Of a stretch of DNA of 64,000 nucleotides, positions 1 to 64,000 are shown in pieces (position 1 is the stretch's first letter; each line of letters starts with the position of its first letter). The notes beneath the pieces are model-generated. The model was given only the letters and a program-made list of their open reading frames with translations, was not told where the DNA came from and ran no database searches. The stretch is from Comamonas odontotermitis. GTDB taxonomy: Bacteria; Pseudomonadota; Gammaproteobacteria; Burkholderiales; Burkholderiaceae_C. The stretch is taken from NCBI RefSeq assembly GCF_020080045.1, contig NZ_CP083451.1, positions 2,356,001 through 2,420,000 of the forward strand. The letters are read 5' to 3'. The position numbers were made by a program, and so were the translations under genes.

Positions 1-659
1 CGCCGGGGACCGATGCGCTCGCACGCAGCACCGTGTCCGAGTTTATCCGCACCAAGGAAGCCAGGCCCGAGGTAATCCCCGCTTTGGCCGAGCTAGCGGG
101 CAGCATTGGCAAGCAGGTGCAAGAATACGGCTCGTTGGCCAAAGTGCCCTCCACGGCAGTGGGCAATGTGCGCAACGACATGTTCCTGGCCTCGGAGGCC
201 ATTTCCGTACTGACCAAGAGCGATGCGATCTCGCTTGATGAAGCCAGCAAAATGCAGCTCAAGACCTTTCAGGCCGAACTGAACACCTCCACCAAGTTCA
301 TCCCCGTCTGGGTCAAGGTGGTAGTGGCCATTGCCTTGGGACTTGGCACGATGGTGGGTTGGAAGCGCATTGTCAAGACCGTCGGCGAAAAGATCGGCAA
401 GACCCATCTGACCTACGGCCAGGGAGCGGCCGCTGAACTGGTCGCGATGACCACCATTGGCGCAGCCGATGCATTTGGCCTGCCGGTGTCTACCACCCAT
501 GTACTGTCATCGGGCATTGCCGGTGTTATGACTGCTAATGGATCGGGCCTGCAAGCTTCAACCTTGCGCAATATCGCCTTGGCCTGGTTGCTGACCCTGC
601 CTTGCGCCATGATGCTCTCGGGAAGCCTGTACTGGTTGTTCAGTCATCTCCTCTCCTAA
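1..659 (+). CDS. PiT-family low-affinity inorganic phosphate transporter, C-terminal part
   Basis: The reading frame is open to the left edge, so this is the 3' part of a longer gene and the GTG near position 33 is only an internal codon. The product is the C-terminal half of a phosphate:cation symporter of the inner membrane (PiT family, PitA-like). The diagnostic stretch is the second PiT signature, GAADAFGLPVSTTHVLSSG, near the middle of the fragment, flanked by hydrophobic segments (a helix before GWKRIVKTVG, and a final helix of about 20 residues ending in LYWLFSHLLS). The family has a duplicated core, and only the second repeat is present here. It ends just before an IS3 fragment, so no partner gene can be inferred downstream. 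A regulatory PhoU-like partner is often encoded upstream in this family, but that would lie outside the window. Confidence 0.9.
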   Translation, partial: PGTDALARSTVSEFIRTKEARPEVIPALAELAGSIGKQVQEYGSLAKVPSTAVGNVRNDMFLASEAISVLTKSDAISLDEASKMQLKTFQAELNTSTKFIPVWVKVVVAIALGLGTMVGWKRIVKTVGEKIGKTHLTYGQGAAAELVAMTTIGAADAFGLPVSTTHVLSSGIAGVMTANGSGLQASTLRNIALAWLLTLPCAMMLSGSLYWLFSHLLS

Positions 660-664
660 AAACG

Positions 665-843
665 GGGCGGAGGAAATGAGCCGTCCTAAATTCGGTTGAG
701 AGTTTGGACGATTGAACAGGCCGGATCAACCCGGTCAATGATGCCCGGTGCACTGCATCGGGCGTTTGCCTTTTCAGGGATGTGTGCAGCCTCTTGCTGC
801 TGTATATCCGAATGGCCTCTGCCACCATCTGCCTGGCCTGAGC
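665..843 (-). pseudogene. IS3-family transposase OrfB C-terminal fragment
   Basis: The minus strand encodes a stretch with the typical IS3 OrfB C-terminus: an ARQMVAEAIRIYSSKRLHTSL segment followed by LKRQTPDAVHRA, matching the family pattern 'YN..RPH.SL...TPdevHra'. Only the last 40-50 codons remain and no DDE catalytic block is present, so this is a relic of an insertion sequence between the phosphate transporter and the next gene. Confidence 0.75.
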
Positions 844-1172
844 TAGGTCCGACGCCCGGTACTGCCGGATAGCAGAGAGCCTTTGCATTCTTCCGCCCAA
901 AAAATGACTTACGCCGAGTGGATCGTTTGATTCAAGTAGATCTTTGAAAATCGTTCGGTTGATCGCGGTTTGCACCTATGCGCTCTTCATGTGTACAGCT
1001 TCCAGACCATGACAGTCTAAAAAGCAGCTCACATGATGGATCATTTGATTCAAATCATACTTAAAAAGGTACAATTACTCCAAACCACTTAACTCTAAAG
1101 CGACTTTCCGGGGACGTGGAGCGCACCGGAGGGTGCCAGTCGCTGATCATTCATAGCAGCAGGAGAACACGG
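844..1172. other. Intergenic gap, no gene seen
   Basis: Apart from the IS3 fragment at its left, this gap has no supported coding region. It becomes AT-rich just before 1100 and presumably holds the promoter of the downstream gamma-glutamyltranspeptidase-like gene. I could not assign -35/-10 boxes with confidence. Confidence 0.4.
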
Positions 1173-2882
1173 ATGAATTACGTAAAGACTGCGGTGTACA
1201 GTGGCGCGCCCATTGAAAGCCACTTGAGTGAAGCAAACCACACGATGATGTCTCGACGGGGGCTCATCTTTGCCGCAGGGGCCTGGGCATGCACGAGCGC
1301 TCAGGCGAGATCCGTCGACACTGAGCGCAATATGGGTCTTCCATTCAGGGAAGCACCTCCGGGGCATGTCCATCGCAATTTCGGCTATGGGGCATCCGCA
1401 AATCATCCGGCTGCTGTTGATGCGGCTCAGCAGATTCGCCTTCAAGGGGGAGGCGTTTTTGACATGTATCTGGCCGCGCTAGCGGCCGCGTGGGTCGTTG
1501 ATCCAGCCAACTGCAGCCCTTTCGGCCGCATGCAGGGGCTGTACTTAAGCAATGGAAACTATAGCTGCCTACATGCGGCGACCCAGATCCGAAATGAGCC
1601 TGGATCAACAGTGCCTTTCTCAGGAAACATTCCGGCCTACTTTCACATGCGTAACTCGGGGCGGCTCAGACTATCCATGGCATCGATTCTGGCCCCAGCC
1701 ATTGCTATCGCCCTGAAGGGCTATCGCCCCACGGATGCGCTGCGCGTTGCAATTCGAAGTTCAGCAGAACAGATGCATCCGACAATGAGAGCGATCTATG
1801 TGGATGATGATGGACAGGTGCGGTCGCACATCCGTAATCCTCAATTGGCCGAATTCCTTGAAGTGCTTGCCATGGTACCCGATGAAGGCGGCCTCTGGGA
1901 TGAACTCTATACTCGCTCGCCAGGGCCATGGCATAGGAACGAGCTTCCGACTAACGCGCCTCGCCAAAGCCAGCCTAAGGGGTTTGATGTACGCGCTCCC
2001 GATGGACAAACCTATCAACTGCGTACCACTGGGAATCTTGAGACTTGGGGTACATGGACGCTACTCAGCGCCTCAATTACAGCCGATCTCCAAGCTTCAG
2101 GCGTGCTCTCCACGTTAGAGACCGCCATGGAGGCGTACCTTTTGGCGACAATCTTGGTGCTAGACCGGATCCCTTTCAAAGTGGGCACGCTCAAGCCCAA
2201 AACAGCCAATCCATCGGTGGACATTGACCTGCAGCATGAGAGCCGCGAGATAGCCCAGCGTGTGCGAAAACTACTTGCCGCTTCACGTGCTGACTTGTGG
2301 GCGGACCTGGATCGTACCTACTTCGCCGGAGGAGCTAGCAACACAGATGATACGAACACTAACGCGTTTGCCTTTGCCGTAAACGACGAATTATTGTCCT
2401 TCACAACGTCAATGGGTCCTTGGTTCGGCTCAAAGCGCTCATGGTTCGGCGCTGGCCTCGCGTATAGCTACGCCATGAAATCTGGTCAGCTCTTCACCGG
2501 CCAAACGCACGACGCCACCGAGATGTCCTCATTGATTATCGAGCGCGAGGGGAAACCCTGGCTAGCAATGGGGGCAGCAGGGAGCGAGAGAATCTTCGGT
2601 TCGCTCACTTACCTACTATTTCTAAAACTAGGGCTCAATCACGGCGTTGATATGGCAGAACTAATGATGATACCGCGCCTTTTCCCCAAGGATAGCAAGG
2701 TCCGCATCCATCCGGATATGCCGAAAAGCATTCAGCAGCATCTTGTCGATCGAGGATTCAATTTGGATGTCACGAGGTACGACTTGCAAAAGCACCTAGG
2801 GATCGTCAACTTGGTTGAGCAGGTAAGGCCGGGCGTCTTCCGCAGTGGGGCTGACCCTTCAGGTGACGGCGGTGCGCTGTAG
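1173..2882 (+). CDS. Gamma-glutamyltranspeptidase family protein, probably Tat-exported
   Basis: The 569-residue product matches the GGT (Ntn-hydrolase) fold from end to end. Near the N-terminus is the HPAAVDAAQQIRLQGGGVFD block (family: 'HPLAS.AG..IL..GGNAvDA'), mid-protein is the small-subunit start region DTNTNAFAFAVNDE, with the candidate autoprocessing/nucleophile Thr around residues 394-396, then FTTSMGPWFGS, and near the C-terminus MGAAGSERI corresponding to the 'GSPGGSRI' loop. The family cleaves gamma-glutamyl bonds of glutathione or related compounds, normally in the periplasm. I chose the ATG preceded by AGGAG; an in-frame ATG 57 bases upstream lacks such a site. A twin-arginine-like segment (SRRGLIFAAGAWACTSAQA) follows about 25 residues in, suggesting Tat export. 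The sequence is divergent around the nucleophile, so the substrate may not be glutathione. It is flanked on both sides by IS debris. Confidence 0.8.
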   Translation: MNYVKTAVYSGAPIESHLSEANHTMMSRRGLIFAAGAWACTSAQARSVDTERNMGLPFREAPPGHVHRNFGYGASANHPAAVDAAQQIRLQGGGVFDMYLAALAAAWVVDPANCSPFGRMQGLYLSNGNYSCLHAATQIRNEPGSTVPFSGNIPAYFHMRNSGRLRLSMASILAPAIAIALKGYRPTDALRVAIRSSAEQMHPTMRAIYVDDDGQVRSHIRNPQLAEFLEVLAMVPDEGGLWDELYTRSPGPWHRNELPTNAPRQSQPKGFDVRAPDGQTYQLRTTGNLETWGTWTLLSASITADLQASGVLSTLETAMEAYLLATILVLDRIPFKVGTLKPKTANPSVDIDLQHESREIAQRVRKLLAASRADLWADLDRTYFAGGASNTDDTNTNAFAFAVNDELLSFTTSMGPWFGSKRSWFGAGLAYSYAMKSGQLFTGQTHDATEMSSLIIEREGKPWLAMGAAGSERIFGSLTYLLFLKLGLNHGVDMAELMMIPRLFPKDSKVRIHPDMPKSIQQHLVDRGFNLDVTRYDLQKHLGIVNLVEQVRPGVFRSGADPSGDGGAL

Positions 2883-2940
2883 ATGAGGACGCGCACTATC
2901 TTGGCACCTGAGTGCAGGCGAGGCTTACTGGGCTTGATGT

Positions 2941-3312
2941 GATTTACATTCAAACCTGACCCACGCACTAACGCTAGCACGCTGCTTAATTGAGCAGCGG
3001 GAGACCAGGACTGATAGACGTGACAATACTGAATTTCACGGTCCATAGGCTTTGGGCCCTGGGAGAGCTGTTGTCCATCAGAGAAATCGCCCGGGCCTAT
3101 CGCGCAATGCCATCCGCAGGTACCTGCGCGCAGGCGCCGCCAAACCGCGCAACGCCAATCGGGTTGGCCCTGCCAAGCTCGATCTTCGCATTGAAACTTG
3201 CCGGCTGGCTCAAGATTGAAGCTGGCCGATCTCGCAAAAAGAGGCGCTCCGTCAAGCAGATATTCGCCGATCTGCAAGCACTGGGCTACACCAGCTCGTA
3301 CGCGCAGCGCTG
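2941..3312 (+). pseudogene. IS21-family istA N-terminal fragment with IS end
   Basis: The left part is an IS-terminus-like sequence (CAAACCTGACCCAC) that recurs near 7.08 and 21.36 kb. It is followed by a GTG-started reading frame with the IstA N-terminal pattern: LLSIREIARAY, then, after a frameshift, NAIRRYLRAGAAKPRN, then LAGWLKIEAGRSRKKRRSVK and FADLQALGY. This corresponds to the helix-turn-helix region of IS21 IstA. It breaks off around 3310 where an oppositely oriented IS3 fragment begins, so it is a frameshifted and truncated relic. Confidence 0.7.
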
Positions 3313-3475
3313 GGGGGCGCAAGCCGTCGATGCCGTGCAGTCGGTAGTGGCTCACCCAAGTGCGGACCTTTTCGTCAGGCACCGACCACCGACGAGCCAA
3401 AAGCTTCGCGCCTCCTTCGCCTGCCAAGAAGCTTTGGACCACTTACAGCTTGAACTCCGTTTGGGATTTCTTGAT
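3313..3475 (-). pseudogene. IS3/IS150-type OrfA N-terminal fragment
   Basis: The minus strand reads KKSQTEFKL, an in-frame TAA, then VVQSFLAGEGGAKLLARRW and KVRTWVSHYRLHGIDGLRP. This is the N-terminal helix-turn-helix of an IS150-group OrfA (family pattern 'eFKl.vVq.yl.G.gs...A..fgv....v..Wv..Y..hG..GL'). An internal stop and loss of everything after about 50 codons make it non-functional. It abuts the IS21 fragment, so one element was inserted into or recombined with the other. Confidence 0.7.
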
Positions 3476-3544
3476 GAAACACCTTGAAGTTTGTCAAACT
3501 TCTGAGGTCAGTTCACTTGAGTTGGACAAGCGCCAAGGGGCGCC

Positions 3545-3646
3545 ATCAAGAAATCGAACAAGTTCTTGCCCGAGGTCCGTGAGCGTGCGGTGAGGATCGT
3601 GCAAGAGCACTGTGGTGAATCTGTGATTCACATACCGTTGAAGTGA
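3545..3646 (+). pseudogene. IS3-family OrfA 5' fragment
   Basis: Thirty-three codons read IKKSNKFLPEVRERAVRIVQ then EHCGES, which is the usual start of an IS3-family OrfA ('MkrsnkFspEVreRAVRmV.eh'), before the frame degenerates and stops. The expected ATG is ATC. It is a third, independent IS relic in this short interval. Confidence 0.65.
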
Positions 3647-3692
3647 GGTGCCTATGTTTGATTCGTCCGGGCGAGGGGGGATCCGAATGTGC

Positions 3693-4934
3693 TCAGCCCC
3701 AGTTTCGTATCTCGCGCGCGACAAGCACTTCCGCGTAACTTCGGTCCAGCTTTTGCGCGACCTCGCGCCGAGCGGCGATCTTGGCAGGCTCCATAGCCTG
3801 CCGAGCTTGGTCGCTCAAAGCCTGCTCAAGCTGGGGAAGGAAATCCTGATCTAGGGTCCGTCCTACGGCTTGATTACCCATCTTGTCATCAAGCAGCAAG
3901 AGGCGAATGGGATTGAGGCGCAGCAGCCGGCGCCAGCGCGCGTCGAATGATACGAAATAAGGCAGAAAGAAAGAGCACAGTTGTGTCTGTCGGGCCATGT
4001 CCTGCAACGAACGCAGGTGGGTCAAATCCCAGGCCATGCCTCGCGCATCCTTCACGATATCGGCCGATGGGCTCATCAGTGGCCCAAAGAAGGCATTTGG
4101 TTGCTTGGTGCTCAAGCCATTCCAGATCAGAGCGAGTTCCGTGATTGGGATGCTGCCGAGCTCGAAGATGGAGAAATCCAGCAGGCCGCGAAGGATCGAG
4201 GACAGGTCCTGTTTGTGGTTACGTCGCAGCGTCGCCAGCCGCAGTAGCAGAGCCTGCGTGCCCAATGCCTTCACCTCCTGTCTGAGCACACGCGCATCAG
4301 TGTACTGACTCGAGAGAAACGCCTCTTCGCCAGGGCGCAGGCGCTTTGCGAGGGATTCGATGTTTTCGCCGAAGTCAAGTCGGCTCGAATCTGCCAAGAA
4401 AGCAGGCCAATCAAGATGGTCTAGCATACGGAACGCGATCAGCGTTTCCAGGGGACGCTGGTTCGCCTGGTCGTCACGTGCAAAGCGGATGTTCTCGTTC
4501 AAAAACGGGAGGATATCGAATTGCACTCGAGAGTTCTTTGCTTTCAGGCGCAGAACCAAAACTACCCGTTCGCGTTCGACTGCACTCATGTTCCTGCCGT
4601 AGACGAGAGCACGTAGATTCTGCGCAAAATTGGAGTCGAAGCTAAGAGAGTAGTCGAGCCGGACCTCCGAGCATCCACCCGACAGGCGCGTCTGCAGCGC
4701 CGTTTGCCAAGACAAAAATCGCACGCGAGGGCCTTCAAAGATTGGGGTGACGTAGTCGCAGGAGCGCAGCCCGAGGTCCAAATCAAGATTAATGGCGCCC
4801 GGATCGTCGGTGCATGCAACCATGCGAAGATGGACGCAATCCTCCGCGTAGTTGTCCTCAATGTATTGAAGTAGACGGTCATCTCTATTGAGTATTGCTT
4901 CATAGAGAGCATCGACGAGGGGTCTATCAAGCAT
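3693..4934 (-). CDS. Hypothetical protein, 413 aa, divergent from a caspase-like gene
   Basis: I do not recognise this protein. It is a soluble-looking 413-residue product without signal peptide or membrane helix. It begins with a short helical segment (DRPLVDALYEAILNRDDRLL) and an acidic region, continues with beta-rich stretches (VRLDYSLSFDSN, RERVVLVLRLKAKNSRV) and ends in a charged helical tail (EPAKIAARREVAQKLDRSYAEV). The start codon has only a weak Shine-Dalgarno site. Its 5' end faces the caspase-family gene across about 340 bases, so a shared regulatory region is possible. Caspase-like peptidases in bacteria are often paired with sensors or substrates, and this is the only candidate partner here, but the link is inferred from position alone. 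IS fragments follow its 3' end. Confidence 0.65.
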   Translation of the reverse strand: MLDRPLVDALYEAILNRDDRLLQYIEDNYAEDCVHLRMVACTDDPGAINLDLDLGLRSCDYVTPIFEGPRVRFLSWQTALQTRLSGGCSEVRLDYSLSFDSNFAQNLRALVYGRNMSAVERERVVLVLRLKAKNSRVQFDILPFLNENIRFARDDQANQRPLETLIAFRMLDHLDWPAFLADSSRLDFGENIESLAKRLRPGEEAFLSSQYTDARVLRQEVKALGTQALLLRLATLRRNHKQDLSSILRGLLDFSIFELGSIPITELALIWNGLSTKQPNAFFGPLMSPSADIVKDARGMAWDLTHLRSLQDMARQTQLCSFFLPYFVSFDARWRRLLRLNPIRLLLLDDKMGNQAVGRTLDQDFLPQLEQALSDQARQAMEPAKIAARREVAQKLDRSYAEVLVAREIRNWG

Positions 4935-5271
4935 CTCGGTGGAAGTTTAAAGTGGAGTTGAGTTAAAGATGGCGATGACGATGGTGGTTGAAAATCGCAA
5001 CGGCAAGGCGGAATTGAATGACGTTGTATTTTTCGCAAATTGCTTCCGAATATTGTTCCACTCTATCATTTCGAAGATGCTTTCTTGGCTACTGCTAGTA
5101 GGATGATTGGACGATGACCGCTGGGATCGAATGTAGTACTGTCGGTTAGCGCGGTCCAAATATGTTAGCGATCTGTCGATGTGCCTTGAGGTTTGAGAAC
5201 GACATGATGAAATACACTGAACCGGCCCGAAGTGTGGGTATTCCACTGAAGCATCGCAGAGCCTGCCGCGC
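4935..5271. promoter_or_regulatory. Divergent intergenic region between unknown gene and caspase gene
   Basis: About 340 bases separate the two divergent start codons and contain no supported ORF. The segment is more AT-rich than the flanking genes, as expected for back-to-back promoters, but I could not assign individual boxes or operators. Confidence 0.35.
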
Positions 5272-6789
5272 ATGAGCCCCCGCCTTCAAGCCTTGGTAAT
5301 TGGCAATGGCGCTTACCAGACAACCTCCAAGCTGTTGAACCCTGTCAATGACGCCGAAGACATTGGCCATCTGCTCGAAACGTGTGGTTTCACAGTGTTG
5401 AAAAGTACCGATAGCACGCACCATGAGATGGATCAAGCGTTAGACGAGTTTCAGGTTGCGCTAGAGACGAGCGATGTGGGTTTGTTTTTCTTTGCGGGAC
5501 ACGGGGTGCAGATCAAGGGGGAAAACTACTTGGCTGGCGTGGACGTGAAGGTCAAGGATGAGATTTCCGCCAAGCACTCATCGCTGGCTCTGAATCGCGT
5601 CATCGAGGTTATGGACAATTCGGCATGCGCGACCAGCATCGTCATTTTGGATGCCTGCCGCAACAATCCATTCACCCGCGCGTGGTCGCGTTCGATGGAG
5701 GACCGGGGGCTCGCTCCAGTGTATGCGCCGCGTGGTACCTTGATCGCCTACGCAACCTCTCCAGGCCAGACGGCTAGTGACGGCAAGGGGCGCAATGGCG
5801 ACTACACCGCCGCGCTGCTGCAACACCTGACCACTCCCGACTGCTCCATCGAGACCATGTTCAAGCGGGTGCGCAATACCTTAGGTGCCGCCACGGAGCA
5901 ACAACAGATTTCATGGGAGCACACCTCGCTGGCAGGCGAGTTCTTCTTCAACCTGAGCTTGAGTGTCCGTATCGACATTTACGACAAGACAGCGCTCAGC
6001 GACAAGTTATTCGTGCTGGATGACGCCAAGACTTCACACAAAGTAGTTCAGGAGTTGAAGTCCTCCAACTGGTACGCACAAAACGCCGCTATCGACAGTT
6101 TCACAGTCGATGTCGCGAACCAAACGTCAATAGACACATTGTTTGTGATCGGACGCAACCTGTATCAAGCTGCGTGTGGGAATGCGAACAATGCGATCAG
6201 CTACATTGAAAGATTTGCGTCGCGTACAACAGGCATCGAAACAACAAAGCGTAAAGCCATATTGGACGGTATGTTGTTCGAAGCCTTCTATGACCCGGAC
6301 GCCAAGTTGCGCGACTCGTTTAAACTCCGGCAGTTTGGAAGCTTGTTCGCTTTGCAGTTGCATGACGAGCTAATGTCTAGCTTCGATTTCATTGCGGAAT
6401 GCCTGCTGCTTGACATCGGGAGATTCCATGCGATTCCTGGCAAACGCCACGAGGTGGCGGTCGACGTCAAGTTTAAAGCGCTGGACGATGGCGACGACCG
6501 GCGAATCGTGGAGGCCGTCATCTTTGGCGGCAAGAACATCCTATGGCTGGAGGATGATGACTATCTTCCCGATCCAAGCAAAGACCCGAGATATTCCAAG
6601 TTGAACCGGGAGACCTTGGAGGCACGTTTGTCAGAACAAATGATTGTCCCAGCCCACTTGCTGAAGATCACCTATCCCACGCCGGGGCTATTGGACAGCA
6701 ACTCCATTCATTTCCCGCTCGGCTGGACCACCCGCAAACGTCCCGGGCCTTCCGCTTCAACACCAACGCTCGACAGCGCGCTTCCTTGA
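5272..6789 (+). CDS. Caspase-family (peptidase C14-like) protein
   Basis: The N-terminal 240 residues form a caspase/metacaspase p20-like domain. It starts with the strand LQALVIGNGAY and NPVNDAEDIGHLLETCGF, has the catalytic His in FFFAGHGVQ (His77) and the catalytic Cys in VILDACRNNPF (Cys129), followed by AYATSPGQTASDG, a segment typical of bacterial C14 proteins. The C-terminal 260 residues are not recognisable; they include a mostly helical part and a strand-rich end (VAVDVKFKALDDG, AVIFGGKNILWLEDDD). Bacterial caspase homologues act as signalling or cell-death proteases and several belong to phage-defence systems; that role here is inferred. Both catalytic residues are intact. The ATG start has no strong Shine-Dalgarno sequence. 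It is followed within 300 bases by a complete IS3 element. Confidence 0.85.
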   Translation: MSPRLQALVIGNGAYQTTSKLLNPVNDAEDIGHLLETCGFTVLKSTDSTHHEMDQALDEFQVALETSDVGLFFFAGHGVQIKGENYLAGVDVKVKDEISAKHSSLALNRVIEVMDNSACATSIVILDACRNNPFTRAWSRSMEDRGLAPVYAPRGTLIAYATSPGQTASDGKGRNGDYTAALLQHLTTPDCSIETMFKRVRNTLGAATEQQQISWEHTSLAGEFFFNLSLSVRIDIYDKTALSDKLFVLDDAKTSHKVVQELKSSNWYAQNAAIDSFTVDVANQTSIDTLFVIGRNLYQAACGNANNAISYIERFASRTTGIETTKRKAILDGMLFEAFYDPDAKLRDSFKLRQFGSLFALQLHDELMSSFDFIAECLLLDIGRFHAIPGKRHEVAVDVKFKALDDGDDRRIVEAVIFGGKNILWLEDDDYLPDPSKDPRYSKLNRETLEARLSEQMIVPAHLLKITYPTPGLLDSNSIHFPLGWTTRKRPGPSASTPTLDSALP

Positions 6790-7068
6790 ATCCTGAAGAC
6801 TTGCGAGAACCGTGAAGGTAGGCGAACCTGCAGCATTGTCCACATTTGAAGCTTTAGCGAGAGATAGCTGAAGTACATCTGTCATGATTCGCTTCATGGC
6901 CTTTGCATTGGGGAGGCACGCGACTGCAATTGCTACTGCAGATGAATCGCCCTGCCCATGCGACGACAACCTGCTTTGCCTTTGACGTGCCATCCGCTGG
7001 CTGAAGGCAAGTCCGCACAAAAGCACCTACGGAAATAGCGGCGAAGATGAGCATGCAATGTTCAGCTC

Positions 7069-8735
7069 TGTTGATTTCCATGCAAACCTGACCCACCGGG
7101 GATGCGGACGAAAACTTGGACTACCAGGAGGTAGTTCATGTATTCCTACGAAGATCGAATCCGAGCCGTTGAGCTCTACATCAAGCTGGGCAAGCGCGTC
7201 AGGCCCACCATCCGGCAGCTGGGCTATCCGACGAAGAATTCTTTGAAGGGTTGGTACAACGAGTACCAACTCAAGCTCGACTTGTCCGCTGGCTACGCAG
7301 GCCGTGAACCGAAGTTCTCGCAGGCGCAGAAGGCCGCAGCCATCGAGCACTACCTCACCCATGACCGATGCATCGCGGCCACCATGAGGGCGCTGGGCTA
7401 CCCCGGTCGTGGAACGCTTACCAAATGGGTGCGTGAGGCATTCCCTGAGGCCAGAAGGGCTCTGGTTAGCAGTGTGGGTCAACGAAGGTATCCCGAGAGC
7501 TTGAAGCAAGCGGGAGTCATGGAGCTTTGCACTCGGCAGCAAAGTGCGCAAACAGTGGCTGATAAGTTCGGCGTATGCCGGCCAACGTTGTACAACTGGA
7601 AGAACCAGCTGCTGGGACGTGAGGCACCCGCATCAATGAAACACACCGATCAATCACCGCAGGAGCGAGAGCGCGAAGAACTCGAGCGCCAGGTTGAGAT
7701 ACTGCGCCGCGAAGTCAGGCAACTGCGCCTTGAGCAGGACCTCTTGAACAAGGCCAATGAACTGTTAAAAAAAGGTCTGGGCGTCGATCTGCAGCTCCTG
7801 TCCAACCGGGAGAAGACACTGCTGATTGACGCCCTCAAGGAGCACTACCGCCTGCCAGAGCTCCTCGCACAGTTGGGTCTTGCACGCAGCTCGTACTTCT
7901 ACCATCGGTCCCGCACAGTGGTCGGCGACAAGTACCTTGTGGTGCGCCAGTCCCTTACCGAGATCTTTGAGTCCAACCACCGCTGCTACGGCTACCGCAG
8001 GCTGCAAGCCTCTCTGGCCAGAGAGCAAGGCCCGATCTCCGAGAAAGTGGTGCAGCGGCTGATGAAGCAAGAGAATCTGGTCGTCGCAAAGCCCAAGCGG
8101 CGCAGGTTCGCGTCCTACCTCGGCGAGATCAGCCCGGCACCAGATAACATCATCAACCGTGACTTCCAGGCGGCCACCCCAAATGAAAAGTGGCTCACGG
8201 ACATTACAGAATTCCAGATCCCAGCAGGCAAGGTGTACCTGTCACCCATCATCGATTGCTTCGACGGCATGGTGGTGAGCTGGACCATTGGAACGAGCCC
8301 GGACGCAGAGCTGGTCAACTCAATGCTGGATGCAGCTATTGAGACAGTGGCAGACACAAGCGATCGTCCAGTGGTCCACTCTGATCGTGGTGGCCACTAC
8401 CGTTGGCCAGGCTGGCTCTCTAGGATGAGCGAGGCGAACCTCACCCGCTCGATGTCTCGCAAGGCCTGCTCTCCTGACAACGCGGCTTGCGAAGGCTTCT
8501 TCGGCCGCCTCAAGAACGAGTTGTTCTATCCTCGGGACTGGAAGGGCACGACCATCGAGCAGTTCATTGAGGTGGTCGACTCGTACATCCGCTGGTACAA
8601 CGAGAAGCGGATCAAGATATCCCTTGGCTCTCTCAGCCCTGTTGAATACCGGGCGAGCCTTGGACTTGCGGCGTAAACCAGTCCAAGTTTTTATCCGCAT
8701 CCCCGGTGGGTCAGGTTTGCGTGGAAATCAACAGC
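7069..8735 (+). mobile_element. Complete IS3-family insertion sequence
   Basis: A single transposase gene is bracketed by long imperfect inverted repeats. The left end runs from CTGTTGATTTCC through CCGGGGATGCGGA and AAAACTTGGACT, and the right end is its reverse complement with few mismatches over more than 50 bases. The element sits inside an older IS3 OrfB relic, whose reading frame on the minus strand stops exactly at the right inverted repeat. I could not see a convincing target-site duplication. The inner part GATTTCCATGCAAACC plus TGACCCAC also occurs as an isolated relic at 2.94 and 21.35 kb. Confidence 0.88.
7138..8676 (+). CDS. IS3-family transposase (single-ORF OrfAB type)
   Basis: A 512-residue transposase in one frame, without the -1 frameshift typical of many IS3 members. 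The N-terminal third holds two helix-turn-helix units (MYSYEDRIRAVELYIKLGK; YPESLKQAGVMELCTRQQSA) and a leucine-zipper-like coiled coil (EREELERQVEILRREVRQLR). The catalytic rve domain carries the DDE triad: Asp in WLTDITEFQIPAGKVYLSPI, Asp in VVHSDRGGHYRW, Glu in NAACEGFFGRLKNE. The C-terminus ends with YIRWYNEKRIKISLG and LSPVEYRASLGL. A Shine-Dalgarno AGGAGG lies 6-8 bases before the ATG. All catalytic residues are intact and both ends are present, so the element may still be active. Confidence 0.92.
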   Translation: MYSYEDRIRAVELYIKLGKRVRPTIRQLGYPTKNSLKGWYNEYQLKLDLSAGYAGREPKFSQAQKAAAIEHYLTHDRCIAATMRALGYPGRGTLTKWVREAFPEARRALVSSVGQRRYPESLKQAGVMELCTRQQSAQTVADKFGVCRPTLYNWKNQLLGREAPASMKHTDQSPQEREREELERQVEILRREVRQLRLEQDLLNKANELLKKGLGVDLQLLSNREKTLLIDALKEHYRLPELLAQLGLARSSYFYHRSRTVVGDKYLVVRQSLTEIFESNHRCYGYRRLQASLAREQGPISEKVVQRLMKQENLVVAKPKRRRFASYLGEISPAPDNIINRDFQAATPNEKWLTDITEFQIPAGKVYLSPIIDCFDGMVVSWTIGTSPDAELVNSMLDAAIETVADTSDRPVVHSDRGGHYRWPGWLSRMSEANLTRSMSRKACSPDNAACEGFFGRLKNELFYPRDWKGTTIEQFIEVVDSYIRWYNEKRIKISLGSLSPVEYRASLGLAA

Positions 8736-9058
8736 ATCACATCGTGCACATCGTCACCCGTATAGCCTTCTGTGGAAGCCATCCAGCTTATGGCCTCGCG
8801 GTCACAGCAGTCCAGCGCAAACGTTGTGTGCACGGCCTCGCCGTTATCACAACGGAACTCAAAGCCATCCGAGCACCCGCGCTGGTTACTTGCATCCACC
8901 GACACTCGCCCATCATGACGGCGCTGGGGGCGTGCTACTAGGCTAGGACGTTGGAGTAGCAGGCCATGCACCCGTATGACCTGATAGACCCGCTTGTGGT
9001 TGACCGCGGACCGCCCTTGGCAAGCCCGCTCGCTGCGTAGCAGCGCCCAGGCGCGGCG
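8736..9058 (-). pseudogene. IS3-family (IS2-group) OrfB internal fragment
   Basis: The minus strand encodes RRAWALLRSE, VNHKRVYQVIRVHGLLLQRP, RRHDGRVSVDASNQRGCSDG and FEFRCDNGEAVHTTFALDCC then DREAISW. This is the central part of an IS2-group OrfB, including the first catalytic Asp context. It is cut off at its 3' side by the complete IS3 element and joins an IS30 relic at its 5' side. Confidence 0.8.
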
Positions 9059-9061
9059 TGC

Positions 9062-9504
9062 GCTTGTCGTGAGCCTGACGCAGACACGCAATCAAGTCAC
9101 GGCGCAGCTCTCCCACGGGTAAGGCATAGATGCATTTGTAGATGGTTTCGTGTGACACGTGCCTCTTATGGCCCTTGGGGTGCAGGCACCCCAGTATCAG
9201 GGCAATCTGCTCGGATGACCAGCGCAGGCGCAGGAATATGCACACCAGGGCGAACAAAACCAAATCAGGGTGGAGCTTACGCGGGGCACGCGCACTGCAG
9301 CGGCGCTGCTGGCAAGTGCGCTAGCCACCGAGCTTGCGTAACCCTCAGGATTACTGTTGCCCCCCCCTGCTCGCGGCTGACTGTACGGGCCAAGCGCCCT
9401 AACACTGCAGCGATGGAGCGCACGTTGTGGTGTTATTGCTTGAGGCTGGCAATCGTCATTCGATCTTCTGGCTATAGCTGCTGGTGCTGGCGATTCTTAT
9501 GCAT
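9062..9504 (-). pseudogene. IS30-family transposase, N-terminal part, with stops and frameshift
   Basis: Starting from an ATG at the right end, the minus strand reads MHKNRQHQQL-stop-PEDRMTIASLKQ-stop, then NVRSIAAVLGRLARTVSRE, and after a frameshift KLHPDLVLFALVCIFLRLRW, SSEQIALILGCLHPKG and HVSHETIYKCIYALPVGELR. These are IS30 hallmarks: N-terminal HTH plus the 'W(S)PEQI...VSHETIY..IYA.P.GELR' block. Two premature stops, a frameshift and loss of the catalytic C-terminus show it is dead. A short sequence ending GTGAAGTGCAACACC just outside resembles an IS30 end. Confidence 0.75.
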
Positions 9505-9649
9505 GGGCTGACCTTAGTTGATCAGGTGTTGCACTTCACTGTTGAATCCACCTTGAGAATTTTTAAAGAAAGTATTTATTAAAAATACTGTAAACCCTTT
9601 TTTAAAATAAAACAATCACAAAAGAAAATTCATGTAGACAAAAGTCTAT
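9505..9649. other. IS30 end and AT-rich spacer
   Basis: Contains the probable outer end of the IS30 relic and then a strongly AT-rich spacer downstream of the RHS immunity-like gene. No coding region is supported. Confidence 0.35.
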
Positions 9650-9937
9650 TCATTTCAAAAAATTACCAAAGACAATCCACAATGCAATAAAAATTATCAA
9701 AAAAAACCCATTTATCCAAAAATTTAAATTTTTAGAAAAAGCATAGAAAATAGGAAAAAACAAAGCTGTCGCCAATATATAAAACTCCAATCCGTGCATT
9801 CTTCCAAATGTAATACTTGGTCCAGCCATTAATGCGTATATCGATACACCAAATGCGCTCAGTAATTCAGATTGTAAAAATCCACCAACCACAATCGAGT
9901 AGAAAAAATAAACAGCAAATATTTTCGCCAATTTCAT
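9650..9937 (-). CDS. Small membrane protein, probable immunity protein for the RHS toxin
   Basis: A 95-residue hydrophobic protein with about three membrane segments (residues roughly 3-20, 29-65 in two parts, and 73-94). Its ATG overlaps the TGA stop of the RHS gene in the arrangement ATGA, so translation is coupled to the toxin gene. The region is much more AT-rich than the RHS core, like the RHS tip itself. A short ORF immediately after a polymorphic RHS toxin tip is the standard position of the cognate immunity gene, and a membrane immunity protein would fit a toxin acting on membranes or lipids. I do not recognise the sequence family; the role is inferred from position, coupling and composition. 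Confidence 0.7.
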   Translation of the reverse strand: MKLAKIFAVYFFYSIVVGGFLQSELLSAFGVSIYALMAGPSITFGRMHGLEFYILATALFFPIFYAFSKNLNFWINGFFLIIFIALWIVFGNFLK

Positions 9938-12900
9938 TTTTTACATCCGCAATTTTCAAATAAATTTCTAGTGTTGGAAATCGCATTTTCTCTCGATTTT
10001 TTACTTGGAAAAATATCCATCAAAAAATGATCCAACTCAAATCTTCCATGGTACTGCTGATAGCCTTCATGTCCACCTGCTGCTTGATCTTGCACTACAT
10101 GTATAGCTCTTCCGATGCTCTCTGTAGTTCCAATTTTCATCTGTTCTGCAACGAAGGTAGACGCAATTTTTGCAGGATTCCCTGTAATGGAGTTACTTCC
10201 CATTGCATGCCAACTAGCGCTCCCTAATGACTGGGATTCATTCCAACTTGGCATCCAGTCCCCTGCAGCCGACGCATATCCAAGGCTTCTTACATATTCC
10301 GCACTAAATCCGCATGACCATAATGCTTCAATAGTTAAACCAATATGCTGATCACTGGTAAATAATCCGAGAGGATCGGTGTTATTAACTGAGTCCTGCA
10401 AGACATACCCATACAGATTGGTATCGCCACCCTTAAACAGAATTGGGTCCTTCGCAGTCCATCTCCCCGTCTCCGCGTCATAATCCCGAGCCCCGAATCG
10501 CGTCAGGCCCGTATCAGGGTCGTACAGCCCTCCAGCAAACCCAAAGGGCTGGAAATTGGGGTTGGTGTCTTCTGTCACGTTGCCCCATACGTCATAGTCT
10601 AGGCGCTGTTTGACTTCTCCCGTCTGTGTATCAATCACCAGCCGCACACTGCCCAAGTGATCGGAGATGAACTTGTACTGCTTTCCATCACGCTGCATGC
10701 CCGATGGCGAGTTGAGGTTGTCGCCATACAGAAAGACGCTCTTGATGGCCCCTGCTGCATCCAGCTGGGCAATGGGCCGCAGGCTGTCGAGGTACAGCAG
10801 GCCGTACTGCAGCACTCCGTTCGTTCGTTTGCCTATACGGCGGTTGGTTGGATCAATGATGTACTCGATGCTGGTGTTGTCTGCAAGCTTGACGCTGCGC
10901 AGGTTGCCCAAGCTGTCATACACATAGTCTGTTTTGCCCGCTGCTGTGGTTTTAGAGAGCAGGTCTCCAGCATCGTTGTACTGGTAGGTGTTGCCCTTCC
11001 AGGTAAGCAGTCGGTCTTCTGTGTCATAGGTGGCAATGGGGGTACCGTTTTCATGGGTGCGGTTGCCATTGGCATCGAACGACCATGTGGTCTGCGTACC
11101 ATCCTTGGTGTAAGAGACAAGGCGTCCAGAGTTATCGTAGCTGTATTGGTAGGTGCTTTGCCCACCTATGAGCTGTTCCTTTTGTGCAGTGATGCGGCCA
11201 ATGTCGTCGCGCTCATAGTCAAACTGGGCAGCAAAACCATAGGTGGATGTATTTGCAAGCATTGCGTTGAGCAATGCATTCATTTCATCAAAAATCACCT
11301 GTATTGCCGGGCTGACGAAGCTGGTACAGGGCAGATAATCCCACCCAGTGATCAGGCAAGGGCCGCCTTTGAGCCTTCCCTCCAAGCTGCTGAGGGCTTG
11401 TTGAATTCCAGCCAACGATGCTCCATCTTGAGCAATCCATACCTCGATGCTTTCTAGCTCATTCCTAACCAGCTCCACACAATAGTTAGGCTCTCGCGTG
11501 ACGGGACTGCCGTATTGGGTCAGGTATTGACTCCGGGTATCAGCATCTAGGTACTTGTCATCAGGAACCCAGCGGATACCGTCCGTGGTGTCCCACCAAC
11601 CAGAGGAACTACAGTTGTCTTGCTTGATGACTTCAGGCAACACCGCGGCAGTCAACAAGCTGGCCTTGGATGCAAGGGCGACCAAGTCCGCCTGCTTGTT
11701 GGGTATAAAAATCGAGCCAGGCGCGACATGCGATGCGCGGCCCACTTCCATGAAGCTGTTGTAGTGGTATGTGGACGCGTATTTTTTGAACGAAGTGGTA
11801 CTCAGCCTGCCGTCGGCTTTTCTGCCAATGCTCAAGTCTCCAAACTTGGAGACCCTTTTAAGCGCGTCGTATTCAAAGGGCAGTGAGTAGGCAGATGAGC
11901 CCGCCGTGATGTCGATCTTGGTTGCAAGAATGCTTCTGTTCAGGTTTCTCTGAACACTTCCGTTGATGTCCCCGGACCAACGCGTTCCACTTGGGATGAC
12001 GTTGGTGTAGTCAATATCAATCTTGTTGCTTCCAAGTGCGATGGATGTGGGTGCTCCAACATTGTCGTAGGTGATGTTGGTGGTTCCCTGCCCATGCTGA
12101 ATGCTAGATGGCCGTCCACCCAGGTCGTAGGTGATGGCAATGGACTGGCCTCCGGGGCGAGTGATTTTCGTCAACTCCCGGTCAAGGTTGTAGGCCCAAG
12201 TCGTGGCCTTCGATGCGATGTCGTAGCTTGCAGGGTTATTGATTGCGTTCCAAGAAAAGCGATGTTCGACGCCTGCAGGGGTGCGCAGGCTGGTCATGTT
12301 GCCTACCGGGTCATAACGGTATTCAACCGATCTGCCATCAGGCCCAGCGGAATTGGTCAATTGGCCTTTGGCATCGTATTCAAACTTGCTCTCTTGTCCC
12401 AATGCATTGGTGATGCTCGCAAGCTGCCCTTTGCCGTTGCCAGCGGTGTGGTAGGCCATTTGCGCAAAACGGGTGGAAGACACAGGAGTCTGGTCTTGCA
12501 CTGACGAATAGCCATCACTTTGAATTCGTGTTGGCCGTCCCTTGCCATCTCGCTCAATAGAAACACTTGCACCATCCGTTGGTGTGACGGATGTTGGCCG
12601 CATTTGGTCATCGACAGAGGCGTAGGCCTTCTCTCCCAACGGCCCTGTGAGCTCCAAATAACCATTCCTATAATCTATCTTGCTTGATATCCCATTCTCA
12701 TTCCATGAAGCACTCCATACCCCAGATCCAATGTTGCTAGACACATTAACTCTATTGTATATAGAATCAAAACTGCCTGCAAAATAAATATACTCATCTT
12801 TGGTGTTGGACGAGGAATTATATCCATCTGCGCCATATCCTCTTGAAGAGTAATCGCTCAAGCTGTGTCGCAGACCGTTCTCATACGTGGTCGAGAAATT

Positions 12901-15900
12901 ATTAGAATAATACGGTGATGACGTCCATTTTTTCACCAATCCATCAGGATTGATGATGATCTTTTCTGAGCTGTAGTATTGCTGAAGTGGTTGGCTGTAT
13001 TTGAATACACGGCCTTCAGCACTTGTCAGGATGTTGAATTTCCTCTTTTGCCCGGCAAAATCCTCCTCGGCGGTTCCTAACGACCAACCACCTCCTGCCG
13101 CATCCTTATTCCAGGCAAGACGACCATCAGACCAGCCGAATTTATCCGTATTGCCATTCGGGTCTGTATAAGATGCCAGCCGCTTCTGACTCACCAAATC
13201 AGTTCCATATGCCATTTGGTGCACGCCCCCACCAGGAAGGCTGACCTTGGACAACATGCCCATGGCATCATAAGAAAACGTAGTGACTTGGTCATCAAAG
13301 CCTCGGATGGAAGTGATCCGTCCTGATCCATCGCGGTTGATCAGCGCAGTATCACCATCGGCGGTTTTTACCGACGCAATATGGTCTCCGTTATAACCAT
13401 ATTCAATGATGGATGCACCTGAGAAAGCATTGACCGTGGACTTTATCTTGCCATTCAAGTCAAAGACATCGGCAAACAGCCCGTCATCGCGCAGAACATA
13501 AGAGTCGCCATTGGCATAGCCCGGCAATTTTCCTGTTTGCTTATAAATATAGTTATCAATTCGCCAGAGCTCTTTGGCCGAATTGAGGAAGAATTTATCT
13601 TTAATGCCAGTGGTGCCCACCATCCCGGAGTTATTTATGTAGCGGTAATAGCCTCTTTTACTGTCATAAAAATACAAACCCCCTTCATTATCTGGAACCA
13701 TAGACTCAGAAAAATTAATCTCCAGACCAACCCCAAACCCATCGTCCACTCCAGTACCGCCACCTGCCATCAGTTTGATGGATCCACCAGGGCTTATATA
13801 GGATATTTTATAAGCGTTTGAATTTGAGAATATCCAGATACCGCCACGGTTATCATTTTTTACATCATAGATATAACCCAAGTCCTGAATAGCCAGACTA
13901 GTACGCTCACCATTCGAGGCTATCTGATTTAATTTTAAATTAACATCTGTATAAAAGATATTGTTATCTGCATCGATTGCAAATTTTTGAATATCTAACT
14001 TTCCTGAAGTGGCATACTTAATGTTAAGTGTTCTAACAGTTCCAGATGTCTCTATAACTCTCACCACAGTTCCATCTTGATCAGCAAGATAGATGGAGCC
14101 ATCAATTCCCTCAACAATATTCCTTACACGATTAAAAAGTGCGTTCTTAGCCAGGCCCCCGTCACCGGAATAGCCCATTTGATTTTCGATACCTGCGATG
14201 AGCTCATACGATCCACTAGTAGAAATTTTATAAATTAAATTATCATTATTTGCACCATTACTGGAAGCAATGCTATAGAACCCACCACTTTTTGAGGCAA
14301 TGAATTTAGAGAAATAATTCCCAGGTTGGAGATTTTCTAGTTTTGCTACTTTTGCAAAATCCTGAAGGCTGACCTTGGCAATTTCTGGCTGCTGCCCTCC
14401 GGTGTAAAGACGTCCATTCGATTTGTCGTAGTACTTCAGTCCGGTCAAAACCCAGCCGCCAGCATTGCTGACAAATACGTCGGGGCTGTCGTTCTTGAGA
14501 AATGTGGTCCAGCTCATCGTGGCGTAAAACTCTGTGTTGCCAGAGTCTCGTGACATGCCAACACCACCACCTGCGCGGGAAGAGAGTGCGGAAAACGCCG
14601 AACCTGCACCTGCGCCTGATGCGTAGTAGACCAAGGGGTATACATGCTGCACACCAATTTGCGCCTTTGCGCCTTGCGGCATGAAGCGGCCATAGGCATC
14701 TTTTCCGTTCCATTCGAAATCCCAGAATGCGCCTTCCTGGAAGGGACCGTAGGCCGTATGCTCCAACCGTTGGCCCGCAATATCGGCGCGGACCTTGATC
14801 TTTTTCAGGCTCGCTGGCACAGGCTTGTCTTTTTTGAGCAGTGGCACACGATAGCTGGCAGCAGAGGTTTTGCGACTGTCGTAATACAGGTTGAAGGGCG
14901 AGCCTGGAATGGCGATTCCTTGTCCGAGCGAGCGGTCCTGGAAGATGTCGCAACCAGCCTTGGCGCAGCAATCCTGGCCAGACTTGCATGTATCGTCGTC
15001 TGGATCAGCTGGAGGCTCGGGCGGGCCATCTGCATCGTTGGGTGGACCATAGGGCTGATTCAGGTCCCAGGGCGTAAAGTGGCTGATTCGCGTGCGCCAG
15101 AGTTTCTTGCCTGCGGGATAGATTTGTCCAAGCACAGCCAGCTCCTGATCGGAGAGCCCCAAGCTGCTCAATTCATCAGGTGTGGCTGGGCGGGCTTCTT
15201 TGCTTACCTGAACTGTGGCTTTGCCTGCATCAATACTCAAAATGCTGATGACACGGCCGTTTTCGGAGCCAATCCAGGTTGCCTGTTCGTAGTCGTACCA
15301 TCCCAAGGGAACCGTTTCCCCGATGGGGAATTCCAGAAAATTCTCCAGGTAAAGCGGTATGGGCTGGCTCAATTGCACAGACTTGGCGCCGGCAGCAATG
15401 GCTTCATCAGAAGACAGCTCCACCGCATAGGTGTAGCCCACCGAGATAGGCAGCATGCCAGGCATGGCGTTGGGGCCTGTTTCGCCCATGGTGTATTCCG
15501 TGGCCCGGAAGGTCAGTTGCGGCAATGGCTGCGTGCTTCCATCTGCCAGTTTGAGTTGGGCCTGGGTGTTGGGTGGGAAAAGGGCCAATGCTGTCCGTTG
15601 CCCACGCGTGTCGTTTGTGGTGGAGCCCATTCCTACTTGCCACTGCTCGCTACCAAGAGCAATGGCAGTGGCACGGCTATCCAAAGTGATCAGCGCTACT
15701 TCTTCTGCAATATTGAAGTCTCTCCAGTTGGTGTCGAGCTTGCGTTGCGCTTTCATGTAACCGGGCTTGCTGTATTCCAGCACCATCATGCCCAGTCCAT
15801 TGGCCGCCATGTCGAACCAGCCGTCGCTTCGCGTTTGGGTGTGCCCAAATTCTGGATGACCCCAAACGCTCACCGTTACGCCGGGGAGCGGGTTGCCATT

Positions 15901-17343
15901 GCGGTCTGTGACTTTGCCACGCAAGACGATTGCCTTTTCCGGAGAAATGACTGTAGGGTCAATGGCTTTTTGCGTCGGATTGGGGCCTTTGTAGAGAAAT
16001 TCGCTCGATTGTGCGAACGGGGTTCCCAGTTGCAGCGTTGTCGCCTCTTTGGCGGGGTCTGCAGGAATGTCTGCTGGGTTGGTCACCGAGAGCAGCAAGC
16101 TTTGGGTCGTGGTACGCCCTTGACCATCGGTAGTCGACAATGTGATCAGGTGTTCACCAACATCCACGGATGTAGGCGTCCAGTTCAACTGTGCTGGGTT
16201 GCTGCCTGAAGCGGCCAAAGCACCAGGGGTTTTAGAACTGCGAACCACCGAGACGGATAGCGGCTTGCCATCGGCATCTTTGGCTTCGACCTGCAAGCTC
16301 CACGGCTTTGCGACTTCCAGTTGCTGAGCATGGGTAACACTCAATGTGGGATTTTTGAGCCCCAGGGGATCGGGATTTACGGGGTCAACAGGTCCTCCAT
16401 CGGTGCGCCCTGCATTGGCGTCGATTCGGATGAAGAACTGTCCATCGCTGATCGCGCCGTAGAGGGCCATCAGATCCGGGGTGTTGAGAACATTGTCACC
16501 TTGGGGGTCAGTGGCGAGTGCCGATATACCGGCCCAGTCCGAAATGCTGGTGTCGTGGATGCTGAGTTTGGAGAGTGCATTGGCCGCACTGACAACGCCG
16601 GTGACCAAGGCAGAAGATGCCAGCACGATGGTGCAGATCGCCACAACAGCATTGCCTTTGATGCGGCCTGTTTTGATGCCCCACCAGCCAGCCACAGCCA
16701 TGGCGGCGGCAAGTGCCGCAATGAGTGCGGCGCTCATCAGTGGCACTGGCGTGGCGCTGCTGGTTTGAGGGTTTGGAACCGTGAGACCGATGGAGCCATT
16801 CCCCTGCCCGCTGACAGGGCTGATGAGGTAATCGCCCGAAGCACCTACATTGAGCGTCAGGTACTGGCCTGGCTTGACGCCCAGTTGCGCCATGGGAATG
16901 GCCGCTTCAATGTGCTCGGTGATTTTTCCTGCCGCTGTTGTGCTGGCGAGCTTGCGGGCGCCGGACTCTACCGGAGCGGGGCTGCCCCAGGCATTGTTGC
17001 TGCAGGAGGCAAGGGTAACTGCGTTGACGGTTGCACCCGTTGTGTCCTGGGTGGTGTCGATATGGACCTGGTAGTCAATGCCGGAGAGGCTTTGCGAACC
17101 CGAGGCATCCTGAACCGTGGCAGAGCACCCAGTAATGCCACTATTTGCGCCACCGTCCGTATCAATATACAAGGTGTAGCGCTGACTCCCAGTGGCTTGT
17201 GCAAATGTAGGGGAAGGAAAGCATGCGTAAAGCGCAACGGCAATTGCCAGGAATTGCAATGCCCACAAGCTGATGGATTGGCTAGTCTTCTGCACCGCCC
17301 AATCGAGGAAAACACGAATTGAGCTGGTCTTGCTTGCGCGCAT
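9934..17343 (-). CDS. Large RHS/YD-repeat polymorphic toxin with metal-hydrolase-like C-terminal tip
   Basis: A 2469-residue secreted protein. Residues 1-50 form a long signal peptide ending SPTFAQA. A beta-rich domain follows, then two hydrophobic segments (about 200-255), an Ig/cadherin-like region (SLQVEAKDADGKPLSVSV), a carboxypeptidase-regulatory-like fold (VLRGKVTDRNGNPLPGVTVS), an NHL-like stretch (SGDGGLAKNALFN) and many YD repeats (YDAKGQLTN, YDSLGNLRS). The RHS core ends with DPDTGLTRFGARDYDAETGR and DPLGL. The last 142 residues are an AT-rich, non-homologous tip. It has clustered His/Asp residues, including an H-x3-D-x5-H pattern (AIHVVQDQAAGGHEG) and later QYHG and LDHFL. That pattern resembles zinc-dependent phospholipase C/S1-P1 nuclease helices, but this assignment is tentative. 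A strong GAGGGG Shine-Dalgarno precedes the ATG. No secretion apparatus is seen nearby. Confidence 0.9.
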   Translation of the reverse strand: MRASKTSSIRVFLDWAVQKTSQSISLWALQFLAIAVALYACFPSPTFAQATGSQRYTLYIDTDGGANSGITGCSATVQDASGSQSLSGIDYQVHIDTTQDTTGATVNAVTLASCSNNAWGSPAPVESGARKLASTTAAGKITEHIEAAIPMAQLGVKPGQYLTLNVGASGDYLISPVSGQGNGSIGLTVPNPQTSSATPVPLMSAALIAALAAAMAVAGWWGIKTGRIKGNAVVAICTIVLASSALVTGVVSAANALSKLSIHDTSISDWAGISALATDPQGDNVLNTPDLMALYGAISDGQFFIRIDANAGRTDGGPVDPVNPDPLGLKNPTLSVTHAQQLEVAKPWSLQVEAKDADGKPLSVSVVRSSKTPGALAASGSNPAQLNWTPTSVDVGEHLITLSTTDGQGRTTTQSLLLSVTNPADIPADPAKEATTLQLGTPFAQSSEFLYKGPNPTQKAIDPTVISPEKAIVLRGKVTDRNGNPLPGVTVSVWGHPEFGHTQTRSDGWFDMAANGLGMMVLEYSKPGYMKAQRKLDTNWRDFNIAEEVALITLDSRATAIALGSEQWQVGMGSTTNDTRGQRTALALFPPNTQAQLKLADGSTQPLPQLTFRATEYTMGETGPNAMPGMLPISVGYTYAVELSSDEAIAAGAKSVQLSQPIPLYLENFLEFPIGETVPLGWYDYEQATWIGSENGRVISILSIDAGKATVQVSKEARPATPDELSSLGLSDQELAVLGQIYPAGKKLWRTRISHFTPWDLNQPYGPPNDADGPPEPPADPDDDTCKSGQDCCAKAGCDIFQDRSLGQGIAIPGSPFNLYYDSRKTSAASYRVPLLKKDKPVPASLKKIKVRADIAGQRLEHTAYGPFQEGAFWDFEWNGKDAYGRFMPQGAKAQIGVQHVYPLVYYASGAGAGSAFSALSSRAGGGVGMSRDSGNTEFYATMSWTTFLKNDSPDVFVSNAGGWVLTGLKYYDKSNGRLYTGGQQPEIAKVSLQDFAKVAKLENLQPGNYFSKFIASKSGGFYSIASSNGANNDNLIYKISTSGSYELIAGIENQMGYSGDGGLAKNALFNRVRNIVEGIDGSIYLADQDGTVVRVIETSGTVRTLNIKYATSGKLDIQKFAIDADNNIFYTDVNLKLNQIASNGERTSLAIQDLGYIYDVKNDNRGGIWIFSNSNAYKISYISPGGSIKLMAGGGTGVDDGFGVGLEINFSESMVPDNEGGLYFYDSKRGYYRYINNSGMVGTTGIKDKFFLNSAKELWRIDNYIYKQTGKLPGYANGDSYVLRDDGLFADVFDLNGKIKSTVNAFSGASIIEYGYNGDHIASVKTADGDTALINRDGSGRITSIRGFDDQVTTFSYDAMGMLSKVSLPGGGVHQMAYGTDLVSQKRLASYTDPNGNTDKFGWSDGRLAWNKDAAGGGWSLGTAEEDFAGQKRKFNILTSAEGRVFKYSQPLQQYYSSEKIIINPDGLVKKWTSSPYYSNNFSTTYENGLRHSLSDYSSRGYGADGYNSSSNTKDEYIYFAGSFDSIYNRVNVSSNIGSGVWSASWNENGISSKIDYRNGYLELTGPLGEKAYASVDDQMRPTSVTPTDGASVSIERDGKGRPTRIQSDGYSSVQDQTPVSSTRFAQMAYHTAGNGKGQLASITNALGQESKFEYDAKGQLTNSAGPDGRSVEYRYDPVGNMTSLRTPAGVEHRFSWNAINNPASYDIASKATTWAYNLDRELTKITRPGGQSIAITYDLGGRPSSIQHGQGTTNITYDNVGAPTSIALGSNKIDIDYTNVIPSGTRWSGDINGSVQRNLNRSILATKIDITAGSSAYSLPFEYDALKRVSKFGDLSIGRKADGRLSTTSFKKYASTYHYNSFMEVGRASHVAPGSIFIPNKQADLVALASKASLLTAAVLPEVIKQDNCSSSGWWDTTDGIRWVPDDKYLDADTRSQYLTQYGSPVTREPNYCVELVRNELESIEVWIAQDGASLAGIQQALSSLEGRLKGGPCLITGWDYLPCTSFVSPAIQVIFDEMNALLNAMLANTSTYGFAAQFDYERDDIGRITAQKEQLIGGQSTYQYSYDNSGRLVSYTKDGTQTTWSFDANGNRTHENGTPIATYDTEDRLLTWKGNTYQYNDAGDLLSKTTAAGKTDYVYDSLGNLRSVKLADNTSIEYIIDPTNRRIGKRTNGVLQYGLLYLDSLRPIAQLDAAGAIKSVFLYGDNLNSPSGMQRDGKQYKFISDHLGSVRLVIDTQTGEVKQRLDYDVWGNVTEDTNPNFQPFGFAGGLYDPDTGLTRFGARDYDAETGRWTAKDPILFKGGDTNLYGYVLQDSVNNTDPLGLFTSDQHIGLTIEALWSCGFSAEYVRSLGYASAAGDWMPSWNESQSLGSASWHAMGSNSITGNPAKIASTFVAEQMKIGTTESIGRAIHVVQDQAAGGHEGYQQYHGRFELDHFLMDIFPSKKSRENAISNTRNLFENCGCKK

Positions 17344-18031
17344 ACATCTGTCCCCTCATGTCACAGCAATAGCTGAAGACACCTTGGATTTGTTAATTAA
17401 TTGCTGGAGACTATTTCATAAGGTAAAGTCTTTGTCAAAGATGGTTGCTAGAGGTAGCGGCTTTGACACCACAGGTCGATCAATGGCCAAGGGCTTTTGG
17501 CCGGTTTTGGTGGTCTAGGACGAAGAAGTGATTTCAACTCTTGAACGTTCGCTCGCTCGCCTGCATAGCCCCTGAACGCTTTAATATGTTCCAGGGCTAT
17601 AGATAGAGCTTGCGCGATACGCCAGCTCCCTCAAACCAAAATACCGTGGCACCAAGCAGGCCTAGACCTTGCTCCCACTCCGGCGCAGCAGAGAATAGGA
17701 TAGTTGCAATGCGACCATGAACAGCAGCAGTCGTTGTAATGCAGAACTCGACGCCATAGGTTTGCTTCAGGCTGATCTGAGTCATTCACGATCTAGGACC
17801 TCAACGGCAGCAATCGCCCACATCGGTCGTTGAGCTCCGCCTGTTCTGAGCGCCCGCTTCATGTACGGAACTGGCCATTCGGCAGTTCGGTTCTCTGCAC
17901 ACCGCCTCGAGTGACGGCTTCTGCGCGCACCGACAGACTCATATCGCCCCATAGCGGCTGTGCGCAGTGCTCCGAAGCGGTCACTCAGAAAACACGATGA
18001 GTCGACCGACTGTGATCCAGAAAGCCTGTGC
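17344..18031. other. Long intergenic region with a degenerate dispersed repeat
   Basis: No gene is supported. The interval holds the promoter side of the RHS gene and, from about 17.70 to 17.79 kb, a degenerate sequence (AGCAGCAGTCGTTG... CTTCAGGCTG) that recurs near 21.60 kb and more weakly near 24.48 kb. A 62-codon ORF over this repeat is not convincing. Confidence 0.4.
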
Positions 18032-18067
18032 AAGAAAAGGCCCCCTTTCTTTCAGGAAGGCCTTCTT
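18032..18067 (-). terminator. Rho-independent terminator after the NmrA-family gene
   Basis: On the minus strand AAGGCC and GGCCTT form a stem around a purine-rich loop, followed by TTTTCTT. It begins directly after the stop codon of the NmrA-family gene. Confidence 0.65.
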
Positions 18068-18070
18068 GCT

Positions 18071-18994
18071 CTATCCCCTGAGGATCACCGCCTGATGTGC
18101 CTGCAGAAACTCTCGCATGCCCATTGGGGTCAATCCAGGCAACGCTCTTAACAACTCGCGCAGGTCGCTGACTGGGATCTCCATTTCGCCCTTTGCAGTG
18201 CTGCGGTCCATGCCGGCGAAAACGCTGGCCATGCCTGGTAAAGCACCGCATTTGCGCCACGCCGCCTCAAGCTGATCCGGCGGTGTTTCAAGTGCCTCGA
18301 TCCGGGTGCTAAGGACTTCCGATGCCAATGACGCAAGGGCGCGGGCATCCAACGCTTCTTCCCCAGCTACAGAAAGCACACGACGTCCGTCAAAGCCATC
18401 CACCAGCGCAGCCGCAGCGGCCGCGGCGCAATCAGCGCGCGCAACCAATGTCATGCGCCCGCGGCCTTGCGCGCAAGGTAACTGACCGCTCCTGCAAGCC
18501 AGTGGCAGGGTCGCGAGCAGCAGTTCGGCATAGATCGCATTGCGCAGAATGCTAAAGCCCGTCTGCCCTTGACGCAGTTTTCGTTCGGTTGCCGCATGGT
18601 CGACTGCTATCGGGCTCGGCTGTGCAGCACCGGCAGTAGCAAACGACGTGTAGACCAAATGCTGCACACCGCAGCGCCAAGCTGCCTCGATAGCGTTGCC
18701 GTGCTGTGTGGAGCGGCGTGGTGGCACACCCTGCGTGTTGGTGCTCACCAGCAGCATGCGCGACGCTCCCTTGATGGCGACATCAAGCGAGTCGGGTTGG
18801 TCAAAGTCCGCAAAGCGCACCGATACACCGCGAGCCGCCAAGTCTTCCAGCTTGTGAGGTTGACGGGTGGTTGCAATGATGGGCTGGTGTGGCCGATACC
18901 GCAACAGCAGCTCAATCACTTGGCGCGCGAGCGCGCCAGAAGCTCCGCTTACCAGCAACGAGCCGCTGGTGGAACTGGAACAAATGGAGTTCAT
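18071..18994 (-). CDS. NmrA-family / QorB-like NAD(P)-binding protein
   Basis: A 307-residue atypical short-chain dehydrogenase. Residues 10-22 carry the Rossmann motif SLLVSGASGALARQ (GxxGxxA), followed by TTRQPHKLEDLAARGVSVRF and DFDQPDSL, the usual NmrA/QOR2 layout in which a second strand segment selects the cofactor and a conserved Asp starts the third. HLVYTSFATAG matches the 'vYiSs' strand, and the Tyr-x3-Lys of classical SDRs is not conserved, as expected for NmrA-like proteins. They act as NAD(P)H:quinone oxidoreductases or redox sensors in the cytosol. I chose the ATG giving MNSICSSSTSG; a longer in-frame start would add 64 low-complexity residues upstream of the Rossmann fold. It has its own terminator and stands alone. 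Confidence 0.85.
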   Translation of the reverse strand: MNSICSSSTSGSLLVSGASGALARQVIELLLRYRPHQPIIATTRQPHKLEDLAARGVSVRFADFDQPDSLDVAIKGASRMLLVSTNTQGVPPRRSTQHGNAIEAAWRCGVQHLVYTSFATAGAAQPSPIAVDHAATERKLRQGQTGFSILRNAIYAELLLATLPLACRSGQLPCAQGRGRMTLVARADCAAAAAAALVDGFDGRRVLSVAGEEALDARALASLASEVLSTRIEALETPPDQLEAAWRKCGALPGMASVFAGMDRSTAKGEMEIPVSDLRELLRALPGLTPMGMREFLQAHQAVILRG

Positions 18995-19130
18995 GAGAAA
19001 AGGTCTTTCGTGTCTGGAGCGCTCTGATTGGCACTCCGTCAGATTCGGTGGTTCCTCCAGGCGGTCAGGCGCGCACATGCCGCGTGCACAAGGCAAGCGA
19101 GCAGACCCTAAACAGTGGAGGCGATAAAAT

Positions 19131-19168
19131 GGAAGCGACCCGCGCGCATTAAAGCGCGGGCGGCTTCC
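19131..19168. promoter_or_regulatory. Long hairpin upstream of the NmrA-family gene
   Basis: GGAAGC and ACCCGCGC pair with GCGCGGG and GCTTCC around an AT loop, forming a nested palindrome about 140 bases before the NmrA-family start. No clear U-run follows on the plus strand and only a weak ATTTT on the minus strand, so it may be an operator, an attenuator or a poor terminator. Confidence 0.4.
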
Positions 19169-19423
19169 AGAATCAGCGAAAGACAATTTGCATGAACGAA
19201 TAATCGCACACTTTCTCGAGTACAGCTACTCTATTCAGCGCGACCAGCTTGTCAGGGCGAAGGGTAAAGGACGACGAGCATTCAAACGACCAGGCAACCG
19301 CTTGCGGGAAAATTCCGCATCAGCGGCGGATGACTGTTGTTGGCCGATCTGCGTCTATCGCATAGTGGCAAAAAAACGTTCAACGCTTAAGCATTCTGTT
19401 GCATTTACTAGGGGACAATACAT
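19169..19423. other. Intergenic gap, nothing recognised
   Basis: Between the hairpin and the next gene I see no supported coding region, repeat or terminator. Confidence 0.3.
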
Positions 19424-19912
19424 TCAACGATTGAACTGGCCCACCGCACGTTGTCCGCAATAGGCCCTAACGTGCCCCGCCTCCAACACTATGGAAAAAT
19501 TCGATTGCTGAAATTCGAACCGCTTCCATGGTATAGCAATACTTCGCTCCTCATCAAATAGATAGAAGTCTGGCAGAGCAATCAGCGAGCAGTCTCCAGG
19601 CAGTCCGCACGGCGCTCCGTGGAGAGAGTCGTCACTTTCGCTAGCTTTTAGAAATCCATCCACTCGCAAAAGTCGAGTGCAGGAAAACTCAAACACAACA
19701 TCTGCACGGACACTCCCTGACTCACCCCAACTTGCCGGCGCATTCACAGGCAACTGCGTGAATTGCCCAAGAATCGCAAGTTGGTCGAACTGTGCACGCC
19801 AAGCATGCGGAGCGAACGTGCTGAGCGGTGGCGGGCTCCCGCAATAGGGACCGAGTACGCCCTTTGGCTCAGTGAGAAGCGAGGTCCATTCAATGGTTGA
19901 TATGGTATGCAT
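19424..19912 (-). CDS. Hypothetical protein, 162 aa
   Basis: I do not recognise this family. The product is soluble, without signal peptide, and beginning MHTISTIEW. It contains strand-like segments (VRADVVFEFSCTRLLRVDGF, CSLIALPDFYLFDEE, FSIVLEAGHVRAYCG) compatible with a small beta-rich domain. I chose this ATG because the upstream extension in the same frame is low complexity and lies over a repeated small-RNA-like element. Codon use looks like that of the host backbone. Immunity-type and other small accessory proteins look like this, but nothing here proves a role. No co-directional neighbour lies close by. Confidence 0.5.
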   Translation of the reverse strand: MHTISTIEWTSLLTEPKGVLGPYCGSPPPLSTFAPHAWRAQFDQLAILGQFTQLPVNAPASWGESGSVRADVVFEFSCTRLLRVDGFLKASESDDSLHGAPCGLPGDCSLIALPDFYLFDEERSIAIPWKRFEFQQSNFSIVLEAGHVRAYCGQRAVGQFNR

Positions 19913-20012
19913 CAAGGTTTGGTAGTTATCGGCATTGTCCTTTGAATTATGACCTCTACCCCGTCTTTGAACGGGTGGTCCCTTCTCACCCCTCCATCCT
20001 ACCGAGTGCGCC

Positions 20013-20126
20013 CCGCCTTGACCCATCTCAAAGCACCCTCCCCACCCTTGCCCTACTATGGACCCTGCCTCTGGGAGCGGAGGCACTATGCTGTAAATGC
20101 TTAGCCCGCTGCACGCGGGCTTTTTT
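20013..20126 (+). ncRNA. Candidate small RNA 1 with rho-independent terminator
   Basis: A non-coding block with the conserved string CCGCCTTGACCCATCTCAAA, a hairpin GCCTC-TGGGAGCG-GAGGC, then TGCTGTAA and a terminator (AGCCCGC-TGCAC-GCGGGCT followed by seven T). The same order and most of the same bases occur at 48.65-48.76 kb, but with a different terminator stem. Conservation of the body with exchange of the terminator stem argues for a transcript rather than a protein. No ORF is supported. Confidence 0.5.
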
Positions 20127-20277
20127 TGCGCAACTCCACCTTGGGCTGCAGCAAGGCAGTCTCCCCAGCTAACATTTGTTTTGATAATAAAAGTTGCTAT
20201 ATTTATTTGTCAGACCTATGATTCCCTGGCTTCTGAGAGGTGAGATGGAGAAGCACATTGGCGCAAACCACGCTACA

Positions 20278-20302
20278 GCCCGCATCATGCGGGCTTTTTT
20301 TC
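20278..20302 (+). terminator. Terminator 2 of a tandem series
   Basis: AGCCCGC-ATCAT-GCGGGCT followed by seven T. No ORF lies between this and the previous terminator 150 bases upstream, so it most likely ends a second short non-coding transcript. Confidence 0.7.
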
Positions 20303-20464
20303 GCCTAACGGTGGCGCAGACGTGACAAACGCAAACCTCAGACACATAGCTTCACGCTACTATTGCTTCAGTGATTCCTGCCGAGTTCGTGCTCTCCTCC
20401 CTCTCTCCCGTAACTTGCACGAGATCCTTGATCCCTCAAGGTCGGCTTTTTATTTGGCGAACTT

Positions 20465-20490
20465 TGCCACCCTCGAGGTGGCATTTTTTT
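20465..20490 (+). terminator. Terminator 3 of a tandem series
   Basis: TGCCACC-CTCG-AGGTGGCA followed by seven T. The stem is almost the same as that of the terminator at 48.74 kb. It follows terminator 2 by about 165 bases without any intervening ORF. Confidence 0.7.
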
Positions 20491-20593
20491 GCCTGTGATG
20501 TAGCATTTCCGCAGTAGGACGGCATGAACGGGCAACTAGATCCTCACATCGAACTGATCCGCAAAAGGTAATTGGGCAAACTTGTATTTGGGT

Positions 20594-21025
20594 ATGCGAA
20601 TGAACTGTGATCGCCGTTTTTTACTATCGATTGCCGCATGGCCCGCATTATCGATTGGCTTGCTTTCCTGTGGCAATCAGCGAAGCACCTCCCCAACAGT
20701 GTCAATTCAAGGCACTGTTCCTTCAGGAGAAGTCCCCTTGGTTGCTGGTGACTCTTTAGCACTGGAGGTGATAGTGAGAGCGCAGGGTTTAAGCGGCCCC
20801 TCTCAAGTTGGAATGGTCATTCAAAGCGCTGACGGAAAAGTACTCGGTGGTTGTGAGCCTATCTCGATCAGCAACGGTGTTCCTACAAGATTAGCCGCAA
20901 CCATTCGCATCCCTGAAACCACCACTGTCCGCGTAATTACTCCGTTGTACCTTGGCAACTCCGACAAGACCGATGTTCTAGACATCCGTAGCTTTAAGGT
21001 TGTCGGTAAGCGCGCAAAAGAATAG
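20594..21025 (+). CDS. Small putative lipoprotein
   Basis: A product of about 143 residues with a type II signal peptide: positive start (MRMNCDRRF), hydrophobic core (LLSIAAWPALSIG) and lipobox LLSC followed by GNQ. After a Ser/Thr-rich linker it forms one beta-sandwich-like domain (DSLALEVIVRAQGLSGPSQV, CEPISISNG, RLAATIRIPETTTVRVITPL). A TTG 12 bases upstream and an ATG 6 bases downstream are alternative starts; I chose the first ATG. The gene lies between the tandem-terminator cluster and a hairpin repeat that is shared with the prophage lysogenic-conversion block. Function unknown; probably envelope-located. Confidence 0.6.
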   Translation: MRMNCDRRFLLSIAAWPALSIGLLSCGNQRSTSPTVSIQGTVPSGEVPLVAGDSLALEVIVRAQGLSGPSQVGMVIQSADGKVLGGCEPISISNGVPTRLAATIRIPETTTVRVITPLYLGNSDKTDVLDIRSFKVVGKRAKE

Positions 21026-21088
21026 ATTACCACTGCAAAGTCATGGTGTGTCACTGACCGCCGTATAGGCTCCGTTCCATGGCGCGTA

Positions 21089-21124
21089 GCCACCACCAGG
21101 CAAAAGAAAACCCGCCGAAGCGGG
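21089..21124. repeat. 36-bp hairpin repeat, copy 1
   Basis: GCCACCACCAGG then CAAAAGAAAACCCGCCGAAG and CGGG: identical except for two bases to a block at 49392-49427. The CCCGC-CGAA-GCGGG part is a stem-loop. In this copy the T-run is lost. Confidence 0.7.
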
Positions 21125-21264
21125 CTTGTCCTAATTCACCACCACCCCTGTCCAGCCCTACTCCTCCTACCCCCCATGCCCAGGCTAGGCTAGGCTTGGT
21201 CATGCTCATCTGCAAGAGCTACCTGCACTCGTGGCGGAGGAAGCTGGTACTGCAAAAAATGAGG

Positions 21265-21300
21265 GCTTGGGCGTAAAAAAGCCCTCCGGAGAGGGCGTTG
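21265..21300 (+). terminator. Possible terminator
   Basis: GCCCTC-CGGA-GAGGGC forms a stable stem-loop, preceded by a run of six A (minus-strand U-run), so it would work best for transcription from the right. Confidence 0.4.
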
Positions 21301-21310
21301 TCTTTGGGAT

Positions 21311-21440
21311 GTTGATTTCGACGCAGAAATGACCCAGTAACCCCCGGGATTTCCGTCCAAACCTGACCCACGTACTAACCCTAACCTGCTGCTTTGTTAA
21401 GCAGCAGGAGACCAGGAGTGATAGCTGATACGGCAGACCT
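21311..21440 (+). mobile_element. IS21-family end remnant
   Basis: Two copies of an IS21-like terminal repeat (GTTGATTTCGACGCAGAAAT then GACCCAG; GATTTCCGTCCAAACC then TGACCCAC) are followed by GCAGCAGGAGACCAGG and AGTGATAG, the sequence that precedes the istA start at 3.0 kb. No istA coding sequence follows. It is the isolated left end of a lost element related to the relic at 2.94 kb. Confidence 0.6.
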
Positions 21441-21819
21441 CAGGGATCGGCAGCGCCTATTCATGAGCCGCGATGGCGAACTTCAGTCCCACTGGCAGCA
21501 CTAATGATCACTTCGGTTGCTCACCTGAAACCGGTCGTTGGGTGGCCGCTAGCGGTGGTGCTTGGCCGGCCGCTATGTGGCCGTGACCGAGAGGTCGGAA
21601 TACCATCGTGAGCAGCAGCAATCGCTGCAGAGCCGAAGTTGGTGCTTTGGGACCTACTTCAGGCTGGCTTGCTGTCACTCAAGGCAGAAATTTCAATGAC
21701 TGATGATGCTCAGTGCAGTCATTGAGTTGAGTCTTCTATCTACAAAACACTAGTCGATTCACTGTGAAATAAAAAAGCACCCTAACAAGTGCTTTCTTCA
21801 GGTTGTAGCATTGAAAGAG
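21441..21819. other. Intergenic region with a degenerate repeat
   Basis: No gene is supported. Bases about 21600-21690 repeat the degenerate GCAGCAATCGCTGCAGAG ... CTTCAGGCTG sequence also present near 17.7 kb, next to GC-rich imperfect palindromes (GGTGGCCGCTAGCGG, GGCCGGCCGC). Confidence 0.4.
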
Positions 21820-24249
21820 TCAATCAACTCGCTCAGGTTCGCCAATGCTTTTCAAGAGAGCGTTGTATTGCACCTTATCTGATGCATAGATCTTGTCCAA
21901 GACAAAGTTGGCAACTTTGGCAATCTCAGGAATTTCAACAGGCTTGAAGCCTCTGTCTGGAACTTCCTCCAAGTGCGAGAACTCGTTGCTAAGGCGATTG
22001 ACGAGGGCAATGGCTATGTCCTCCTCGTCACCGAAGAACTTCTTGACCCGTTCAAAGGGTTCGCCTTTGTTGTCGTGGTATGGGAACTTAAAGAACAAGA
22101 AGGCCTCTAGGAATTTGCGCAGATTATTGCCAAAACCAAAGAATGGCTCGTGGTTCTCTGCTGCGGCTGCTTGGTCCTTGCACTTATAGATTTGGTGGAA
22201 GAGGTAGTGAAATTCGGTGGTGTAGTCTTTGAGGTAAGACGGCATCAACATAATGTTGCTTGAGCCACCGTTTCGTTCAATCATGAAGTATTCATGATCG
22301 CTGACACTCTTTGCCTTCCCACCATCTGCTGCTGGTACTTTCTTCGACGGAATGGAAAGACGCTTGAGATACTTCAGAAAGTCCAAATTGTGCGTGGATA
22401 TAAACAATTGCTTGTAGCGGTACGCATTTGGGCAATTTGGCTTCTTCACTGGTCTGGTTATCAAGCTTTCAATCAAACTAAACATAAAGAAGATGTGATT
22501 GCCATCCAAGCTTGAAATCGGATCGTCAATGTAGATGATTAATTCTTTGCCTTTGCTCTCTGGAGCTTCAAGCTTGGCCATGAAGTAGCAGAATGCGATG
22601 AGGCTGCATTCGCCTTCAGAAAGGTTGTAAGCAGCGTTGCCGCCTCGCGTGATCTCAAACTTGACTGAGGCTTTGTCTGCGTCGTCACGGGCTTCTAGTT
22701 TGATACCGTCATGGCCGAAGAAATTGTTGAGCAATTCATTGACTCGTATTGCCCCTTTTCGCTCATCCTTTTGTTTAGCCCTCAATACTTGGATCTCAGC
22801 CTCGGCTTCACGAATCTCTTTTTCTGCATCGGTGAAGACCGTGCTTGCGGTGTCAGCGGTGGTCTTAAGTGTGGCGATCCGGCTAAGCTCCTTGTCATAG
22901 GTTATGGCCTCAGCAAAGGCGAACACATCAGCCAATCGAAGCGACTCTGTGGCACTGGTTTTGTCTTTTTCCAACGTGGCAGTCTTGCTGTTGCTTGTGC
23001 CGATCAGTGCGTTTATGTCGGCAACGTGCTTTGCGATTTCCTTGGGGTCATGGGAAGGAGTCTTGAGAGCAGTGAGCTGGAACAGGTTGTTCTTCCGAGT
23101 CTCAAGCGACTTCTTCAGTGCCTCCAGATCTTTTTTGTAGACGGCTAGCGCTTCGGACAGAGCTTTGCTACTGGTTTCAAACGCTGTGCGCTCGACAGCG
23201 TAGAACTGAGAACCCGTGAAAGTGTTGAGTCCCGCGACGGTGTCAATTTCGGTCGTCACTGCCGTGATTGCCGCATCCAAGGCCGTTTCCAGATCCCCAG
23301 ACTCCTTGCTGAAATGCTCATCGAGCACCTGCCAAATGTCGTGCGGCAGATCCTGTCGGCAGAAGGCACATGTATCGCGCTTCTCGCGGTGGTGCCCCAT
23401 ACCCTGCTTGACCCAAAGTTGCAAGGCGCTGTCTTTGAGCAGTTCCTCAACGGCCTTGCTAGGCGTGATCGTCTTGGACAGTAACGGTTCGGCTATGGCG
23501 GTCAAGGACTCCAACTTGAGAGCGACAACCAGAGTCTCTGTGATGTCGGGTAACGCTTCCTGCTTGAGCAGCTTGATCCGACCTGCTTGTTCTTCGGTCG
23601 TGAGAGCGACGAAGCCTGGCTTGCTGATCGTGGCGATGTCACGTCTGATGTGTTCGATGTTGTAGACGGGGCTGCGGAAGTTCGGGTTCTTCTTGATTTT
23701 CTCCGCGGCATGTGAGCGTAGCTTGTCGTCCAACTCATTGGACGCTGAGATGTGGGCAGACTTGGCGCGGTCGCGCTCTTTCTTTTTGGCTTCCAGATCA
23801 AACCGAAGCCCTGCCTTGCCTTCCATGCTGCCAAGCTTGGCTTCAATTGCAGCGATGGCGTCGTCAATCTCTTTGTTCTGCTCACCGACGATAGCAAAGG
23901 TCTTAATCACTCCACTGGCGTCCTGATTGACCAGAAAGCTGAGGTTGTCGGTTACGAAGTCGCGGTTGTAGACACGCACGTCGTAGTTGTGGGCCAGCAA
24001 GTCAGTATGGGCGACAGCACCATTGTCGCCTGTCAGGGTGAAGGCCGAACCGACATAGTTGGGGGGAAGTTTGCGAGTCTCCAGCGAACGGAAGACCCGC
24101 GAAAGAGTGGTCTTTCCAGAGTAGTTACGCCCGTACAGCACGTTAAGGCGCTTGAAATACTGGGTCGTCTTGCCTCTGTCCTTGACCGTTTTTTTCCAGT
24201 CCAAAGCTTGGAAGCTGCCAAAGCTGGCTATGTCTACCTGATTGATCAC
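21820..24249 (-). CDS. RloC/PrrC-like AAA ATPase with zinc hook and HEPN-type C-terminus
   Basis: An 809-residue protein of the AAA_13 (RloC/PrrC) kind. Walker A is GRNYSGKT (residues 40-48). Long helical coiled-coil arms surround a CAFCRQDLP zinc-hook CxxC around residue 290. A second coiled coil precedes the ABC signature NLSEGECSLIAFCY and Walker B LIIYIDDPISSLDGNH. The C-terminus has RKFLE (Arg711, Glu715) and RLSNEFSH (Arg752-His759, an RX6H HEPN ribonuclease motif). RloC and PrrC are anticodon nucleases that cleave tRNA wobble positions on DNA damage or phage infection; the R-x3-E plus later His resembles the PrrC triad, although the spacing to His is longer here. I infer a tRNA- or RNA-targeting abortive-infection nuclease. 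It is transcribed towards a PLD nuclease-free gap and follows the PLD gene in the same direction. Confidence 0.82.
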   Translation of the reverse strand: MINQVDIASFGSFQALDWKKTVKDRGKTTQYFKRLNVLYGRNYSGKTTLSRVFRSLETRKLPPNYVGSAFTLTGDNGAVAHTDLLAHNYDVRVYNRDFVTDNLSFLVNQDASGVIKTFAIVGEQNKEIDDAIAAIEAKLGSMEGKAGLRFDLEAKKKERDRAKSAHISASNELDDKLRSHAAEKIKKNPNFRSPVYNIEHIRRDIATISKPGFVALTTEEQAGRIKLLKQEALPDITETLVVALKLESLTAIAEPLLSKTITPSKAVEELLKDSALQLWVKQGMGHHREKRDTCAFCRQDLPHDIWQVLDEHFSKESGDLETALDAAITAVTTEIDTVAGLNTFTGSQFYAVERTAFETSSKALSEALAVYKKDLEALKKSLETRKNNLFQLTALKTPSHDPKEIAKHVADINALIGTSNSKTATLEKDKTSATESLRLADVFAFAEAITYDKELSRIATLKTTADTASTVFTDAEKEIREAEAEIQVLRAKQKDERKGAIRVNELLNNFFGHDGIKLEARDDADKASVKFEITRGGNAAYNLSEGECSLIAFCYFMAKLEAPESKGKELIIYIDDPISSLDGNHIFFMFSLIESLITRPVKKPNCPNAYRYKQLFISTHNLDFLKYLKRLSIPSKKVPAADGGKAKSVSDHEYFMIERNGGSSNIMLMPSYLKDYTTEFHYLFHQIYKCKDQAAAAENHEPFFGFGNNLRKFLEAFLFFKFPYHDNKGEPFERVKKFFGDEEDIAIALVNRLSNEFSHLEEVPDRGFKPVEIPEIAKVANFVLDKIYASDKVQYNALLKSIGEPERVD

Positions 24250-24556
24250 CGACTCAGTCCCCCTATAGTGGCACGCAGGCTGCTTGCAACGAAATGTATT
24301 CTCAGTCTACTAGGCGTTCCGCTGGTGGTCTAGGGTCTATTCACGTAGATCGTGCCAGTCTTCAAAGCTGAATCGAATTGAGTTTCCTCGAGAGACTGTG
24401 GCTTGACTGAACTAATTTATTTATTGTGGATGACTGCTGTTTTGGAAAGAGCAGTCATTCATGTTGTGAACTCGACAGGCAGCAACCGCTGCAAAGAAGA
24501 ATTAGCCGACAAGGCGGCCTGCAGCCGTTCTCCATAGCGATCGAAGAGCTGCGAAC
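24250..24556. other. Gap between PLD nuclease and RloC-like gene
   Basis: About 300 bases without a gene. It includes GGCAGCAACCGCTGCAAAG, a weak relative of the dispersed repeat at 17.7 and 21.6 kb, and a GACTGCTGTTTT / AAAGAGCAGTC inverted repeat just before it. Confidence 0.4.
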
Positions 24557-25825
24557 TCAAGAGATCTGTCGAACTTTAGATCCGAAGAATCGCAGAATTT
24601 TAGTGGTGCGACCATTGATAACAGGGAGCGCTTCCTTGTTGCGCCATCCAATGAGTTCCTGGACATTAGATTGTCCGAACTCGACGAGTTTGTAGTCCTC
24701 GTTGTAGATCATATTTGCCATACGCTCGATCACATCGCCCTCTCCAAATACCAGGTAGGCAAGGGATTTGCGGACTCGTTCAGAGTTGTTCGCCGCCAGA
24801 AATGCCTTCTTCCATGTTGGCATGCCGCCATCGAAGAATCTGAGCCGATCATGAAAGGAGTGGCACGTGCATAGGGCGTCAAAAAGTTCGTCGTCGCTCG
24901 CCTCAATCACAGCATCGCGAGACCCAAACACACGCATTAACCTAGGGTAATTCTCGCTGACAATCTTGCCCTCAAAATGGGGGGACTTGCGCGCCGCCCA
25001 ATGTTTCACCAAATCGGCAATAAAGGCTATCTGCTCGGATTCGGTCCTGAACGGTCCTGCTGCCCACGATTCGCCGGTCGCTTGAGTGTCGCGCACGAAG
25101 CTAATAAACGAGTCGATTTCGAGCCTCAACGGAATGTCTTGCTCGCTTGCTTTCCGGTATCCCGTTGCCTCATAGGCGCGGCGCACAATTGAAAATGCGC
25201 TAACAGCCTCCTGGTAGGTCCTCCGGTAGTTCGCTAGGAACAGGGATTGCTTGCTACGTATCTTCTCGCCGCGCTGGATGTTAGCGGGTGCAGTGTCCCC
25301 AAGCTGCCGAGCTATCTCATGCGAGAGCTTTTCCGCAGCATTCTCGTGCACTTCGAATTTTTTGTAAGCGACTTCATAGGTTTGTAGCATCGCCTCCGTA
25401 GGAACGTCTGCGCCATCCCAGTAGTTTTGGAAAATACTGGCGAGCTCGGTGAAACGCTCATCGTCGCCCGAAATTCCGACCATCACCTCTTGATTCGAGG
25501 TGATCGCCGAATGCGTGAGGTTGGCGGATCCCACTAGCGCGACCTCATCGCCAAAGATATAAAGTTTGGGGTGGAAACTCGTAGAGGTGTAGACCCGCAG
25601 ATCCACCTTTCGGCGCACCGCCTCTATCGCCGATGGACTCGTAGGAAACCCGAGCCTAACAACCAATCGAACCTTACAACCCTTATCGACTAGGCGATTT
25701 ACGACCGCGGCTTCAGTGAAAAACGCTACGGCGACAAAGACCTCGCTATCCTTGACAGCTCTCCGCTCGAGCTCATTGATAACGAAGTCGCGGCGCTGAG
25801 TCCTGTTAGCAAATACATTTAACAT
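24557..25825 (-). CDS. Phospholipase D-like family nuclease/helper protein
   Basis: A 422-residue cytosolic protein with a single PLD-like domain in its N-terminal 150 residues: FVAVAFFTEAAVV (first strand/helix of the fold), VRLVVRLG, and the HKD-type motif STSFHPKLYIFGDEVALVGS followed by ANLTHSA (His85, Lys87, Ser100, Asn102). The form with 'HxKLYxF...GSANLT' is that of restriction-type PLD nucleases (BfiI-like) rather than of lipases. The C-terminal two-thirds are helical and unrecognised, possibly DNA- or partner-binding (RTESEQIAFIADLVKHWAAR, RLMRVFGSRDAVIEASDDEL). With a single motif, the active form would be a dimer. It lies upstream of, and co-directional with, the RloC-like ATPase, which supports a defence context. 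Confidence 0.8.
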   Translation of the reverse strand: MLNVFANRTQRRDFVINELERRAVKDSEVFVAVAFFTEAAVVNRLVDKGCKVRLVVRLGFPTSPSAIEAVRRKVDLRVYTSTSFHPKLYIFGDEVALVGSANLTHSAITSNQEVMVGISGDDERFTELASIFQNYWDGADVPTEAMLQTYEVAYKKFEVHENAAEKLSHEIARQLGDTAPANIQRGEKIRSKQSLFLANYRRTYQEAVSAFSIVRRAYEATGYRKASEQDIPLRLEIDSFISFVRDTQATGESWAAGPFRTESEQIAFIADLVKHWAARKSPHFEGKIVSENYPRLMRVFGSRDAVIEASDDELFDALCTCHSFHDRLRFFDGGMPTWKKAFLAANNSERVRKSLAYLVFGEGDVIERMANMIYNEDYKLVEFGQSNVQELIGWRNKEALPVINGRTTKILRFFGSKVRQIS

Positions 25826-26742
25826 AGCCTCCTACCCCATAATCGAATAGTTCTATACGACGCGCCAGCGCCAAAATGCACCACAAATATCGTCAGCATG
25901 GGGCCTCAAGTATGGCGACCGATGCTGACTCAGCTGCCCTCTTATTGCAAGTTTCCATAGTACAAGAAGAGAGAGGTGAGGATGGCTGTTGGCGGTCAAT
26001 CGCAGATGAGATCAGCGGGCATAGTCATTGACCGCACTATGCGCCGACGCCGTACGTCGGTTTGTGGAGACATGCAGCCATCTTTATACCTTCCCATTGA
26101 GGCAAGTGCTCCTAGATTTACGGTTTGGGACGTGCATGGCGCATCAGTACTGCACCAACATGTAGTAAGGGGCGCGATGCCGCTCACAGCGGAAGCTGGG
26201 CAGCGGAAGCTGGGCAGCGGATGCCGAAGGACTGCAACCGCTGTATAGCGGCCACAAAGGGCGGATTGCCTATGAGCCGTTTACCCACTTTCATGAAGCC
26301 CAGCAGCGTGACCATACAATTTGAGATTGCCGACCACACGCGCCGGAAACAATGATCACGAGTAGCTATATTTCGCAAACGGCTGGTAGCTCAAATGTGC
26401 AATAGCACGAGCACGCCATGGAGATGATCAACTGGGACTTGGGGCAATCCCCCTCCCTGCTCCACACGGTAGGGGGGTCGGATTTCTCCCTTGAAGCGAT
26501 AGCAAATGTCTTTATGCATTCGGCCAGCGATCTCTCCATCAACCTCGCCCTGCATCCACACCTACCTATGCACTGAAGCGAAGTCGCTTGTGCACTAGAC
26601 CGACGTTGATCACCATACAAAGCAAGCTGATGAACGACAGCACTGGCTATGCCGCTCTCATGTGCAAGCGATCTCCTGAGCACAAGATCAAAATAGAGCG
26701 TATTGAAACAAGTTGCCTACAAATTGCCTACAGGTTCACCAA
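25826..26742. other. Long gene-free interval left of the prophage
   Basis: More than 900 bases without a supported gene. It includes 2.5 tandem copies of a 14-bp unit GCAGCGGAAGCTGG at about 26187-26222 and a sequence GACTGCAACCGCTGTATAGC that resembles the dispersed repeats further left. The ORFs across it lack family similarity and plausible starts. Confidence 0.45.
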
Positions 26743-26780
26743 AAACAAAAACCATGCTACAAATAATGCAGCATGGTTTC
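26743..26780 (-). terminator. Terminator of the host tRNA-Lys transcript
   Basis: On the minus strand AAACCATGCT pairs with AGCATGGTTT around a short AT loop and is followed by TTTGTTTTT. It lies 12 bases past the CCA end of the tRNA fragment, the natural place for a tRNA terminator, and so shows that sequence to the left is the original chromosomal downstream flank. Confidence 0.7.
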
Positions 26781-26791
26781 ATTGTATCTCT

Positions 26792-26836
26792 TGGTGGGTC
26801 CTGCGAGATTCGAACTCGCGACCAACGGATTAAAAG
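26792..26836 (-). repeat. Prophage attachment site: 3' end copy of tRNA-Lys
   Basis: The minus strand reads CTTTTAATCCGTTGGTCGCG then AGTTCGAATCTCGCAGGACC and CACCA: the anticodon 3' side (loop CTTTTAA for anticodon UUU), variable loop, T-arm, acceptor 3' strand and encoded CCA of tRNA-Lys. The D-arm and 5' acceptor strand are absent, so it is not a functional tRNA. Integrases of the tyrosine family that use tRNA 3' ends leave exactly such a displaced fragment at the end distal to the intact tRNA. The orientation means the element lies to the right, with the complete tRNA-Lys expected at its far end beyond the window. Confidence 0.85.
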
Positions 26837-26880
26837 GCCACTGAGATATCTAAATAATTCAACGCCTTAGCTTTAAATTA

Positions 26881-26952
26881 GTTCCGCAAATATTGCGCCA
26901 AAAGCACACGTAACCTCATGATTCTCAATGCACCTGAACTGCTTTGCGGAAC
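26881..26952. repeat. Inverted repeat at the prophage left end
   Basis: GTTCCGCAAA and its exact reverse complement TTTGCGGAAC are separated by 52 bases, just inside the attachment fragment. The position fits integrase or excisionase arm sites, but this is inferred. Confidence 0.5.
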
Positions 26953-26987
26953 AGATTTGCCGTGTGTTATGACATGGATTATTGTTC

Positions 26988-27662
26988 CTAGCCTCTTGGC
27001 CGTCCTTGAACAACTTCCAGGCTGGGCAGCTTGATCAGTGCCAGCGCATCCTCAATGGATCCGTTCAGCCACCGATCCCAGGCCTCTTCCTCGATAGGCA
27101 CCACCGCCCGCTTGTCCTGCTTTGCCAGCGGCAGCGGCTCCTTGGTCTTGGGGTCAAGCTCGGGCTTGTGCATTCGGTTGAGCAGCGGGTGGGCATTGCA
27201 GTTCTGGGTCAACATGGTGAAGTTGGGCCAGACCTCCCCCGTCTCCTTGTCCACCCATTCCGAATACAGGCCACCCAGCATCCACGGCTTTTCGTCCTTT
27301 CGGGTGAACGTCCACCACACATTTTTTCCGCTCTCCCAGTTCGGCTCGTCATAGCTCAGTGCGGGTATCAGGCAGCGCTGACCCTTGGCCCAGGCGAACC
27401 TGAACGTCCACCTTTTCTCTATCCCCTCGATGCGCGCATTGTTGGTGCTCAGGCGCCGCCCCTCCCTCGTCATAGGTATGTGGGTCTTGGAGTCAGGCGG
27501 GATCATGCCCCATTGCCCGACCACCCAGCCATCAGGCGTGTAGTACGGCGCGTCATTCAGCGGCCCGACGACGGGCTTGAAAGGCCGGTGCTTTCTGATC
27601 TTCTTCCCAGGTGGCAGTTCCGTGAACAGTTCCATCTGAGCGGGCTGGTAGACATTGCACAT
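26988..27662 (-). CDS. SOS response-associated peptidase (SRAP/YedK-HMCES family)
   Basis: A 224-residue SRAP protein; these proteins crosslink covalently to abasic sites in single-stranded DNA through the N-terminal cysteine to shield them during replication. The start was fixed by the invariant Met-Cys (MCNVYQP), making Cys2 the nucleophile. Other family blocks are RLSTNNARIEGI (Asn in 'NARsE'), RCLIPALSYDEP (equivalent of 'RCLiPa.gfYEW', with the conserved Glu retained) and FTMLTQNCNAHPLLNRM. In the last block the usual His-x-Arg-Met-Pro reads Leu-Asn-Arg-Met-His, so the auxiliary histidine is shifted or lost. It is divergent from umuD and shares a LexA box with it, so it should be damage-inducible. 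Being inside the prophage attachment boundary, it is phage cargo. Confidence 0.9.
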   Translation of the reverse strand: MCNVYQPAQMELFTELPPGKKIRKHRPFKPVVGPLNDAPYYTPDGWVVGQWGMIPPDSKTHIPMTREGRRLSTNNARIEGIEKRWTFRFAWAKGQRCLIPALSYDEPNWESGKNVWWTFTRKDEKPWMLGGLYSEWVDKETGEVWPNFTMLTQNCNAHPLLNRMHKPELDPKTKEPLPLAKQDKRAVVPIEEEAWDRWLNGSIEDALALIKLPSLEVVQGRPRG

Positions 27663-27698
27663 GCACACTCCTAGGGTTGTTTTGCGGATTGCAATATA

Positions 27699-27714
27699 CT
27701 GTATGCATGCACAG
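27699..27714. promoter_or_regulatory. LexA-binding site (SOS box)
   Basis: CTGTATGCATGCACAG is a perfect CTGT-N8-ACAG palindrome, preceded by TA and followed by TG, very close to the E. coli consensus TACTGT-N8-ACAGTA. It lies 37 bases from the SRAP start and 26 from the umuD start, so it should repress both divergent transcripts until LexA is cleaved. Confidence 0.9.
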
Positions 27715-27739
27715 TGTTTTACAACCCATATCGCTGGAG

Positions 27740-28141
27740 ATGAGCCCCATGGTACTCCCCATGGCTGGTTCCACTGTGCGCGCCGGCTTCCCGAGCCCTG
27801 CGGAGGATTGGAGCCAAGAGCGGCTGGATTTGACCAAACTGCTGGTACCGCACCCAGCATGCACCTTCCTGGTCAAGTCTGGAGGCCTGTCCATGAAGGA
27901 CGCAGGGATCGATGACGGCGACCTGCTGGTGGTGGATCGCTACATGAAGGCGCAACACCGGTCCATTGTCGTGGCAGTGGTGGATGACGATTTCACGGTC
28001 AAATACCTGTACCGTCGCAACGGGCGCGTCCGGCTGCAGGCAGCCAACCCCACCTTCCCCGACATCATCCCTCACGACGGCCAGACGATTGAGGTCTGGG
28101 GCGTCGTCACCGCCTGTATCAAACGCTTCGTCAAGGTGTAG
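27740..28141 (+). CDS. umuD: DNA polymerase V accessory protein UmuD
   Basis: A 133-residue LexA/UmuD-type S24 peptidase. RecA-ssDNA filaments stimulate autocleavage at Ala15-Gly16 (AGFPSPAEDW), and the resulting UmuD' joins UmuC in translesion polymerase V. Catalytic residues are Ser51 (GGLSMKDAGI) and Lys88 (DDFTVKYL). E. coli UmuD has 139 residues, so the length fits. The start is uncertain: I chose the ATG 25 bases after the SOS box; an ATG 9 bases later has a better-spaced GGAG, and one at 27707 would overlap the LexA box. It is followed after two bases by umuC. Confidence 0.9.
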   Translation: MSPMVLPMAGSTVRAGFPSPAEDWSQERLDLTKLLVPHPACTFLVKSGGLSMKDAGIDDGDLLVVDRYMKAQHRSIVVAVVDDDFTVKYLYRRNGRVRLQAANPTFPDIIPHDGQTIEVWGVVTACIKRFVKV

Positions 28142-28143
28142 CC

Positions 28144-29436
28144 ATGTTCGCCCTGGTGGACGGCAATAACTTCTATGTCTCCTGCGAGCGTGCATTCCGC
28201 CCTGCGCTGGTCGGGCGGCCCGTGGTCGTGCTCAGCAACAACGACGGCTGCGCAATCGCCCGGAGCAATGAAGCCAAGGATCTGGGGATCAAGATGGGAG
28301 CGCCCTATTTCCAGATCAAGCACCTGGAATACACGTCGGACTTGGTAGCCCTCTCTGCAAACTTTGCCCTCTATGGCGACATGAGTGAGCGCATGATGAG
28401 CCTGGCCGCAGGCCTGGGGCCAGAGCAAGAGATATACAGCATAGACGAGAGTTTCATTGGCCTGCAGGGCGTGCGCGATGTGACGCGGCGTGCCTGGGCG
28501 ATCCGTGAGCGCATTGCTCGGGGCGTGGGCATCCCGTGCGGCATTGGCATCGGCCCGACCAAGACCCTGGCCAAGCTGGCAAACCACATTGCAAAGGACG
28601 CCGAGCGTAAGCCCGGCAGCTACCCGGCGCACCTCGCGCGCGTCTGCAACCTGTCCGAAATGCCACCAGCCGAGTTGGCCGCCCTGCTGCAGGCCACCCA
28701 TGTGGGCGACATCTGGGGCATCGGCCGGCGCATCTCCAAGCAGCTCAATGAAGCGGGCATTGCCAACGTCTGGCAGCTGACCCAGGCTGATCTGGGCACG
28801 ATCCGCCGTCGCTGGTCGGTGGTGCTGGAGCGCACGGTGCGCGAGCTGCGCGGGGAAAGCTGCATCGCCTTGGAGGATGAACCACCTCCAAAGCAGATGA
28901 TCGCCTGCACTCGGTCCTTTGGCCGCCCAGTGGAAGACCTGGCGCCACTGATCGAGGCCGTCAGCGAATACGCCAGCCGGGCCAGCGAGAAGCTGCGGCG
29001 CCAAGGCGGCGTAGCCGGGCAGGTTCAGGTGTTTGCCCACACCAGCCCGTTCCGGCCGGGCCCCCGCTACAGCCGCGCCATCCTGGTGCCGCTGCTGCGG
29101 CCCACCGCCGACACTGCGCTGATTGTGCGCAGCGCCATCAAGGGGATCACCCGGATCTACGAGCCCGGATACCAACTCATCAAAGCCGGGGTCATCCTGC
29201 TGGACATCAGCGACCGGGCAATCGTGCAGGAAGAACTGGATTTAGGCGACGACGGAAAGGACCGCAGTGCGCTCTATGGCGCGCTGGACAAGCTCAACCA
29301 GCGGTACGGCAAGGGCACGGTGCACGTTGCCTCGACCGGCATTGACAGCGACAGCGCCCGATGGGGCATGAAGCAGGAGCGGCGGACGCCGCGCTACACC
29401 ACCAATATTGATGACATCCCAATAGCGAGGTGCTGA
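28144..29436 (+). CDS. umuC: DNA polymerase V catalytic subunit UmuC
   Basis: A 430-residue Y-family polymerase for translesion synthesis. The palm has MFALVDGNNFYVSCE (Asp6) and YSIDESF (Asp101, Glu102), the same numbering as E. coli UmuC. The finger segment VVVLSNNDGCAIARS and the helix-hairpin-helix GIGPTKTLAKLANH then AKDAERKPGS are typical. The little-finger domain (ARSFGRPVEDL-type TRSFGRPVED) and the C-terminal UmuC tail (HVASTGIDSDSARWGMKQER, DIPIAR) are complete. It forms one operon with umuD upstream and two small genes downstream, all under the shared LexA box. A phage-borne umuDC could raise mutation rates of the lysogen during SOS. Confidence 0.95.
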   Translation: MFALVDGNNFYVSCERAFRPALVGRPVVVLSNNDGCAIARSNEAKDLGIKMGAPYFQIKHLEYTSDLVALSANFALYGDMSERMMSLAAGLGPEQEIYSIDESFIGLQGVRDVTRRAWAIRERIARGVGIPCGIGIGPTKTLAKLANHIAKDAERKPGSYPAHLARVCNLSEMPPAELAALLQATHVGDIWGIGRRISKQLNEAGIANVWQLTQADLGTIRRRWSVVLERTVRELRGESCIALEDEPPPKQMIACTRSFGRPVEDLAPLIEAVSEYASRASEKLRRQGGVAGQVQVFAHTSPFRPGPRYSRAILVPLLRPTADTALIVRSAIKGITRIYEPGYQLIKAGVILLDISDRAIVQEELDLGDDGKDRSALYGALDKLNQRYGKGTVHVASTGIDSDSARWGMKQERRTPRYTTNIDDIPIARC

Positions 29437-29437
29437 A

Positions 29438-29605
29438 ATGACAAACCAGCAGTTTTTTATTTGGAATCGCCGTTCTGATATTGTCAGGCAGCTATCAAAA
29501 CAGAAGCAATCATTACAACCCAACCAGCGCATCGCACCAAAACCGATGACGCCGGCAGAAATCCAGTGCTTGTATAAGAGGCTTGGCCCCGATGTCCCTT
29601 ACTGA
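29438..29605 (+). CDS. Small hypothetical protein, 55 aa, in the umuDC operon
   Basis: A short ORF starting one base after the umuC stop (TGAA-ATG), preceded by AGGTG. The product begins MTNQQFFIWNRRSDIV and ends MTPAEIQCLYKRLGPDVPY; it is basic, Gln-rich in the middle and has no membrane segment. Its stop overlaps the start of the next small gene by 14 bases. The tight packing (umuC, this ORF, next ORF) argues that it is translated. Function unknown. Confidence 0.6.
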   Translation: MTNQQFFIWNRRSDIVRQLSKQKQSLQPNQRIAPKPMTPAEIQCLYKRLGPDVPY

Positions 29606-29816
29606 ACGTCAAAAGAACGTAGTCGCCCTCTGGCGGACATGGCGCAAGAACATGCGCGATCTCAACGATGGGTGGTTCCCGTACTACGACACGGGCAAAC
29701 AGATCCATCTGTTCTATGAGTACCTGGGAAAGTCCCACCCTTCTCTTTTGGACATGCCAAAAGAAAACCCATACCTTGTGATCAAGGCATGGGTAGAAAG
29801 AAACTTGGACCTCTAA
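29592..29816 (+). CDS. Small hypothetical protein, 74 aa, end of umuDC operon
   Basis: A soluble, aromatic-rich product starting MSLTERQKNVVALWRTWRKN. The start lies inside the preceding small gene, and the gene ends six bases before the converging subtilisin gene. It contains a predicted helical N-terminus and a short acidic/aromatic middle (DGWFPYYDTGKQIHLFYEY). I do not recognise a family. Operon position implies SOS co-regulation. Confidence 0.6.
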   Translation: MSLTERQKNVVALWRTWRKNMRDLNDGWFPYYDTGKQIHLFYEYLGKSHPSLLDMPKENPYLVIKAWVERNLDL

Positions 29817-29822
29817 GTATTT

Positions 29823-31700
29823 CTAGTAAACGCCATAGACCTCGATTTCCGAATAAGCGAGCCACGAAGCAGTATTTGTGCCGCTAATACGTATGTAACG
29901 GGCATCTCCGCTCATTGGAATATAGATTGGCGCAAAGTCAAATTGCGTGGGCTCCGTAAAATTAGTCATTACAAATGAATTTCCCGTTGAATTACTAGCT
30001 GAACCGCTCACAGTAAAATGAACTGCATTATTGTATGACGGCGCATTGGTTCTTAACGTAATTCGAATCCCGCGAACTTTACGAATTACGCCCATATCCA
30101 ATATCACATCATGAGAATAGGCGCCAGGATTATAGAAGAATGAGGCATCATAAAATTTCTCATCTTTCAGAGAATTAATATCAACATTACCAAGACTACC
30201 CGATAGCGAAGAAATGGGAAATCTAGCAATTGGAGAACTCACAGGAGAGTAAACCGCCTTACGGAGTACATCTCCTGCGCCATTTGAAGTTCCTGGAATC
30301 GCATAGCGATTGTTCAGAATTTGCTGTTCACGTTCTATAGGTCGAGTTTGATTATTTCCATAACGCGAAGCCAAGGCTGCAACAATAGGTGCTGCGAATG
30401 ATGTTCCTGACGATGTCTGGAATGTATTGTTATAAAGATTCCAACCGTAGATTAAATACCCAGGTGCCCAAGCCTCTATGCATCGCCCTATATTTGATCC
30501 AAGATCAGAATTTGCGGCACCAGGAAAGCTAGTTGGCGAATTATCCTCCGGCATTATTTGATCATTCATATCAAGTGCACCAACAACGATGATCGCATCA
30601 TTCAGCCGCGCATTTCCTTGATAGTTATATGACATCAAGCATGCATCTGTTGAATAATTACCCGCAGATTGAGTAATCAAAAACCTATTACTAGCCTTCT
30701 TGGCAACAATACCCTTATCTGCATAGTCGTTCCAAGTATTATTTGCCTGCAATCTGGAGGTATTCTTATCATTCGAAGAGATGTTGATAACTGAAAATTC
30801 GCCAAGAACCTCTGCCAATCCAGCAGCTTTATTAAGATTTTCTTTCAAAGACTCAGCGAGCCAATTTTGAGCTGGATCAATTGCAAAGAATCGAATACCT
30901 TGACCAGGGTTAATACCTCTCCCATATAAATTATTCGACTTACCACCAATGACTTGAGTAACGTATCCCGAGTGAAATTTTGAACTGTAATTTTGCCTCG
31001 TAGCTGGAGATTCAGCCGTATACTCAGCATAGCTTACAATATTCACTTCGCTACTCATGTCAATATTGTTGGCAGTATCCAACACATATATGTTATGAGA
31101 TGGAGTTATTGTTGGATTATCTGCATTCACTGACCTGACAAACCACGGAAGCATTTCGCTATTTGGCGCAGGCACTGCCGGAATATTTGCCCAAGCGCTG
31201 ACAACATCATCTCCACCAACAACAACTTCTTTGATTGACAAAATGTAATCTTGATTCAGAATGAATTCCGCAGTATCAGCATCAGTCTCCATTTGAAATG
31301 AAGAGCTAAGCCAGGAATTGACATTCCTGACTTCAATGCCAAATTTATTCGAAAATTCTTTGATAAAAAGCTGCATCCCAGGCTGAATTAAATTATTTGC
31401 ATCCTCCAATCTAATTGATTTTGCAATCGTTTTATAACCATCATCTATTGCTTTTTGGTTATATATTTTCATAAAAAATGGATCTATAGTGACCTCATAT
31501 CGCTTTAAGTCAGCTTGATCCGAGGTTGTACTAAAATTTATTTTCTTTTGATCTGCCCTTGGGAAATTTAGTAAGCGATTTGTAGATTTTTGCGACAAAA
31601 CCGTATCTAAAATGTAGTCCTTCGTAAAGCGTGACTGTGCATATGATCCAATTGAGAAAATAGTAGCCAACGCAAGGATTGATATCTTGATTTTTTCCAT
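29823..31700 (-). CDS. Secreted subtilisin-like (S8) protease with C-terminal discoidin-like domain
   Basis: A 625-residue protein with a Sec signal peptide (MEKIKISILALATIFSIGSY-AQS). A propeptide-like region comes first, followed by the S8 catalytic domain. The candidate Asp is in HNIYVLDTANN, the His in KFHSGYVTQVIGG, the oxyanion Asn region in FLITQSAGNYSTDA, and the Ser in SSGTSFAAPIVAALASR. The last 130 residues form an F5/8-type C/discoidin-like sandwich (MGVIRKVRGIRITLRTNAPS ... RYIRISGTNTASWLAYSEIE), often used to bind glycans. I chose the ATG with GGAAA upstream; a longer in-frame start would place 71 residues before the signal peptide. The gene is strikingly AT-rich compared with all phage and host neighbours, suggesting recent acquisition as a lysogenic-conversion (moron) gene. 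The catalytic triad appears intact. Confidence 0.85.
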   Translation of the reverse strand: MEKIKISILALATIFSIGSYAQSRFTKDYILDTVLSQKSTNRLLNFPRADQKKINFSTTSDQADLKRYEVTIDPFFMKIYNQKAIDDGYKTIAKSIRLEDANNLIQPGMQLFIKEFSNKFGIEVRNVNSWLSSSFQMETDADTAEFILNQDYILSIKEVVVGGDDVVSAWANIPAVPAPNSEMLPWFVRSVNADNPTITPSHNIYVLDTANNIDMSSEVNIVSYAEYTAESPATRQNYSSKFHSGYVTQVIGGKSNNLYGRGINPGQGIRFFAIDPAQNWLAESLKENLNKAAGLAEVLGEFSVINISSNDKNTSRLQANNTWNDYADKGIVAKKASNRFLITQSAGNYSTDACLMSYNYQGNARLNDAIIVVGALDMNDQIMPEDNSPTSFPGAANSDLGSNIGRCIEAWAPGYLIYGWNLYNNTFQTSSGTSFAAPIVAALASRYGNNQTRPIEREQQILNNRYAIPGTSNGAGDVLRKAVYSPVSSPIARFPISSLSGSLGNVDINSLKDEKFYDASFFYNPGAYSHDVILDMGVIRKVRGIRITLRTNAPSYNNAVHFTVSGSASNSTGNSFVMTNFTEPTQFDFAPIYIPMSGDARYIRISGTNTASWLAYSEIEVYGVY

Positions 31701-31892
31701 AGATAAATTTCCAGATAACTGACTGATGTTGATAAATCTCATGTCTTGCATCGCTCTAGCGATCATGAGAAAAATCAATCTAATCATAATTTTCTCAAAT
31801 AACATTAGTGTTTTCACCAATGACCTGGGTAGGGCTTGTGCATACTGCATTCGCTTATGCGTATGCAGTCCGCCTATAAATTCATAGTGATA

Positions 31893-31940
31893 TAAAAAAT
31901 AAAAAACCCACACCTCCTGGAGAAGGCATGGGTTGAGGCG
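31893..31940 (-). terminator. Terminator of the phage late operon
   Basis: On the minus strand AACCCATGCC pairs imperfectly with GGTGTGGGTT and is followed by TTTTTATTTTTT. It lies 12 bases after the last small gene of the lysis region, and so closes the long late transcript that runs leftwards from the terminase genes. Confidence 0.75.
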
Positions 31941-31951
31941 GATCTGGAGCT

Positions 31952-32122
31952 TTAAGCGGCCACGCGATTTGCCAGCAGGGTTGCAATCCAGCTGCGCACA
32001 CTGAATGGACGACGCTTGCCAGCCAGATCGGCTTTGGCTTGGCTGTTGCTCAGCACCTTGAATGGCCGGCCGCTGCGGCGCTTCAGTTCTTCCATGTTCT
32101 GTTGGCCAGGGGTTGTGTTCAT
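31952..32122 (-). CDS. Small basic hypothetical protein, 56 aa
   Basis: Begins MNTTPGQQNMEELKRRSGRP and ends with a helical segment RSWIATLLANRVAA. Basic, no membrane helix. The ATG overlaps the stop of the Rz1-like gene (ATGA), so it is the last coupled gene of the lysis operon before the terminator. Similar short proteins at this position in phage genomes are generally unassigned; no function is proposed. Confidence 0.6.
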   Translation of the reverse strand: MNTTPGQQNMEELKRRSGRPFKVLSNSQAKADLAGKRRPFSVRSWIATLLANRVAA

Positions 32123-32409
32123 CGGTTGATCTCCCAAGGATTGCCAGCGGCCGGCTGGCTCGGGTTGATAGGCGCAGTGCACACCGCCAGCGCGGCGCGC
32201 AGCTTGTCTTCGTAGGCTTCGCGGCGGTCGATCTCAGCCAGCGCAGCGCGCAGCAGCACGAATGGCAGCGCGCCAGGCTCCAGCGTCTCTGTGGGCATTA
32301 CCGGGCGGGCGGGTTCAGGTTCGCGGCATTCGACCGGCACAGGCACCTTGACCTGCACGTATTCAGTTGTCTTGCAACCAGAAAGCAGCAATGCCAAAAT
32401 CAACACCAT
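32119..32409 (-). CDS. Rz1-like outer-membrane spanin lipoprotein
   Basis: A 96-residue lipoprotein: hydrophobic start MVLILALLLSGC with lipobox LSGC (Cys12), then KTTEYVQVKVPVPVECREPE, a Pro-rich stretch typical of o-spanins, and a charged helical C-terminus (AALAEIDRREAYEDKLRAAL). O-spanins bridge to the inner-membrane Rz protein and fuse the two membranes at the end of lysis. An upstream in-frame ATG at 32448 would add 13 residues. Unlike lambda, it is not nested in Rz; about 320 bases separate them, and that gap holds an opposite-strand ORF. Confidence 0.75.
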   Translation of the reverse strand: MVLILALLLSGCKTTEYVQVKVPVPVECREPEPARPVMPTETLEPGALPFVLLRAALAEIDRREAYEDKLRAALAVCTAPINPSQPAAGNPWEINR

Positions 32410-32752
32410 GAGCACAAGCAGCGAACATCCAACTCCAGAGGAAGTCATCCGCGCGCGCGCAGCGCTCTTCCGGCTGGAAGGCGAGCTTTTCCTGCTGAAA
32501 GGTGAACTGTGGCGGCTGGATGGTGAGCAGAGACTTTCAGCTGGCAGAGCTGAACTGCAAAAGTACATTGCCGTAGCAGAAGCGGCAGGAATCACAGACG
32601 AACATCCATTGGTCAAAGCCTTGATGAAGCATTGGCCAGAGCCACCAAAGATTCCAGAATTGCCGGAATTACTGCAGCACTTACCAGAGCCACCAGAGCT
32701 CTCAGAATTACCCAAGCTGAACATTCCCTTCATCTCGCAGCCCTCCCCTTGA
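32408..32752 (+). CDS. Hypothetical protein on the opposite strand between Rz and Rz1
   Basis: A 114-residue product starting MSTSSEHPTPEEVIRARAAL. It has amphipathic helices (FRLEGELFLLKGELWRLDGE; ELQKYIAVAEAAGITDEHPL) and a Pro/Glu/Leu-rich tail with repeated PEPPxxPELPELL units. The minus-strand reading of the same bases is Ser-rich low complexity, whereas this reading looks like a real protein. There is no good Shine-Dalgarno, and its start is back-to-back with the Rz1-like ATG. It fills the otherwise empty Rz-Rz1 gap and overlaps the Rz 3' end by 23 bases. Function unknown. Confidence 0.5.
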   Translation: MSTSSEHPTPEEVIRARAALFRLEGELFLLKGELWRLDGEQRLSAGRAELQKYIAVAEAAGITDEHPLVKALMKHWPEPPKIPELPELLQHLPEPPELSELPKLNIPFISQPSP

Positions 32753-33074
32753 GCCACTCATCGCCCAGATGCTGCATGCTGCTGCAAGCATTCAGCGGGT
32801 CGCGCGGCTGCAAACTCAGGGTGTAATCGGCCCGGCGCTCCAGGGGTTTCGCCTTCGCTGCAGCGTCGGCACGGAGCTTCTTGGCATCGGCGGCCCGACG
32901 GTTGGCCAACTCGCGCAGGTCTTCTGTGGCATCGCTGCAAGCGTTCAAATCGGTGCGAACGCTGTTCAAGCTGGTGGTGGCCCGCGTGAAGTCGTCACGC
33001 TTGCCCAGGTAGGCCCAGCCCAAAAGCCCGTTCAGGGCCAGGCTGACAAGCAGGACAATGTGCACGGGGTTCAT
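32730..33074 (-). CDS. Rz-like inner-membrane spanin
   Basis: A 114-residue protein with an N-terminal membrane anchor (HIVLLVSLALNGLLGWAYL) and a periplasmic coiled coil rich in Ala/Arg/Lys/Asp (DLRELANRRAADAKKLRADA), the i-spanin layout. Its start overlaps the stop of the endolysin gene by four bases (ATGA). Together with the Rz1-like lipoprotein further downstream it should disrupt the outer membrane after endolysin action. Confidence 0.8.
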   Translation of the reverse strand: MNPVHIVLLVSLALNGLLGWAYLGKRDDFTRATTSLNSVRTDLNACSDATEDLRELANRRAADAKKLRADAAAKAKPLERRADYTLSLQPRDPLNACSSMQHLGDEWLKGRAAR

Positions 33075-33700
33075 GGCGCGGCCTTTTCCGCCACAGACTC
33101 GCCGCAGCGCGCCAGCGGCACATTGCCCAGCCGGTTATCCACCCAACCCACGGTGAAACTCGGCATACCCAGTTGCATGTAGTGGGCGCCCTGCTGCACG
33201 TCCAGCAGCTTCAAGGTCAGCTCACAGGCCTTGACGCGGCCCCGTTTGCGCTCCAGCGCCCGGTAAGCGGCAATGGTCTGGGCGCCGATCTGGCCGTCCA
33301 CTGCCACCTTGACGTAGTCTTTTCCGCCCCGGTTGAGCAGGTTCAATGCTTCCTGGTACCAGCGCGCGGCACGAACAGGGCCTGCATTCACACCGGCATC
33401 CACCAGCTTGTGACCCACTGCAGGAGACAGGGCGATCACGCGATCGAACCCGGGTTTGCGGATGTAGTCCTGCGTGTAGATGTCAGCAGCAACTGCCTTG
33501 GGCAAATCCTGCATCGCCCCTTGGTAGCCATGAGCGCGGGCTACCTGCTCGGTGATTCCGTGATTGGTGGCGCCGCCTGGGTCCTTTGGATCATTGACGA
33601 AACCGCCCTCAATTCCAAAGACAGCGACTACCGTTGCCGCCACGGCAGCCGCAACAGATGCCCAGGCCTTAAAGGACGAACGGCCAGCATCCCCGCTCAT
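33071..33700 (-). CDS. Endolysin, glycoside hydrolase family 108 (N-acetylmuramidase)
   Basis: A 209-residue muramidase that cuts the peptidoglycan sugar backbone. The GH108 signature GIEGGFVNDPKDPGGATNHG carries the catalytic Glu31. DYIRKPGFDRV, KLVDAGVNAGPVRAARWYQE and VDGQIGAQTIAAYRAL follow; the last is the C-terminal substrate-binding helix region. Residues 12-28 form a weakly hydrophobic Ala/Val segment directly before the active site, suggesting a signal-anchor-release (SAR) endolysin that is held inactive in the membrane. It overlaps both holin and Rz genes by four bases, a compact lysis cassette. Confidence 0.9.
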   Translation of the reverse strand: MSGDAGRSSFKAWASVAAAVAATVVAVFGIEGGFVNDPKDPGGATNHGITEQVARAHGYQGAMQDLPKAVAADIYTQDYIRKPGFDRVIALSPAVGHKLVDAGVNAGPVRAARWYQEALNLLNRGGKDYVKVAVDGQIGAQTIAAYRALERKRGRVKACELTLKLLDVQQGAHYMQLGMPSFTVGWVDNRLGNVPLARCGESVAEKAAP

Positions 33701-33936
33701 GGCTTGCCCCAGTCCGTTTCACCATCACGACTACGCCGCGGTGGCCGGGGCTTGATCCAGCCTGCGCGCTCAAATACCGGGCGCCAAACCTTCTTCCAGA
33801 ACCACTCACAAATCAGTAGAGCTGAGTACAGGAATGCAGCCGCTGCGGCGGCCTTTTCCCACGAGGTGATTCCGAAAGCCACCCAAACGCTGATGAGCTT
33901 GGCGACTGGAATGCTGATGTTGCTGCGTTCGTCCAT
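33697..33936 (-). CDS. Putative holin
   Basis: A 79-residue protein with one or two hydrophobic segments (VAKLISVWVAFGITSW; AAAAAAFLYSALLICEWFW) and a strongly basic C-terminal tail (RPRPPRRSRDG-like). Size, topology and position directly upstream of and overlapping the endolysin gene are those of a holin that sets the time of lysis. Sequence similarity to a specific holin class could not be judged. A phage intergenic motif lies 31 bases upstream of the start. Confidence 0.75.
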   Translation of the reverse strand: MDERSNISIPVAKLISVWVAFGITSWEKAAAAAAFLYSALLICEWFWKKVWRPVFERAGWIKPRPPRRSRDGETDWGKP

Positions 33937-33967
33937 GCCCTGGATGATCCAAGGCTTGTCGCTGGCA

Positions 33968-33988
33968 GGCGAACCCTAGAGGGGTGCT
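33968..33988 (-). promoter_or_regulatory. Phage late motif, site A (upstream of holin)
   Basis: Minus strand CACCCCTCTAGGGTTCGCC. One of seven intergenic copies of CCCC(C)-N3-AGGGTT-NGMC in the same orientation. The spacer to the holin ATG is 31 bases. Confidence 0.65.
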
Positions 33989-34302
33989 TAGATCACGATC
34001 TGGGCAGCGGCGATGAACATCTCGTCGAGCTGCTGATCCGTCAGGCCCAATGCTTGCGCAGCTCTCGTCAGGAAAGGTGACTCATACCGGCGCCATGTGG
34101 AGGTGTGATTCCAGGCGAGATCCACCCACATGGCTTCTTCTTCGTCTGTAATGCTGGCGAAATACGCCTCCACTTGAGGGATGAGCTTCATCGACCCGAG
34201 AATTGCACGCCCTTGCGCCCGGCTGATTTCAGCTGGCACGCGGGCGCGGCGCTCTTCTTCGGCGATCTGCTCAGCCGTTTTCATCTGGGACCAGTCGATC
34301 AT
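33988..34302 (-). CDS. Small phage protein downstream of tail fibre genes, 104 aa
   Basis: Starts MIDWSQMKTAEQIAEEERRA; helical and acidic, with a conserved-looking block DEEEAMWVDLAWNHTSTWRR and an C-terminal helix LTDQQLDEMFIAAAQI. Short proteins of this size and character follow tail-fibre genes in many phages and act as fibre assembly factors; that role is inferred only. Overlaps the upstream gene by four bases. Confidence 0.65.
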   Translation of the reverse strand: MIDWSQMKTAEQIAEEERRARVPAEISRAQGRAILGSMKLIPQVEAYFASITDEEEAMWVDLAWNHTSTWRRYESPFLTRAAQALGLTDQQLDEMFIAAAQIVI

Positions 34303-34598
34303 GCTGCAGCTCCTGGTAAAGCAATGCCCCCGTCTGGTGGGTCCATGATGGGCGCTGGAAAACACGCTTCCTGCGGTGCATCCCACGCAATAGGCAGCAA
34401 CAGCGTCACCTGCAGCTGGCCGCCTGTGCGGGTCACGCTGCCAATGATGTGCTCACTGTCAACAGCATCCCCTGGCAAGATTGCACCTTCAGGAAGTTTG
34501 GAGAAGTCGAAGGCTTGTCCGTTCACAGTCAACCTGTCACCCTTCTTGGTGACTTTGAGAACGCCGTCGCGCACCTGTGGAGAAAGATCGATACGCAT
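34299..34598 (-). CDS. Small phage protein near tail fibre genes, 99 aa
   Basis: Starts MRIDLSPQVRDGVLKVTKKG behind an excellent GGAGGTGG Shine-Dalgarno. It contains a beta-rich core (LTVNGQAFDFSKLPEGAILP; GGQLQVTLLLPIAW) typical of small tail accessory proteins found after fibre genes. The ATG overlaps the upstream stop (TAATG). Function not established. Confidence 0.7.
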   Translation of the reverse strand: MRIDLSPQVRDGVLKVTKKGDRLTVNGQAFDFSKLPEGAILPGDAVDSEHIIGSVTRTGGQLQVTLLLPIAWDAPQEACFPAPIMDPPDGGIALPGAAA

Positions 34599-35137
34599 TA
34601 GAACCACCTCCCGATTGCAGTGACGCGGGTTGTGGCAGTGCCAGATTGGCTGGACAAAGCCAGAGGGAAGAAGTTGCACAAAGTGGTTGTACTGTCTCCG
34701 GGCGCCATCGGCGTAAGCTGGCTGCCAATACGAGTCTGCGGGATTACCTGGGGAGCAACCGCAAAAGTGGCCGGGAATGTCCAACCCTGGGTTGCAAAAT
34801 AGAACCCGCTGGCCTGTGTGTTCAAGTTGAGGGATTCGGTAAACGAATGCTGGCAGATCATTGTGCCGTCAGCAAAGCGCACAAACTCGCCATTCGCATT
34901 GCTGCCCCGTTGGACGATTGCGCCTGTTGGCACGCCGCCTGACTGAGATACCGTGCCAAGAATAGGTGCTACAGCGGCGGATCCAAGGCCCAATGCTGTG
35001 CGCACATCGGCCACGGTACCAGCGGAAACCCCAGTTCCGCCCGCAGCTATGCCGAGAAAGTCGCCTGCGGCAAATTCACGAAGCTCGCCGGTCGTGCCCG
35101 AGGTCGGAGTTAGTTTGAGGGGTGTTTGTGCTGCCAT
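34598..35137 (-). CDS. Putative phage tail fibre protein, 179 aa
   Basis: A Gly/Thr/Ser-rich beta protein beginning MAAQTPLKLTPTSGTTGELR. The segment DFLGIAAGGTGVSAGTVADV with ALGLG is the short repeat often seen before fibre tips ('v..GGTG.tt...aR..LGL'). The C-terminal part (GFYFATQGWTFPATFAVAPQ) resembles knob domains of fibres or phage tail proteins that are displayed to the host. Likely part of the receptor-binding apparatus. Confidence 0.7.
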   Translation of the reverse strand: MAAQTPLKLTPTSGTTGELREFAAGDFLGIAAGGTGVSAGTVADVRTALGLGSAAVAPILGTVSQSGGVPTGAIVQRGSNANGEFVRFADGTMICQHSFTESLNLNTQASGFYFATQGWTFPATFAVAPQVIPQTRIGSQLTPMAPGDSTTTLCNFFPLALSSQSGTATTRVTAIGRWF

Positions 35138-35140
35138 ATC

Positions 35141-35926
35141 TCACCCTTGGTAGAAAACAAAGAATTTCACAGGCCGTCCCAGAACCGTTGTGGATGCAGT
35201 GGCAGTGGTGGACAGTCGCAGGTGCGTGGTATTCGCAGAAATGTTGAACTGGGCGTCACTGAACCCGTTCCCATCCATCACAAGGAACCCGTCCGAGGTG
35301 GTCACGACTGCTCGCACCAGACAAATAACAGCCTGGCTCAGCCCATGCGCAACAATATTCCCGGTCGTACCTGTTGATGCAGGTGCTGTGCCAGTCAGAA
35401 GCAGGCACTTCAGGTTCGCAGGTGCCAATTCGCCAAGCTGGGCACCACCACTGAGGGTGCTTGCGCCCGTCACGCCGAGTGCGGAGACATCAGCTCCTGC
35501 GCTGAAAGTCTGTTTGCCACTCCAAGAGCGCGCCACGCCAGTGATGTAGCTCACCAGATTGGATAGGGTCAGCTTGAAGTTGGCCGCCGCGCGCCGGATG
35601 ACCAGCAGATCAGCATCCTGGCCAGAGGCAGCAGTCAGACCATTGAAGTCCGCATCCAGCTTCCCCGAGATGTCCACGGGAGCGGAGGATTCTGGGTTCA
35701 AGCCGATGCGCCACACCCCAGCCGCGCCAGTGGATACCTCCCGGCTGGTGCCGTTGGCGAGGTACACAAGCGCAGGCCCAGACGCCCCGATGGTGATTCT
35801 TCGGACGCCTCCGCCCGCTAGAGTCACAGGGACACTGCGCTCAGGAGTATCCAGCGTCTCGCCCGCAGGCAATTGCCGGCGCACGCCAGCAATCGAAACA
35901 ATGGGTCTGCGGACGGCGCTGGGCAT
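35141..35926 (-). CDS. Putative tail fibre/appendage protein, 261 aa
   Basis: Starts MPSAVRRPIVSIAGVRRQLP. Beta-rich with several fibre-type segments (SGKLDADFNGLTAASGQDAD, SWSGKQTFSAGADVSALGVT, ASTLSGG), and a C-terminal sandwich-like domain ending RPVKFFVFYQG, similar in style to the tip of the neighbouring fibre. Located three bases from each neighbour. Receptor or trimer-stalk function is inferred. Confidence 0.65.
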   Translation of the reverse strand: MPSAVRRPIVSIAGVRRQLPAGETLDTPERSVPVTLAGGGVRRITIGASGPALVYLANGTSREVSTGAAGVWRIGLNPESSAPVDISGKLDADFNGLTAASGQDADLLVIRRAAANFKLTLSNLVSYITGVARSWSGKQTFSAGADVSALGVTGASTLSGGAQLGELAPANLKCLLLTGTAPASTGTTGNIVAHGLSQAVICLVRAVVTTSDGFLVMDGNGFSDAQFNISANTTHLRLSTTATASTTVLGRPVKFFVFYQG

Positions 35927-35929
35927 GGC

Positions 35930-36460
35930 TTACAGGACCACGTAGCCCTGATCGTCGGTCACAAGCTCGGTAGCACTCTTCGCGACGCCCAGGTACTGGC
36001 TCACCTTGCTCACATTGGCCGTGTCGGTTTCATCCAGCGGGGTGTTGATGACCCCGCCCGCGGTGCCCAGGAAGTAGCGCGCACCGACCGTCAGCCCCGT
36101 GAGCCCTGCATTCGTTCCATCCAATGGATAGCCGGTGCCCACCGCACCATTGACCACGGAAGCGATCACATAGCCGTCGGCTTGCCGGCCATTGCTGTTA
36201 TCCGCCAGCCGCATGCTGAAAACACCCGCGTTGTCCCAGAAGTTGATGAACTTGCCAGCGCCAATTGCTTCGGAGGCCGTGGCCTGGGTGGTATTGGCAC
36301 CAATGCCGACTGGCATCATGCTCAAGTCCCATCGTCCATCAGGCCCAAGTGCGCCGAGCTTGCCGGCATCAGCCACACCCGCAGACGTAGCGATCCCGAA
36401 AATCTGTTTGGTCTTGCCCGCGACGCGCGCCAGGAAGCCTTGTGTGGGTTGGGTAGCCAT
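35930..36460 (-). CDS. Phage appendage-associated protein, 176 aa
   Basis: Starts MATQPTQGFLARVAGKTKQI. Contains ATEAIGAGKF-like TASEAIGAGKFINFWDNAGV, RQADGYVIASV and GARYFLGTAGGVINTPL with a final VSQYLGVAKSATEL. These blocks are typical of small phage capsid-decoration or fibre-associated proteins of the type 'YFL...GGvt...p...G...Q.vG.A.s'. The neighbour upstream (36464-37051) ends in a similar 'YLGAAGQLTQTSP...LIGVALS' block, so the two are distant paralogues. Confidence 0.65.
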   Translation of the reverse strand: MATQPTQGFLARVAGKTKQIFGIATSAGVADAGKLGALGPDGRWDLSMMPVGIGANTTQATASEAIGAGKFINFWDNAGVFSMRLADNSNGRQADGYVIASVVNGAVGTGYPLDGTNAGLTGLTVGARYFLGTAGGVINTPLDETDTANVSKVSQYLGVAKSATELVTDDQGYVVL

Positions 36461-36463
36461 GGG

Positions 36464-37051
36464 TCACTCCATTTCAATAGGGTCTTGGATGTTGAGCAGC
36501 AGCCGGGTCGGAGACAGCGCTACGCCGATAAGTACGTCGAAACCTGTAGCAGGCGAGGTTTGGGTGAGCTGGCCAGCAGCGCCGAGATACACGCGCACGC
36601 CGGGTGTCCAGCCCCAAGCGGCATCGTCAATGGATCCCAGGCGCTGCACCAGTACCTGCTGATTGGCTTCGGCAGCCGTGGTGGTCACACCCAGGAGCGT
36701 GAACACCTCGCCCGCTTCCGTAGCATCCGCCAGCCATACCCGGCCAGCAGCGCCCTCAAATACTGCGCGCAATGCACTCAGCTGCTCGCCCGCCGTGCGC
36801 TCGAGCACCTGGCCGCCAGCTGGCCCAGGGATACCCGGTGGGCCCTGCTCTCCGGCGGCCACCACAACCTGGGTGTCTTCAACAGGAAGCACCAGCAAAT
36901 CGGTTTCTTCGTCCAGAGTGACCACCGAAGGCGCAGCATCCTCAATGAACACCGCCGCCTCGGGCACTGGCATGACCAGCACATCGGCTGGCTGCTGGTC
37001 CACGATCACATTGGCATCAGGAACCTGGATCACCACGTCTTCGGTGTTCAT
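36464..37051 (-). CDS. Phage structural protein with collagen-like turn, 195 aa
   Basis: The N-terminal 65 residues consist of short repeated strands with hydrophobic-acidic alternation (VVIQVPDANVIVDQQPADVL, VVTLDEETDLLVLPVEDTQV), then a brief collagen-like GEQGPPGIPGPAGG, then a globular domain (VLVQRLGSIDDAAWGWTPGV, VYLGAAGQLTQTSPATGFDV). The architecture (strand repeat, trimerising collagen motif, small globular tip) suggests an oligomeric virion appendage. Overlaps the upstream gene by four bases. Confidence 0.65.
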   Translation of the reverse strand: MNTEDVVIQVPDANVIVDQQPADVLVMPVPEAAVFIEDAAPSVVTLDEETDLLVLPVEDTQVVVAAGEQGPPGIPGPAGGQVLERTAGEQLSALRAVFEGAAGRVWLADATEAGEVFTLLGVTTTAAEANQQVLVQRLGSIDDAAWGWTPGVRVYLGAAGQLTQTSPATGFDVLIGVALSPTRLLLNIQDPIEME

Positions 37052-37494
37052 CGGGTGCCCTCCGGCTCCACGGACCAGGTGATTTCAGCCACGCGGGTTA
37101 CGTCGTTATTGGGGTGGACGATCTCCAGCTGACCAATAGCCTGGCTCCAAGTCTCGGGAGGCTGGTCGCCGTAGGGAATACCGCTGGTGGTCGCGGCATC
37201 CAGCACGAATTTGATCCATCCATTGCCCTCTGAGAGGTCAATGCGGCCGTTCTCGGTCGTCAGCTCCAGCAGCACAGCAGACGCGAGCACCTCACTGCGC
37301 AACTGCATGCGTGCCTTGCAGTCGGTCAAGTCCACCGGCACCAGATCGGAATCGGGAACCGGCGCGCCATTGTCAGCGCGCACCAACTTGCCGCAATGTA
37401 CTTTGGTGGGGTAAGGGGCGGTGCACCAGCGGAAGCCACGCCGGAACGTGGCGCCCTGGTAGATCGTGTAGCAAAAGCGAGCAGGCGCTGTCAT
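37048..37494 (-). CDS. Phage structural protein, 148 aa
   Basis: Starts MTAPARFCYTIYQGATFRRG, a pattern like 'i.qGaTF.r...w' found at the N-terminus of many small phage baseplate or appendage proteins. It is followed by LVPVDLTDCKARMQLRSEV and LELTTENGRIDLSEGNGWIK and a C-terminal strand pair. The Cys residues (FCYTIY, WCTAPY, HCGKLV, DCKAR) might bind metal. A phage late motif lies 31 bases upstream of the start. Confidence 0.65.
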   Translation of the reverse strand: MTAPARFCYTIYQGATFRRGFRWCTAPYPTKVHCGKLVRADNGAPVPDSDLVPVDLTDCKARMQLRSEVLASAVLLELTTENGRIDLSEGNGWIKFVLDAATTSGIPYGDQPPETWSQAIGQLEIVHPNNDVTRVAEITWSVEPEGTR

Positions 37495-37525
37495 GGCTGA
37501 AAGTGTCAGCCAGCAGCGCCCGCAG

Positions 37526-37546
37526 GTCGAACCCTATACGGGGGAG
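37526..37546 (-). promoter_or_regulatory. Phage late motif, site B
   Basis: Minus strand CTCCCCCGTATAGGGTTCGA ending in C; 31 bases upstream of the next start codon and within a 60-base intergenic gap. Confidence 0.65.
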
Positions 37547-37554
37547 CGCCTCAA

Positions 37555-39366
37555 TCAATCCACCTGATGGACGTAGGTATCGGACGATCCGGCGCTGATA
37601 CCCGCCGATGCGCTCACCATGGACCAGGCCGAGCCCACCTGCTGCGAACCGGTCACCAGCATGACCTTGGCGGCATCCATGCGCGCATCGTTGGCGTGGA
37701 TGATGGCGTCGTTGTTGGCCTTCTCCACCCGGTAGGTGATCTCGCGCACAGCGTTGTACTGTGCCACCTCGGCCTCCCAGCGCCGCGCGAACGAGGTGGC
37801 CTGTGCCTCTGCAGCATGGGCACCGGCGCGGTAGCCGTCCAGGATGACGGAAGACTGGCGCGCCGCAGCCTCAATGCGTGTCGACTCAGCAGCAAGTCGC
37901 GCTTTCCAGCCATCCCACTCCAACCCCTTCGCAGAGATCAAACCTTGGTAGCGGGCCACCTCGGCACGCGCGCGCTCGGCCTGGGCTCCCACCTTGGCGC
38001 TGTAGGCCTGCACCATGCGGCCATAGACTTCTGCCTTGGTGCCTTCTGCGCTGATCTGCACCTTGTAGAGTTCAGATTTGGCTTGCTCGGCGTTGATCGT
38101 CGCCACGAAGGCCTTGATCTGCTCGCCGCCCGCTTGAATGCGGGTGCGCTCCACCTCCACCAGCGTCTGGGCAGCCTGCACCTGAACCTTGTAGATCTCG
38201 ACGGCTGCCATGCGCGCCTCGATCTCGGCCTTGTAGCGATCCACCAAGCTCTTGTTGATGTCGGCCTTGGCCTGCTCAGCCAGCAGCAGCGCCCGGAACA
38301 CTTCAACCTTGGTCTGCTCCGCCTTGATGAGCGTTTCATAGGCAGAGGCAAAGGCCTGGTAGCCCACCAACAGCGCCTTGTACTGCTCGAGCGCGGCGTT
38401 GTGTACGGCAATGGCATTGTCGGCAGCGGCCTTGGTGGATTCGTACACCAGCATTTCCCACTTGTAATGCTGGTCCATCAGCTGGCCTTCCAGCTGCAGC
38501 GCGGCCTGGATGGAGTTTTGCAGGTTCTGCTGCTCCAGGTCGGCCTGCTTGATGGATACATCGCGCGACAAGCCGGAGAGCTTGTCCTGCAGTTCACGGC
38601 GGGCGTCAGCCAGCTGGCCAGCCATCACGCCAGACGGCAGCGGATAGCCCAGCGCCTCGGCAGCCCGCATCACATCCTGTTCCCGGGCCAGGGCGATTTG
38701 CGTCTCACGGTCGCGGCCACGGTCCCAGATCTGCTGCTCCACGATGGGTGACAGGCCCGTGCCGCCATGGATGCGGGCGTTCAGCGTGGCCTTGAGGCTG
38801 TCCAGCAGCTGCGAGGCGTAGCGTGCACCCGGGGTGTAGCGCATGGGCTCCGGCTGCAGGATGGCCAACTCCGGGATGTTGTCGAGCTTGGCCAGCCAGT
38901 CCTCGTGCAAGTCGATCCCGCCAAAAGTGTGCACCTGCAAATCGAGCATCTGCGGGCCGTCAGGCAGGACCACCACGGGCGCATCAGGCATAGCCACATC
39001 CCGCATCTCAGGGAGATTGGGGGCCTGGCCTATGGTGATGGTAGGCGCTACGCCGAAGTTAAGCGTGGGCGCTGGGGTGTTGAAGTCCGAGAACTGCACA
39101 TCCTTCATGCTCCCGGTGAAGGGGCTGGGCATGCCGTCGGGCAGATCGAAGTCGATGCCCGGCACCTTGGGCAGTTCGGGGATCGGCGGCAGATTGGGCG
39201 CACCCAGCGTGCTCCATTGGATGGAAATCTGAGGCGGCTGGTAGATGCTGTCATTGAGCGCCTTCTGGAAGGTGCTCACCTCTGCAGCGGCTTTGTCAGC
39301 CAGAACCACAGAGCGGTCGTACTTGTCTTTGACGATTTCGGCGGGGCCGTTGACTCCGGTTGCCAT
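37555..39366 (-). CDS. Large virion protein with long coiled coil, 603 aa
   Basis: The first 170 residues are Pro-rich with short strands (PPIPELPKVPGIDFDLPDGM). From about residue 230 to 560 there is nearly uninterrupted Ala/Glu/Lys/Gln-rich helix (EIEARMAAVEIYKVQVQAAQ, AKSELYKVQISAEGTKAEVY), repeating in roughly 25-30-residue units with 'A...E..K' spacing. Such a rod could act as a tail-tube, fibre-shaft or internal virion protein. It lies among tail genes and is not a typical tape measure, as it is short and follows them in order. No family recognised. Confidence 0.7.
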   Translation of the reverse strand: MATGVNGPAEIVKDKYDRSVVLADKAAAEVSTFQKALNDSIYQPPQISIQWSTLGAPNLPPIPELPKVPGIDFDLPDGMPSPFTGSMKDVQFSDFNTPAPTLNFGVAPTITIGQAPNLPEMRDVAMPDAPVVVLPDGPQMLDLQVHTFGGIDLHEDWLAKLDNIPELAILQPEPMRYTPGARYASQLLDSLKATLNARIHGGTGLSPIVEQQIWDRGRDRETQIALAREQDVMRAAEALGYPLPSGVMAGQLADARRELQDKLSGLSRDVSIKQADLEQQNLQNSIQAALQLEGQLMDQHYKWEMLVYESTKAAADNAIAVHNAALEQYKALLVGYQAFASAYETLIKAEQTKVEVFRALLLAEQAKADINKSLVDRYKAEIEARMAAVEIYKVQVQAAQTLVEVERTRIQAGGEQIKAFVATINAEQAKSELYKVQISAEGTKAEVYGRMVQAYSAKVGAQAERARAEVARYQGLISAKGLEWDGWKARLAAESTRIEAAARQSSVILDGYRAGAHAAEAQATSFARRWEAEVAQYNAVREITYRVEKANNDAIIHANDARMDAAKVMLVTGSQQVGSAWSMVSASAGISAGSSDTYVHQVD

Positions 39367-39368
39367 GG

Positions 39369-39809
39369 TTAGACTCTCCGTGTTTTGGATTCAAGGGTGA
39401 GGATCTCGATGCGGTCGAGGCTGAATTTCTGGCCGGCCGGGTTGCTCAGGGCAAAGCCCAGGTAGTTCTCGCGGATGCCCTTACCCACGATGCACCGGGT
39501 CTGTTCGCTGCACCGCAGTGGAAACTCATAGGCCCAGGGCATGCCATTGGGCCCGAGCACACTGAACTGCGCGCAGCCCGCGCCCTTCATCGACAGGTAG
39601 ACCATGCTCAGGCGCTTCTTGAGCGTCGATTCGCGCAAGGTGGCCGGCAGCCGGATATTGGCCACGATGGGCTGGCCGTTGTCGGTATCGCCGCCCAGCG
39701 TGTAGAGGCCACTGGCATCGCCCGCATGGGTGGGCGTGATGCTTTGGAAGGCGAAGCCGGTGTATTCCGACACAGCGCCACTCAGGGTGTTACAGACGAT
39801 GGTATTCAT
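39369..39809 (-). CDS. Phage structural protein, 146 aa
   Basis: Starts MNTIVCNTLSGAVSEYTGFA. The core is beta-rich (FQSITPTHAGDASGLYTLGG, IVANIRLPATLRESTLKKRL, QKFSLDRIEILTL) and looks like a small jelly-roll or sandwich. It is coupled to the upstream 785-residue protein by a four-base overlap. No family recognised; presumably a tail accessory subunit. Confidence 0.6.
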   Translation of the reverse strand: MNTIVCNTLSGAVSEYTGFAFQSITPTHAGDASGLYTLGGDTDNGQPIVANIRLPATLRESTLKKRLSMVYLSMKGAGCAQFSVLGPNGMPWAYEFPLRCSEQTRCIVGKGIRENYLGFALSNPAGQKFSLDRIEILTLESKTRRV

Positions 39810-42163
39810 ACGGATATGAGATGTGCGCTGAATGACTGCAGGGCTCCTGCACTCTGGGGCACCAGAGCATCCAGGGGAGTGAGCACGCCTGCAGGAGAGA
39901 TGGCTTGGGCATAGACCACCTGCCCAGCTTCATTGGTGACCAGCAGTGCACCCCCACCGCTGTTGGGATCGATGGCGGTTTTCACCCACTGGAGGCCTTC
40001 CACTTTGGCCACTGGGTAGATATCCTTCACTCGGTCAATTGCGCTGTCTTTGGTGATTTCGACATCGCCAATGCCGCTTGGAATAATCACGCCGGCTACT
40101 GCCGGAACGTGCGTGTTATCCGGTAGGCTCCACAGCGCCCCAATTTTTCCGCGCAAAAGTGAGTGATTGCGGTCAGCAGGAGTGAATGGGCTGAATGAAA
40201 AAACACCAACCAGCGTATCGTCCTTGCGCCGCGTGTAGGAGCTTTCAGTGGGTGTGAATTCGACTTCAAATATCTTCTTGTTTTTGAGCAGCACCACCAG
40301 TTTCGCAGTAGTACCAGCAGTAGAGACAGTCGTGAACTCACCGGCATTGTTCACCGTGTATTGGCTGGTGGTGATTTCAAGGCAGGCAATGATCCCGAGA
40401 ATGGGGTTGATATGGACAATTTCTCTGCGCACATGCCTTCCGGAGATACCGGTATAGAGAACTTCCTTTTCTTCTACGCCTGATTCCGAATACCTGCCCC
40501 TTGCGTAGTTCTGCTGCATACGCACAACCAAATCAACATCATTGGTGACCAGCTCGCCCCATGGGGTTTCCAGCGTTGTTTTGGATCGAAGTGTCGCCGC
40601 ACGCTTGGCGATGTATTTTTCGCCAAGCATCGTGAAATCAAACTGCAGGTCAGGCGCCGGATCAGCGTCGAAGTAGGCATTGAAGTCAATAAAGTTGTCC
40701 AGGCCTCCGCTGAAATCTGGCGTTATATCGTCCAGATCGATATAGCTGAGAGTGTCATTGGCGGTCCTCCCATTTACCTTCCAAAGTGGTGCACCAAATA
40801 CAGAATGCACCAAGCCATGGTCGAAATCCTCATTTACCGAAGATTCAACCACTGCATTCTTTTCATCCTCAACTCTTGCAAAGAATGCAATCTTCTGGTC
40901 CTGCCAGCCACGGGCAAGATACACAGGCACACGGTAGTTCTTCTTCTTGCGCACGCGCTCGACCGTTTCAGCACGGCCACGCACATCTTTCCAACCAATA
41001 TCGGTTTGGTGATATGTCCTGACATATTGACCAACACCCGGATCGAAGTATGCAATGTAGCTGGTCGATTTCAGGGGTGTCAGTCCAGAGTCAGCCCAGC
41101 CATGCTTGCTGAACTCGAAATGCGTCTGCTCCACCAGATCACCGAATTCATTGGGCGCTTTGGGGGGCTCTAACAGGGTCAACTCAGGCAGCGCGTGCCG
41201 AACCACAACAGCCGAATAATCGCCATTTGGAGAAAGTGTCACCTTCAACTCGTGGGTAACGAAATCCACCCAGCCTTCGCCCGTGTCCGTGGCGCCGACT
41301 ACATTGCCAATGGCAGAAACTGACCAAGCAGGGAAGAACACAGCTGATCCATCGCGCAACCGGCTGAAGGTGGCAACACCATACAAATGGGATTGTGTAA
41401 GGTTGAAATCAGGGTTCGATGCCTGTACGGTTTGCTTGGAAGGCGGTACGGTATAGAACTCATCGGGCGTTTCCTCAAACACCTTGCGTTTTGCGAGATC
41501 AGCTTCATAAATCTGGGCCGTGAGTGCATCGGTCCGCACCACCTGCACATACTTGCCGGCAGGCGATACCACATTGGCCACATTGGAGGCGCCTCCGCTC
41601 TGGAGGCCATAGGCCACCCCCTTCTCTACAGAAGTTGCCCCACCGGCAACAATCAAGCTCGGCAGGTTCTCTTCTGAAAACCTTCGCGATAGATTGGGAG
41701 TTGCCCCGCCAGAAGCTGTGTCGTCCGTGAAATATGCATTCCTGGTGCTCGATGCCCATACCCCCGAGCCGCCATAGACGATGGGCGCCCGCCGAATAAC
41801 CCAGGCTTCATTGCGATAGGCCAGCACATATTGGTACCGCGCGCCAAGATCAAAGGTGGCAAAGAAGCTGACCCCACCCATGGCAAGCCCCTGCTCAGCG
41901 ACCCCCACAGGCCAGATGGTCATCACCGTGCTATTGCCAATGGTGACGATCTGGTAGCGAGAGCCGTCCTTCAGAACCCCTTGTTCGTTCGGGTTGCGCC
42001 AGAACGAGACGCGGCTGCGGCCACAAAAGCGAGCAAACTCCGTCTGGGCCATGGCCAGTTGCTCTACCGTGGCGCGCCCGCCCATGACACGAAGCGCCGG
42101 CGGCGCCATGCTGGTGGTGCGGCGCCCGTCAGGCGTCAGGGCATAGGGGTTCCACAGACTCAT
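39806..42163 (-). CDS. Large tail-associated protein, 785 aa
   Basis: Starts MSLWNPYALTPDGRRTTSMA, with the ATG overlapping the previous stop (ATGA), which is why I prefer it to the start 49 codons upstream. It is beta-rich throughout, with stretches like RYQYVLAYRNEAWVIRRAPI, VVVRHALPELTLLEPPKAPN, ARGRYSESGVEEKEVLYTGI and NIGALWSLPD-like IGALWSLPDNTHVPAVAG. Probably a baseplate, tail-hub or appendage scaffold in a short-tailed virion. No catalytic motif found. Confidence 0.65.
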   Translation of the reverse strand: MSLWNPYALTPDGRRTTSMAPPALRVMGGRATVEQLAMAQTEFARFCGRSRVSFWRNPNEQGVLKDGSRYQIVTIGNSTVMTIWPVGVAEQGLAMGGVSFFATFDLGARYQYVLAYRNEAWVIRRAPIVYGGSGVWASSTRNAYFTDDTASGGATPNLSRRFSEENLPSLIVAGGATSVEKGVAYGLQSGGASNVANVVSPAGKYVQVVRTDALTAQIYEADLAKRKVFEETPDEFYTVPPSKQTVQASNPDFNLTQSHLYGVATFSRLRDGSAVFFPAWSVSAIGNVVGATDTGEGWVDFVTHELKVTLSPNGDYSAVVVRHALPELTLLEPPKAPNEFGDLVEQTHFEFSKHGWADSGLTPLKSTSYIAYFDPGVGQYVRTYHQTDIGWKDVRGRAETVERVRKKKNYRVPVYLARGWQDQKIAFFARVEDEKNAVVESSVNEDFDHGLVHSVFGAPLWKVNGRTANDTLSYIDLDDITPDFSGGLDNFIDFNAYFDADPAPDLQFDFTMLGEKYIAKRAATLRSKTTLETPWGELVTNDVDLVVRMQQNYARGRYSESGVEEKEVLYTGISGRHVRREIVHINPILGIIACLEITTSQYTVNNAGEFTTVSTAGTTAKLVVLLKNKKIFEVEFTPTESSYTRRKDDTLVGVFSFSPFTPADRNHSLLRGKIGALWSLPDNTHVPAVAGVIIPSGIGDVEITKDSAIDRVKDIYPVAKVEGLQWVKTAIDPNSGGGALLVTNEAGQVVYAQAISPAGVLTPLDALVPQSAGALQSFSAHLISV

Positions 42164-43326
42164 TGCGTCGCCGCCACATACTGAGGGATGCCGTCCACCT
42201 CGCGCCAGGTGGCGCATACCTCTTTGACAGTGGTGCGGTAGCGGTTGGCCGTCAGGCTGGAAGTCTGGCCGCCGTTGAAGCCTGCCACGATCTCGCCACC
42301 GGCAATACACACCATGCCCATCCCCGTGCCCGCGCCATCTCCGAACTTGAGGCGATCACCGCGCACCGAAACGCCTGAGCCCAGAACCACGGGGCCGCGC
42401 TTGGTGGGCTGGTGGGCCAGCTGGTCCCAGGTGGTGCCCGAGAGGAATATCAGGTCCTGGTCGGTTCCCACGTAGACGCCATCGTCCACTGGCTGGATGG
42501 CTGTGATCTTGCCCGCTAGCTGCTTGAAATCGCGCCAGTCCGAGAGGTGCGTCACTGACGGGCGGCTTGCCCAGAGTACATTGCCCTGCGCTACCAACAC
42601 ACGGCCGCGCCAGAAGGCCGTGATCGTTCCCACCGGGAATGGCTCTGCGCCCAGGGTGCGGCAGGGCAGCACCAGCGATGCATTGTTGCCACCGTATTCA
42701 AAGCTGCTCCCCGTGGTGGTGCCGGCCAGATAAGCGCCCTCCCCGTCCTTGCCGCTCAGGTAGACATTGATCGCATAGCCAAAAAGCACCGGCAGGCCAC
42801 CCAGGCGCAAGCCGCCCTGCGCCACCGCCACAGGCGCCGAGCTGATGGCAGGGCCTTCCAGGCGATCCGTGATGCGCACATAGCTCAGGGAGTAGCGGTA
42901 GTCGCCGGGGTCAAGCTGTCCGAACGCGGTATCTGGCAGCCCCAGCGACTCAGGCACCGGTACGCTGCGCTCTACGCCTGTGCGCCCATCGGTCACCCCA
43001 TGGATCAATCCATTGGTGTAAGTGGTGCGACCGTCTGGCAGATCGCAGTACCAGACGCGATCTGAGCCCAGCGCCGGATGGATGACATGCCGCGCGCCAT
43101 CGGGCCAGATGGCCATGAGCACACTGCCGCAAGTCGCCAGCATGTAGCCCTGTGCCTGGTGCAGGTTCTTGTGGCAGGCCTCATCAGCCAGCGCGAAGCC
43201 TCCCCGGCGCGTGATCTCGCCCGTGAGGCCAATGTCTACGTTTTCGGCGGCGATCAGGTCTTTGCCCGTCAGCCGGTGCCCGGGCTGCAGGTTGTTGATG
43301 CCCGTGAAGTCTGCAAAGGTCAGCAT
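42160..43326 (-). CDS. Beta-propeller-like tail/DNA-stabilisation protein, 388 aa
   Basis: The N-terminus (MLTFADFTGINNLQPGHRLT; AENVDIGLTGEITRRGGF) matches the style of P22 gp10-like proteins, in which 'ENV.i...G.i.rRpGf' opens a series of blades. Repeated blades follow: GYMLATCGSVLMAIW, RVWYCDLPDGRTTYTNGLIH, AYLAGTTTGSSFEYGG, VYVGTDQDLIFLSGTTW. In P22 such proteins close the portal-tail channel after packaging; the analogy is structural and inferred. It overlaps both neighbours. Confidence 0.65.
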   Translation of the reverse strand: MLTFADFTGINNLQPGHRLTGKDLIAAENVDIGLTGEITRRGGFALADEACHKNLHQAQGYMLATCGSVLMAIWPDGARHVIHPALGSDRVWYCDLPDGRTTYTNGLIHGVTDGRTGVERSVPVPESLGLPDTAFGQLDPGDYRYSLSYVRITDRLEGPAISSAPVAVAQGGLRLGGLPVLFGYAINVYLSGKDGEGAYLAGTTTGSSFEYGGNNASLVLPCRTLGAEPFPVGTITAFWRGRVLVAQGNVLWASRPSVTHLSDWRDFKQLAGKITAIQPVDDGVYVGTDQDLIFLSGTTWDQLAHQPTKRGPVVLGSGVSVRGDRLKFGDGAGTGMGMVCIAGGEIVAGFNGGQTSSLTANRYRTTVKEVCATWREVDGIPQYVAATQ

Positions 43327-44006
43327 TCCGTCCCCCGATGAACTGTTGGCGGGGTCAGCCGCAGCGCGATGGATGGCCGCACAAATGCGACTCTGTGCGC
43401 GCTGGGCACTCCAAGCCTTAATGGATAAGCGGATTGCGATATTGATTCAAGAGCATCCACCACAATGCTTGCCGTGCCCGCCCGCACCAGCCGCAGGCTC
43501 GGCACATGGACAGTGGCAACCGCCGAGGGCGTGCCCAGGCGCAGGGGCTTGGACGATGCAGCAAACCCAACCCGGACTGCGGCAGGCTGTCCCAGGGACA
43601 ACGGCTGCGCACCTGCGGCAAAGGCCACGGGGGTTGCGGATGGCGTGCCAAGTCGCAGCGGAATAGCCCCCGAAGTCGTTGCAGAGACAGGCCCCGCCTC
43701 TGCTCGGGGTGTGCCCAAGGCAAGCGGAAACGTGCTCTTGGCGAGCACATCCGTATGGGATGGCGTCTGAATCTGCAGCGCACTGTGGTATTCGGTCTTG
43801 ACGAGGCGAATGCTGGGGATCACCAGATCCACATCAAAGCCCACCTTGGCGCGCAGCGGCCCCAGCCGCAAAGGGTGGCTGCCCAGCCCTTCCAACTGGA
43901 ACTCCGCCATGTGCTGGCCAGTCACCACCAGGCGAATGCTCGGCGTGCCCGAAGCCGATTCGCCGTTGGTGTTGATGGCTGCGCCGTTGATGAGCGGGTA
44001 AGACAT
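43320..44006 (-). CDS. Repeat-containing phage structural protein, 228 aa
   Basis: The protein is built from about six copies of a repeat of 22-36 residues with core (x)PLRLGTPSAxxVxF: HPLRLGPLRAKVGF, FPLALGTPRAEAGP, IPLRLGTPSATPVAF, QPLSLGQPAAVRVGF, KPLRLGTPSAVATV and YPLRLGVPSAHRVAF. Each unit would give two short strands, so a beta-solenoid or fibre-like rod is plausible. N-terminus MSYPLINGAAINTNG. It overlaps the propeller-like gene by seven bases. Function within the tail unknown. Confidence 0.65.
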   Translation of the reverse strand: MSYPLINGAAINTNGESASGTPSIRLVVTGQHMAEFQLEGLGSHPLRLGPLRAKVGFDVDLVIPSIRLVKTEYHSALQIQTPSHTDVLAKSTFPLALGTPRAEAGPVSATTSGAIPLRLGTPSATPVAFAAGAQPLSLGQPAAVRVGFAASSKPLRLGTPSAVATVHVPSLRLVRAGTASIVVDALESISQSAYPLRLGVPSAHRVAFVRPSIALRLTPPTVHRGTEC

Positions 44007-45080
44007 TTATGCGCCCGCGTCGAAGAAGAAGCCGCGCCAGTAGAAGCGCCCATAGAACTTGCCCGTGGCCGGCGTGTCTACCCGGAATCGGATGCCGGAG
44101 ACAATCCCGCCATAGCTTGCAACAGGAATGCGGTGCACCTGGTTGGCTTTGGTGACCGTATCCAGCGCAACATGGTCAACCAGCGAGTGCTCGGTGTCCT
44201 CACCCCGCAGGAGGATGGATACCACCGGAGCTGTCGTAGCTTCGTAGTAGGTGCAGATGAAGCCCACTTCCGACAGCACCAGGCTGGAAGTCTGGCTGGG
44301 CATGTTCAGGATGATGTTCAACGGGTCCGGAATAGGCACCCATTGCCCCACCTCAGCTCCAGCATCAGGCCCGATGGCTGGAAATGGCGAACCCGATGCG
44401 TCAAAACTCGCCAGCGGCGTGTGGATGTACTCTGAGCTGGAGTGGTAGTCGCCCAGGTCAAGCAGGTAGTTGAAGCCGGTCGCCGTTGGCGCCTTGACGA
44501 TACTGCGGTCCGAGAGAAAGCCACCCTCTGCATAGGCTGGAATATCGTTACCCAGTTCCAGGTATGCAGTGCCCCCTACTGACTCCTGAGACATATTCAT
44601 GTCCTGCTGGAATTCGCCCTGGTCTCCAGATACAGCACTTGCATGCAGGCTCTGGAGCAAATGCACGCCAGAAATCTGCACCACGTTGTAATTGTTGGCC
44701 ACCCGGCCATTCACCACAAAGGAGCGCTGCCCGTCACGGTCTGCCCGATATGTGCCAGATTCATCCGTCTGCAGGAAATTCTTGAGCTGCCCTGCGGTGA
44801 TGCGGGCCTGGAACTTTGATCCTGCCGGCCAATCCCGTGCAGACGTACCTTCCTTGCCGCGCTCCACCGTGAAATTGACGCCATCAGCGGTCAGGATGGA
44901 AACAATCTCATATTCACCAGGTATGGCGTCATTGGTGATGGTCGCACGCTGCAACAGGCGCCCGCTGGAAAAATCAGCGAAAGCAGCACTGTCCGCCACC
45001 TCGATCACGGTGGCATCGATCAGGATGGCCTGCGCCAAGGTTGTGTCAGCGTTGTTGCTGAAACCGTCCTTTTTGATCAT
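44007..45080 (-). CDS. Phage structural protein, 357 aa
   Basis: N-terminal segment DGFSNNADTTLAQAILIDAT then GRLLQRATITN and YEIVSILTADGVNFTVERGK-EGTSARDWPAGS. This is the common phage tail domain with 'i.v.r..eGt.a..w.aGt', found at the N-terminus of fibre and baseplate proteins. The C-terminal half is a beta-sandwich-like region (GQWVPIPDPLNIILNMPSQT ... KFYGRFYWRGFFFDAG). Likely a virion appendage base. Confidence 0.65.
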   Translation of the reverse strand: MIKKDGFSNNADTTLAQAILIDATVIEVADSAAFADFSSGRLLQRATITNDAIPGEYEIVSILTADGVNFTVERGKEGTSARDWPAGSKFQARITAGQLKNFLQTDESGTYRADRDGQRSFVVNGRVANNYNVVQISGVHLLQSLHASAVSGDQGEFQQDMNMSQESVGGTAYLELGNDIPAYAEGGFLSDRSIVKAPTATGFNYLLDLGDYHSSSEYIHTPLASFDASGSPFPAIGPDAGAEVGQWVPIPDPLNIILNMPSQTSSLVLSEVGFICTYYEATTAPVVSILLRGEDTEHSLVDHVALDTVTKANQVHRIPVASYGGIVSGIRFRVDTPATGKFYGRFYWRGFFFDAGA

Positions 45081-45090
45081 GGCTGGCCCC

Positions 45091-45903
45091 TTATGCTGGG
45101 ATCAGCGAGAAGATCTTGGCGTTGCCATCCGACCAGCGCAGCTTGAATCCGCCGCCATTGCCAGCGAAAGGCAGGCCCATGATGTCATCCTTGATGATCT
45201 GCAGTACAGGCGAAGTGGCGGCATCGGCACCCTGGCGGTACAGTGCAACAGAACCAGGTGATTTGCCTGCAGGGACTGTGCCGAAATCCACATCGGTGGC
45301 ATCAAAGACACCGCCAGTGATGGATTTGCCAGTCAGCTCAACGGGCGTGCCGATGATCTCGCCCAGGTCGGCCAAGTTTTGGTAGGTGCCTTCATGGTCA
45401 AAGGTGGCCGGCAACATCGCAACCTTGAGGGTATCCGTGAGGAAGTTCACCCCAGCCTTCATCACCAGCTCGCCGCCAGAGGGAATGAAGGGGTCATTGA
45501 GCACTGCGATCTTGTCCGGACCATCATTCCAAGGGAAGTTGATCGCGCCGCCATTGGTCGCCATGGGCAAGCCGGTCACAGTGTCAAAGAAGAACAGTAG
45601 CGGCGAAGTCGAGGCGTTGCCAGTGTTCTTGTAAATCGCCACGGACTTGGCCGTATTCCCAGGCGGCAGCGGGTCGGTCGCCACATCGTCAGCGTCGAAC
45701 ACTCCGCCCGTCACATCCTTGTTGGCCAGCACCATGTCTGTGCCAATGCGTGTTCCCAGGTTGCTCAGGAACTCATGCGCAACGCTGTAGGTGTAGGTGG
45801 GAGGCAGGAGCGCGACACGAAGGTCGTCGTTGAGCAGGTTGATCTGGGCGGAGAGCAGTTTCTCCATCCCCTTTGGATAGCTGGTATTGGGCACTTGGCG
45901 CAC
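45091..45903 (-). CDS. Phage structural protein with duplicated domain, 270 aa
   Basis: Two tandem copies of a domain of about 120 residues. The first runs NLLNDDLRVALLPPTYTYSV to LPMATNGGAINFPWNDGPDK, the second NFLTDTLKVAMLPATFDHEG to LPFAGNGGGFKLRWSDGNAK. In between, both have 'LGTRIGT/LGEIIGT', 'TGGVFDADDV/TGGVFDATDV' and 'KSVAIYKNTGNASTSPLL/GSVALYRQGADAATSPVL'. This domain is recurrent in phage minor structural proteins as a single copy, so here an internal duplication has occurred. The start ATG follows a phage late motif by 46 bases. Confidence 0.7.
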   Translation of the reverse strand: MRQVPNTSYPKGMEKLLSAQINLLNDDLRVALLPPTYTYSVAHEFLSNLGTRIGTDMVLANKDVTGGVFDADDVATDPLPPGNTAKSVAIYKNTGNASTSPLLFFFDTVTGLPMATNGGAINFPWNDGPDKIAVLNDPFIPSGGELVMKAGVNFLTDTLKVAMLPATFDHEGTYQNLADLGEIIGTPVELTGKSITGGVFDATDVDFGTVPAGKSPGSVALYRQGADAATSPVLQIIKDDIMGLPFAGNGGGFKLRWSDGNAKIFSLIPA

Positions 45904-45949
45904 TCCTGGTTGATGGTTTCCAAGGAGTGTTCCAGTGAAGAAGCTTGGT

Positions 45950-45970
45950 GGCGAACCCTAGAGGGGTGAC
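45950..45970 (-). promoter_or_regulatory. Phage late motif, site C
   Basis: Minus strand GTCACCCCTCTAGGGTTCGC ending in C; identical to site A over its core. 46 bases upstream of the duplicated-domain gene. Confidence 0.65.
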
Positions 45971-45977
45971 GAAGCCA

Positions 45978-46541
45978 TCAAGCAAATTTCCATAATGCTT
46001 CGTAGATTTGCTTCTTGATGAGGCTAGTGTCTATCGACCAGACCTCACTGGGCGTTGCACCATCAAAAGCCTTCAGGCCGTGCAGCGTCGCCAACTCGTG
46101 GTGAGCAGCCTCCAATGCCTTGATTAGCACCGACAAATCTCGCACAGGCATTTCTTGGGCCAAAAGGTCACCCATCGCACTTGCCACATGGCGGTTGGCG
46201 TTTTCTGCTTTCTGTGCTGTATCGGAATATTTCTCCCCGATGAACGAACGCGAACCAGGAGTTGGATGTGCAGCGCATGCAGATTGGACTCTGAGCGATG
46301 GGGGTTCGTAAATAGATGCAGAAAGTGCTTCATGAAATTCACGAACTTTCTCTGCTTCCTTCCTGAAAACCTCATCGCGCGCCTCTATGCAAGCTGATTG
46401 GCCAGCAGCAAACAGCTCAAGCGACCTAGCCTCTCGCTCTTTTCGCTGCTTGCGGTCATTGAACACATAGACAAACGCCGTCAATGACAGTGCCAGCGCG
46501 ACAAAGCACAGCGCCCAAGTTACTCCATCCAAGAGATCCAT
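45978..46541 (-). CDS. Membrane-anchored hypothetical protein, 187 aa
   Basis: N-terminal membrane helix (WALCFVALALSLTAFVYVFN) followed by a basic stop-transfer KQRKERE and a cytosolic or periplasmic helical domain. No recognised family. The last gene read leftwards before the conversion block; it may be part of superinfection exclusion (membrane-anchored proteins are common there) but nothing in the sequence proves this. A phage late motif lies 65 bases upstream. Confidence 0.6.
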   Translation of the reverse strand: MDLLDGVTWALCFVALALSLTAFVYVFNDRKQRKEREARSLELFAAGQSACIEARDEVFRKEAEKVREFHEALSASIYEPPSLRVQSACAAHPTPGSRSFIGEKYSDTAQKAENANRHVASAMGDLLAQEMPVRDLSVLIKALEAAHHELATLHGLKAFDGATPSEVWSIDTSLIKKQIYEALWKFA

Positions 46542-46606
46542 CGTCAGCCTTCCACGCCGCCCACCGAGGCGGCTTTCGCTTCATGGTCGGCTATGGCAAG
46601 GGGGTG

Positions 46607-46627
46607 GGCAAGCCCTAGAGGGGGATT
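46607..46627 (-). promoter_or_regulatory. Phage late motif, site D
   Basis: Minus strand AATCCCCCTCTAGGGCTTGC ending in C, with one change (GGGCTT for GGGTTC). A weaker half-like copy (AACCCCCTATGGCGTGAC) starts about 20 bases further upstream. The mazEF operon starts divergently 70 bases away. Confidence 0.55.
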
Positions 46628-46695
46628 GGTCACGCCATAGGGGGTTGCACAAGCATCTCAAAAGTTATAACATAGTAATAACTTCAGGAGATCAT

Positions 46696-46998
46696 ATGGA
46701 ACTAACTATTCGCGCATTTGGAAACAGCAAAGGCATCGTCTTGCCTAAGGCACTCCTGTCTCAGGCGGGCCTAACTGGCGCAACAGTTGCAAGTGCAGAG
46801 GTATTGGAGGGCGCTATTGTTATCAAGGCTCTCCCATCCGTTCGCAATGGATGGGCAGATGCTGCAGCCAAAGTTGCAGCAGCTAAAGATGATCACCTTG
46901 TCATGGGTGAGTTCTCGAATGCTGGAGACGAAAACTTGGCATGGGACGATTCGCCTGCCCCTCTGGCAAATGCACCCAAGGAGGCCGTGGAGTGGTAA
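46696..46998 (+). CDS. MazE-like antitoxin (AbrB/SpoVT fold)
   Basis: A 100-residue protein whose first half is the swapped-hairpin DNA-binding fold (MELTIRAFGNSKGIVLPKAL, family: 'i.k.GnS.girlPk.ll...gl'), and whose acidic C-terminus (GDENLAWDDSPAPLANAP) would bind and neutralise MazF. AGGAG precedes the ATG. The next gene starts inside its 3' end. Autorepression by the MazE-MazF complex is the usual control. Located in the prophage conversion block on the strand opposite to the late genes. Confidence 0.85.
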   Translation: MELTIRAFGNSKGIVLPKALLSQAGLTGATVASAEVLEGAIVIKALPSVRNGWADAAAKVAAAKDDHLVMGEFSNAGDENLAWDDSPAPLANAPKEAVEW

Positions 46999-47327
46999 GC
47001 AGCAGCCAACACGTCAAACGCGGCGAAATCTGGCTGGTCAACCTTGACCCAACCCAGGGAAAAGAAATCCAGAAGACCCGACCCTGTGTGGTGCTGACAC
47101 CCAACGAAATGAACTTCGAAATGGGAATCGTGACTGTCGCACCAATGACGACTGGCAGCCACCCAGCGCCGTTCCGCGTTCCGGTCACCTTTCAGAGCAC
47201 CAAAGGCTTGATCCTACTCGATCAAATGCGAGCAGTAGACAAGTCACGGCTGGTTGAGTGCAGAGGCGAGGTGAAGAGCCAAGTGGTTCAGTCTTGCCTC
47301 AAAGTTCTACAAGAAATGTATTCCTGA
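46992..47327 (+). CDS. MazF-like mRNA interferase toxin
   Basis: A 111-residue PemK/MazF endoribonuclease. KRGEIWLVNLDPTQGKEIQK then TRPCVVLTPNEMN is the conserved N-terminal signature (Arg in 'kTRPvvvls'), and FRVPVTFQSTKGLILLDQMR-AVDKSRL is the second. Start codon is a GTG inside the antitoxin gene, seven bases before its end, with AAGGAGG six bases upstream; the overlap couples toxin to antitoxin synthesis. Probably stabilises the prophage or acts in exclusion. Confidence 0.9.
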   Translation: MVSSSQHVKRGEIWLVNLDPTQGKEIQKTRPCVVLTPNEMNFEMGIVTVAPMTTGSHPAPFRVPVTFQSTKGLILLDQMRAVDKSRLVECRGEVKSQVVQSCLKVLQEMYS

Positions 47328-47339
47328 GCTGTCAGCCAA

Positions 47340-48176
47340 ATGAACACAAGACTTGCTTCAAGCCTCTCGCACTACTTCACTGCGCGCTGGCACCGTGGCC
47401 CCAAGGTGCACATTGCACCGACAGCCCGTGACTTGCCTGTACCAGCACCGGAAGACGCGCGCGGTTTGTACTGGCGCGGTGATGTGCACCTGGTTGCCGC
47501 CCAGCCAATGGACTCATTTGCACAGGCGCTGGTGCATGAAGCTGTTGGCCACCACGGGCTCCGGCAACTGATGGGTAGCGAGTGGAAGCACTTCATGCGT
47601 CACATCAGCGATGGGATTCGTGCTGGTGAACCTGGGCTGCAGCACATCCGCAGGCATATCCGCCGCTCTTACACGGACGATGCTGGCCGCTACATGCTCA
47701 CCTCAAGGCAGGAGGCCGACGAGGTTGCAGCCTATGTGGCAGAAGAAATGGTTTGCTATGCAACCGGGAGCATCAAACCGGACCGGCCACTGACTCAGGC
47801 GCTTCAAGCAGTCAAAGGTCGGGTTCTGCGCGAAGGACTCTGCCTCGACCGCAATGTCTCTCGATCCGAGCTTGAAGGTGCCCTCTTTCTCGCTGCCAAG
47901 CACTTGGAAGGCTGGCCCTGGCTGCCAGTGCGTCACCGCATTAGGAGGTTTTGGGGCACTTGCGCTAATATGCTAGGCATGGTTGACAAGTACAAGCCTC
48001 CTATGTCCATGGCCGAGTCCGAGCGTTTGCTGCGGAATGAGGCTCAGCGGATTAAAGACAAGGAAGAACGCGCTTTCCTATTCAATGGAATATTCGGAAT
48101 TCTGTGCCTCATTGGACTAGTAGTGTGTGCAGTGCTTGTACTACTTGGCTTCGGAAAAATTTTCTTCGGCCACTAA
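47340..48176 (+). CDS. Zincin-like protein with C-terminal membrane anchor, 278 aa
   Basis: Residues 62-75 read QALVHEAVGHHGLR. This HEAVGHxGLR motif is known from phage polyvalent proteins and resembles a zinc metallopeptidase site, although the spacing is HExxxH rather than HExxH. A possible third ligand is in RQEADEVAAYVAEEMVCYAT. Residues about 245-272 form a strong membrane helix (GIFGILCLIGLVVCAVLVLL), with a Lys-rich segment before it, so the catalytic part would face the cytosol. It starts 13 bases after mazF and probably shares its transcript. Substrate unknown. Confidence 0.65.
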   Translation: MNTRLASSLSHYFTARWHRGPKVHIAPTARDLPVPAPEDARGLYWRGDVHLVAAQPMDSFAQALVHEAVGHHGLRQLMGSEWKHFMRHISDGIRAGEPGLQHIRRHIRRSYTDDAGRYMLTSRQEADEVAAYVAEEMVCYATGSIKPDRPLTQALQAVKGRVLREGLCLDRNVSRSELEGALFLAAKHLEGWPWLPVRHRIRRFWGTCANMLGMVDKYKPPMSMAESERLLRNEAQRIKDKEERAFLFNGIFGILCLIGLVVCAVLVLLGFGKIFFGH

Positions 48177-48194
48177 CCCCGCCCTCCCCCAAGA

Positions 48195-48222
48195 CGAGCC
48201 CACTGATGTGGGCTTTTTGCTG
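48195..48222 (+). terminator. Terminator after the mazEF-zincin operon
   Basis: GAGCCCAC-TGAT-GTGGGCTTTTTG: a clean stem-loop with a U-run about 20 bases after the zincin-like gene. Confidence 0.75.
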
Positions 48223-48341
48223 GGTGCGGGTGGACGAGGACACGCCGAATGCGAAGGCTTGAAGCATTTCTGCATCGTTCAGCTTATCCCATAGGAACTT
48301 CGAGATACATTGCCGTATATATTTACTTCGAACAACACTCA

Positions 48342-48626
48342 ATGAATGACTCTTCACCCAAAGACATCAAGCGCTCTATCAGAAATAAGTACAAACGCCG
48401 ATTGCGTTGGCTCGCTCATGCTGTAGAACAATATGGATTTGCAGCAACCGAACGCATTGAAAATGGAGGCAATATTCGAGATAGAGAAGATATAGAAGCG
48501 ATTCTCAAGGCCATTGAACCGTTAAAGAAATTTCTTCCCAAACAAGATGAGCGTGATGAGAAAGCCAACCGCAGCATCAGTGAAGCCCTTGGTATCGAAT
48601 TTACGCCCCTCGACAAAGATGCATAA
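48342..48626 (+). CDS. Hypothetical protein, 94 aa
   Basis: Starts MNDSSPKDIKRSIRNKYKRR. Highly charged, helical, no membrane segment; moderately AT-rich. The middle (YGFAATERIENGGNIRDRED) and the tail (ALGIEFTPLDKDA) are not recognised. I chose the ATG in AATGAATG; an upstream extension in frame lacks coding character. It may be part of the conversion block. Confidence 0.5.
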   Translation: MNDSSPKDIKRSIRNKYKRRLRWLAHAVEQYGFAATERIENGGNIRDREDIEAILKAIEPLKKFLPKQDERDEKANRSISEALGIEFTPLDKDA

Positions 48627-48645
48627 CTCTGTGCGCAAATATTCG

Positions 48646-48760
48646 CCGCCTTGACCCATCTCAAAGCGCCCTCCCCGCTACCGCTCTACCATCACCTTGC
48701 CTCTGGGAGCGGAGGCGCTTTGCTGTAAGTGCTTTGCCACCCCGGAGGTGGCATTTTTTT
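48646..48760 (+). ncRNA. Candidate small RNA, second copy
   Basis: CCGCCTTGACCCATCTCAAA, GCCTC-TGGGAGCG-GAGGC, TGCTGTAA and a terminator (TGCCACC-CCGG-AGGTGGCA plus seven T) in the same order as at 20.01 kb. About 80% of bases agree outside the terminator stem. No ORF. It follows the 94-residue gene after 20 bases. Confidence 0.5.
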
Positions 48761-48912
48761 ACCCACCATGTAGCACCTCCACAGATGGATGGCTTGGCCG
48801 GATAGACACCTCAAGGCGTAAGTCTTTGTGTAATCAGGATTTAGGGGATTAAAGAGAGTACTGTGGGGCGAGGCGATCCATCTTGCTTCGCCGCAATAGA
48901 CCGGAGGTCTAT

Positions 48913-49080
48913 ATGTTCTCCCTACTACTTTACAAGCGCCATCTTGAGTTCTGGCGCGATCTCCAAGAGATCTTCCTCAGGCCCCTAGAGGAAGTCACCC
49001 TTACACCCAAAGCAGCGCCTCCAGCCACTCCCGCCTATGACTCAGAACCAGCAGAGCCGAAGGTTCCGGAGCAAAGGTAG
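48913..49080 (+). CDS. Small hypothetical protein, 55 aa
   Basis: Starts MFSLLLYKRHLEFWRDLQEI with GGAGG seven bases before the ATG. A short amphipathic helix precedes a Pro/Ala/Glu-rich tail (APPATPAYDSEPAEPKVPEQ). Probably translated given the good ribosome-binding site; function unknown. Confidence 0.5.
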   Translation: MFSLLLYKRHLEFWRDLQEIFLRPLEEVTLTPKAAPPATPAYDSEPAEPKVPEQR

Positions 49081-49108
49081 CTGAGGCGGCAAGCCAGAAG
49101 CACACTCC

Positions 49109-49348
49109 ATGAGAAGCCCCCTAGATCATCTATCTACGCATATTCGCAATCTTCTTGCTGCTCATGGTGCTACAACCCTTGAACAGATTGCAGACATGTA
49201 TCCTCACAAGCTACTGAGCATGCGCAGATTTGGATTCAAGGCACTGCGAAAGGTCGAGTGGCTTCTGCCAGACCAACCCTATTTCGCTCAAACATCTCCC
49301 AAAAGACCATTGCGGTGCATGTGCTCATATTGCAGGAATGCAAAGTAG
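49109..49348 (+). CDS. RNA polymerase alpha-CTD-like mini-protein, 79 aa
   Basis: Residues 6-55 resemble the C-terminal domain of RNA polymerase alpha: LSTHIRNLLAAHGATTLEQI and ADMYPHKLLSMRRFGFKALR then KVEWLL, compared with 'LsvRs.NcLk...i.ti.dL......eLl.....GkKSl.Ei...L'. This helix-hairpin-helix-like domain binds UP elements and activators. A C-terminal CMCSYC cluster (three Cys) might bind metal. It stands alone rather than attached to an alpha N-terminal domain, and lies in the prophage conversion block. A role as a transcription modulator is inferred. Confidence 0.65.
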   Translation: MRSPLDHLSTHIRNLLAAHGATTLEQIADMYPHKLLSMRRFGFKALRKVEWLLPDQPYFAQTSPKRPLRCMCSYCRNAK

Positions 49349-49354
49349 CTTGCT

Positions 49355-49381
49355 ACTACCATCCGCCTTCGGGCGGTTTTT
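49355..49381 (+). terminator. Terminator after the alpha-CTD-like gene
   Basis: CCGCC-TTCG-GGCGG followed by TTTTTTG, shortly after the stop codon. Confidence 0.8.
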
Positions 49382-49391
49382 TGTTGCCTTG

Positions 49392-49432
49392 GCCACCGCC
49401 AGGTAAAAGAAAACCCGCCGAAGCGGGTTTTT
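49392..49432. terminator. 36-bp hairpin repeat copy 2, bidirectional terminator
   Basis: GCCACCGCCAGGTAAAAGAA then AACCCGC-CGAA-GCGGGTTTTT. The A-run on the left and T-run on the right allow it to end transcripts from both sides, here the alpha-CTD gene and the opposing rexAB-like pair. Two mismatches in 36 bases to the copy at 21.09 kb. Confidence 0.75.
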
Positions 49433-49454
49433 GACTCAGAGTTCAGCGAATGGT

Positions 49455-49946
49455 TCAGCCTCGCAAATCCTTTAGTGCAGTCTTTCTCCTAGTCTCAATA
49501 TCTGCCTGTAATCGTATGCTTTCAAGGAAGTGCTGCACTTCCTTATACCAATACGGCATCAATACAAGATAGGATAAACAAACGCCAAGTAGAAATCCAA
49601 ACGCTGCTGCATAGAGAACTGAAGTGGCAGGCAGATTCAAGACTGCTAGCAGCCAAGCAACAATGGTACAAGCCAATCCTATACCTGCCATCCAGAAAAT
49701 CCGCCCCCGAATTACCTCGAGCCGATAACCCAACCGCTCCTGCTCTCGAGACGAGAGCGATGACACTGAAGTATGAAGGCCATCGACCATACGAAGAACC
49801 ACGAACTCAATGGTCCAAGCAAAGGCGAATATTCCCGACAACCACTTGAGTGCACCAGGCTCAAGCAACTCAGGCAGCACGTACCATGCCAAGCCAAACA
49901 GAATTGGCGACATAGTCAGAATCACCAAGCGGAAAATCTTCAGCAT
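49455..49946 (-). CDS. Four-TM membrane protein, possible RexB-like partner
   Basis: A 163-residue inner-membrane protein with four hydrophobic segments: residues about 5-26 (FRLVILTMSPILFGLAWYVL), 34-52 (WLSGIFAFAWTIEFVVL), 80-103 (FWMAGIGLACTIVAWLLAVL) and 109-130 (VLYAAAFGFLLGVCLSYLVL). A charged loop with SSREQERLGY lies between the second and third, and the C-terminal tail is helical and charged. It starts eight bases after the stop of the 341-residue gene. Size and topology equal those of lambda RexB (144 residues, four TM), an ion-channel-like exclusion protein; no sequence identity is claimed. Confidence 0.65.
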   Translation of the reverse strand: MLKIFRLVILTMSPILFGLAWYVLPELLEPGALKWLSGIFAFAWTIEFVVLRMVDGLHTSVSSLSSREQERLGYRLEVIRGRIFWMAGIGLACTIVAWLLAVLNLPATSVLYAAAFGFLLGVCLSYLVLMPYWYKEVQHFLESIRLQADIETRRKTALKDLRG

Positions 49947-49953
49947 CTTTCTT

Positions 49954-50979
49954 TCATGGATCTACCACGCCGTTTTCCAGCTGTGAAGTGAGCCACTGGC
50001 CCATGCTATCCCATAACTTCTGCTCATCAGGTAGCTTGTTAGCGTGCACCTCAACCTCCAGAGTCGAGGAAATCTTCAATTCTTGACCGCGCACCTTGCT
50101 ACCGTCTTCAAGCTCTAGTTTCACCTGATCGGCCTCAATGTCTCGTAGGGCAACACCTAGCATGTCCATAAGTGCGACTGCATCTTGCCCCTTAGATCGC
50201 TTGTAAGAAGGATAGCGAATCTCTATCCATAGTTCGAGATTTCCATCAAACACGCCGTCCAATCCTAACTTCTCAAATGATTCTTCGTCATTGAAGTAGC
50301 TTTTAAGCATGTCCATCACTGGCCCAACCGGCCTAAATTTTGTCGCTGACTTCGCAGGCTTCTGGCCTCCTTTTTGGCTCTTGACGCCAAAACTCTGGTC
50401 TGCTTGCATCTCCACCTCAGCCATCATGGGCTGGCCAAATGCAATCTTCTTAACATGCGAACGTTTAATTTTTTCCTTTGTTGCCTTCTGAGCCTCATCC
50501 GACAATGCAAAAGAGGATGTAGCAGGCAATTGATTTGTCCGCTCTTTCAGGAGCCAACTCAAGTGCGCCTCTAGGCCAGCTGCGCGCAAAGACGCGCTCT
50601 GAACAAGCGCAACATGATTGCCATGTATAGCAAAATACACAACACCAGGAACAAACTGCTGCTGGACTCCGCCCTTCTTTGCGGGGGCCAACATGCTCAA
50701 GCGGAGACTCGCGGCAGACGGATCGTCTTCTATGACCGGCTGCGAGGCGCCTCGCTCAAAGGCTGTCAAGTATCCGCACAAACATCTATTGAGCGTTGCA
50801 TGGTGTCCGATGCACCTCAATTCAGTACTTTGCGGGTTGAGAGGCTCCAATCTGTCAGCTGGCTTTGATTTTACTGACAAGGCAGCCGCCACCAATTGCT
50901 GCAATGTTTGTCCATTTTTCGGGCTAATTACGCATCTCCGGTAACTGATGGTGCGCAGAATGCTTGCTTTGGTGGCCAA
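49954..50979 (-). CDS. Hypothetical protein, 341 aa, possible RexA-like sensor
   Basis: A soluble protein of two parts. The N-terminal part contains TLQQLVAAALSVKSKPADRL and a beta-meander around GVVYFAIHGNHVALVQSASL then RAAGLEAHLSWLL. The C-terminal part includes a Lys-rich linker and VMDMLKSYFNDEESFEKLGL, LELWIEIRYPSYKRSK and KISSTLEVEVHANKLPDEQK. The start is TTG with GGAG seven bases before it, so a low expression level is likely. RexA of lambda has a similar plan ('f.veg..igf....gp...dl..fL') but I cannot claim homology. It is followed by a four-TM protein, the rexA-rexB order. Confidence 0.6.
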   Translation of the reverse strand: MATKASILRTISYRRCVISPKNGQTLQQLVAAALSVKSKPADRLEPLNPQSTELRCIGHHATLNRCLCGYLTAFERGASQPVIEDDPSAASLRLSMLAPAKKGGVQQQFVPGVVYFAIHGNHVALVQSASLRAAGLEAHLSWLLKERTNQLPATSSFALSDEAQKATKEKIKRSHVKKIAFGQPMMAEVEMQADQSFGVKSQKGGQKPAKSATKFRPVGPVMDMLKSYFNDEESFEKLGLDGVFDGNLELWIEIRYPSYKRSKGQDAVALMDMLGVALRDIEADQVKLELEDGSKVRGQELKISSTLEVEVHANKLPDEQKLWDSMGQWLTSQLENGVVDP

Positions 50980-51115
50980 CGTTTGCTCCGACGTTTATGA
51001 GGAATCCGAAGACTGTCAGTGACAGTCCCTGCAACGCCATGTTACACAGTAGCCATGAGCAAAATTTGCTTACCCCACACTCATAGTCGATCTCTATTTA
51101 AGTTACGAAATTTCT

Positions 51116-53353
51116 CTATCTGCTAGCGACCGCCCACCCGCCCGGCACCTGCACGACCTTCTTGCGCTGGCGGAGACCGGCCATCTCTGCGTCCAATCTG
51201 CGGGAGTAGACCGGCTGCTCAGACTGGGCCGACTGCGTGGCGGCGTTTAGGGCGATTGCGGGGGTCGCTGGGTTCAGTTGGGTGCGCTGGGCTGCCGACT
51301 TCACGAATCCTGGATTGGTCATCACACTTGCGAGGCCTCTGCCAAGTACTGGAGTGGCCGCAATTCCCATCAGCATCGGAATGTTCCCAGAGGCAATAGC
51401 TCCGGCGAGTCCAGATCCCATCCCAATCAGCGACGTTTGGCGTGCTGTGCCGCTAGGATTTGCAAACACCTGAGCACCATCACGACGAAGAGATGCCATC
51501 CGGCCCATGGTCTCGATGCGCTGGCGAAGGCCGGGCATGCCGGAGTTGGCGAACAGAGCGTTGCGCGCTGGGGCGGACATTGCCGCCAAATTGGTCAGGA
51601 AGGTCTCAGGACTGAAAGCCGAGCCCATCTCATCCTGAGCCGAGTTCCGAGCGCGGCCTAAGCGTTGGAGCACAGCTGCAGTGACCTCGCGGCGGTTTTC
51701 GTCGGGCATGGACTTCATCAACCGTTGAATCTGGGTTCCACCGTCGGCCAGGCCACTGGTTGCAGCCTTGAAAATCTTCTCAGGTGCATCGCGGTTGACG
51801 ATGCCCTCAAGCTGCTCCAATCGCTGGATGCTGGATTTGGTGTACTGGTTTGCACGGCTCCAGGCTTGCTGAGCCTTTGGGCCTACCTGTTCTGCTGCTC
51901 CACCCAAATCATCGCTCAGAGCGCTGTACAAAGCTCTCCATTTCGAGCGCGGAACATCTGCCACCAGCGAGTTGTCAGCAATCTCTTGACCAACCATGGT
52001 GCGCAGCTTCTGCACCGCCTGATAAGGCAGTTGACCAGGCTGAGGCGCAACACCCATGCCCTGCATGCCGGGGTTGACCCGTCCCTGGGCAAAGCTGTCC
52101 AGATCCTTAAGGAAGGCCTGCTCGATGCTGCCGATCTTGGAGTTTTTGAAGAATCTCGACAGACTAGGCGCGCCCGCAATGCCTTCGTTCAGCGCGGCCA
52201 GCGCATCCCTGGTGCGGTCAACCTGAACTGGTGTTTGCGCAGGGATGAACTCGTCCAACTTGCCATACAGATTTTTCTGGACGGTTTTCACGTTGTTCTT
52301 GAATGTGTCCACGCCCTTGGCAATCGCCTCGCCCGCGCCCCAGCCGTTGGCATTCGGAGCCAGCTTGTTGGTAATGTCGTCTACGGCATCCTGCAGGGCC
52401 TTCGCTTGAATTTCTCCACGGCGGGCCATAAAACCGGAGCTACCAGGAACACTGGACAGCCCCGTTTCTGCAGCTTGGATTGCACGGGACTGGGTAGCTT
52501 GACCCAGGGTTGGGGTAATCCCCGCGGCCTTTTCGAAAGTGTCGATGTTGTCAGCCATTTGCTGCCGGCCAGCCTCTCCGCCGCGAACCGCGCCACGAAG
52601 TGCAGCCTTGCCTGCGAAACTGCCAACCGTTGGTGCCAGCCCCCCAGCCAAACCGGCAACCATCTGAGCCACCTCCCCACCACCATTCTCGCGCGTAATG
52701 CCTGATGCAGCACCAGAGGCAGCGCCGCTGACGGCTTGTAACTTCGGCGCCTCCATCAGCATGCCGCCAACGCCCTGCGCTACAGAGCCTGCACTCTTTG
52801 CAAGGAGTGGCCCTGCACCGAAAACTCCCGCAAGTGCGCCGGCACCGCCCTCCGCCACGTCTTGTGCAATGCGCTCACTGGCAGTCTCTGGCTGCGGTAG
52901 CCCTGCATGGGTCGCCAGATTGCCCGTTGCCTCCTTGAGCATCTGCAGGCGCGGCCCGTTGCCCTCGCCCATCACGGCGTCGACCGCTGCGTTCAGTGGC
53001 TTAGCGATCAGGTTGTCAGTGACCATCCCGGGAACGCTGGCCAGACCTTGCGCAAGACTTCGCACACCCAGGCCCAGGCCACGGGCCACCTTGTCGCCCA
53101 TGGATGCTTCCTCTACAGGTGGAGCATTCCGAGGCTTCAGGCCAGCAAGCAGCTCCTCGTTCGACATTTTTGAATAGTCCGGGCCGGCGGCTGTAGCTGG
53201 AGCAGCCGAAACACCTGGGGTCGTCGCTGGTTGCTGGACCGATGGCGTAGGAGCCTGGGATGTTGCAGGCCCAACAGCAGGTGCTGGGTTACGGGGAGGC
53301 AGGGAGGCCAGCAGCTCATCGTTGCTCATTGAAGAGTAATCAGGTGCTGCCAT
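51116..53353 (-). CDS. Ejection/internal virion-type protein, 745 aa
   Basis: A large Ala/Gly-rich protein. The N-terminus carries two copies of a short motif DYSxMSNxELLAxLxPRN (residues about 5-22 and 59-77) joined by a Pro/Ala/Thr linker. The middle has long weakly hydrophobic helices (AVSGAASGAASGITRENGGG, LAGGLAPTVGSFAGKAALRG). The C-terminal part is helical (ALFANSGMPGLRQRIETMGR, AQRTQLNPATPAIALNAATQ). This composition is typical of pilot/ejection proteins of short-tailed phages that are stored in the capsid and enter the cell with DNA. No lytic transglycosylase motif was seen. Confidence 0.7.
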   Translation of the reverse strand: MAAPDYSSMSNDELLASLPPRNPAPAVGPATSQAPTPSVQQPATTPGVSAAPATAAGPDYSKMSNEELLAGLKPRNAPPVEEASMGDKVARGLGLGVRSLAQGLASVPGMVTDNLIAKPLNAAVDAVMGEGNGPRLQMLKEATGNLATHAGLPQPETASERIAQDVAEGGAGALAGVFGAGPLLAKSAGSVAQGVGGMLMEAPKLQAVSGAASGAASGITRENGGGEVAQMVAGLAGGLAPTVGSFAGKAALRGAVRGGEAGRQQMADNIDTFEKAAGITPTLGQATQSRAIQAAETGLSSVPGSSGFMARRGEIQAKALQDAVDDITNKLAPNANGWGAGEAIAKGVDTFKNNVKTVQKNLYGKLDEFIPAQTPVQVDRTRDALAALNEGIAGAPSLSRFFKNSKIGSIEQAFLKDLDSFAQGRVNPGMQGMGVAPQPGQLPYQAVQKLRTMVGQEIADNSLVADVPRSKWRALYSALSDDLGGAAEQVGPKAQQAWSRANQYTKSSIQRLEQLEGIVNRDAPEKIFKAATSGLADGGTQIQRLMKSMPDENRREVTAAVLQRLGRARNSAQDEMGSAFSPETFLTNLAAMSAPARNALFANSGMPGLRQRIETMGRMASLRRDGAQVFANPSGTARQTSLIGMGSGLAGAIASGNIPMLMGIAATPVLGRGLASVMTNPGFVKSAAQRTQLNPATPAIALNAATQSAQSEQPVYSRRLDAEMAGLRQRKKVVQVPGGWAVASR

Positions 53354-53354
53354 C

Positions 53355-54899
53355 TCAATACCCCATTTCTTTCAGACGTGCCGCCAAGGCAGGATCAGAT
53401 GCCGCGCGCCGTTGAAGCTCTGTGACTTGAGCATTCCCGGTGTTGGCTGCTACTGCTGCATTGCCAGCACCCACCACCTGACCAATTCGCTGCTCTGAAT
53501 TAGGCACTTCTGCCTTGATGCCAGCCGTGGCGATGGCCCGGTTTTTCAGCTTCTGATCGATTACCTCAGGGGAGTCACCTGGCTGCGGAAAGTACTGCTG
53601 GCGGGCATTGGCAAACTCACCGTCGCTGATTGCAGCCCCGGATTCACGGCGCAGCACAGCGTTGATGAAGTCCCGCTGGCTCTGCTCGACCTTCTGCTGC
53701 TCTGCACTTTGCGTCCAATTTGCAGCTGCACCCATACCGACGGCATCAGCTGCACGCTTGAATAGCCCAGGCTGGTTTACGCCTTGATTGGCCAGATCCG
53801 ATAGCGTCTTGTCGGCCTCCTGCATACGGCTGCCGAACTGCAGCGCCTTGGACTGGACATCATTGAGCGGCGCTTGACTCTTGTCCGCTGGCCCACCAGG
53901 GATCGCCTCTAGCCCGCCGCTGGTATTGAACCGATAGCCTGCAGGAGCATTTGCACGGCTGGCAGCTGCCGCCCTCTCCTTGGCCGCTTCAATGGATCCC
54001 AGAGCATCAATCATGGAGCGCTGCATGCCAGAGTCTGCTGCAATGTTCGCCTTCTGCAGCTCCGTCTGGTTCGCCTGCTGGCCCAACATGGCCTGCACCA
54101 AAGAGCGCTGCTGGTTACCCTGCTGCTCCATCCCCTCCCGCTGCAGGCCTGCGTTGACCTGGTTGGTAGCCATATCGAGGCGTGGTTGTTCCGCCCGGGC
54201 CGACAGATCCGCGCGGGCGGCATCCTGGAAGGCCGCTTGGGCGAGTGAGGGCCCATTGATCCGGCCACGACGGGAATCAAATGCGCCGCCGTTGTTCGTG
54301 ATCGAGCTGGCAGATACCTCCAAGTTGCGCAGATTGTTGCGAGCTTCCCAGTCATTGCCGCTGTGAGCTACCTGTGGTGCATTGAACTGCGGTACCTGTT
54401 GCTGCGGCTGCATGCTGAACGCCCGGTCGATCAGAGACTGGCCGGCAGGAGGCTTTGCGGCTGCAGGAGGAGTGTCAAAAGCCCGCGCAACCAGCCCGCC
54501 ACCCATGCCAGGAGAGCCTGGACTTGCACCATTTATTGAGACATCGCCTCCCACGTTTCCACCGCTGTAGGTATTCGTGGTCGGGTCGAAGCTCACCTTG
54601 TTGGACTGTGGAGTCCCTGCAAAAGCACGGCTCACCAGCGAATCTTGAACGGGCGCAGGCGCTTGGGGGTTTGCAACGCCACTATTGGTGACGTTTCGCT
54701 GCAATGGGCCTGCTACAGGGCTGGCAGCTGGAGTCGTTGCAGGGGCTGAGGGAGGCTTTGGAGGCGAGGCCATAGCCACCTGCACCATTCCAGGCTTAGA
54801 GGCTGCCGCAGCATCTCCGAACGAGTTTGGCCGCGGCGCTCGATAGTCATCCATTGGGATCTGATCAATAAGACTCTGGCGTTGATCATTCGTTGCCAT
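53355..54899 (-). CDS. Ejection-type virion protein with SLIDxIP motif, 514 aa
   Basis: Starts MATNDQRQSLIDQIPMDDYR. The first 150 residues are low-complexity linker interrupted by short segments SLVSRAFAG, LVARAFDTPP and SLIDRAFSMQ that resemble the N-terminal motif. The remainder is helical (QAAFQDAARADLSARAEQPR, ANQTELQKANIAADSGMQRS, NAVLRRESGAAISDGEFANA). The block RRESGAAISDGEF also occurs in proteins of internal virion type. A phage late motif lies 51 bases upstream. Confidence 0.7.
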   Translation of the reverse strand: MATNDQRQSLIDQIPMDDYRAPRPNSFGDAAAASKPGMVQVAMASPPKPPSAPATTPAASPVAGPLQRNVTNSGVANPQAPAPVQDSLVSRAFAGTPQSNKVSFDPTTNTYSGGNVGGDVSINGASPGSPGMGGGLVARAFDTPPAAAKPPAGQSLIDRAFSMQPQQQVPQFNAPQVAHSGNDWEARNNLRNLEVSASSITNNGGAFDSRRGRINGPSLAQAAFQDAARADLSARAEQPRLDMATNQVNAGLQREGMEQQGNQQRSLVQAMLGQQANQTELQKANIAADSGMQRSMIDALGSIEAAKERAAAASRANAPAGYRFNTSGGLEAIPGGPADKSQAPLNDVQSKALQFGSRMQEADKTLSDLANQGVNQPGLFKRAADAVGMGAAANWTQSAEQQKVEQSQRDFINAVLRRESGAAISDGEFANARQQYFPQPGDSPEVIDQKLKNRAIATAGIKAEVPNSEQRIGQVVGAGNAAVAANTGNAQVTELQRRAASDPALAARLKEMGY

Positions 54900-54950
54900 T
54901 CCTGCACCTCTAATAGTTCAGATTGCAGTGTCTACAGAGGAGGGATTTAC

Positions 54951-54971
54951 GTCTAACCCTGTAGGGGGTAC
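54951..54971 (-). promoter_or_regulatory. Phage late motif, site E
   Basis: Minus strand GTACCCCCTACAGGGTTAGA ending in C; 51 bases upstream of the start of the 514-residue gene, within a 208-base gap. Confidence 0.65.
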
Positions 54972-55091
54972 AATATTGACACCGTGTCCCAGACAGGCAG
55001 TGCTAGCTAGGTTGTGCAGTGTTAATGGCAGTTCGCAAGGACTGTGAAAGTACGAGAGGTGGAAATCGGCGCCACCCCCTCCTAGAAGGCC

Positions 55092-55125
55092 CGCAAAGCC
55101 CCGATTGCTAACGCTTCGGGGTTTT
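55092..55125. terminator. Hairpin terminator after the 299-residue gene
   Basis: AGCCCCG ... CGGGGTTTTG forms a stem-loop overlapping the stop codon. The T-run is better on the plus strand; on the minus strand (gene direction) only CTTT follows, so it may be a partial terminator, or the end of a plus-strand transcript from the gap. Confidence 0.5.
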
Positions 55126-56007
55126 GTCGTTTCTGGCCCTCAATCCCTCAGGAACCACTGTGCGGACCTCATAGCCGCTCTCTGTCTGCTGCAAGGGCAT
55201 GCGTGCATCGAAGGTACGGCCAGATACCGGATCTCTCACGCCAGAATTCAAAAGCGATGGATTCTGCGCCTGCTTGGCCACGTTCAAGTCTGGGCGCGCA
55301 CGATTGGCCATTGCCATTTCTGCAAACTTAGTCACGTCTGCTGGTTCAAAGCCGTCTTTGTTGATACGACCAGCCAAGAGATGCTCTGTAGCGGCATCAG
55401 TCATGTGCACATCGCGTGTTGGCGCTTCTTTCCCGAAAAGCTGGCTCAAGCCTTTAGCCTGCCCTTCAGTCACATCCCCCAGCCGATAAGTCCCGCTCCC
55501 CTTTCCAGCAGTCAGGTCAGCCAACAACCGAGTCTTCCCCTCTGGGGACATGGCCGCCATCATGGCGAGACTCTTGGGCAATGCCGCTGGGGTAGCGAGA
55601 TTGGCAAGAAGCTCTGCAGCAGGCCGACGCTCAGTGGAGATTGCACCAACATCCTCAAGCTTCTTACCAATCCATTCTGAACCGGCTACTGGAGCAGGAT
55701 GCTGGTATCCCATAGGGGCCATCGCCATGGCAGTCACATCTACGGGCGCACCGGCCAAGGAAGCCAGGCTGCGCCCAGCGAGATCTCGAATGCCAGATGC
55801 GACTTGAGGCGAGGTGGCTTTTTCCACCTCATTGGCAAAAGCCGCGTCGATCAGGGAGCGCGCAGGCGCTCTCGGCGCCGCATTGCTTTGGCCAGCGCCA
55901 AACAGACGCGCAACAAGTCCATCCGGAACGGGTGCTTGCGCCTGAGGCGAAGCATAGTTGTCGAACGGAATGGAGTCGATGAGGCTGCGAGGTGGGTTGG
56001 AAGCCAT
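55108..56007 (-). CDS. Virion-associated protein with SLIDxIP motif, possible C-terminal nuclease-like domain, 299 aa
   Basis: Starts MASNPPRSLIDSIPFDNYAS, almost the same N-terminal tag as the next protein (SLIDQIPMDDY). It then has GLVARLFGAG and RSLIDAAFAN, two further copies of the RAF-type tag. A hydrophobic/helical middle follows. The last 110 residues (GTYRLGDVTEGQAKGL ... DVHMTDAATEHLLAGRINKD ... VRDPVSGRTFDARMPLQQTE) have the strand/helix look of small phage-borne RNase-like or ART-like domains, but no catalytic residue can be assigned with confidence. It is likely delivered with the DNA. Confidence 0.6.
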   Translation of the reverse strand: MASNPPRSLIDSIPFDNYASPQAQAPVPDGLVARLFGAGQSNAAPRAPARSLIDAAFANEVEKATSPQVASGIRDLAGRSLASLAGAPVDVTAMAMAPMGYQHPAPVAGSEWIGKKLEDVGAISTERRPAAELLANLATPAALPKSLAMMAAMSPEGKTRLLADLTAGKGSGTYRLGDVTEGQAKGLSQLFGKEAPTRDVHMTDAATEHLLAGRINKDGFEPADVTKFAEMAMANRARPDLNVAKQAQNPSLLNSGVRDPVSGRTFDARMPLQQTESGYEVRTVVPEGLRARNDKTPKR

Positions 56008-56014
56008 GTGAACC

Positions 56015-56662
56015 TTATGCGATTGGTCCAGGCATCAATCCATCGCCCTGGCGTACCCAGGTTTCGTTACGGCCGCTGGACTTGCGCCCAAACTCGGCTT
56101 CGAAGTTGGCAAGGGCAAAGGCAGCCTTGGATGGGTCAAAGAGATCAGAATCGGTCTGGCTGTAGACCTTGTAGAGCATCCATTCGACTAGGGCGGGATG
56201 CATCTCAGGGCGGATTTCCGGCGAATCGTTGGTGAGGCTTGCCAAGCGCTTAGAAGGAAGCAGCTGCAGTGTCAGGCGAATGCTACAGTCCACATCCGGC
56301 CTAGGCCAAAGATTGAGCTTGCTGGTATTGATTCCCGAGACCAAATACCGCGGCTGAGCGCGATTGCCATGGTCCTGCCAGCCACAGAAAATGGTGTCCA
56401 TCCCATCAGCGGTGATCCCCTCCAATGGCTGGCCACCAACAGATGCACGAATCACGCGAATGGCGTTCGCTGGCAAGGCCACATCTTCTGCACCAGCCTT
56501 TGCCTCAACAAAGACTGTTCCTACCAAGAGTTGCCCACGCCGGCATGCCTCCACCTGCGCCTCATTGGCGTAGATAGTCAGAAGCCCGTCATCGGCAAGG
56601 AATGGCTCACAAGAGTCCTTGCTCTGTGCACGATAGGCGGCGATCAGCTCTTGGAGATTCAT
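56015..56662 (-). CDS. Head-to-tail adaptor-like protein, 215 aa
   Basis: Starts MNLQELIAAYRAQSKDSCEP and continues with FLADDGLLTIYANEAQVEAC, a pattern of phage adaptor (connector) proteins in which N-terminal helices 'li..l...l.D....i.....in.aq..a' bind the portal. The C-terminal part contains HPALVEWMLYKVYSQTDSDL and AAFALANFEAEFG, the usual C-terminal helices. It lies between capsid genes and ejection-type genes as expected for such a protein. Confidence 0.7.
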   Translation of the reverse strand: MNLQELIAAYRAQSKDSCEPFLADDGLLTIYANEAQVEACRRGQLLVGTVFVEAKAGAEDVALPANAIRVIRASVGGQPLEGITADGMDTIFCGWQDHGNRAQPRYLVSGINTSKLNLWPRPDVDCSIRLTLQLLPSKRLASLTNDSPEIRPEMHPALVEWMLYKVYSQTDSDLFDPSKAAFALANFEAEFGRKSSGRNETWVRQGDGLMPGPIA

Positions 56663-56671
56663 GGCCGTGCC

Positions 56672-57130
56672 TTAGCGCGCCTCTGCCAGCACACCAGTCA
56701 ACCATGCGCCGCCGTTGGGGTTGGGGTCGCTCATGACGCTGAAGGGGAAACGCAGGCTGTGCATGGAACGCAACTTGTTGAAACCCTGCTCACCCAGGCG
56801 CTCGTCCAGGGTCTGAGCAAAGTCGGTACGCTTGGATCGGGCCAGAACCTCCACATACTTGCGCTTCACCTGGACGGGCTCACCTCGTGGAATGAACTGG
56901 TTGACGCCATTCACACCAACTTGAACAAGCAAAGGTTCATCAGCATTATTGGGAGGGTTGACCATGATGGTTACCCTCTCGTTCATGAACGCCTCCATAT
57001 CGATGGCCTTCTTCGGCATGGGCTTGTCGACCACATCGATACCTGCATGGCCTCCGATCTCGCCCACGGTGCGAATTTCCTCCGCCCCCAGGAATTGCGA
57101 GTCTGCATCGATTTGTTTGCGTGTTGCCAT
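56672..57130 (-). CDS. Phage structural protein downstream of the capsid gene, 152 aa
   Basis: Starts MATRKQIDADSQFLGAEEIR. The core MNERVTIMVNPPNNADEPLL with VQVGVNGVNQFIPRGEPVQV is beta-rich, and the C-terminus (RLGEQGFNKLRSMHSLRFPF, SVMSDPNPNG) is helical. Proteins with this 'v.Vn..pRG..v.v....v.vL..a' segment occur next to N4-gp56-type capsid genes in several phages and are of unknown structural role. Confidence 0.65.
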   Translation of the reverse strand: MATRKQIDADSQFLGAEEIRTVGEIGGHAGIDVVDKPMPKKAIDMEAFMNERVTIMVNPPNNADEPLLVQVGVNGVNQFIPRGEPVQVKRKYVEVLARSKRTDFAQTLDERLGEQGFNKLRSMHSLRFPFSVMSDPNPNGGAWLTGVLAEAR

Positions 57131-57149
57131 TGTGCTTGTCCAGTCAGTT

Positions 57150-57182
57150 GAAAATGCCCGGCACCCTCATGGAGCGCCGGGC
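57150..57182 (-). terminator. Terminator downstream of the major capsid gene
   Basis: On the minus strand GCCCGGCGCTCC-ATGA-GGGTGCCGGGC followed by ATTTTC, right after the capsid stop codon. Partial termination here would keep capsid mRNA more abundant than the downstream genes. Confidence 0.8.
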
Positions 57183-57189
57183 GTGCCCA

Positions 57190-58227
57190 TTACAGGGCGG
57201 AGACACCTGCCTCAATCAAGGCCATCCAGCCTTCGTTGAGCAGCGTGCACTGCATGTAGAACTTGGCGCCCACATAGCCGCGCTGGCCCAGGGGATCACT
57301 CTTGTCCTTCTGGCCAGGGGGGATGTAAGTGGGATCCACCGCATCGGAACCACGCAGAGCCAGTTGGCCCCAGGCATCCTCACCAACCACGATGAACGGA
57401 TATACGTCCACCTTGGTGGCTCCCATCAGGCCCGTGGAGCCGATGTCAGCACCTGCACCCAGATAGGGTGCCAGCTCAGGGCTGGTGATAAAGCGGAAGT
57501 TCTCGCAAGAGCCCAGTTCCTGCGCATGGACCGGCTTGCGGCTGCCATAGGCACTGACATGCACGAAGCCAGGCAGATCGCGGATATCAGCTTCTGCGTC
57601 CGAGTGCACGAACACCAGATAGCTGGCTTCCACCGGCTTGGTAGCGATATCCACGCTGGGGGCCAGAATGCCCGTCACACGCTTTGCGTGGTTCGCCTGC
57701 AGGTTGCGGCTGACCTTGCGCAAGGTGTTCAGAGAAATCTTGCCGTCCACCGTGGCACGGCTGGAGCCAGCGCCACCGTAGAACACGTTGGTGCAAGACT
57801 TGATGACACCATAGCGGATCATTTCACGCAGCAGGCCCACGCGCTCGCCGCACTGCTTCTTCATTTCAGCAGGCACGTCGTCTTCGTAGGTATCCACCAC
57901 CTGGTCGGTCAACTCATACAGGCAGCCGTACTGCTTGATGGTTGTGGTGATGTCCTGTGGCACCAGCGTGTCAGCTGCAGGCGTTACGCCTTCGGTCAAC
58001 TCGTGGGCAACGGCATCCACCACCGGGCGGTTACGCGTATTCCAGTCCGTATTTGCCGCGCCAAAAGGCAGGTAACGGCGGTAAACGACCGTACGGCCGT
58101 TGTTTTTGGGGATGGCACGCTGAACACCAGTGATGCCCAGCACTTCCACGCCAACAGCGTGCGCCAGGATCTCACCCTTCAGTTTGCCAATTCGCTCCGC
58201 TGGAGCAGTTGTCTTGAATTGAGCCAT
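57190..58227 (-). CDS. Major capsid protein, N4-gp56 family
   Basis: A 345-residue HK97-fold capsid protein of the N4-gp56 family. The N-terminus ERIGKLKGEILAHAVGVEVL, then NNGRTVVYRRYLPFGAANTD, EGVTPAADTLVPQDITTTIK-QYGCLYELTDQVVDTYED and the loop VFYGGAGSSRATVDGK are family blocks. The domain end has AYGSRKPVHAQELGSCENFR-FITSPELAPY and the P-domain VDVYPFIVVGEDAWGQLALR. Length and gene position, between scaffold and adaptor-like genes, fit. The gene has its own terminator. Confidence 0.9.
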   Translation of the reverse strand: MAQFKTTAPAERIGKLKGEILAHAVGVEVLGITGVQRAIPKNNGRTVVYRRYLPFGAANTDWNTRNRPVVDAVAHELTEGVTPAADTLVPQDITTTIKQYGCLYELTDQVVDTYEDDVPAEMKKQCGERVGLLREMIRYGVIKSCTNVFYGGAGSSRATVDGKISLNTLRKVSRNLQANHAKRVTGILAPSVDIATKPVEASYLVFVHSDAEADIRDLPGFVHVSAYGSRKPVHAQELGSCENFRFITSPELAPYLGAGADIGSTGLMGATKVDVYPFIVVGEDAWGQLALRGSDAVDPTYIPPGQKDKSDPLGQRGYVGAKFYMQCTLLNEGWMALIEAGVSAL

Positions 58228-58246
58228 GATTTAACTCCTTGTTGGG

Positions 58247-59152
58247 CTATTGCCCTAAAGTGCGTTTGAACGCAGCTTCCATTGCTTCCTGTTCTGTAGG
58301 CGCGGCTTGGGGACGCTGGGCAGAGCCTGTTGGCGTAACGGCACGCTGCAGTCGCTGTTGACCTTTTGCCGCCTTGTCAGCTGCTTCCTGCCTCCCAGCA
58401 ACCCACTTGTCGTATCCATTCACCACAGAGGCGAGTGCTTCGGCGGTTTGTGCCGCCTGAAACGCCTGCCGTGTTTCATCCCCTTGCGCAGCCAGCCACG
58501 AACCAAATGGTTGTGACTGCACCTTTTCACGCCACCCTGGTTGAGTGCGATCCATCACAGCAAGCTCGATGAACATCTGGTCTGGCTCGGCCTGCGCCAC
58601 CACTTGACCAGTGGCCACTGGTTCTTGCGGCGCGACGGGCGGGGCTGCCAGAGGCTGCGGCTGCTGCGACTTAATTAACGCTTGGATGCCTCGGTACACA
58701 TCCGGATAGTCCTGCTCAAGCTGCTTGATTTCAGGCAAATCTTCAACAGATACAACTGCTGGTTGCGATGCCAGAACCTGTGGAGCTGGTGGTTGCTGCT
58801 GCAGGCGGCCATTCAGCTCACCCACCTTCCCCTCAGCCCTTCGCAGGCGCTGCTTGAGCGTTTCCACCTCAGATGCGCTTTCAACCAGGCGCTTTAGCTC
58901 ACTGCGCTTGAAGCCTTCAAACAACTCGGGGTCATCTTCTGCAGGAAGCTTCTCAACTGGCGTTTCACCGGTCTTGTTAGCTTCCTCAGCATCTGATGCC
59001 TCAGGCTGTAGTTCAGGCTCCTGCGGCTCTGCCTCAACCTCAGGCTCTTGAGGGACCTCGGCTACCGGCGTAACCGGTGCGGGGGGCTCAAGTCCACTAG
59101 CCTCAGCAAATCCACGTTCAAACGCTGCTAGCTCCTGTTGCTGCTCGTCCAT
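58247..59152 (-). CDS. Putative scaffolding protein, 301 aa
   Basis: Starts MDEQQQELAAFERGFAEASG. A strongly acidic Pro/Glu-rich N-terminus (PQEPEVEAEPQEPELQPEAS) is followed by a coiled coil (LKRLVESASEVETLKQRLRR, AEGKVGELNGRLQQQ) and a C-terminal helical, partly basic segment (RQEAADKAAKGQQRLQRAVT). Placement directly before the capsid gene, acidity and coiled coil match phage scaffolding proteins that template procapsid assembly. No protease domain is fused. Confidence 0.75.
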   Translation of the reverse strand: MDEQQQELAAFERGFAEASGLEPPAPVTPVAEVPQEPEVEAEPQEPELQPEASDAEEANKTGETPVEKLPAEDDPELFEGFKRSELKRLVESASEVETLKQRLRRAEGKVGELNGRLQQQPPAPQVLASQPAVVSVEDLPEIKQLEQDYPDVYRGIQALIKSQQPQPLAAPPVAPQEPVATGQVVAQAEPDQMFIELAVMDRTQPGWREKVQSQPFGSWLAAQGDETRQAFQAAQTAEALASVVNGYDKWVAGRQEAADKAAKGQQRLQRAVTPTGSAQRPQAAPTEQEAMEAAFKRTLGQ

Positions 59153-59187
59153 GCGTCATGCACTCCTTAAATCCACTTCCACCAAGG

Positions 59188-59409
59188 TCAGTAGGTTGGC
59201 CCAACGTTGGTGCTCAATTCCGGGTCAGGCTTATTGGCCAGAGCCAGTAGTGACTTAAAGGCTGCAATTCGCCCTCGCATCTCTGCAGTGGCTATTGCAT
59301 CCAGCACAGGCGAATCGTTCTTCTCTCTCAGAATGGCAATTTGTCCCTCAGCGAACTGTTGAACTGCCCGCCAAGTCTGAGAGCTAATATCGACTGCCTG
59401 CTTCGTCAT
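59188..59409 (-). CDS. Small phage protein, 73 aa
   Basis: Starts MTKQAVDISSQTWRAVQQFA. A single helical domain with EGQIAILREKNDSPVLDAIA and TAEMRGRIAAFKSLLALANK. Similar short helical proteins between portal and scaffold genes are common in this sort of phage but unassigned. It follows a phage late motif with a 30-base spacer. Confidence 0.65.
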   Translation of the reverse strand: MTKQAVDISSQTWRAVQQFAEGQIAILREKNDSPVLDAIATAEMRGRIAAFKSLLALANKPDPELSTNVGPTY

Positions 59410-59439
59410 GGAGGCAGTTTCAATTGGGAGGGATTAAGC

Positions 59440-59460
59440 GTCCAACCCTACAGGGGGTTA
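59440..59460 (-). promoter_or_regulatory. Phage late motif, site F
   Basis: Minus strand TAACCCCCTGTAGGGTTGGA ending in C. It overlaps the last codon and stop of the portal gene and lies 30 bases before the next start codon. Confidence 0.65.
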
Positions 59461-61665
59461 CAGCACGCCATCAAGGCGTTGTGTCTCTATACCTTGCTTC
59501 ATGCCGATGTCAGGACTCACCGGGTTACCTGGATGAACAGGATCCGTGTTCTCCTGTGGCTCGATGGGTGGAATGGCAGAAGTGTCAGCCTCGGGGTAGA
59601 TTGGCGCTATATCCTGGTCTTTGAATCCAACCGATCGAGCCAGGCCATCAGCAAGCCCTGCCGCTTGAGGCACTGCTGCAATAACCTGAGCGGTCTGAAC
59701 TCCGCTGTAAAGCGTCTCCATGCCGACATTGGTAGCCTCTGCATCTGCTTTGCGAGCCAACGCCAACTCTTTGGTCTGCTGGGCCTCCAGTAGACCTGCC
59801 TTGGCCTCCAGTGTTGGATCAGGTGCTGGTTGCTGCGCTTGCGTGGCCTCTTCGTCCATCTGGAACTTCTTCGGATCCAGGCGTTGCCCCTTGCACAGCT
59901 CAGCAGCCAGTTTGGCTGGATCGAGTTTGTAAAGCGGATTGGCAGCTGCTTGAAGCATGGACATCAGGAATTGCTGCTGCGCATCACGCTCTACCAGGGC
60001 AGATGACGCACGCACATCAACCTGAAAGTCACCCTTGATACTCTCGTCATCGCTGTAAATCATCATCCAGTCGAAGTAGCGACGGATATGCGGAGCGGTC
60101 ATGTAGTCGTCAAAGCGCTTGGCAAGGCGTCGCAGCACACTGGTGGCATTGTTGTTCTGCATCTGCATGCCACCCAGGGTGTTGGGCGCATCGCCGCGGA
60201 TACCCTGCAGCATGGCAGGCATGCCGGTTGTGTCCTCGGCCATCTTGAGCGCGAAGTTGATGATGTTCATCAATTCGTTCTGCACAGACGGGACAACAAA
60301 GGCGTTGAAGGCGCCGCGCACATCCTGAACTGTGGCATTTGCTTCTGCACGCCACACCTTGCCTGGGCGAAGCGCATAGCTCCCATCAGCAGGTGTTATG
60401 TTGTTGCCAATGATGATCTGCGGCGCCGCCGACAGTCCGCCGTTGTCCATCATGGCCCGGGCACTAGCATTGAGCATGCGCTGCGTGGTACGAATCTGGC
60501 GGCTGATGCCCATGCCCCATGGCATGCCAGGGCGACGCTGCCAGGCTAGAACGTCATAGGGGAACTCACCATTTTCCTGGGGGCTCATGACACACTTGAC
60601 CAGCCGATCATTGATCAGGACCGCCATGGTTGGCACACGATCTTCATCATCCTCTTCCAGATCAACACCGATGGCTGCGAGGTGCTCCTTTGCGCAGTAG
60701 CCGTAAAAGATCCACATCTCGTACTCATCATCGCCTGGGCGGTAGGTCGCCTCGGTGCCTTCGCGCACACGGCTTGGCCCTTCTTTGAGAGCAGCCTTCA
60801 GGGCAGTGGTGTCGTAGCTCTCATCAGCCAGCAACTCCTTGATCTGGCGCTTGCTAATGCACTCGCGCTCCCAGATATAGCTGCCGTGGTGAATGTTCTC
60901 TCCGCAAGATGGATCAGGGAAGAGGTTCCATGGATCAATGCGCTTGCTTGCTGGCTGGATTTCGTCCACCTTGACCATTGCAGTCAAGCCGGTCACTGGG
61001 TCCTTTTGTGTCACCCGGACAGTGCGCATGACCGGGAATGGCCCTTTCAGGACGCCGGATCCAATGCGTGCCGAATCTTCAATGACCTGACGCACCTCTC
61101 CATGCCAATTTGATTCAACCAATGGATCCTCAATTGCATCCTGCATCCGCAAGGCGGCTTCTTCAGCCTGGGCCTGCTGCGCCTCCAGTTGTGATTGCAA
61201 CTGCTCGGGCCCCTCAGCGCCCATCTGTTGAGCAAGCGCAGCCAGTTTGATGGGTGAAATCTGCGGCAATGGCGTTGGCTTGATCTCCCAGCACCGATCA
61301 TCGATTGGCAGCAGCATGTCCGATACTCGTGCGCTTGCTGCGTCCGTATAGCTTCGGGTGATGTTCAGGAAGATGACAGAGCGACCGCCCTCATTCCTTT
61401 TCATGCTCTGGCCGCTCAAGATGGCAGTCTTACGGCTGCGGTAGAGCTGGTTTGCATTTTGAAAATCGCGGTTGGCATCATCAATGCCCTGATAGTGCTC
61501 CTCATCCTCCGTCCACTCTTCCTCGATCCCAGATCCGGCACGGCCAGAAATGGCCTCTTTCCGCTTGGTCAGGAGCGTATTGAGGAAAGTGCGGCCAATA
61601 TCCGCTCCAGAATCTGGGCGGTCATGCTGCATGTCTGCCTGGTTGTTTTCTGTGATTGCTTGCAT
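59458..61665 (-). CDS. Portal protein, 735 aa
   Basis: A large portal of the podovirus type. Early segments are RTFLNTLLTKRKEAISGRAG and RSVIFLNITRSYTDAASARV then SDMLLP. The stem/clip region contains PASKRIDPWNLFPDPSCGEN, VPTMAVLINDRLVKCVMSPQ, PGMPWGMGISRQIRTTQRML, and MLQGIRGDAPNTLGGMQMQN. The C-terminal helical region (AKAGLLEAQQTKELALARKA) could form the barrel. Portals form the dodecameric ring for DNA entry. I chose the ATG four bases after the terL stop; an ATG eight codons upstream lies inside terL and has no clear Shine-Dalgarno. Confidence 0.9.
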   Translation of the reverse strand: MQAITENNQADMQHDRPDSGADIGRTFLNTLLTKRKEAISGRAGSGIEEEWTEDEEHYQGIDDANRDFQNANQLYRSRKTAILSGQSMKRNEGGRSVIFLNITRSYTDAASARVSDMLLPIDDRCWEIKPTPLPQISPIKLAALAQQMGAEGPEQLQSQLEAQQAQAEEAALRMQDAIEDPLVESNWHGEVRQVIEDSARIGSGVLKGPFPVMRTVRVTQKDPVTGLTAMVKVDEIQPASKRIDPWNLFPDPSCGENIHHGSYIWERECISKRQIKELLADESYDTTALKAALKEGPSRVREGTEATYRPGDDEYEMWIFYGYCAKEHLAAIGVDLEEDDEDRVPTMAVLINDRLVKCVMSPQENGEFPYDVLAWQRRPGMPWGMGISRQIRTTQRMLNASARAMMDNGGLSAAPQIIIGNNITPADGSYALRPGKVWRAEANATVQDVRGAFNAFVVPSVQNELMNIINFALKMAEDTTGMPAMLQGIRGDAPNTLGGMQMQNNNATSVLRRLAKRFDDYMTAPHIRRYFDWMMIYSDDESIKGDFQVDVRASSALVERDAQQQFLMSMLQAAANPLYKLDPAKLAAELCKGQRLDPKKFQMDEEATQAQQPAPDPTLEAKAGLLEAQQTKELALARKADAEATNVGMETLYSGVQTAQVIAAVPQAAGLADGLARSVGFKDQDIAPIYPEADTSAIPPIEPQENTDPVHPGNPVSPDIGMKQGIETQRLDGVL

Positions 61666-61666
61666 G

Positions 61667-62962
61667 TCAATATCCCATCTCTGGATCATGTGCTACCCAG
61701 CTTGAATTAATTGCTATAGGGCGCTCTTGCTGGGCTCGATACATGTGTTCAGCCGACATAGCGATATATCGGAATGCATCTGCCCCGTGGCTGTACTCAT
61801 CGTGCAGCGGGCCCATGGGCTCGTTCGTCTTGCTGTTGACCGCGCGCTGGTAACGCTTCAGGCATTCCAGCAGCCTGGCGGCCTTGCTCTTGTCGAAGTA
61901 ACAGCGAGGGAATAGCATGCGCGCAGACTTGATCCCTTCTTCCACACTGAGCGCCGGATTGCACTTAACCTGGCGCCGGCCCAGTAGACGCAGTTTTTGC
62001 TCTGCGGTCTGTCCAGTTTGGAAGTTTCCAGCGTTGCCGTCGTGTGGCAGATAGTCCCACCCCCAGCGGTATGGGCGTTTGTCCAGTTGGGCGACATACC
62101 AATCCAATGTCCGGTGGCTGTCCTCTATGTAGTCGATGATCCGAACATCCTGCGCGCCGCCAATCTGGACCATAGCGATGGTCATAGAGTCATTCCAGCC
62201 CAAGTCCCAGACAGTATGAACCGGCAGACGTGTGTCATAGGGCACATTGCCAACACGTTGGTCTTGGTACAGCGCTTCAATCTCAAAACGATAGATTGCT
62301 CCAGCAGAAACGGTGCGGGCCTTGCCCTCCCAGATATGCTCATAGTCTTCCTTGAGCATGGAACGCTTGGCCTTGAGGCGTTCTTCATTCAGGACATCTG
62401 GAAACCAGGGGTTGTCCCGCCAGTTGATGTCACAAACCCAGGTATCTTCTGAAGGTGTGGCAATGAAACGCTGGTAGGTTTCATCGGTCTCCATGTCCGG
62501 GTTCAGGGTCAGCCAGATCTCGCTGCCTTCCTTGCGGATCGTGGGTGTGAGTGTGTCCCATGACTTTTTACTCACCCCATGGGCTTCTTCCACCCAGACA
62601 AGATCCACCCCTTCAAAGGACTTTATCGAATCCACTGTGTGGCTCTGCAGGCCTGAAAACACGATCAGCGTGCCATTGGCGCCCCGAATCTCCGTGTCCA
62701 GCACTTCATAGAACGCTTGCAGGCCAAGCTTGATGATCTTGTCCTTGAGCAGCCGATGCACAGAGTCGCGCATGGACTTCTGGATTTCACGGGCGCAGAG
62801 GATGCGCAGTGGGTTCCGAGCGCCCTTCTCCAGCAGCACCTCGGCAACACCGTGTGACTTACCTCCACCTCGGCCGCCCTTCATCACTTTGTACCGGCAA
62901 GGCTTGTACAGGCCGGCCAGCTTGGCTGGGATTTGCACGTTGATAGCAAGGGGTGCGTTCAT
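61667..62962 (-). CDS. Terminase large subunit
   Basis: A 431-residue packaging motor of the PBSX/Terminase_3-like group. The ATPase has Walker A in KGGRGGGKSHGVAEVLL and Walker B with catalytic Glu in VDLVWVEEAHGVSKKS, followed by motif C TLNPD. The C-terminal RNase H-like nuclease has the acidic residues in DLGWNDSMTIAMVQIGGAQD and VRIIDYIEDSHRTLDWYV, and later HDEYSHGADAFRYIAM. The start overlaps the terS stop by four bases (ATGA). Confidence 0.95.
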   Translation of the reverse strand: MNAPLAINVQIPAKLAGLYKPCRYKVMKGGRGGGKSHGVAEVLLEKGARNPLRILCAREIQKSMRDSVHRLLKDKIIKLGLQAFYEVLDTEIRGANGTLIVFSGLQSHTVDSIKSFEGVDLVWVEEAHGVSKKSWDTLTPTIRKEGSEIWLTLNPDMETDETYQRFIATPSEDTWVCDINWRDNPWFPDVLNEERLKAKRSMLKEDYEHIWEGKARTVSAGAIYRFEIEALYQDQRVGNVPYDTRLPVHTVWDLGWNDSMTIAMVQIGGAQDVRIIDYIEDSHRTLDWYVAQLDKRPYRWGWDYLPHDGNAGNFQTGQTAEQKLRLLGRRQVKCNPALSVEEGIKSARMLFPRCYFDKSKAARLLECLKRYQRAVNSKTNEPMGPLHDEYSHGADAFRYIAMSAEHMYRAQQERPIAINSSWVAHDPEMGY

Positions 62963-63558
62963 TCGTCATCCTCGGAACGCGCAGGGGCTTCGACGAAGGT
63001 GACAGTTGACTGAATGGAGATAGGAGCACCACCTGGGCCACTGTGTTCAGCCTGGAGCTTGTCGCCGTATTTCTTCGGAACCAGCTTAGACAGCAGCCAC
63101 TTACGCGCATCTACTCGCAGACGGTTGCGGGCTACAGCTGTTGCGTCGAATACCACCTCCGTATTGCCGTCACCATCCTCGTCTCTGCTGCCATGTTTGT
63201 CGGCCTTAACCATGGTGCACTCTTCGTCAGCAATGGACAGGATGTCTTCTGCCATCGTTTCGGCCTGCGCCTCTCGCGCGCGCGCGTAACGCTCTCTGAG
63301 CTTGTCGCCCTCTTCCCCATCCTCAGCGAGCCATCGCATAAAGGTGGCCATTGCAGGCATACCCGGCTCGGCACAGATGGAGCGCAGGCTGTTCCCCTCT
63401 ACAAGCTTCTGCAGTACAGCATCCGTGACAGTGCGATCAAGGGCATGAGGTGGCCTTGCTGCAGACGCACCTTTGCCTGCCGCCTTCTTCTTGACAGCAG
63501 GCTTAGCTTTAGAGTTCTTGGGAGTTGCAGGCCTTGTGCCTTGCTTTGGTGTTGCCAT
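62959..63558 (-). CDS. Terminase small subunit
   Basis: A 199-residue DNA-recognition subunit. A Lys/Ala/Pro-rich basic N-terminal tail (PKNSKAKPAVKKKAAGKG) precedes the HTH region RTVTDAVLQKLVEGNSLRSI then CAEPGMPAMATFMRWL, typical of small terminases ('i...i..G.sl..ic...gmps..tf..Wl'). YARAREAQAETMAEDILSIA is the oligomerisation coiled coil, and the C-terminus ends RSEDDE. The start ATG was chosen so that a phage motif lies 30 bases upstream; an in-frame start further upstream would run through that motif. Confidence 0.9.
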   Translation of the reverse strand: MATPKQGTRPATPKNSKAKPAVKKKAAGKGASAARPPHALDRTVTDAVLQKLVEGNSLRSICAEPGMPAMATFMRWLAEDGEEGDKLRERYARAREAQAETMAEDILSIADEECTMVKADKHGSRDEDGDGNTEVVFDATAVARNRLRVDARKWLLSKLVPKKYGDKLQAEHSGPGGAPISIQSTVTFVEAPARSEDDE

Positions 63559-63588
63559 TCCCTGAGTGTTCAGGGAAGGCTTCGTGAT

Positions 63589-63609
63589 GTCGAACCCTAC
63601 GCGGGGGGC
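63589..63609 (-). promoter_or_regulatory. Phage late motif, site G (upstream of terS)
   Basis: Minus strand GCCCCCCGCGTAGGGTTCGA ending in C; 30 bases before the terS start, in the intergenic gap that separates the late operon from a divergent gene. Confidence 0.65.
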
Positions 63610-63646
63610 AATGGCATACTTCTTAGCAGTTGATCTAGGAAGCCAA

Positions 63647-64000
63647 ATGCACAAAACTGAAAAACCACTTCAAGCCAACGCAAAGAAAGACTATTCCAGA
63701 CTCCTGCACGCCTTTAGTCCCAAGGTTGGCGCATGGCTTACTGTGTTGTACCTACTAGGGATGGCAACACTGGTTGCCATTAGGTGGGAAGATTTCTGCG
63801 CGATGAAGCTGAACGAGATTGGTGATTTCCTTGCTGGCAGCTTCGGGCCTGTGGCTTTTTTGTGGTTGGTTCTTGGATACCTACAACAAGGGCGTGAGCT
63901 ACGCCTAAATAGTGAAGCTCTAAATCTTCAAGCAGAAGAACTCGCAAACTCTGTCGCTCAGCAAAAAGAGATTGCAGAGGCCACAAAGACTCAAGTCAAC
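63647..64000 (+). CDS. Membrane protein, partial at the window edge
   Basis: An open frame from ATG (preceded by AGGA) to the end of the window, at least 118 codons. The product begins MHKTEKPLQANAKKDYSRLL and has two membrane segments (VGAWLTVLYLLGMATLVAI; FLAGSFGPVAFLWLVLGYLQ), then QQGRELRLNSEALNLQAEEL, a coiled coil. This 'GdFLAG.fgPlAFlWLv.gy.QQg.EL' block is common in small hypothetical phage and bacterial membrane proteins. It is divergent from the late operon. Confidence 0.8.
   Translation, partial: MHKTEKPLQANAKKDYSRLLHAFSPKVGAWLTVLYLLGMATLVAIRWEDFCAMKLNEIGDFLAGSFGPVAFLWLVLGYLQQGRELRLNSEALNLQAEELANSVAQQKEIAEATKTQVN

Follow-up and report, generated by a model that had tools for sequence, protein, structure and literature searches.

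Late control in phage lambda depends on Q, an antiterminator working at one late promoter, while Ogr of P2 and C of Mu are activators that use sites upstream of several late promoters whose sigma-70 elements are weak; we know of no leaderless late mRNAs from the P2 Ogr and Mu C promoters. Transcription from lambda PRM (cI) starts at the A of the AUG, and the virion polymerase of N4 uses hairpin promoters. The late promoter sequence of T4 is TATAAATA. According to passages of two papers, T4 late promoters have a -10-like element without a normal -35 element, and their regulators carry C-terminal clamp-binding peptides (PMC2988020, PMC7892883); the second paper, in the same passages, states that they lack sequence conservation at -35 and further upstream and that gp55 serves as the sigma factor (PMC7892883).

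Here we analyze an element repeated before the late genes of a temperate prophage of Comamonas odontotermitis. The window, that is, the whole stretch of DNA analyzed, comprises 64 kb. We consider it quite probable that these elements are late promoters used by the host RNA polymerase together with a phage activator, for which we propose a 162-aa winged-helix protein.

Late promoter-like elements in the prophage

The left attachment repeat of the prophage (26791..26836, no strand assigned) has 46 bp, and an identical repeat lies at the right end, at tRNA-Lys (L175:6215-6260). A sequence-only reading of the window had reported seven minus-strand occurrences of a motif, at 33968, 37526, 45950, 46607, 54951, 59440 and 63589, all before minus-strand genes and, in this order, with spacers of 31, 31, 46, 65, 51, 30 and 30 bases to the ATG. 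Positions and lengths were reproduced, except that the 46-base spacer of site 45950 ends at GTG. With up to two mismatches allowed, the reported pattern has 10 matches vs 3.07 expected, and none of 100 shuffles reached 10. The reported motif is a true upstream half, but a second block, RAMACT, at a fixed distance behind it had been missed. The full element is CCC-N4-AGGGTTCGMC-N18-RAMACT, mostly with ATG 6-8 nt on. At five of the seven sites in the window, AGGGTT is followed by ACT at 25 nt, and sites 33968 and 46607 have CAT instead of ACT at this distance. Using a pattern that allowed 23-26 nt, all 15 matches continuing as AGGGTTCG in seven phage records had a spacing of exactly 25 nt; at the gp44 site of phage H66 it is 26 nt rather than 25 (by eye).

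A matrix trained on 68 sites of other phages, without any site of the prophage under study, gave 25.9-40.5 bits to six of the sites in the window and 4.0 bits to the best other position in the 64 kb. The seventh site, 46607, also taken as conserved by the earlier reading, is degenerate. The first late gene is terS (62959..63558, minus strand; phrog_1482, PF20901 Sf6_terminase), for which ATG 63558 was preferred over a longer TTG-start ORF. The promoter-like element before it (63563..63607, minus strand; 39.0 bits) carries AACACT 6 nt before this ATG and a palindrome, CCCTGAACACTCAGGG, that spans the -10; its transcript is predicted to be leaderless. The same is predicted for the elements in the gap between the portal gene and a 73-aa gene (59414..59458, minus strand; 31.2 bits; GAAACT, 6 nt, ATG 59409), before the phrog_1084 gene at 37048-37494 (37500..37544, both minus strand; 27.1 bits; GACACT, 7 nt, ATG 37494) and before the holin gene, phrog_21780, at 33697-33936 (33942..33986, both minus strand; 25.9 bits; GATCAT, 7 nt, ATG 33936). 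The portal-gap element touches the portal stop codon, as already noticed, and the near-identical spacers of these four sites, also pointed out before, correspond to an ATG 6-7 nt after the -10-like element, whereas the other three sites have longer leaders. Before the 514-aa gene (53355-54899, minus strand) the element at 54925..54969 (minus strand; 30.6 bits) reads GACACT, followed by a leader with GAGG and then ATG; before a tail-region gene (45091-45903, minus strand) the element at 45924..45968 (minus strand; 40.5 bits) reads GGAACACT, followed by a leader with AGGAG. The degenerate copy (46581..46625, minus strand; 2.6 bits), with AGGGCT, TGCC and GACCAT, precedes the gene at 45978-46541 (minus strand) and is probably weak or vestigial.

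The strict pattern has three occurrences in the entire 4.83-Mb genome, each inside the prophage; a shorter pattern, CCCYNNNAGGGYTNGMC, occurs eight times, five of them inside the prophage. A likeness of GGGTTCGA to a tRNA T-arm was rejected, as the 64-kb window contains no tRNA.

With the T of RAMACT set as -7, a numbering on which the dyad position depends, the inverted repeat CCC-N5-GGG is centred at about -42 (counted on the matrix), in agreement with the dyad near -41.5 of a class II activator site. TCGAC at about -35 to -31 resembles a partial -35 element and is followed by an unconserved spacer, while RAMACT spans -12 to -7 as a poor -10 element, in which -11A and -7T are kept and -9A often. 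By consensus count TCGACN matches TTGACA at 4/6 and RAMACT matches TATAAT at 3/6, which does not make a canonical sigma-70 promoter. While -11A and -7T are demanded by the strict pattern itself, both were scored but not demanded in prophages selected by the protein described below, and there they are kept in 13/13 significant sites, with -9A in 7/13 (both by eye). The earlier statement that this is not a sigma-70 promoter is too strong in view of the conserved -11A and -7T at the correct distance from the start codon, even though the -35 and -10 match poorly. Judged by its sequence, the geometry of the element is that of a promoter with RAMACT as the -10-like element, and the two-block architecture with A-11 and T-7 points to the sigma-dependent type.

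Start codons and Shine-Dalgarno sequences

Using a pattern without an ATG requirement, we found ATG 6-8 nt after ACT in 52 of 66 non-redundant sites (duplicates, or sites above 80-85% identity to a kept one, were left out). A Shine-Dalgarno sequence is present at one of the 52 sites with such an ATG vs seven of ten leadered sites. Because the near ATGs lack Shine-Dalgarno sequences and the longer leaders mostly have them, most of the late transcripts should be leaderless; from the distance between element and ATG and the absence of Shine-Dalgarno sequences we infer that their 5' end is at the start codon. In the SPTW and TTPA families amino-acid conservation begins at the element-proximal ATGs (by eye). 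The deposited GenBank start of H66 terS agrees with the predicted ATG, that of F116 terS is 75 nt downstream of it, and in three of five genes of Acidovorax phage AP1 the deposited starts are 9-21 nt upstream.

A winged-helix protein co-occurring with the element

The sequence-only reading had suggested looking for a late regulator beyond the window, and a candidate gene does start 0.4 kb outside it, at a distance of 0.8 kb upstream from terS (genome C1:2420382-2420867, L009:883-1368, minus strand). It encodes the 162-aa winged-helix coiled-coil protein of PHROG 8117, a family without assigned function, with a predicted fold of a winged helix, a small beta domain and a 59-residue helix. Foldseek with this model returned generic winged helices only, and none from PDB at E <= 1e-3. 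The best match in a PDB sequence search was PscE (E 0.00046).

The strict 41-nt pattern was found in 119 IMG/VR stretches, and 50 motif contigs were taken from these, the first in order, skipping contigs already present. The winged-helix family occurs in 38 of the 50, counted among related phages with a profile built partly from motif contigs: in 31/31 contigs of at least 35 kb, a cut set after the contig table had been seen, and in 7/19 shorter ones, the largest contig without the protein having 32.5 kb. The portal and terL of the window type track the motif more poorly (13/31 and 21/31 contigs of at least 35 kb, respectively), and three of the 31 have neither. Of ten records examined, five have the protein; three of the misses are fragments of 8-21 kb and two are controls. 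The protein is also missing from two portal relatives that lack the motif.

Among 399 family genomes the strict pattern was found in two, both with the winged-helix protein; it is thus too strict for distant relatives, and the matrix was used in its place. The converse test was run on 15 prophages picked by the protein alone: of 21 family genomes with the protein, the own genome and five with weak matches (G055, G111, G308, G408 and G486) were left out. In 13 of the 15, a site at most 4 kb downstream scores higher than each of 100 shuffles, and in 11 of these 13 ATG follows at 6-8 nt, one of them also having ATG at 1 nt; no significant site was found in L161 (reached by 10/100 shuffles) and L164 (2/100).

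F116, H66 and AP1 carry both the element and the protein. The cultured phages 8P, USP_25, Y7 and Y11, with weaker homologues, yielded no matrix site in the roughly 18 kb scanned per record; the gene for the homologue stands before a replication gene, not terS, in 8P and USP_25. A plasmid search gave three records with weak matches. A literature search with the motif letters returned no phage-promoter work among the matches listed. The literature searched (PMC5217972, PMC4936722 and PMC5567305 among others), a set without Byrne and Kropinski (2005) on the F116 genome, showed no description of a late promoter or late activator for F116.

Twenty three of 43 non-redundant homologues carry Q[LMVI]x[LIM] within the last 14 residues (2000 shuffles gave a mean of 3.2 and a maximum of 10). 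In many homologues the C-terminal peptide resembles a sliding-clamp-binding peptide.

Proposed late switch and alternatives

The element, its spacing, the start-codon distance, the Shine-Dalgarno contrast and the co-occurrence come directly from sequence; from these we infer the transcription start, DNA binding, dimerisation, activation and use of the host polymerase. The winged-helix activator, proposed from these data, would be expressed as part of the early operon, occupy the class II position at -42 as a dimer and recruit RNA polymerase, a single activator serving six or seven dispersed late promoters. Transcription would start about 6-8 nt past RAMACT, at most sites at the ATG of a leaderless mRNA; at the remaining sites it would open a leader of roughly 12-35 nt, usually with a Shine-Dalgarno sequence. 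A promoter with a late-activator site had been among the earlier candidates, and the sequence supports it.

Two other candidates named earlier fare worse. The short conserved promoters before late genes resemble the style of phage polymerases, but a promoter of a single-subunit or N4-type phage RNA polymerase has hardly any probability left: no polymerase family was found among 30 proteins scanned with PHROGs (20 from the window and ten from L009, a subset of the prophage ORFs), and the two blocks with A-11 and T-7 have a sigma-dependent architecture, which fits the host RNA polymerase. Very improbable, too, is an RNA element that would work in read-through transcripts as a start-codon hairpin, under the control of early transcripts or of a protein. 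A palindrome around RAMACT does exist at the 52 leaderless sites (mean stem 3.62 vs 2.46 permuted, maximum of 1000 permutations 2.92) and is strongest before terS-like genes, classed by composition (mean 4.38, n=21). However, leadered sites (mean 1.47, n=15) and those that follow portal (1.67, n=6) do not have it while still keeping both blocks at equal spacing, so that the hairpin is not a common feature and the palindrome was rejected as an essential element. Exact spacing across unconserved sequence fits DNA geometry, and Rfam gave no match at the gathering score in window positions 33500-64000.

That the late promoters are recognised by another phage or host factor, such as an alternative sigma or a different HTH protein, the winged-helix gene being a fellow of a conserved block, for example an AbiEi-like antitoxin, is unlikely, though less so than the two readings above. 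The co-occurrence is indeed among related phages, records D14I and D14S name the homologue a putative AbiEi antitoxin, and the early operon contains other HTH proteins, one D5-like (L009:1835-2176, weak phrog_323 match) and one LexA-like (below the Pfam cut-off). Yet the protein and the site stay together where portal and terL differ, and tblastn in 28 related loci, many of which end before this region, found the winged-helix protein in nine, the LexA-like protein in four and the D5-like protein in one. The D5-like protein was dropped as regulator because its only occurrence was in the near-identical L021.

If the winged-helix protein is the activator, the clamp-binding-like peptide of many homologues makes replication-coupled late transcription possible. 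In a more speculative version, which we regard as doubtful, the activator at -42 would hold the beta clamp via a C-terminal Q[LM]xL, coupling capsid and lysis genes to replication in a T4-like manner from unrelated parts, while leaderless starts and a read-through-only hairpin over the -10 would prevent translation of the late genes before their own promoters become active.

Comparison with known systems

The proposed switch would offer a testable form of late-gene control in a wide range of temperate phages, among them F116, a classical transducing phage, and suggests a function for the unannotated family PHROG 8117. Leaderless mRNAs may be the norm of a whole late regulon here, which would make it a natural system for the study of leaderless translation. 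Should the C-terminal peptide bind the clamp, late transcription coupled to replication would extend outside T4-like phages.

The Hollowayvirus phages F116 and H66 have the same element before terS (30.5 and 32.6 bits), a winged-helix homologue gene directly before terS, and a weaker element before gp58/gp59 and the holin gene; they differ in being Pseudomonas podoviruses with partly other structural genes and fewer and weaker sites. The T4 late system, as described in the passages cited above, shares the -10-like element without a normal -35, and the C-terminal peptides of many winged-helix homologues resemble its clamp-binding peptides. The element studied here differs in its -10-like sequence, RAMACT, in a strongly conserved block at -48 to -31 and in being accompanied by a winged-helix protein. 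No gp55 or gp33 family was found among the 30 scanned proteins of the prophage subset. With P2 Ogr and Mu C the proposed switch would share an activator acting from an upstream site at more than one late promoter, and weak sigma-70 elements, but their protein families and sites look unrelated. A candidate regulator gene before the late region recalls lambda Q and P22 gp23, although lambda Q serves one late promoter and the phages studied have six or seven sites each. Finally, the predicted start at the A of the AUG is like that of lambda PRM, whereas here the leaderless start is predicted to be a common late-regulon design across a phage group.

Conservation and geometry of the element

All seven minus-strand motifs claimed in the sequence-only reading were found in the window, at positions 33968, 37526, 45950, 46607, 54951, 59440 and 63589. 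Alignment of these sites with related loci identified a second conserved block, RAMACT, which lies about 18 unconserved bases after CCC-N4-AGGGTTCGMC and is usually followed by 6–8 bases and then ATG. When a pattern permitting 23–26 nt from AGGGTT to ACT was run on seven phage records, the distance was exactly 25 nt in 15 of 15 matches continuing as AGGGTTCG; it is also 25 nt in five of the seven window sites, the remaining two showing CAT at the same place. A scan of the whole prophage and related phages, with a matrix built from the seven sites, had been proposed together with the original claim. Our matrix, built from 68 sites that occur neither in this prophage nor in phages near-identical to it, placed six of the sites (25.9–40.5 bits) far above the background (best other position 4.0 bits; 64 kb, both strands), while site 46607, at 2.6 bits, is degenerate.

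The genes downstream of the window sites are terS, a 73-aa gene after the portal gene, a 514-aa gene, tail-region genes and the holin gene. Most of the prophage falls inside the window; its named relatives, Acidovorax facilis and two Comamonas MAGs, suggest a host that is probably a member of the Comamonadaceae. The prophage spans approximately 61 kb between 46-bp repeats, the left one at window positions 26791–26836 and the right one at the tRNA-Lys gene adjoining the integrase gene (genome positions 2442923–2444159; 5024–6260 of the right-end locus L175). Plus-strand ORFs at 46941–49348, possibly moron genes, interrupt the minus-strand late genes; the first of them (46941–47327) was recognised by eye as resembling MazF/PemK-type toxins (VKRGEIWLVNLDP...).

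Searching with the portal protein gathered relatives in 16 IMG/VR loci and in eight other genomes of the same genus. At least one match to the originally described motif (at most two mismatches), oriented like the portal gene, was present in 15 of the 16 loci and six of the eight genomes, with 37 sense and 6 antisense matches in total. The strict 41-nt pattern identified 119 stretches in IMG/VR. The element precedes terS in phages H66 (32.6 bits) and F116 (30.5 bits), both of which have weaker sites before gp59/gp58 (11.9 bits) and the holin gene (8.5 bits). Acidovorax phage AP1 has five sites (16–25 bits), one of them before terS; its record lists a tape measure protein, which suggests another virion type. 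In a near-identical phage (L021), terL and portal are 99% identical to those of the window, while terS (8117–8722) is only 39% identical and keeps the element ahead of it; module exchange at the element is possible.

Start codons and predicted leaderless transcripts

Start codons were counted at 66 sites, non-redundant at 80% identity, ATG being absent from the search pattern. The gap from ACT to the first ATG after it is 6 nt at 12 sites, 7 nt at 36 and 8 nt at 4 (52 of 66); it is 18–36 nt at ten sites and 2 nt at one, and the other three have no ATG within 40 nt. A Shine-Dalgarno core (GGAG, GAGG or AGGA) occurs in only one of the 52 near-ATG sites, but in seven of the ten with ATG at 18–36 nt. 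Were RAMACT a -10 element, the 6–8-nt sites would have their transcription start on the ATG, and sites with a distant ATG would open a normal leader; it is mainly on this account that we call the element a promoter. With the T of RAMACT at -7, TCGAC falls at about -35 to -31 and a CCC-N5-GGG dyad is centred at -42. Transcripts from the element are predicted to be mostly leaderless.

Amino acid conservation, judged by eye, begins at the predicted ATGs in several gene families. Deposited starts match the predicted ATG for H66 terS and two of five AP1 genes; that of F116 terS lies 75 nt downstream, and those of the three other AP1 genes lie 9–21 nt upstream.

The bases flanking RAMACT tend to pair in the 52 leaderless sites (mean stem 3.62; permuted partners averaged 2.46 and peaked at 2.92 in 1000 permutations). 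Simple sequence rules sorted 71 sites into classes, for which mean stems were 4.38 in terS-like (n=21), 4.50 in MKK-type (n=2), 3.50 in other (n=16), 2.73 in TTPA-type (n=11), 1.67 in post-portal (n=6) and 1.47 in leadered sites or those without a near ATG (n=15). Stems are low at post-portal and leadered sites, and pairing is therefore outside the core element. We conjecture that the palindrome masks the start codon in read-through RNA.

Co-occurrence with a winged-helix protein

A gene 0.8 kb upstream of terS, beginning 0.4 kb past the window end, encodes a 162-aa protein whose sole match is phrog_8117, of unknown function. A profile grown from it identified homologs beside many sites (28-row alignment) and matched 38 of 50 contigs chosen by the motif: every one of the 31 contigs with a length of 35 kb or more, and seven of the 19 below that length. 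Of the 31 long contigs, 13 carry the window's portal, 21 its terL and three neither. In genomes of the same family the protein was found in 21 of 399, 16 of them strongly.

For the converse, 15 protein-bearing regions were fetched irrespective of the motif and scored on the protein's strand up to 4 kb downstream; the matrix owes nothing to these regions, the strict pattern being absent from all 15. The best site exceeded all 100 dinucleotide shuffles in 13 of the 15, nine of these sites lying no more than 0.8 kb from the stop codon of the protein gene. The two prophage regions with no significant site were L164 (2/100 shuffles) and L161 (10/100). The best opposite-strand score was 8.2. The protein was not found in two motif-less portal relatives, a 59-kb contig and MW202426, both searched whole (the motif was sought in 41.8 of the 49.5 kb of MW202426).

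Counting against an activator role, no matrix site was found in approximately 18 kb each of 8P, USP_25, Y7 and Y11, cultured-phage records with weaker homologs. In 8P and USP_25 the protein gene precedes a replication gene, and neither a terminase nor a portal is annotated in the stretch that was fetched. In Y7 (Pseudoalteromonas, L180, upstream of 11069) and Y11 (Shewanella, L181, upstream of 15414) we noticed by eye a shorter related string, GTAAGGTT, before terS, with a more usual -10 (TATAGT/CATAGT) 17–18 nt further on, a spacing unlike that of the element; it is perhaps a diverged form. A different palindrome, approximately GGCCGG-N3/4-CCGGCC then TATTCT/TATGCT (by eye), recurs between genes in both 8P and USP_25, upstream of several early genes (for example, 13059 and 17305 in 8P locus L179; 12913 in USP_25 locus L182), and is possibly a separate promoter or operator set.

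In the AlphaFold2 model of the 162-aa protein (pLDDT 85.9, pTM 0.46), a winged helix is accompanied by a small beta domain and a helix of 59 residues. Foldseek found only generic winged helices (best PDB E-value 1.3e-3); the best BFVD match (2.4e-4) comes from an uncultured marine virus and is itself uncharacterised. A profile search yielded 162 proteins; the 120 listed are free of Pfam domains, and any names they carry are 'hypothetical' or 'uncharacterized'. Two phage records call the protein a putative AbiEi antitoxin, by annotation only.

Comparison with known systems

These sequence data point to a late-promoter class with exact geometry and, probably, a new activator family, that of the winged-helix protein. 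Activator-driven late promoters are an already known class of system. No description of the predicted promoter, the protein's proposed role or the leaderless design was found in the literature searched, the F116 genome paper being outside that search.

The bacterial beta-clamp-binding motif is QL(S/D)LF. Of the 43 non-redundant members of the winged-helix protein family, 23 have a peptide resembling it, Q[LMVI]x[LIM], near the C-terminus; shuffling gave a mean of 3.2, and none of 2000 shuffles gave more than 10. Because the basis is the resemblance of a C-terminal peptide, clamp binding is a lead and not a result. USP_25, which harbors a homolog of the proposed activator, has in addition a gene product (L182 14487–15263) with a partial DNA_pol3_beta_2 match (PF02767), annotated as DNA polymerase III beta subunit. 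The T4 regulators gp55 and gp33 bear clamp-binding motifs at the C-terminus, as described in PMC2988020 and PMC7892883.
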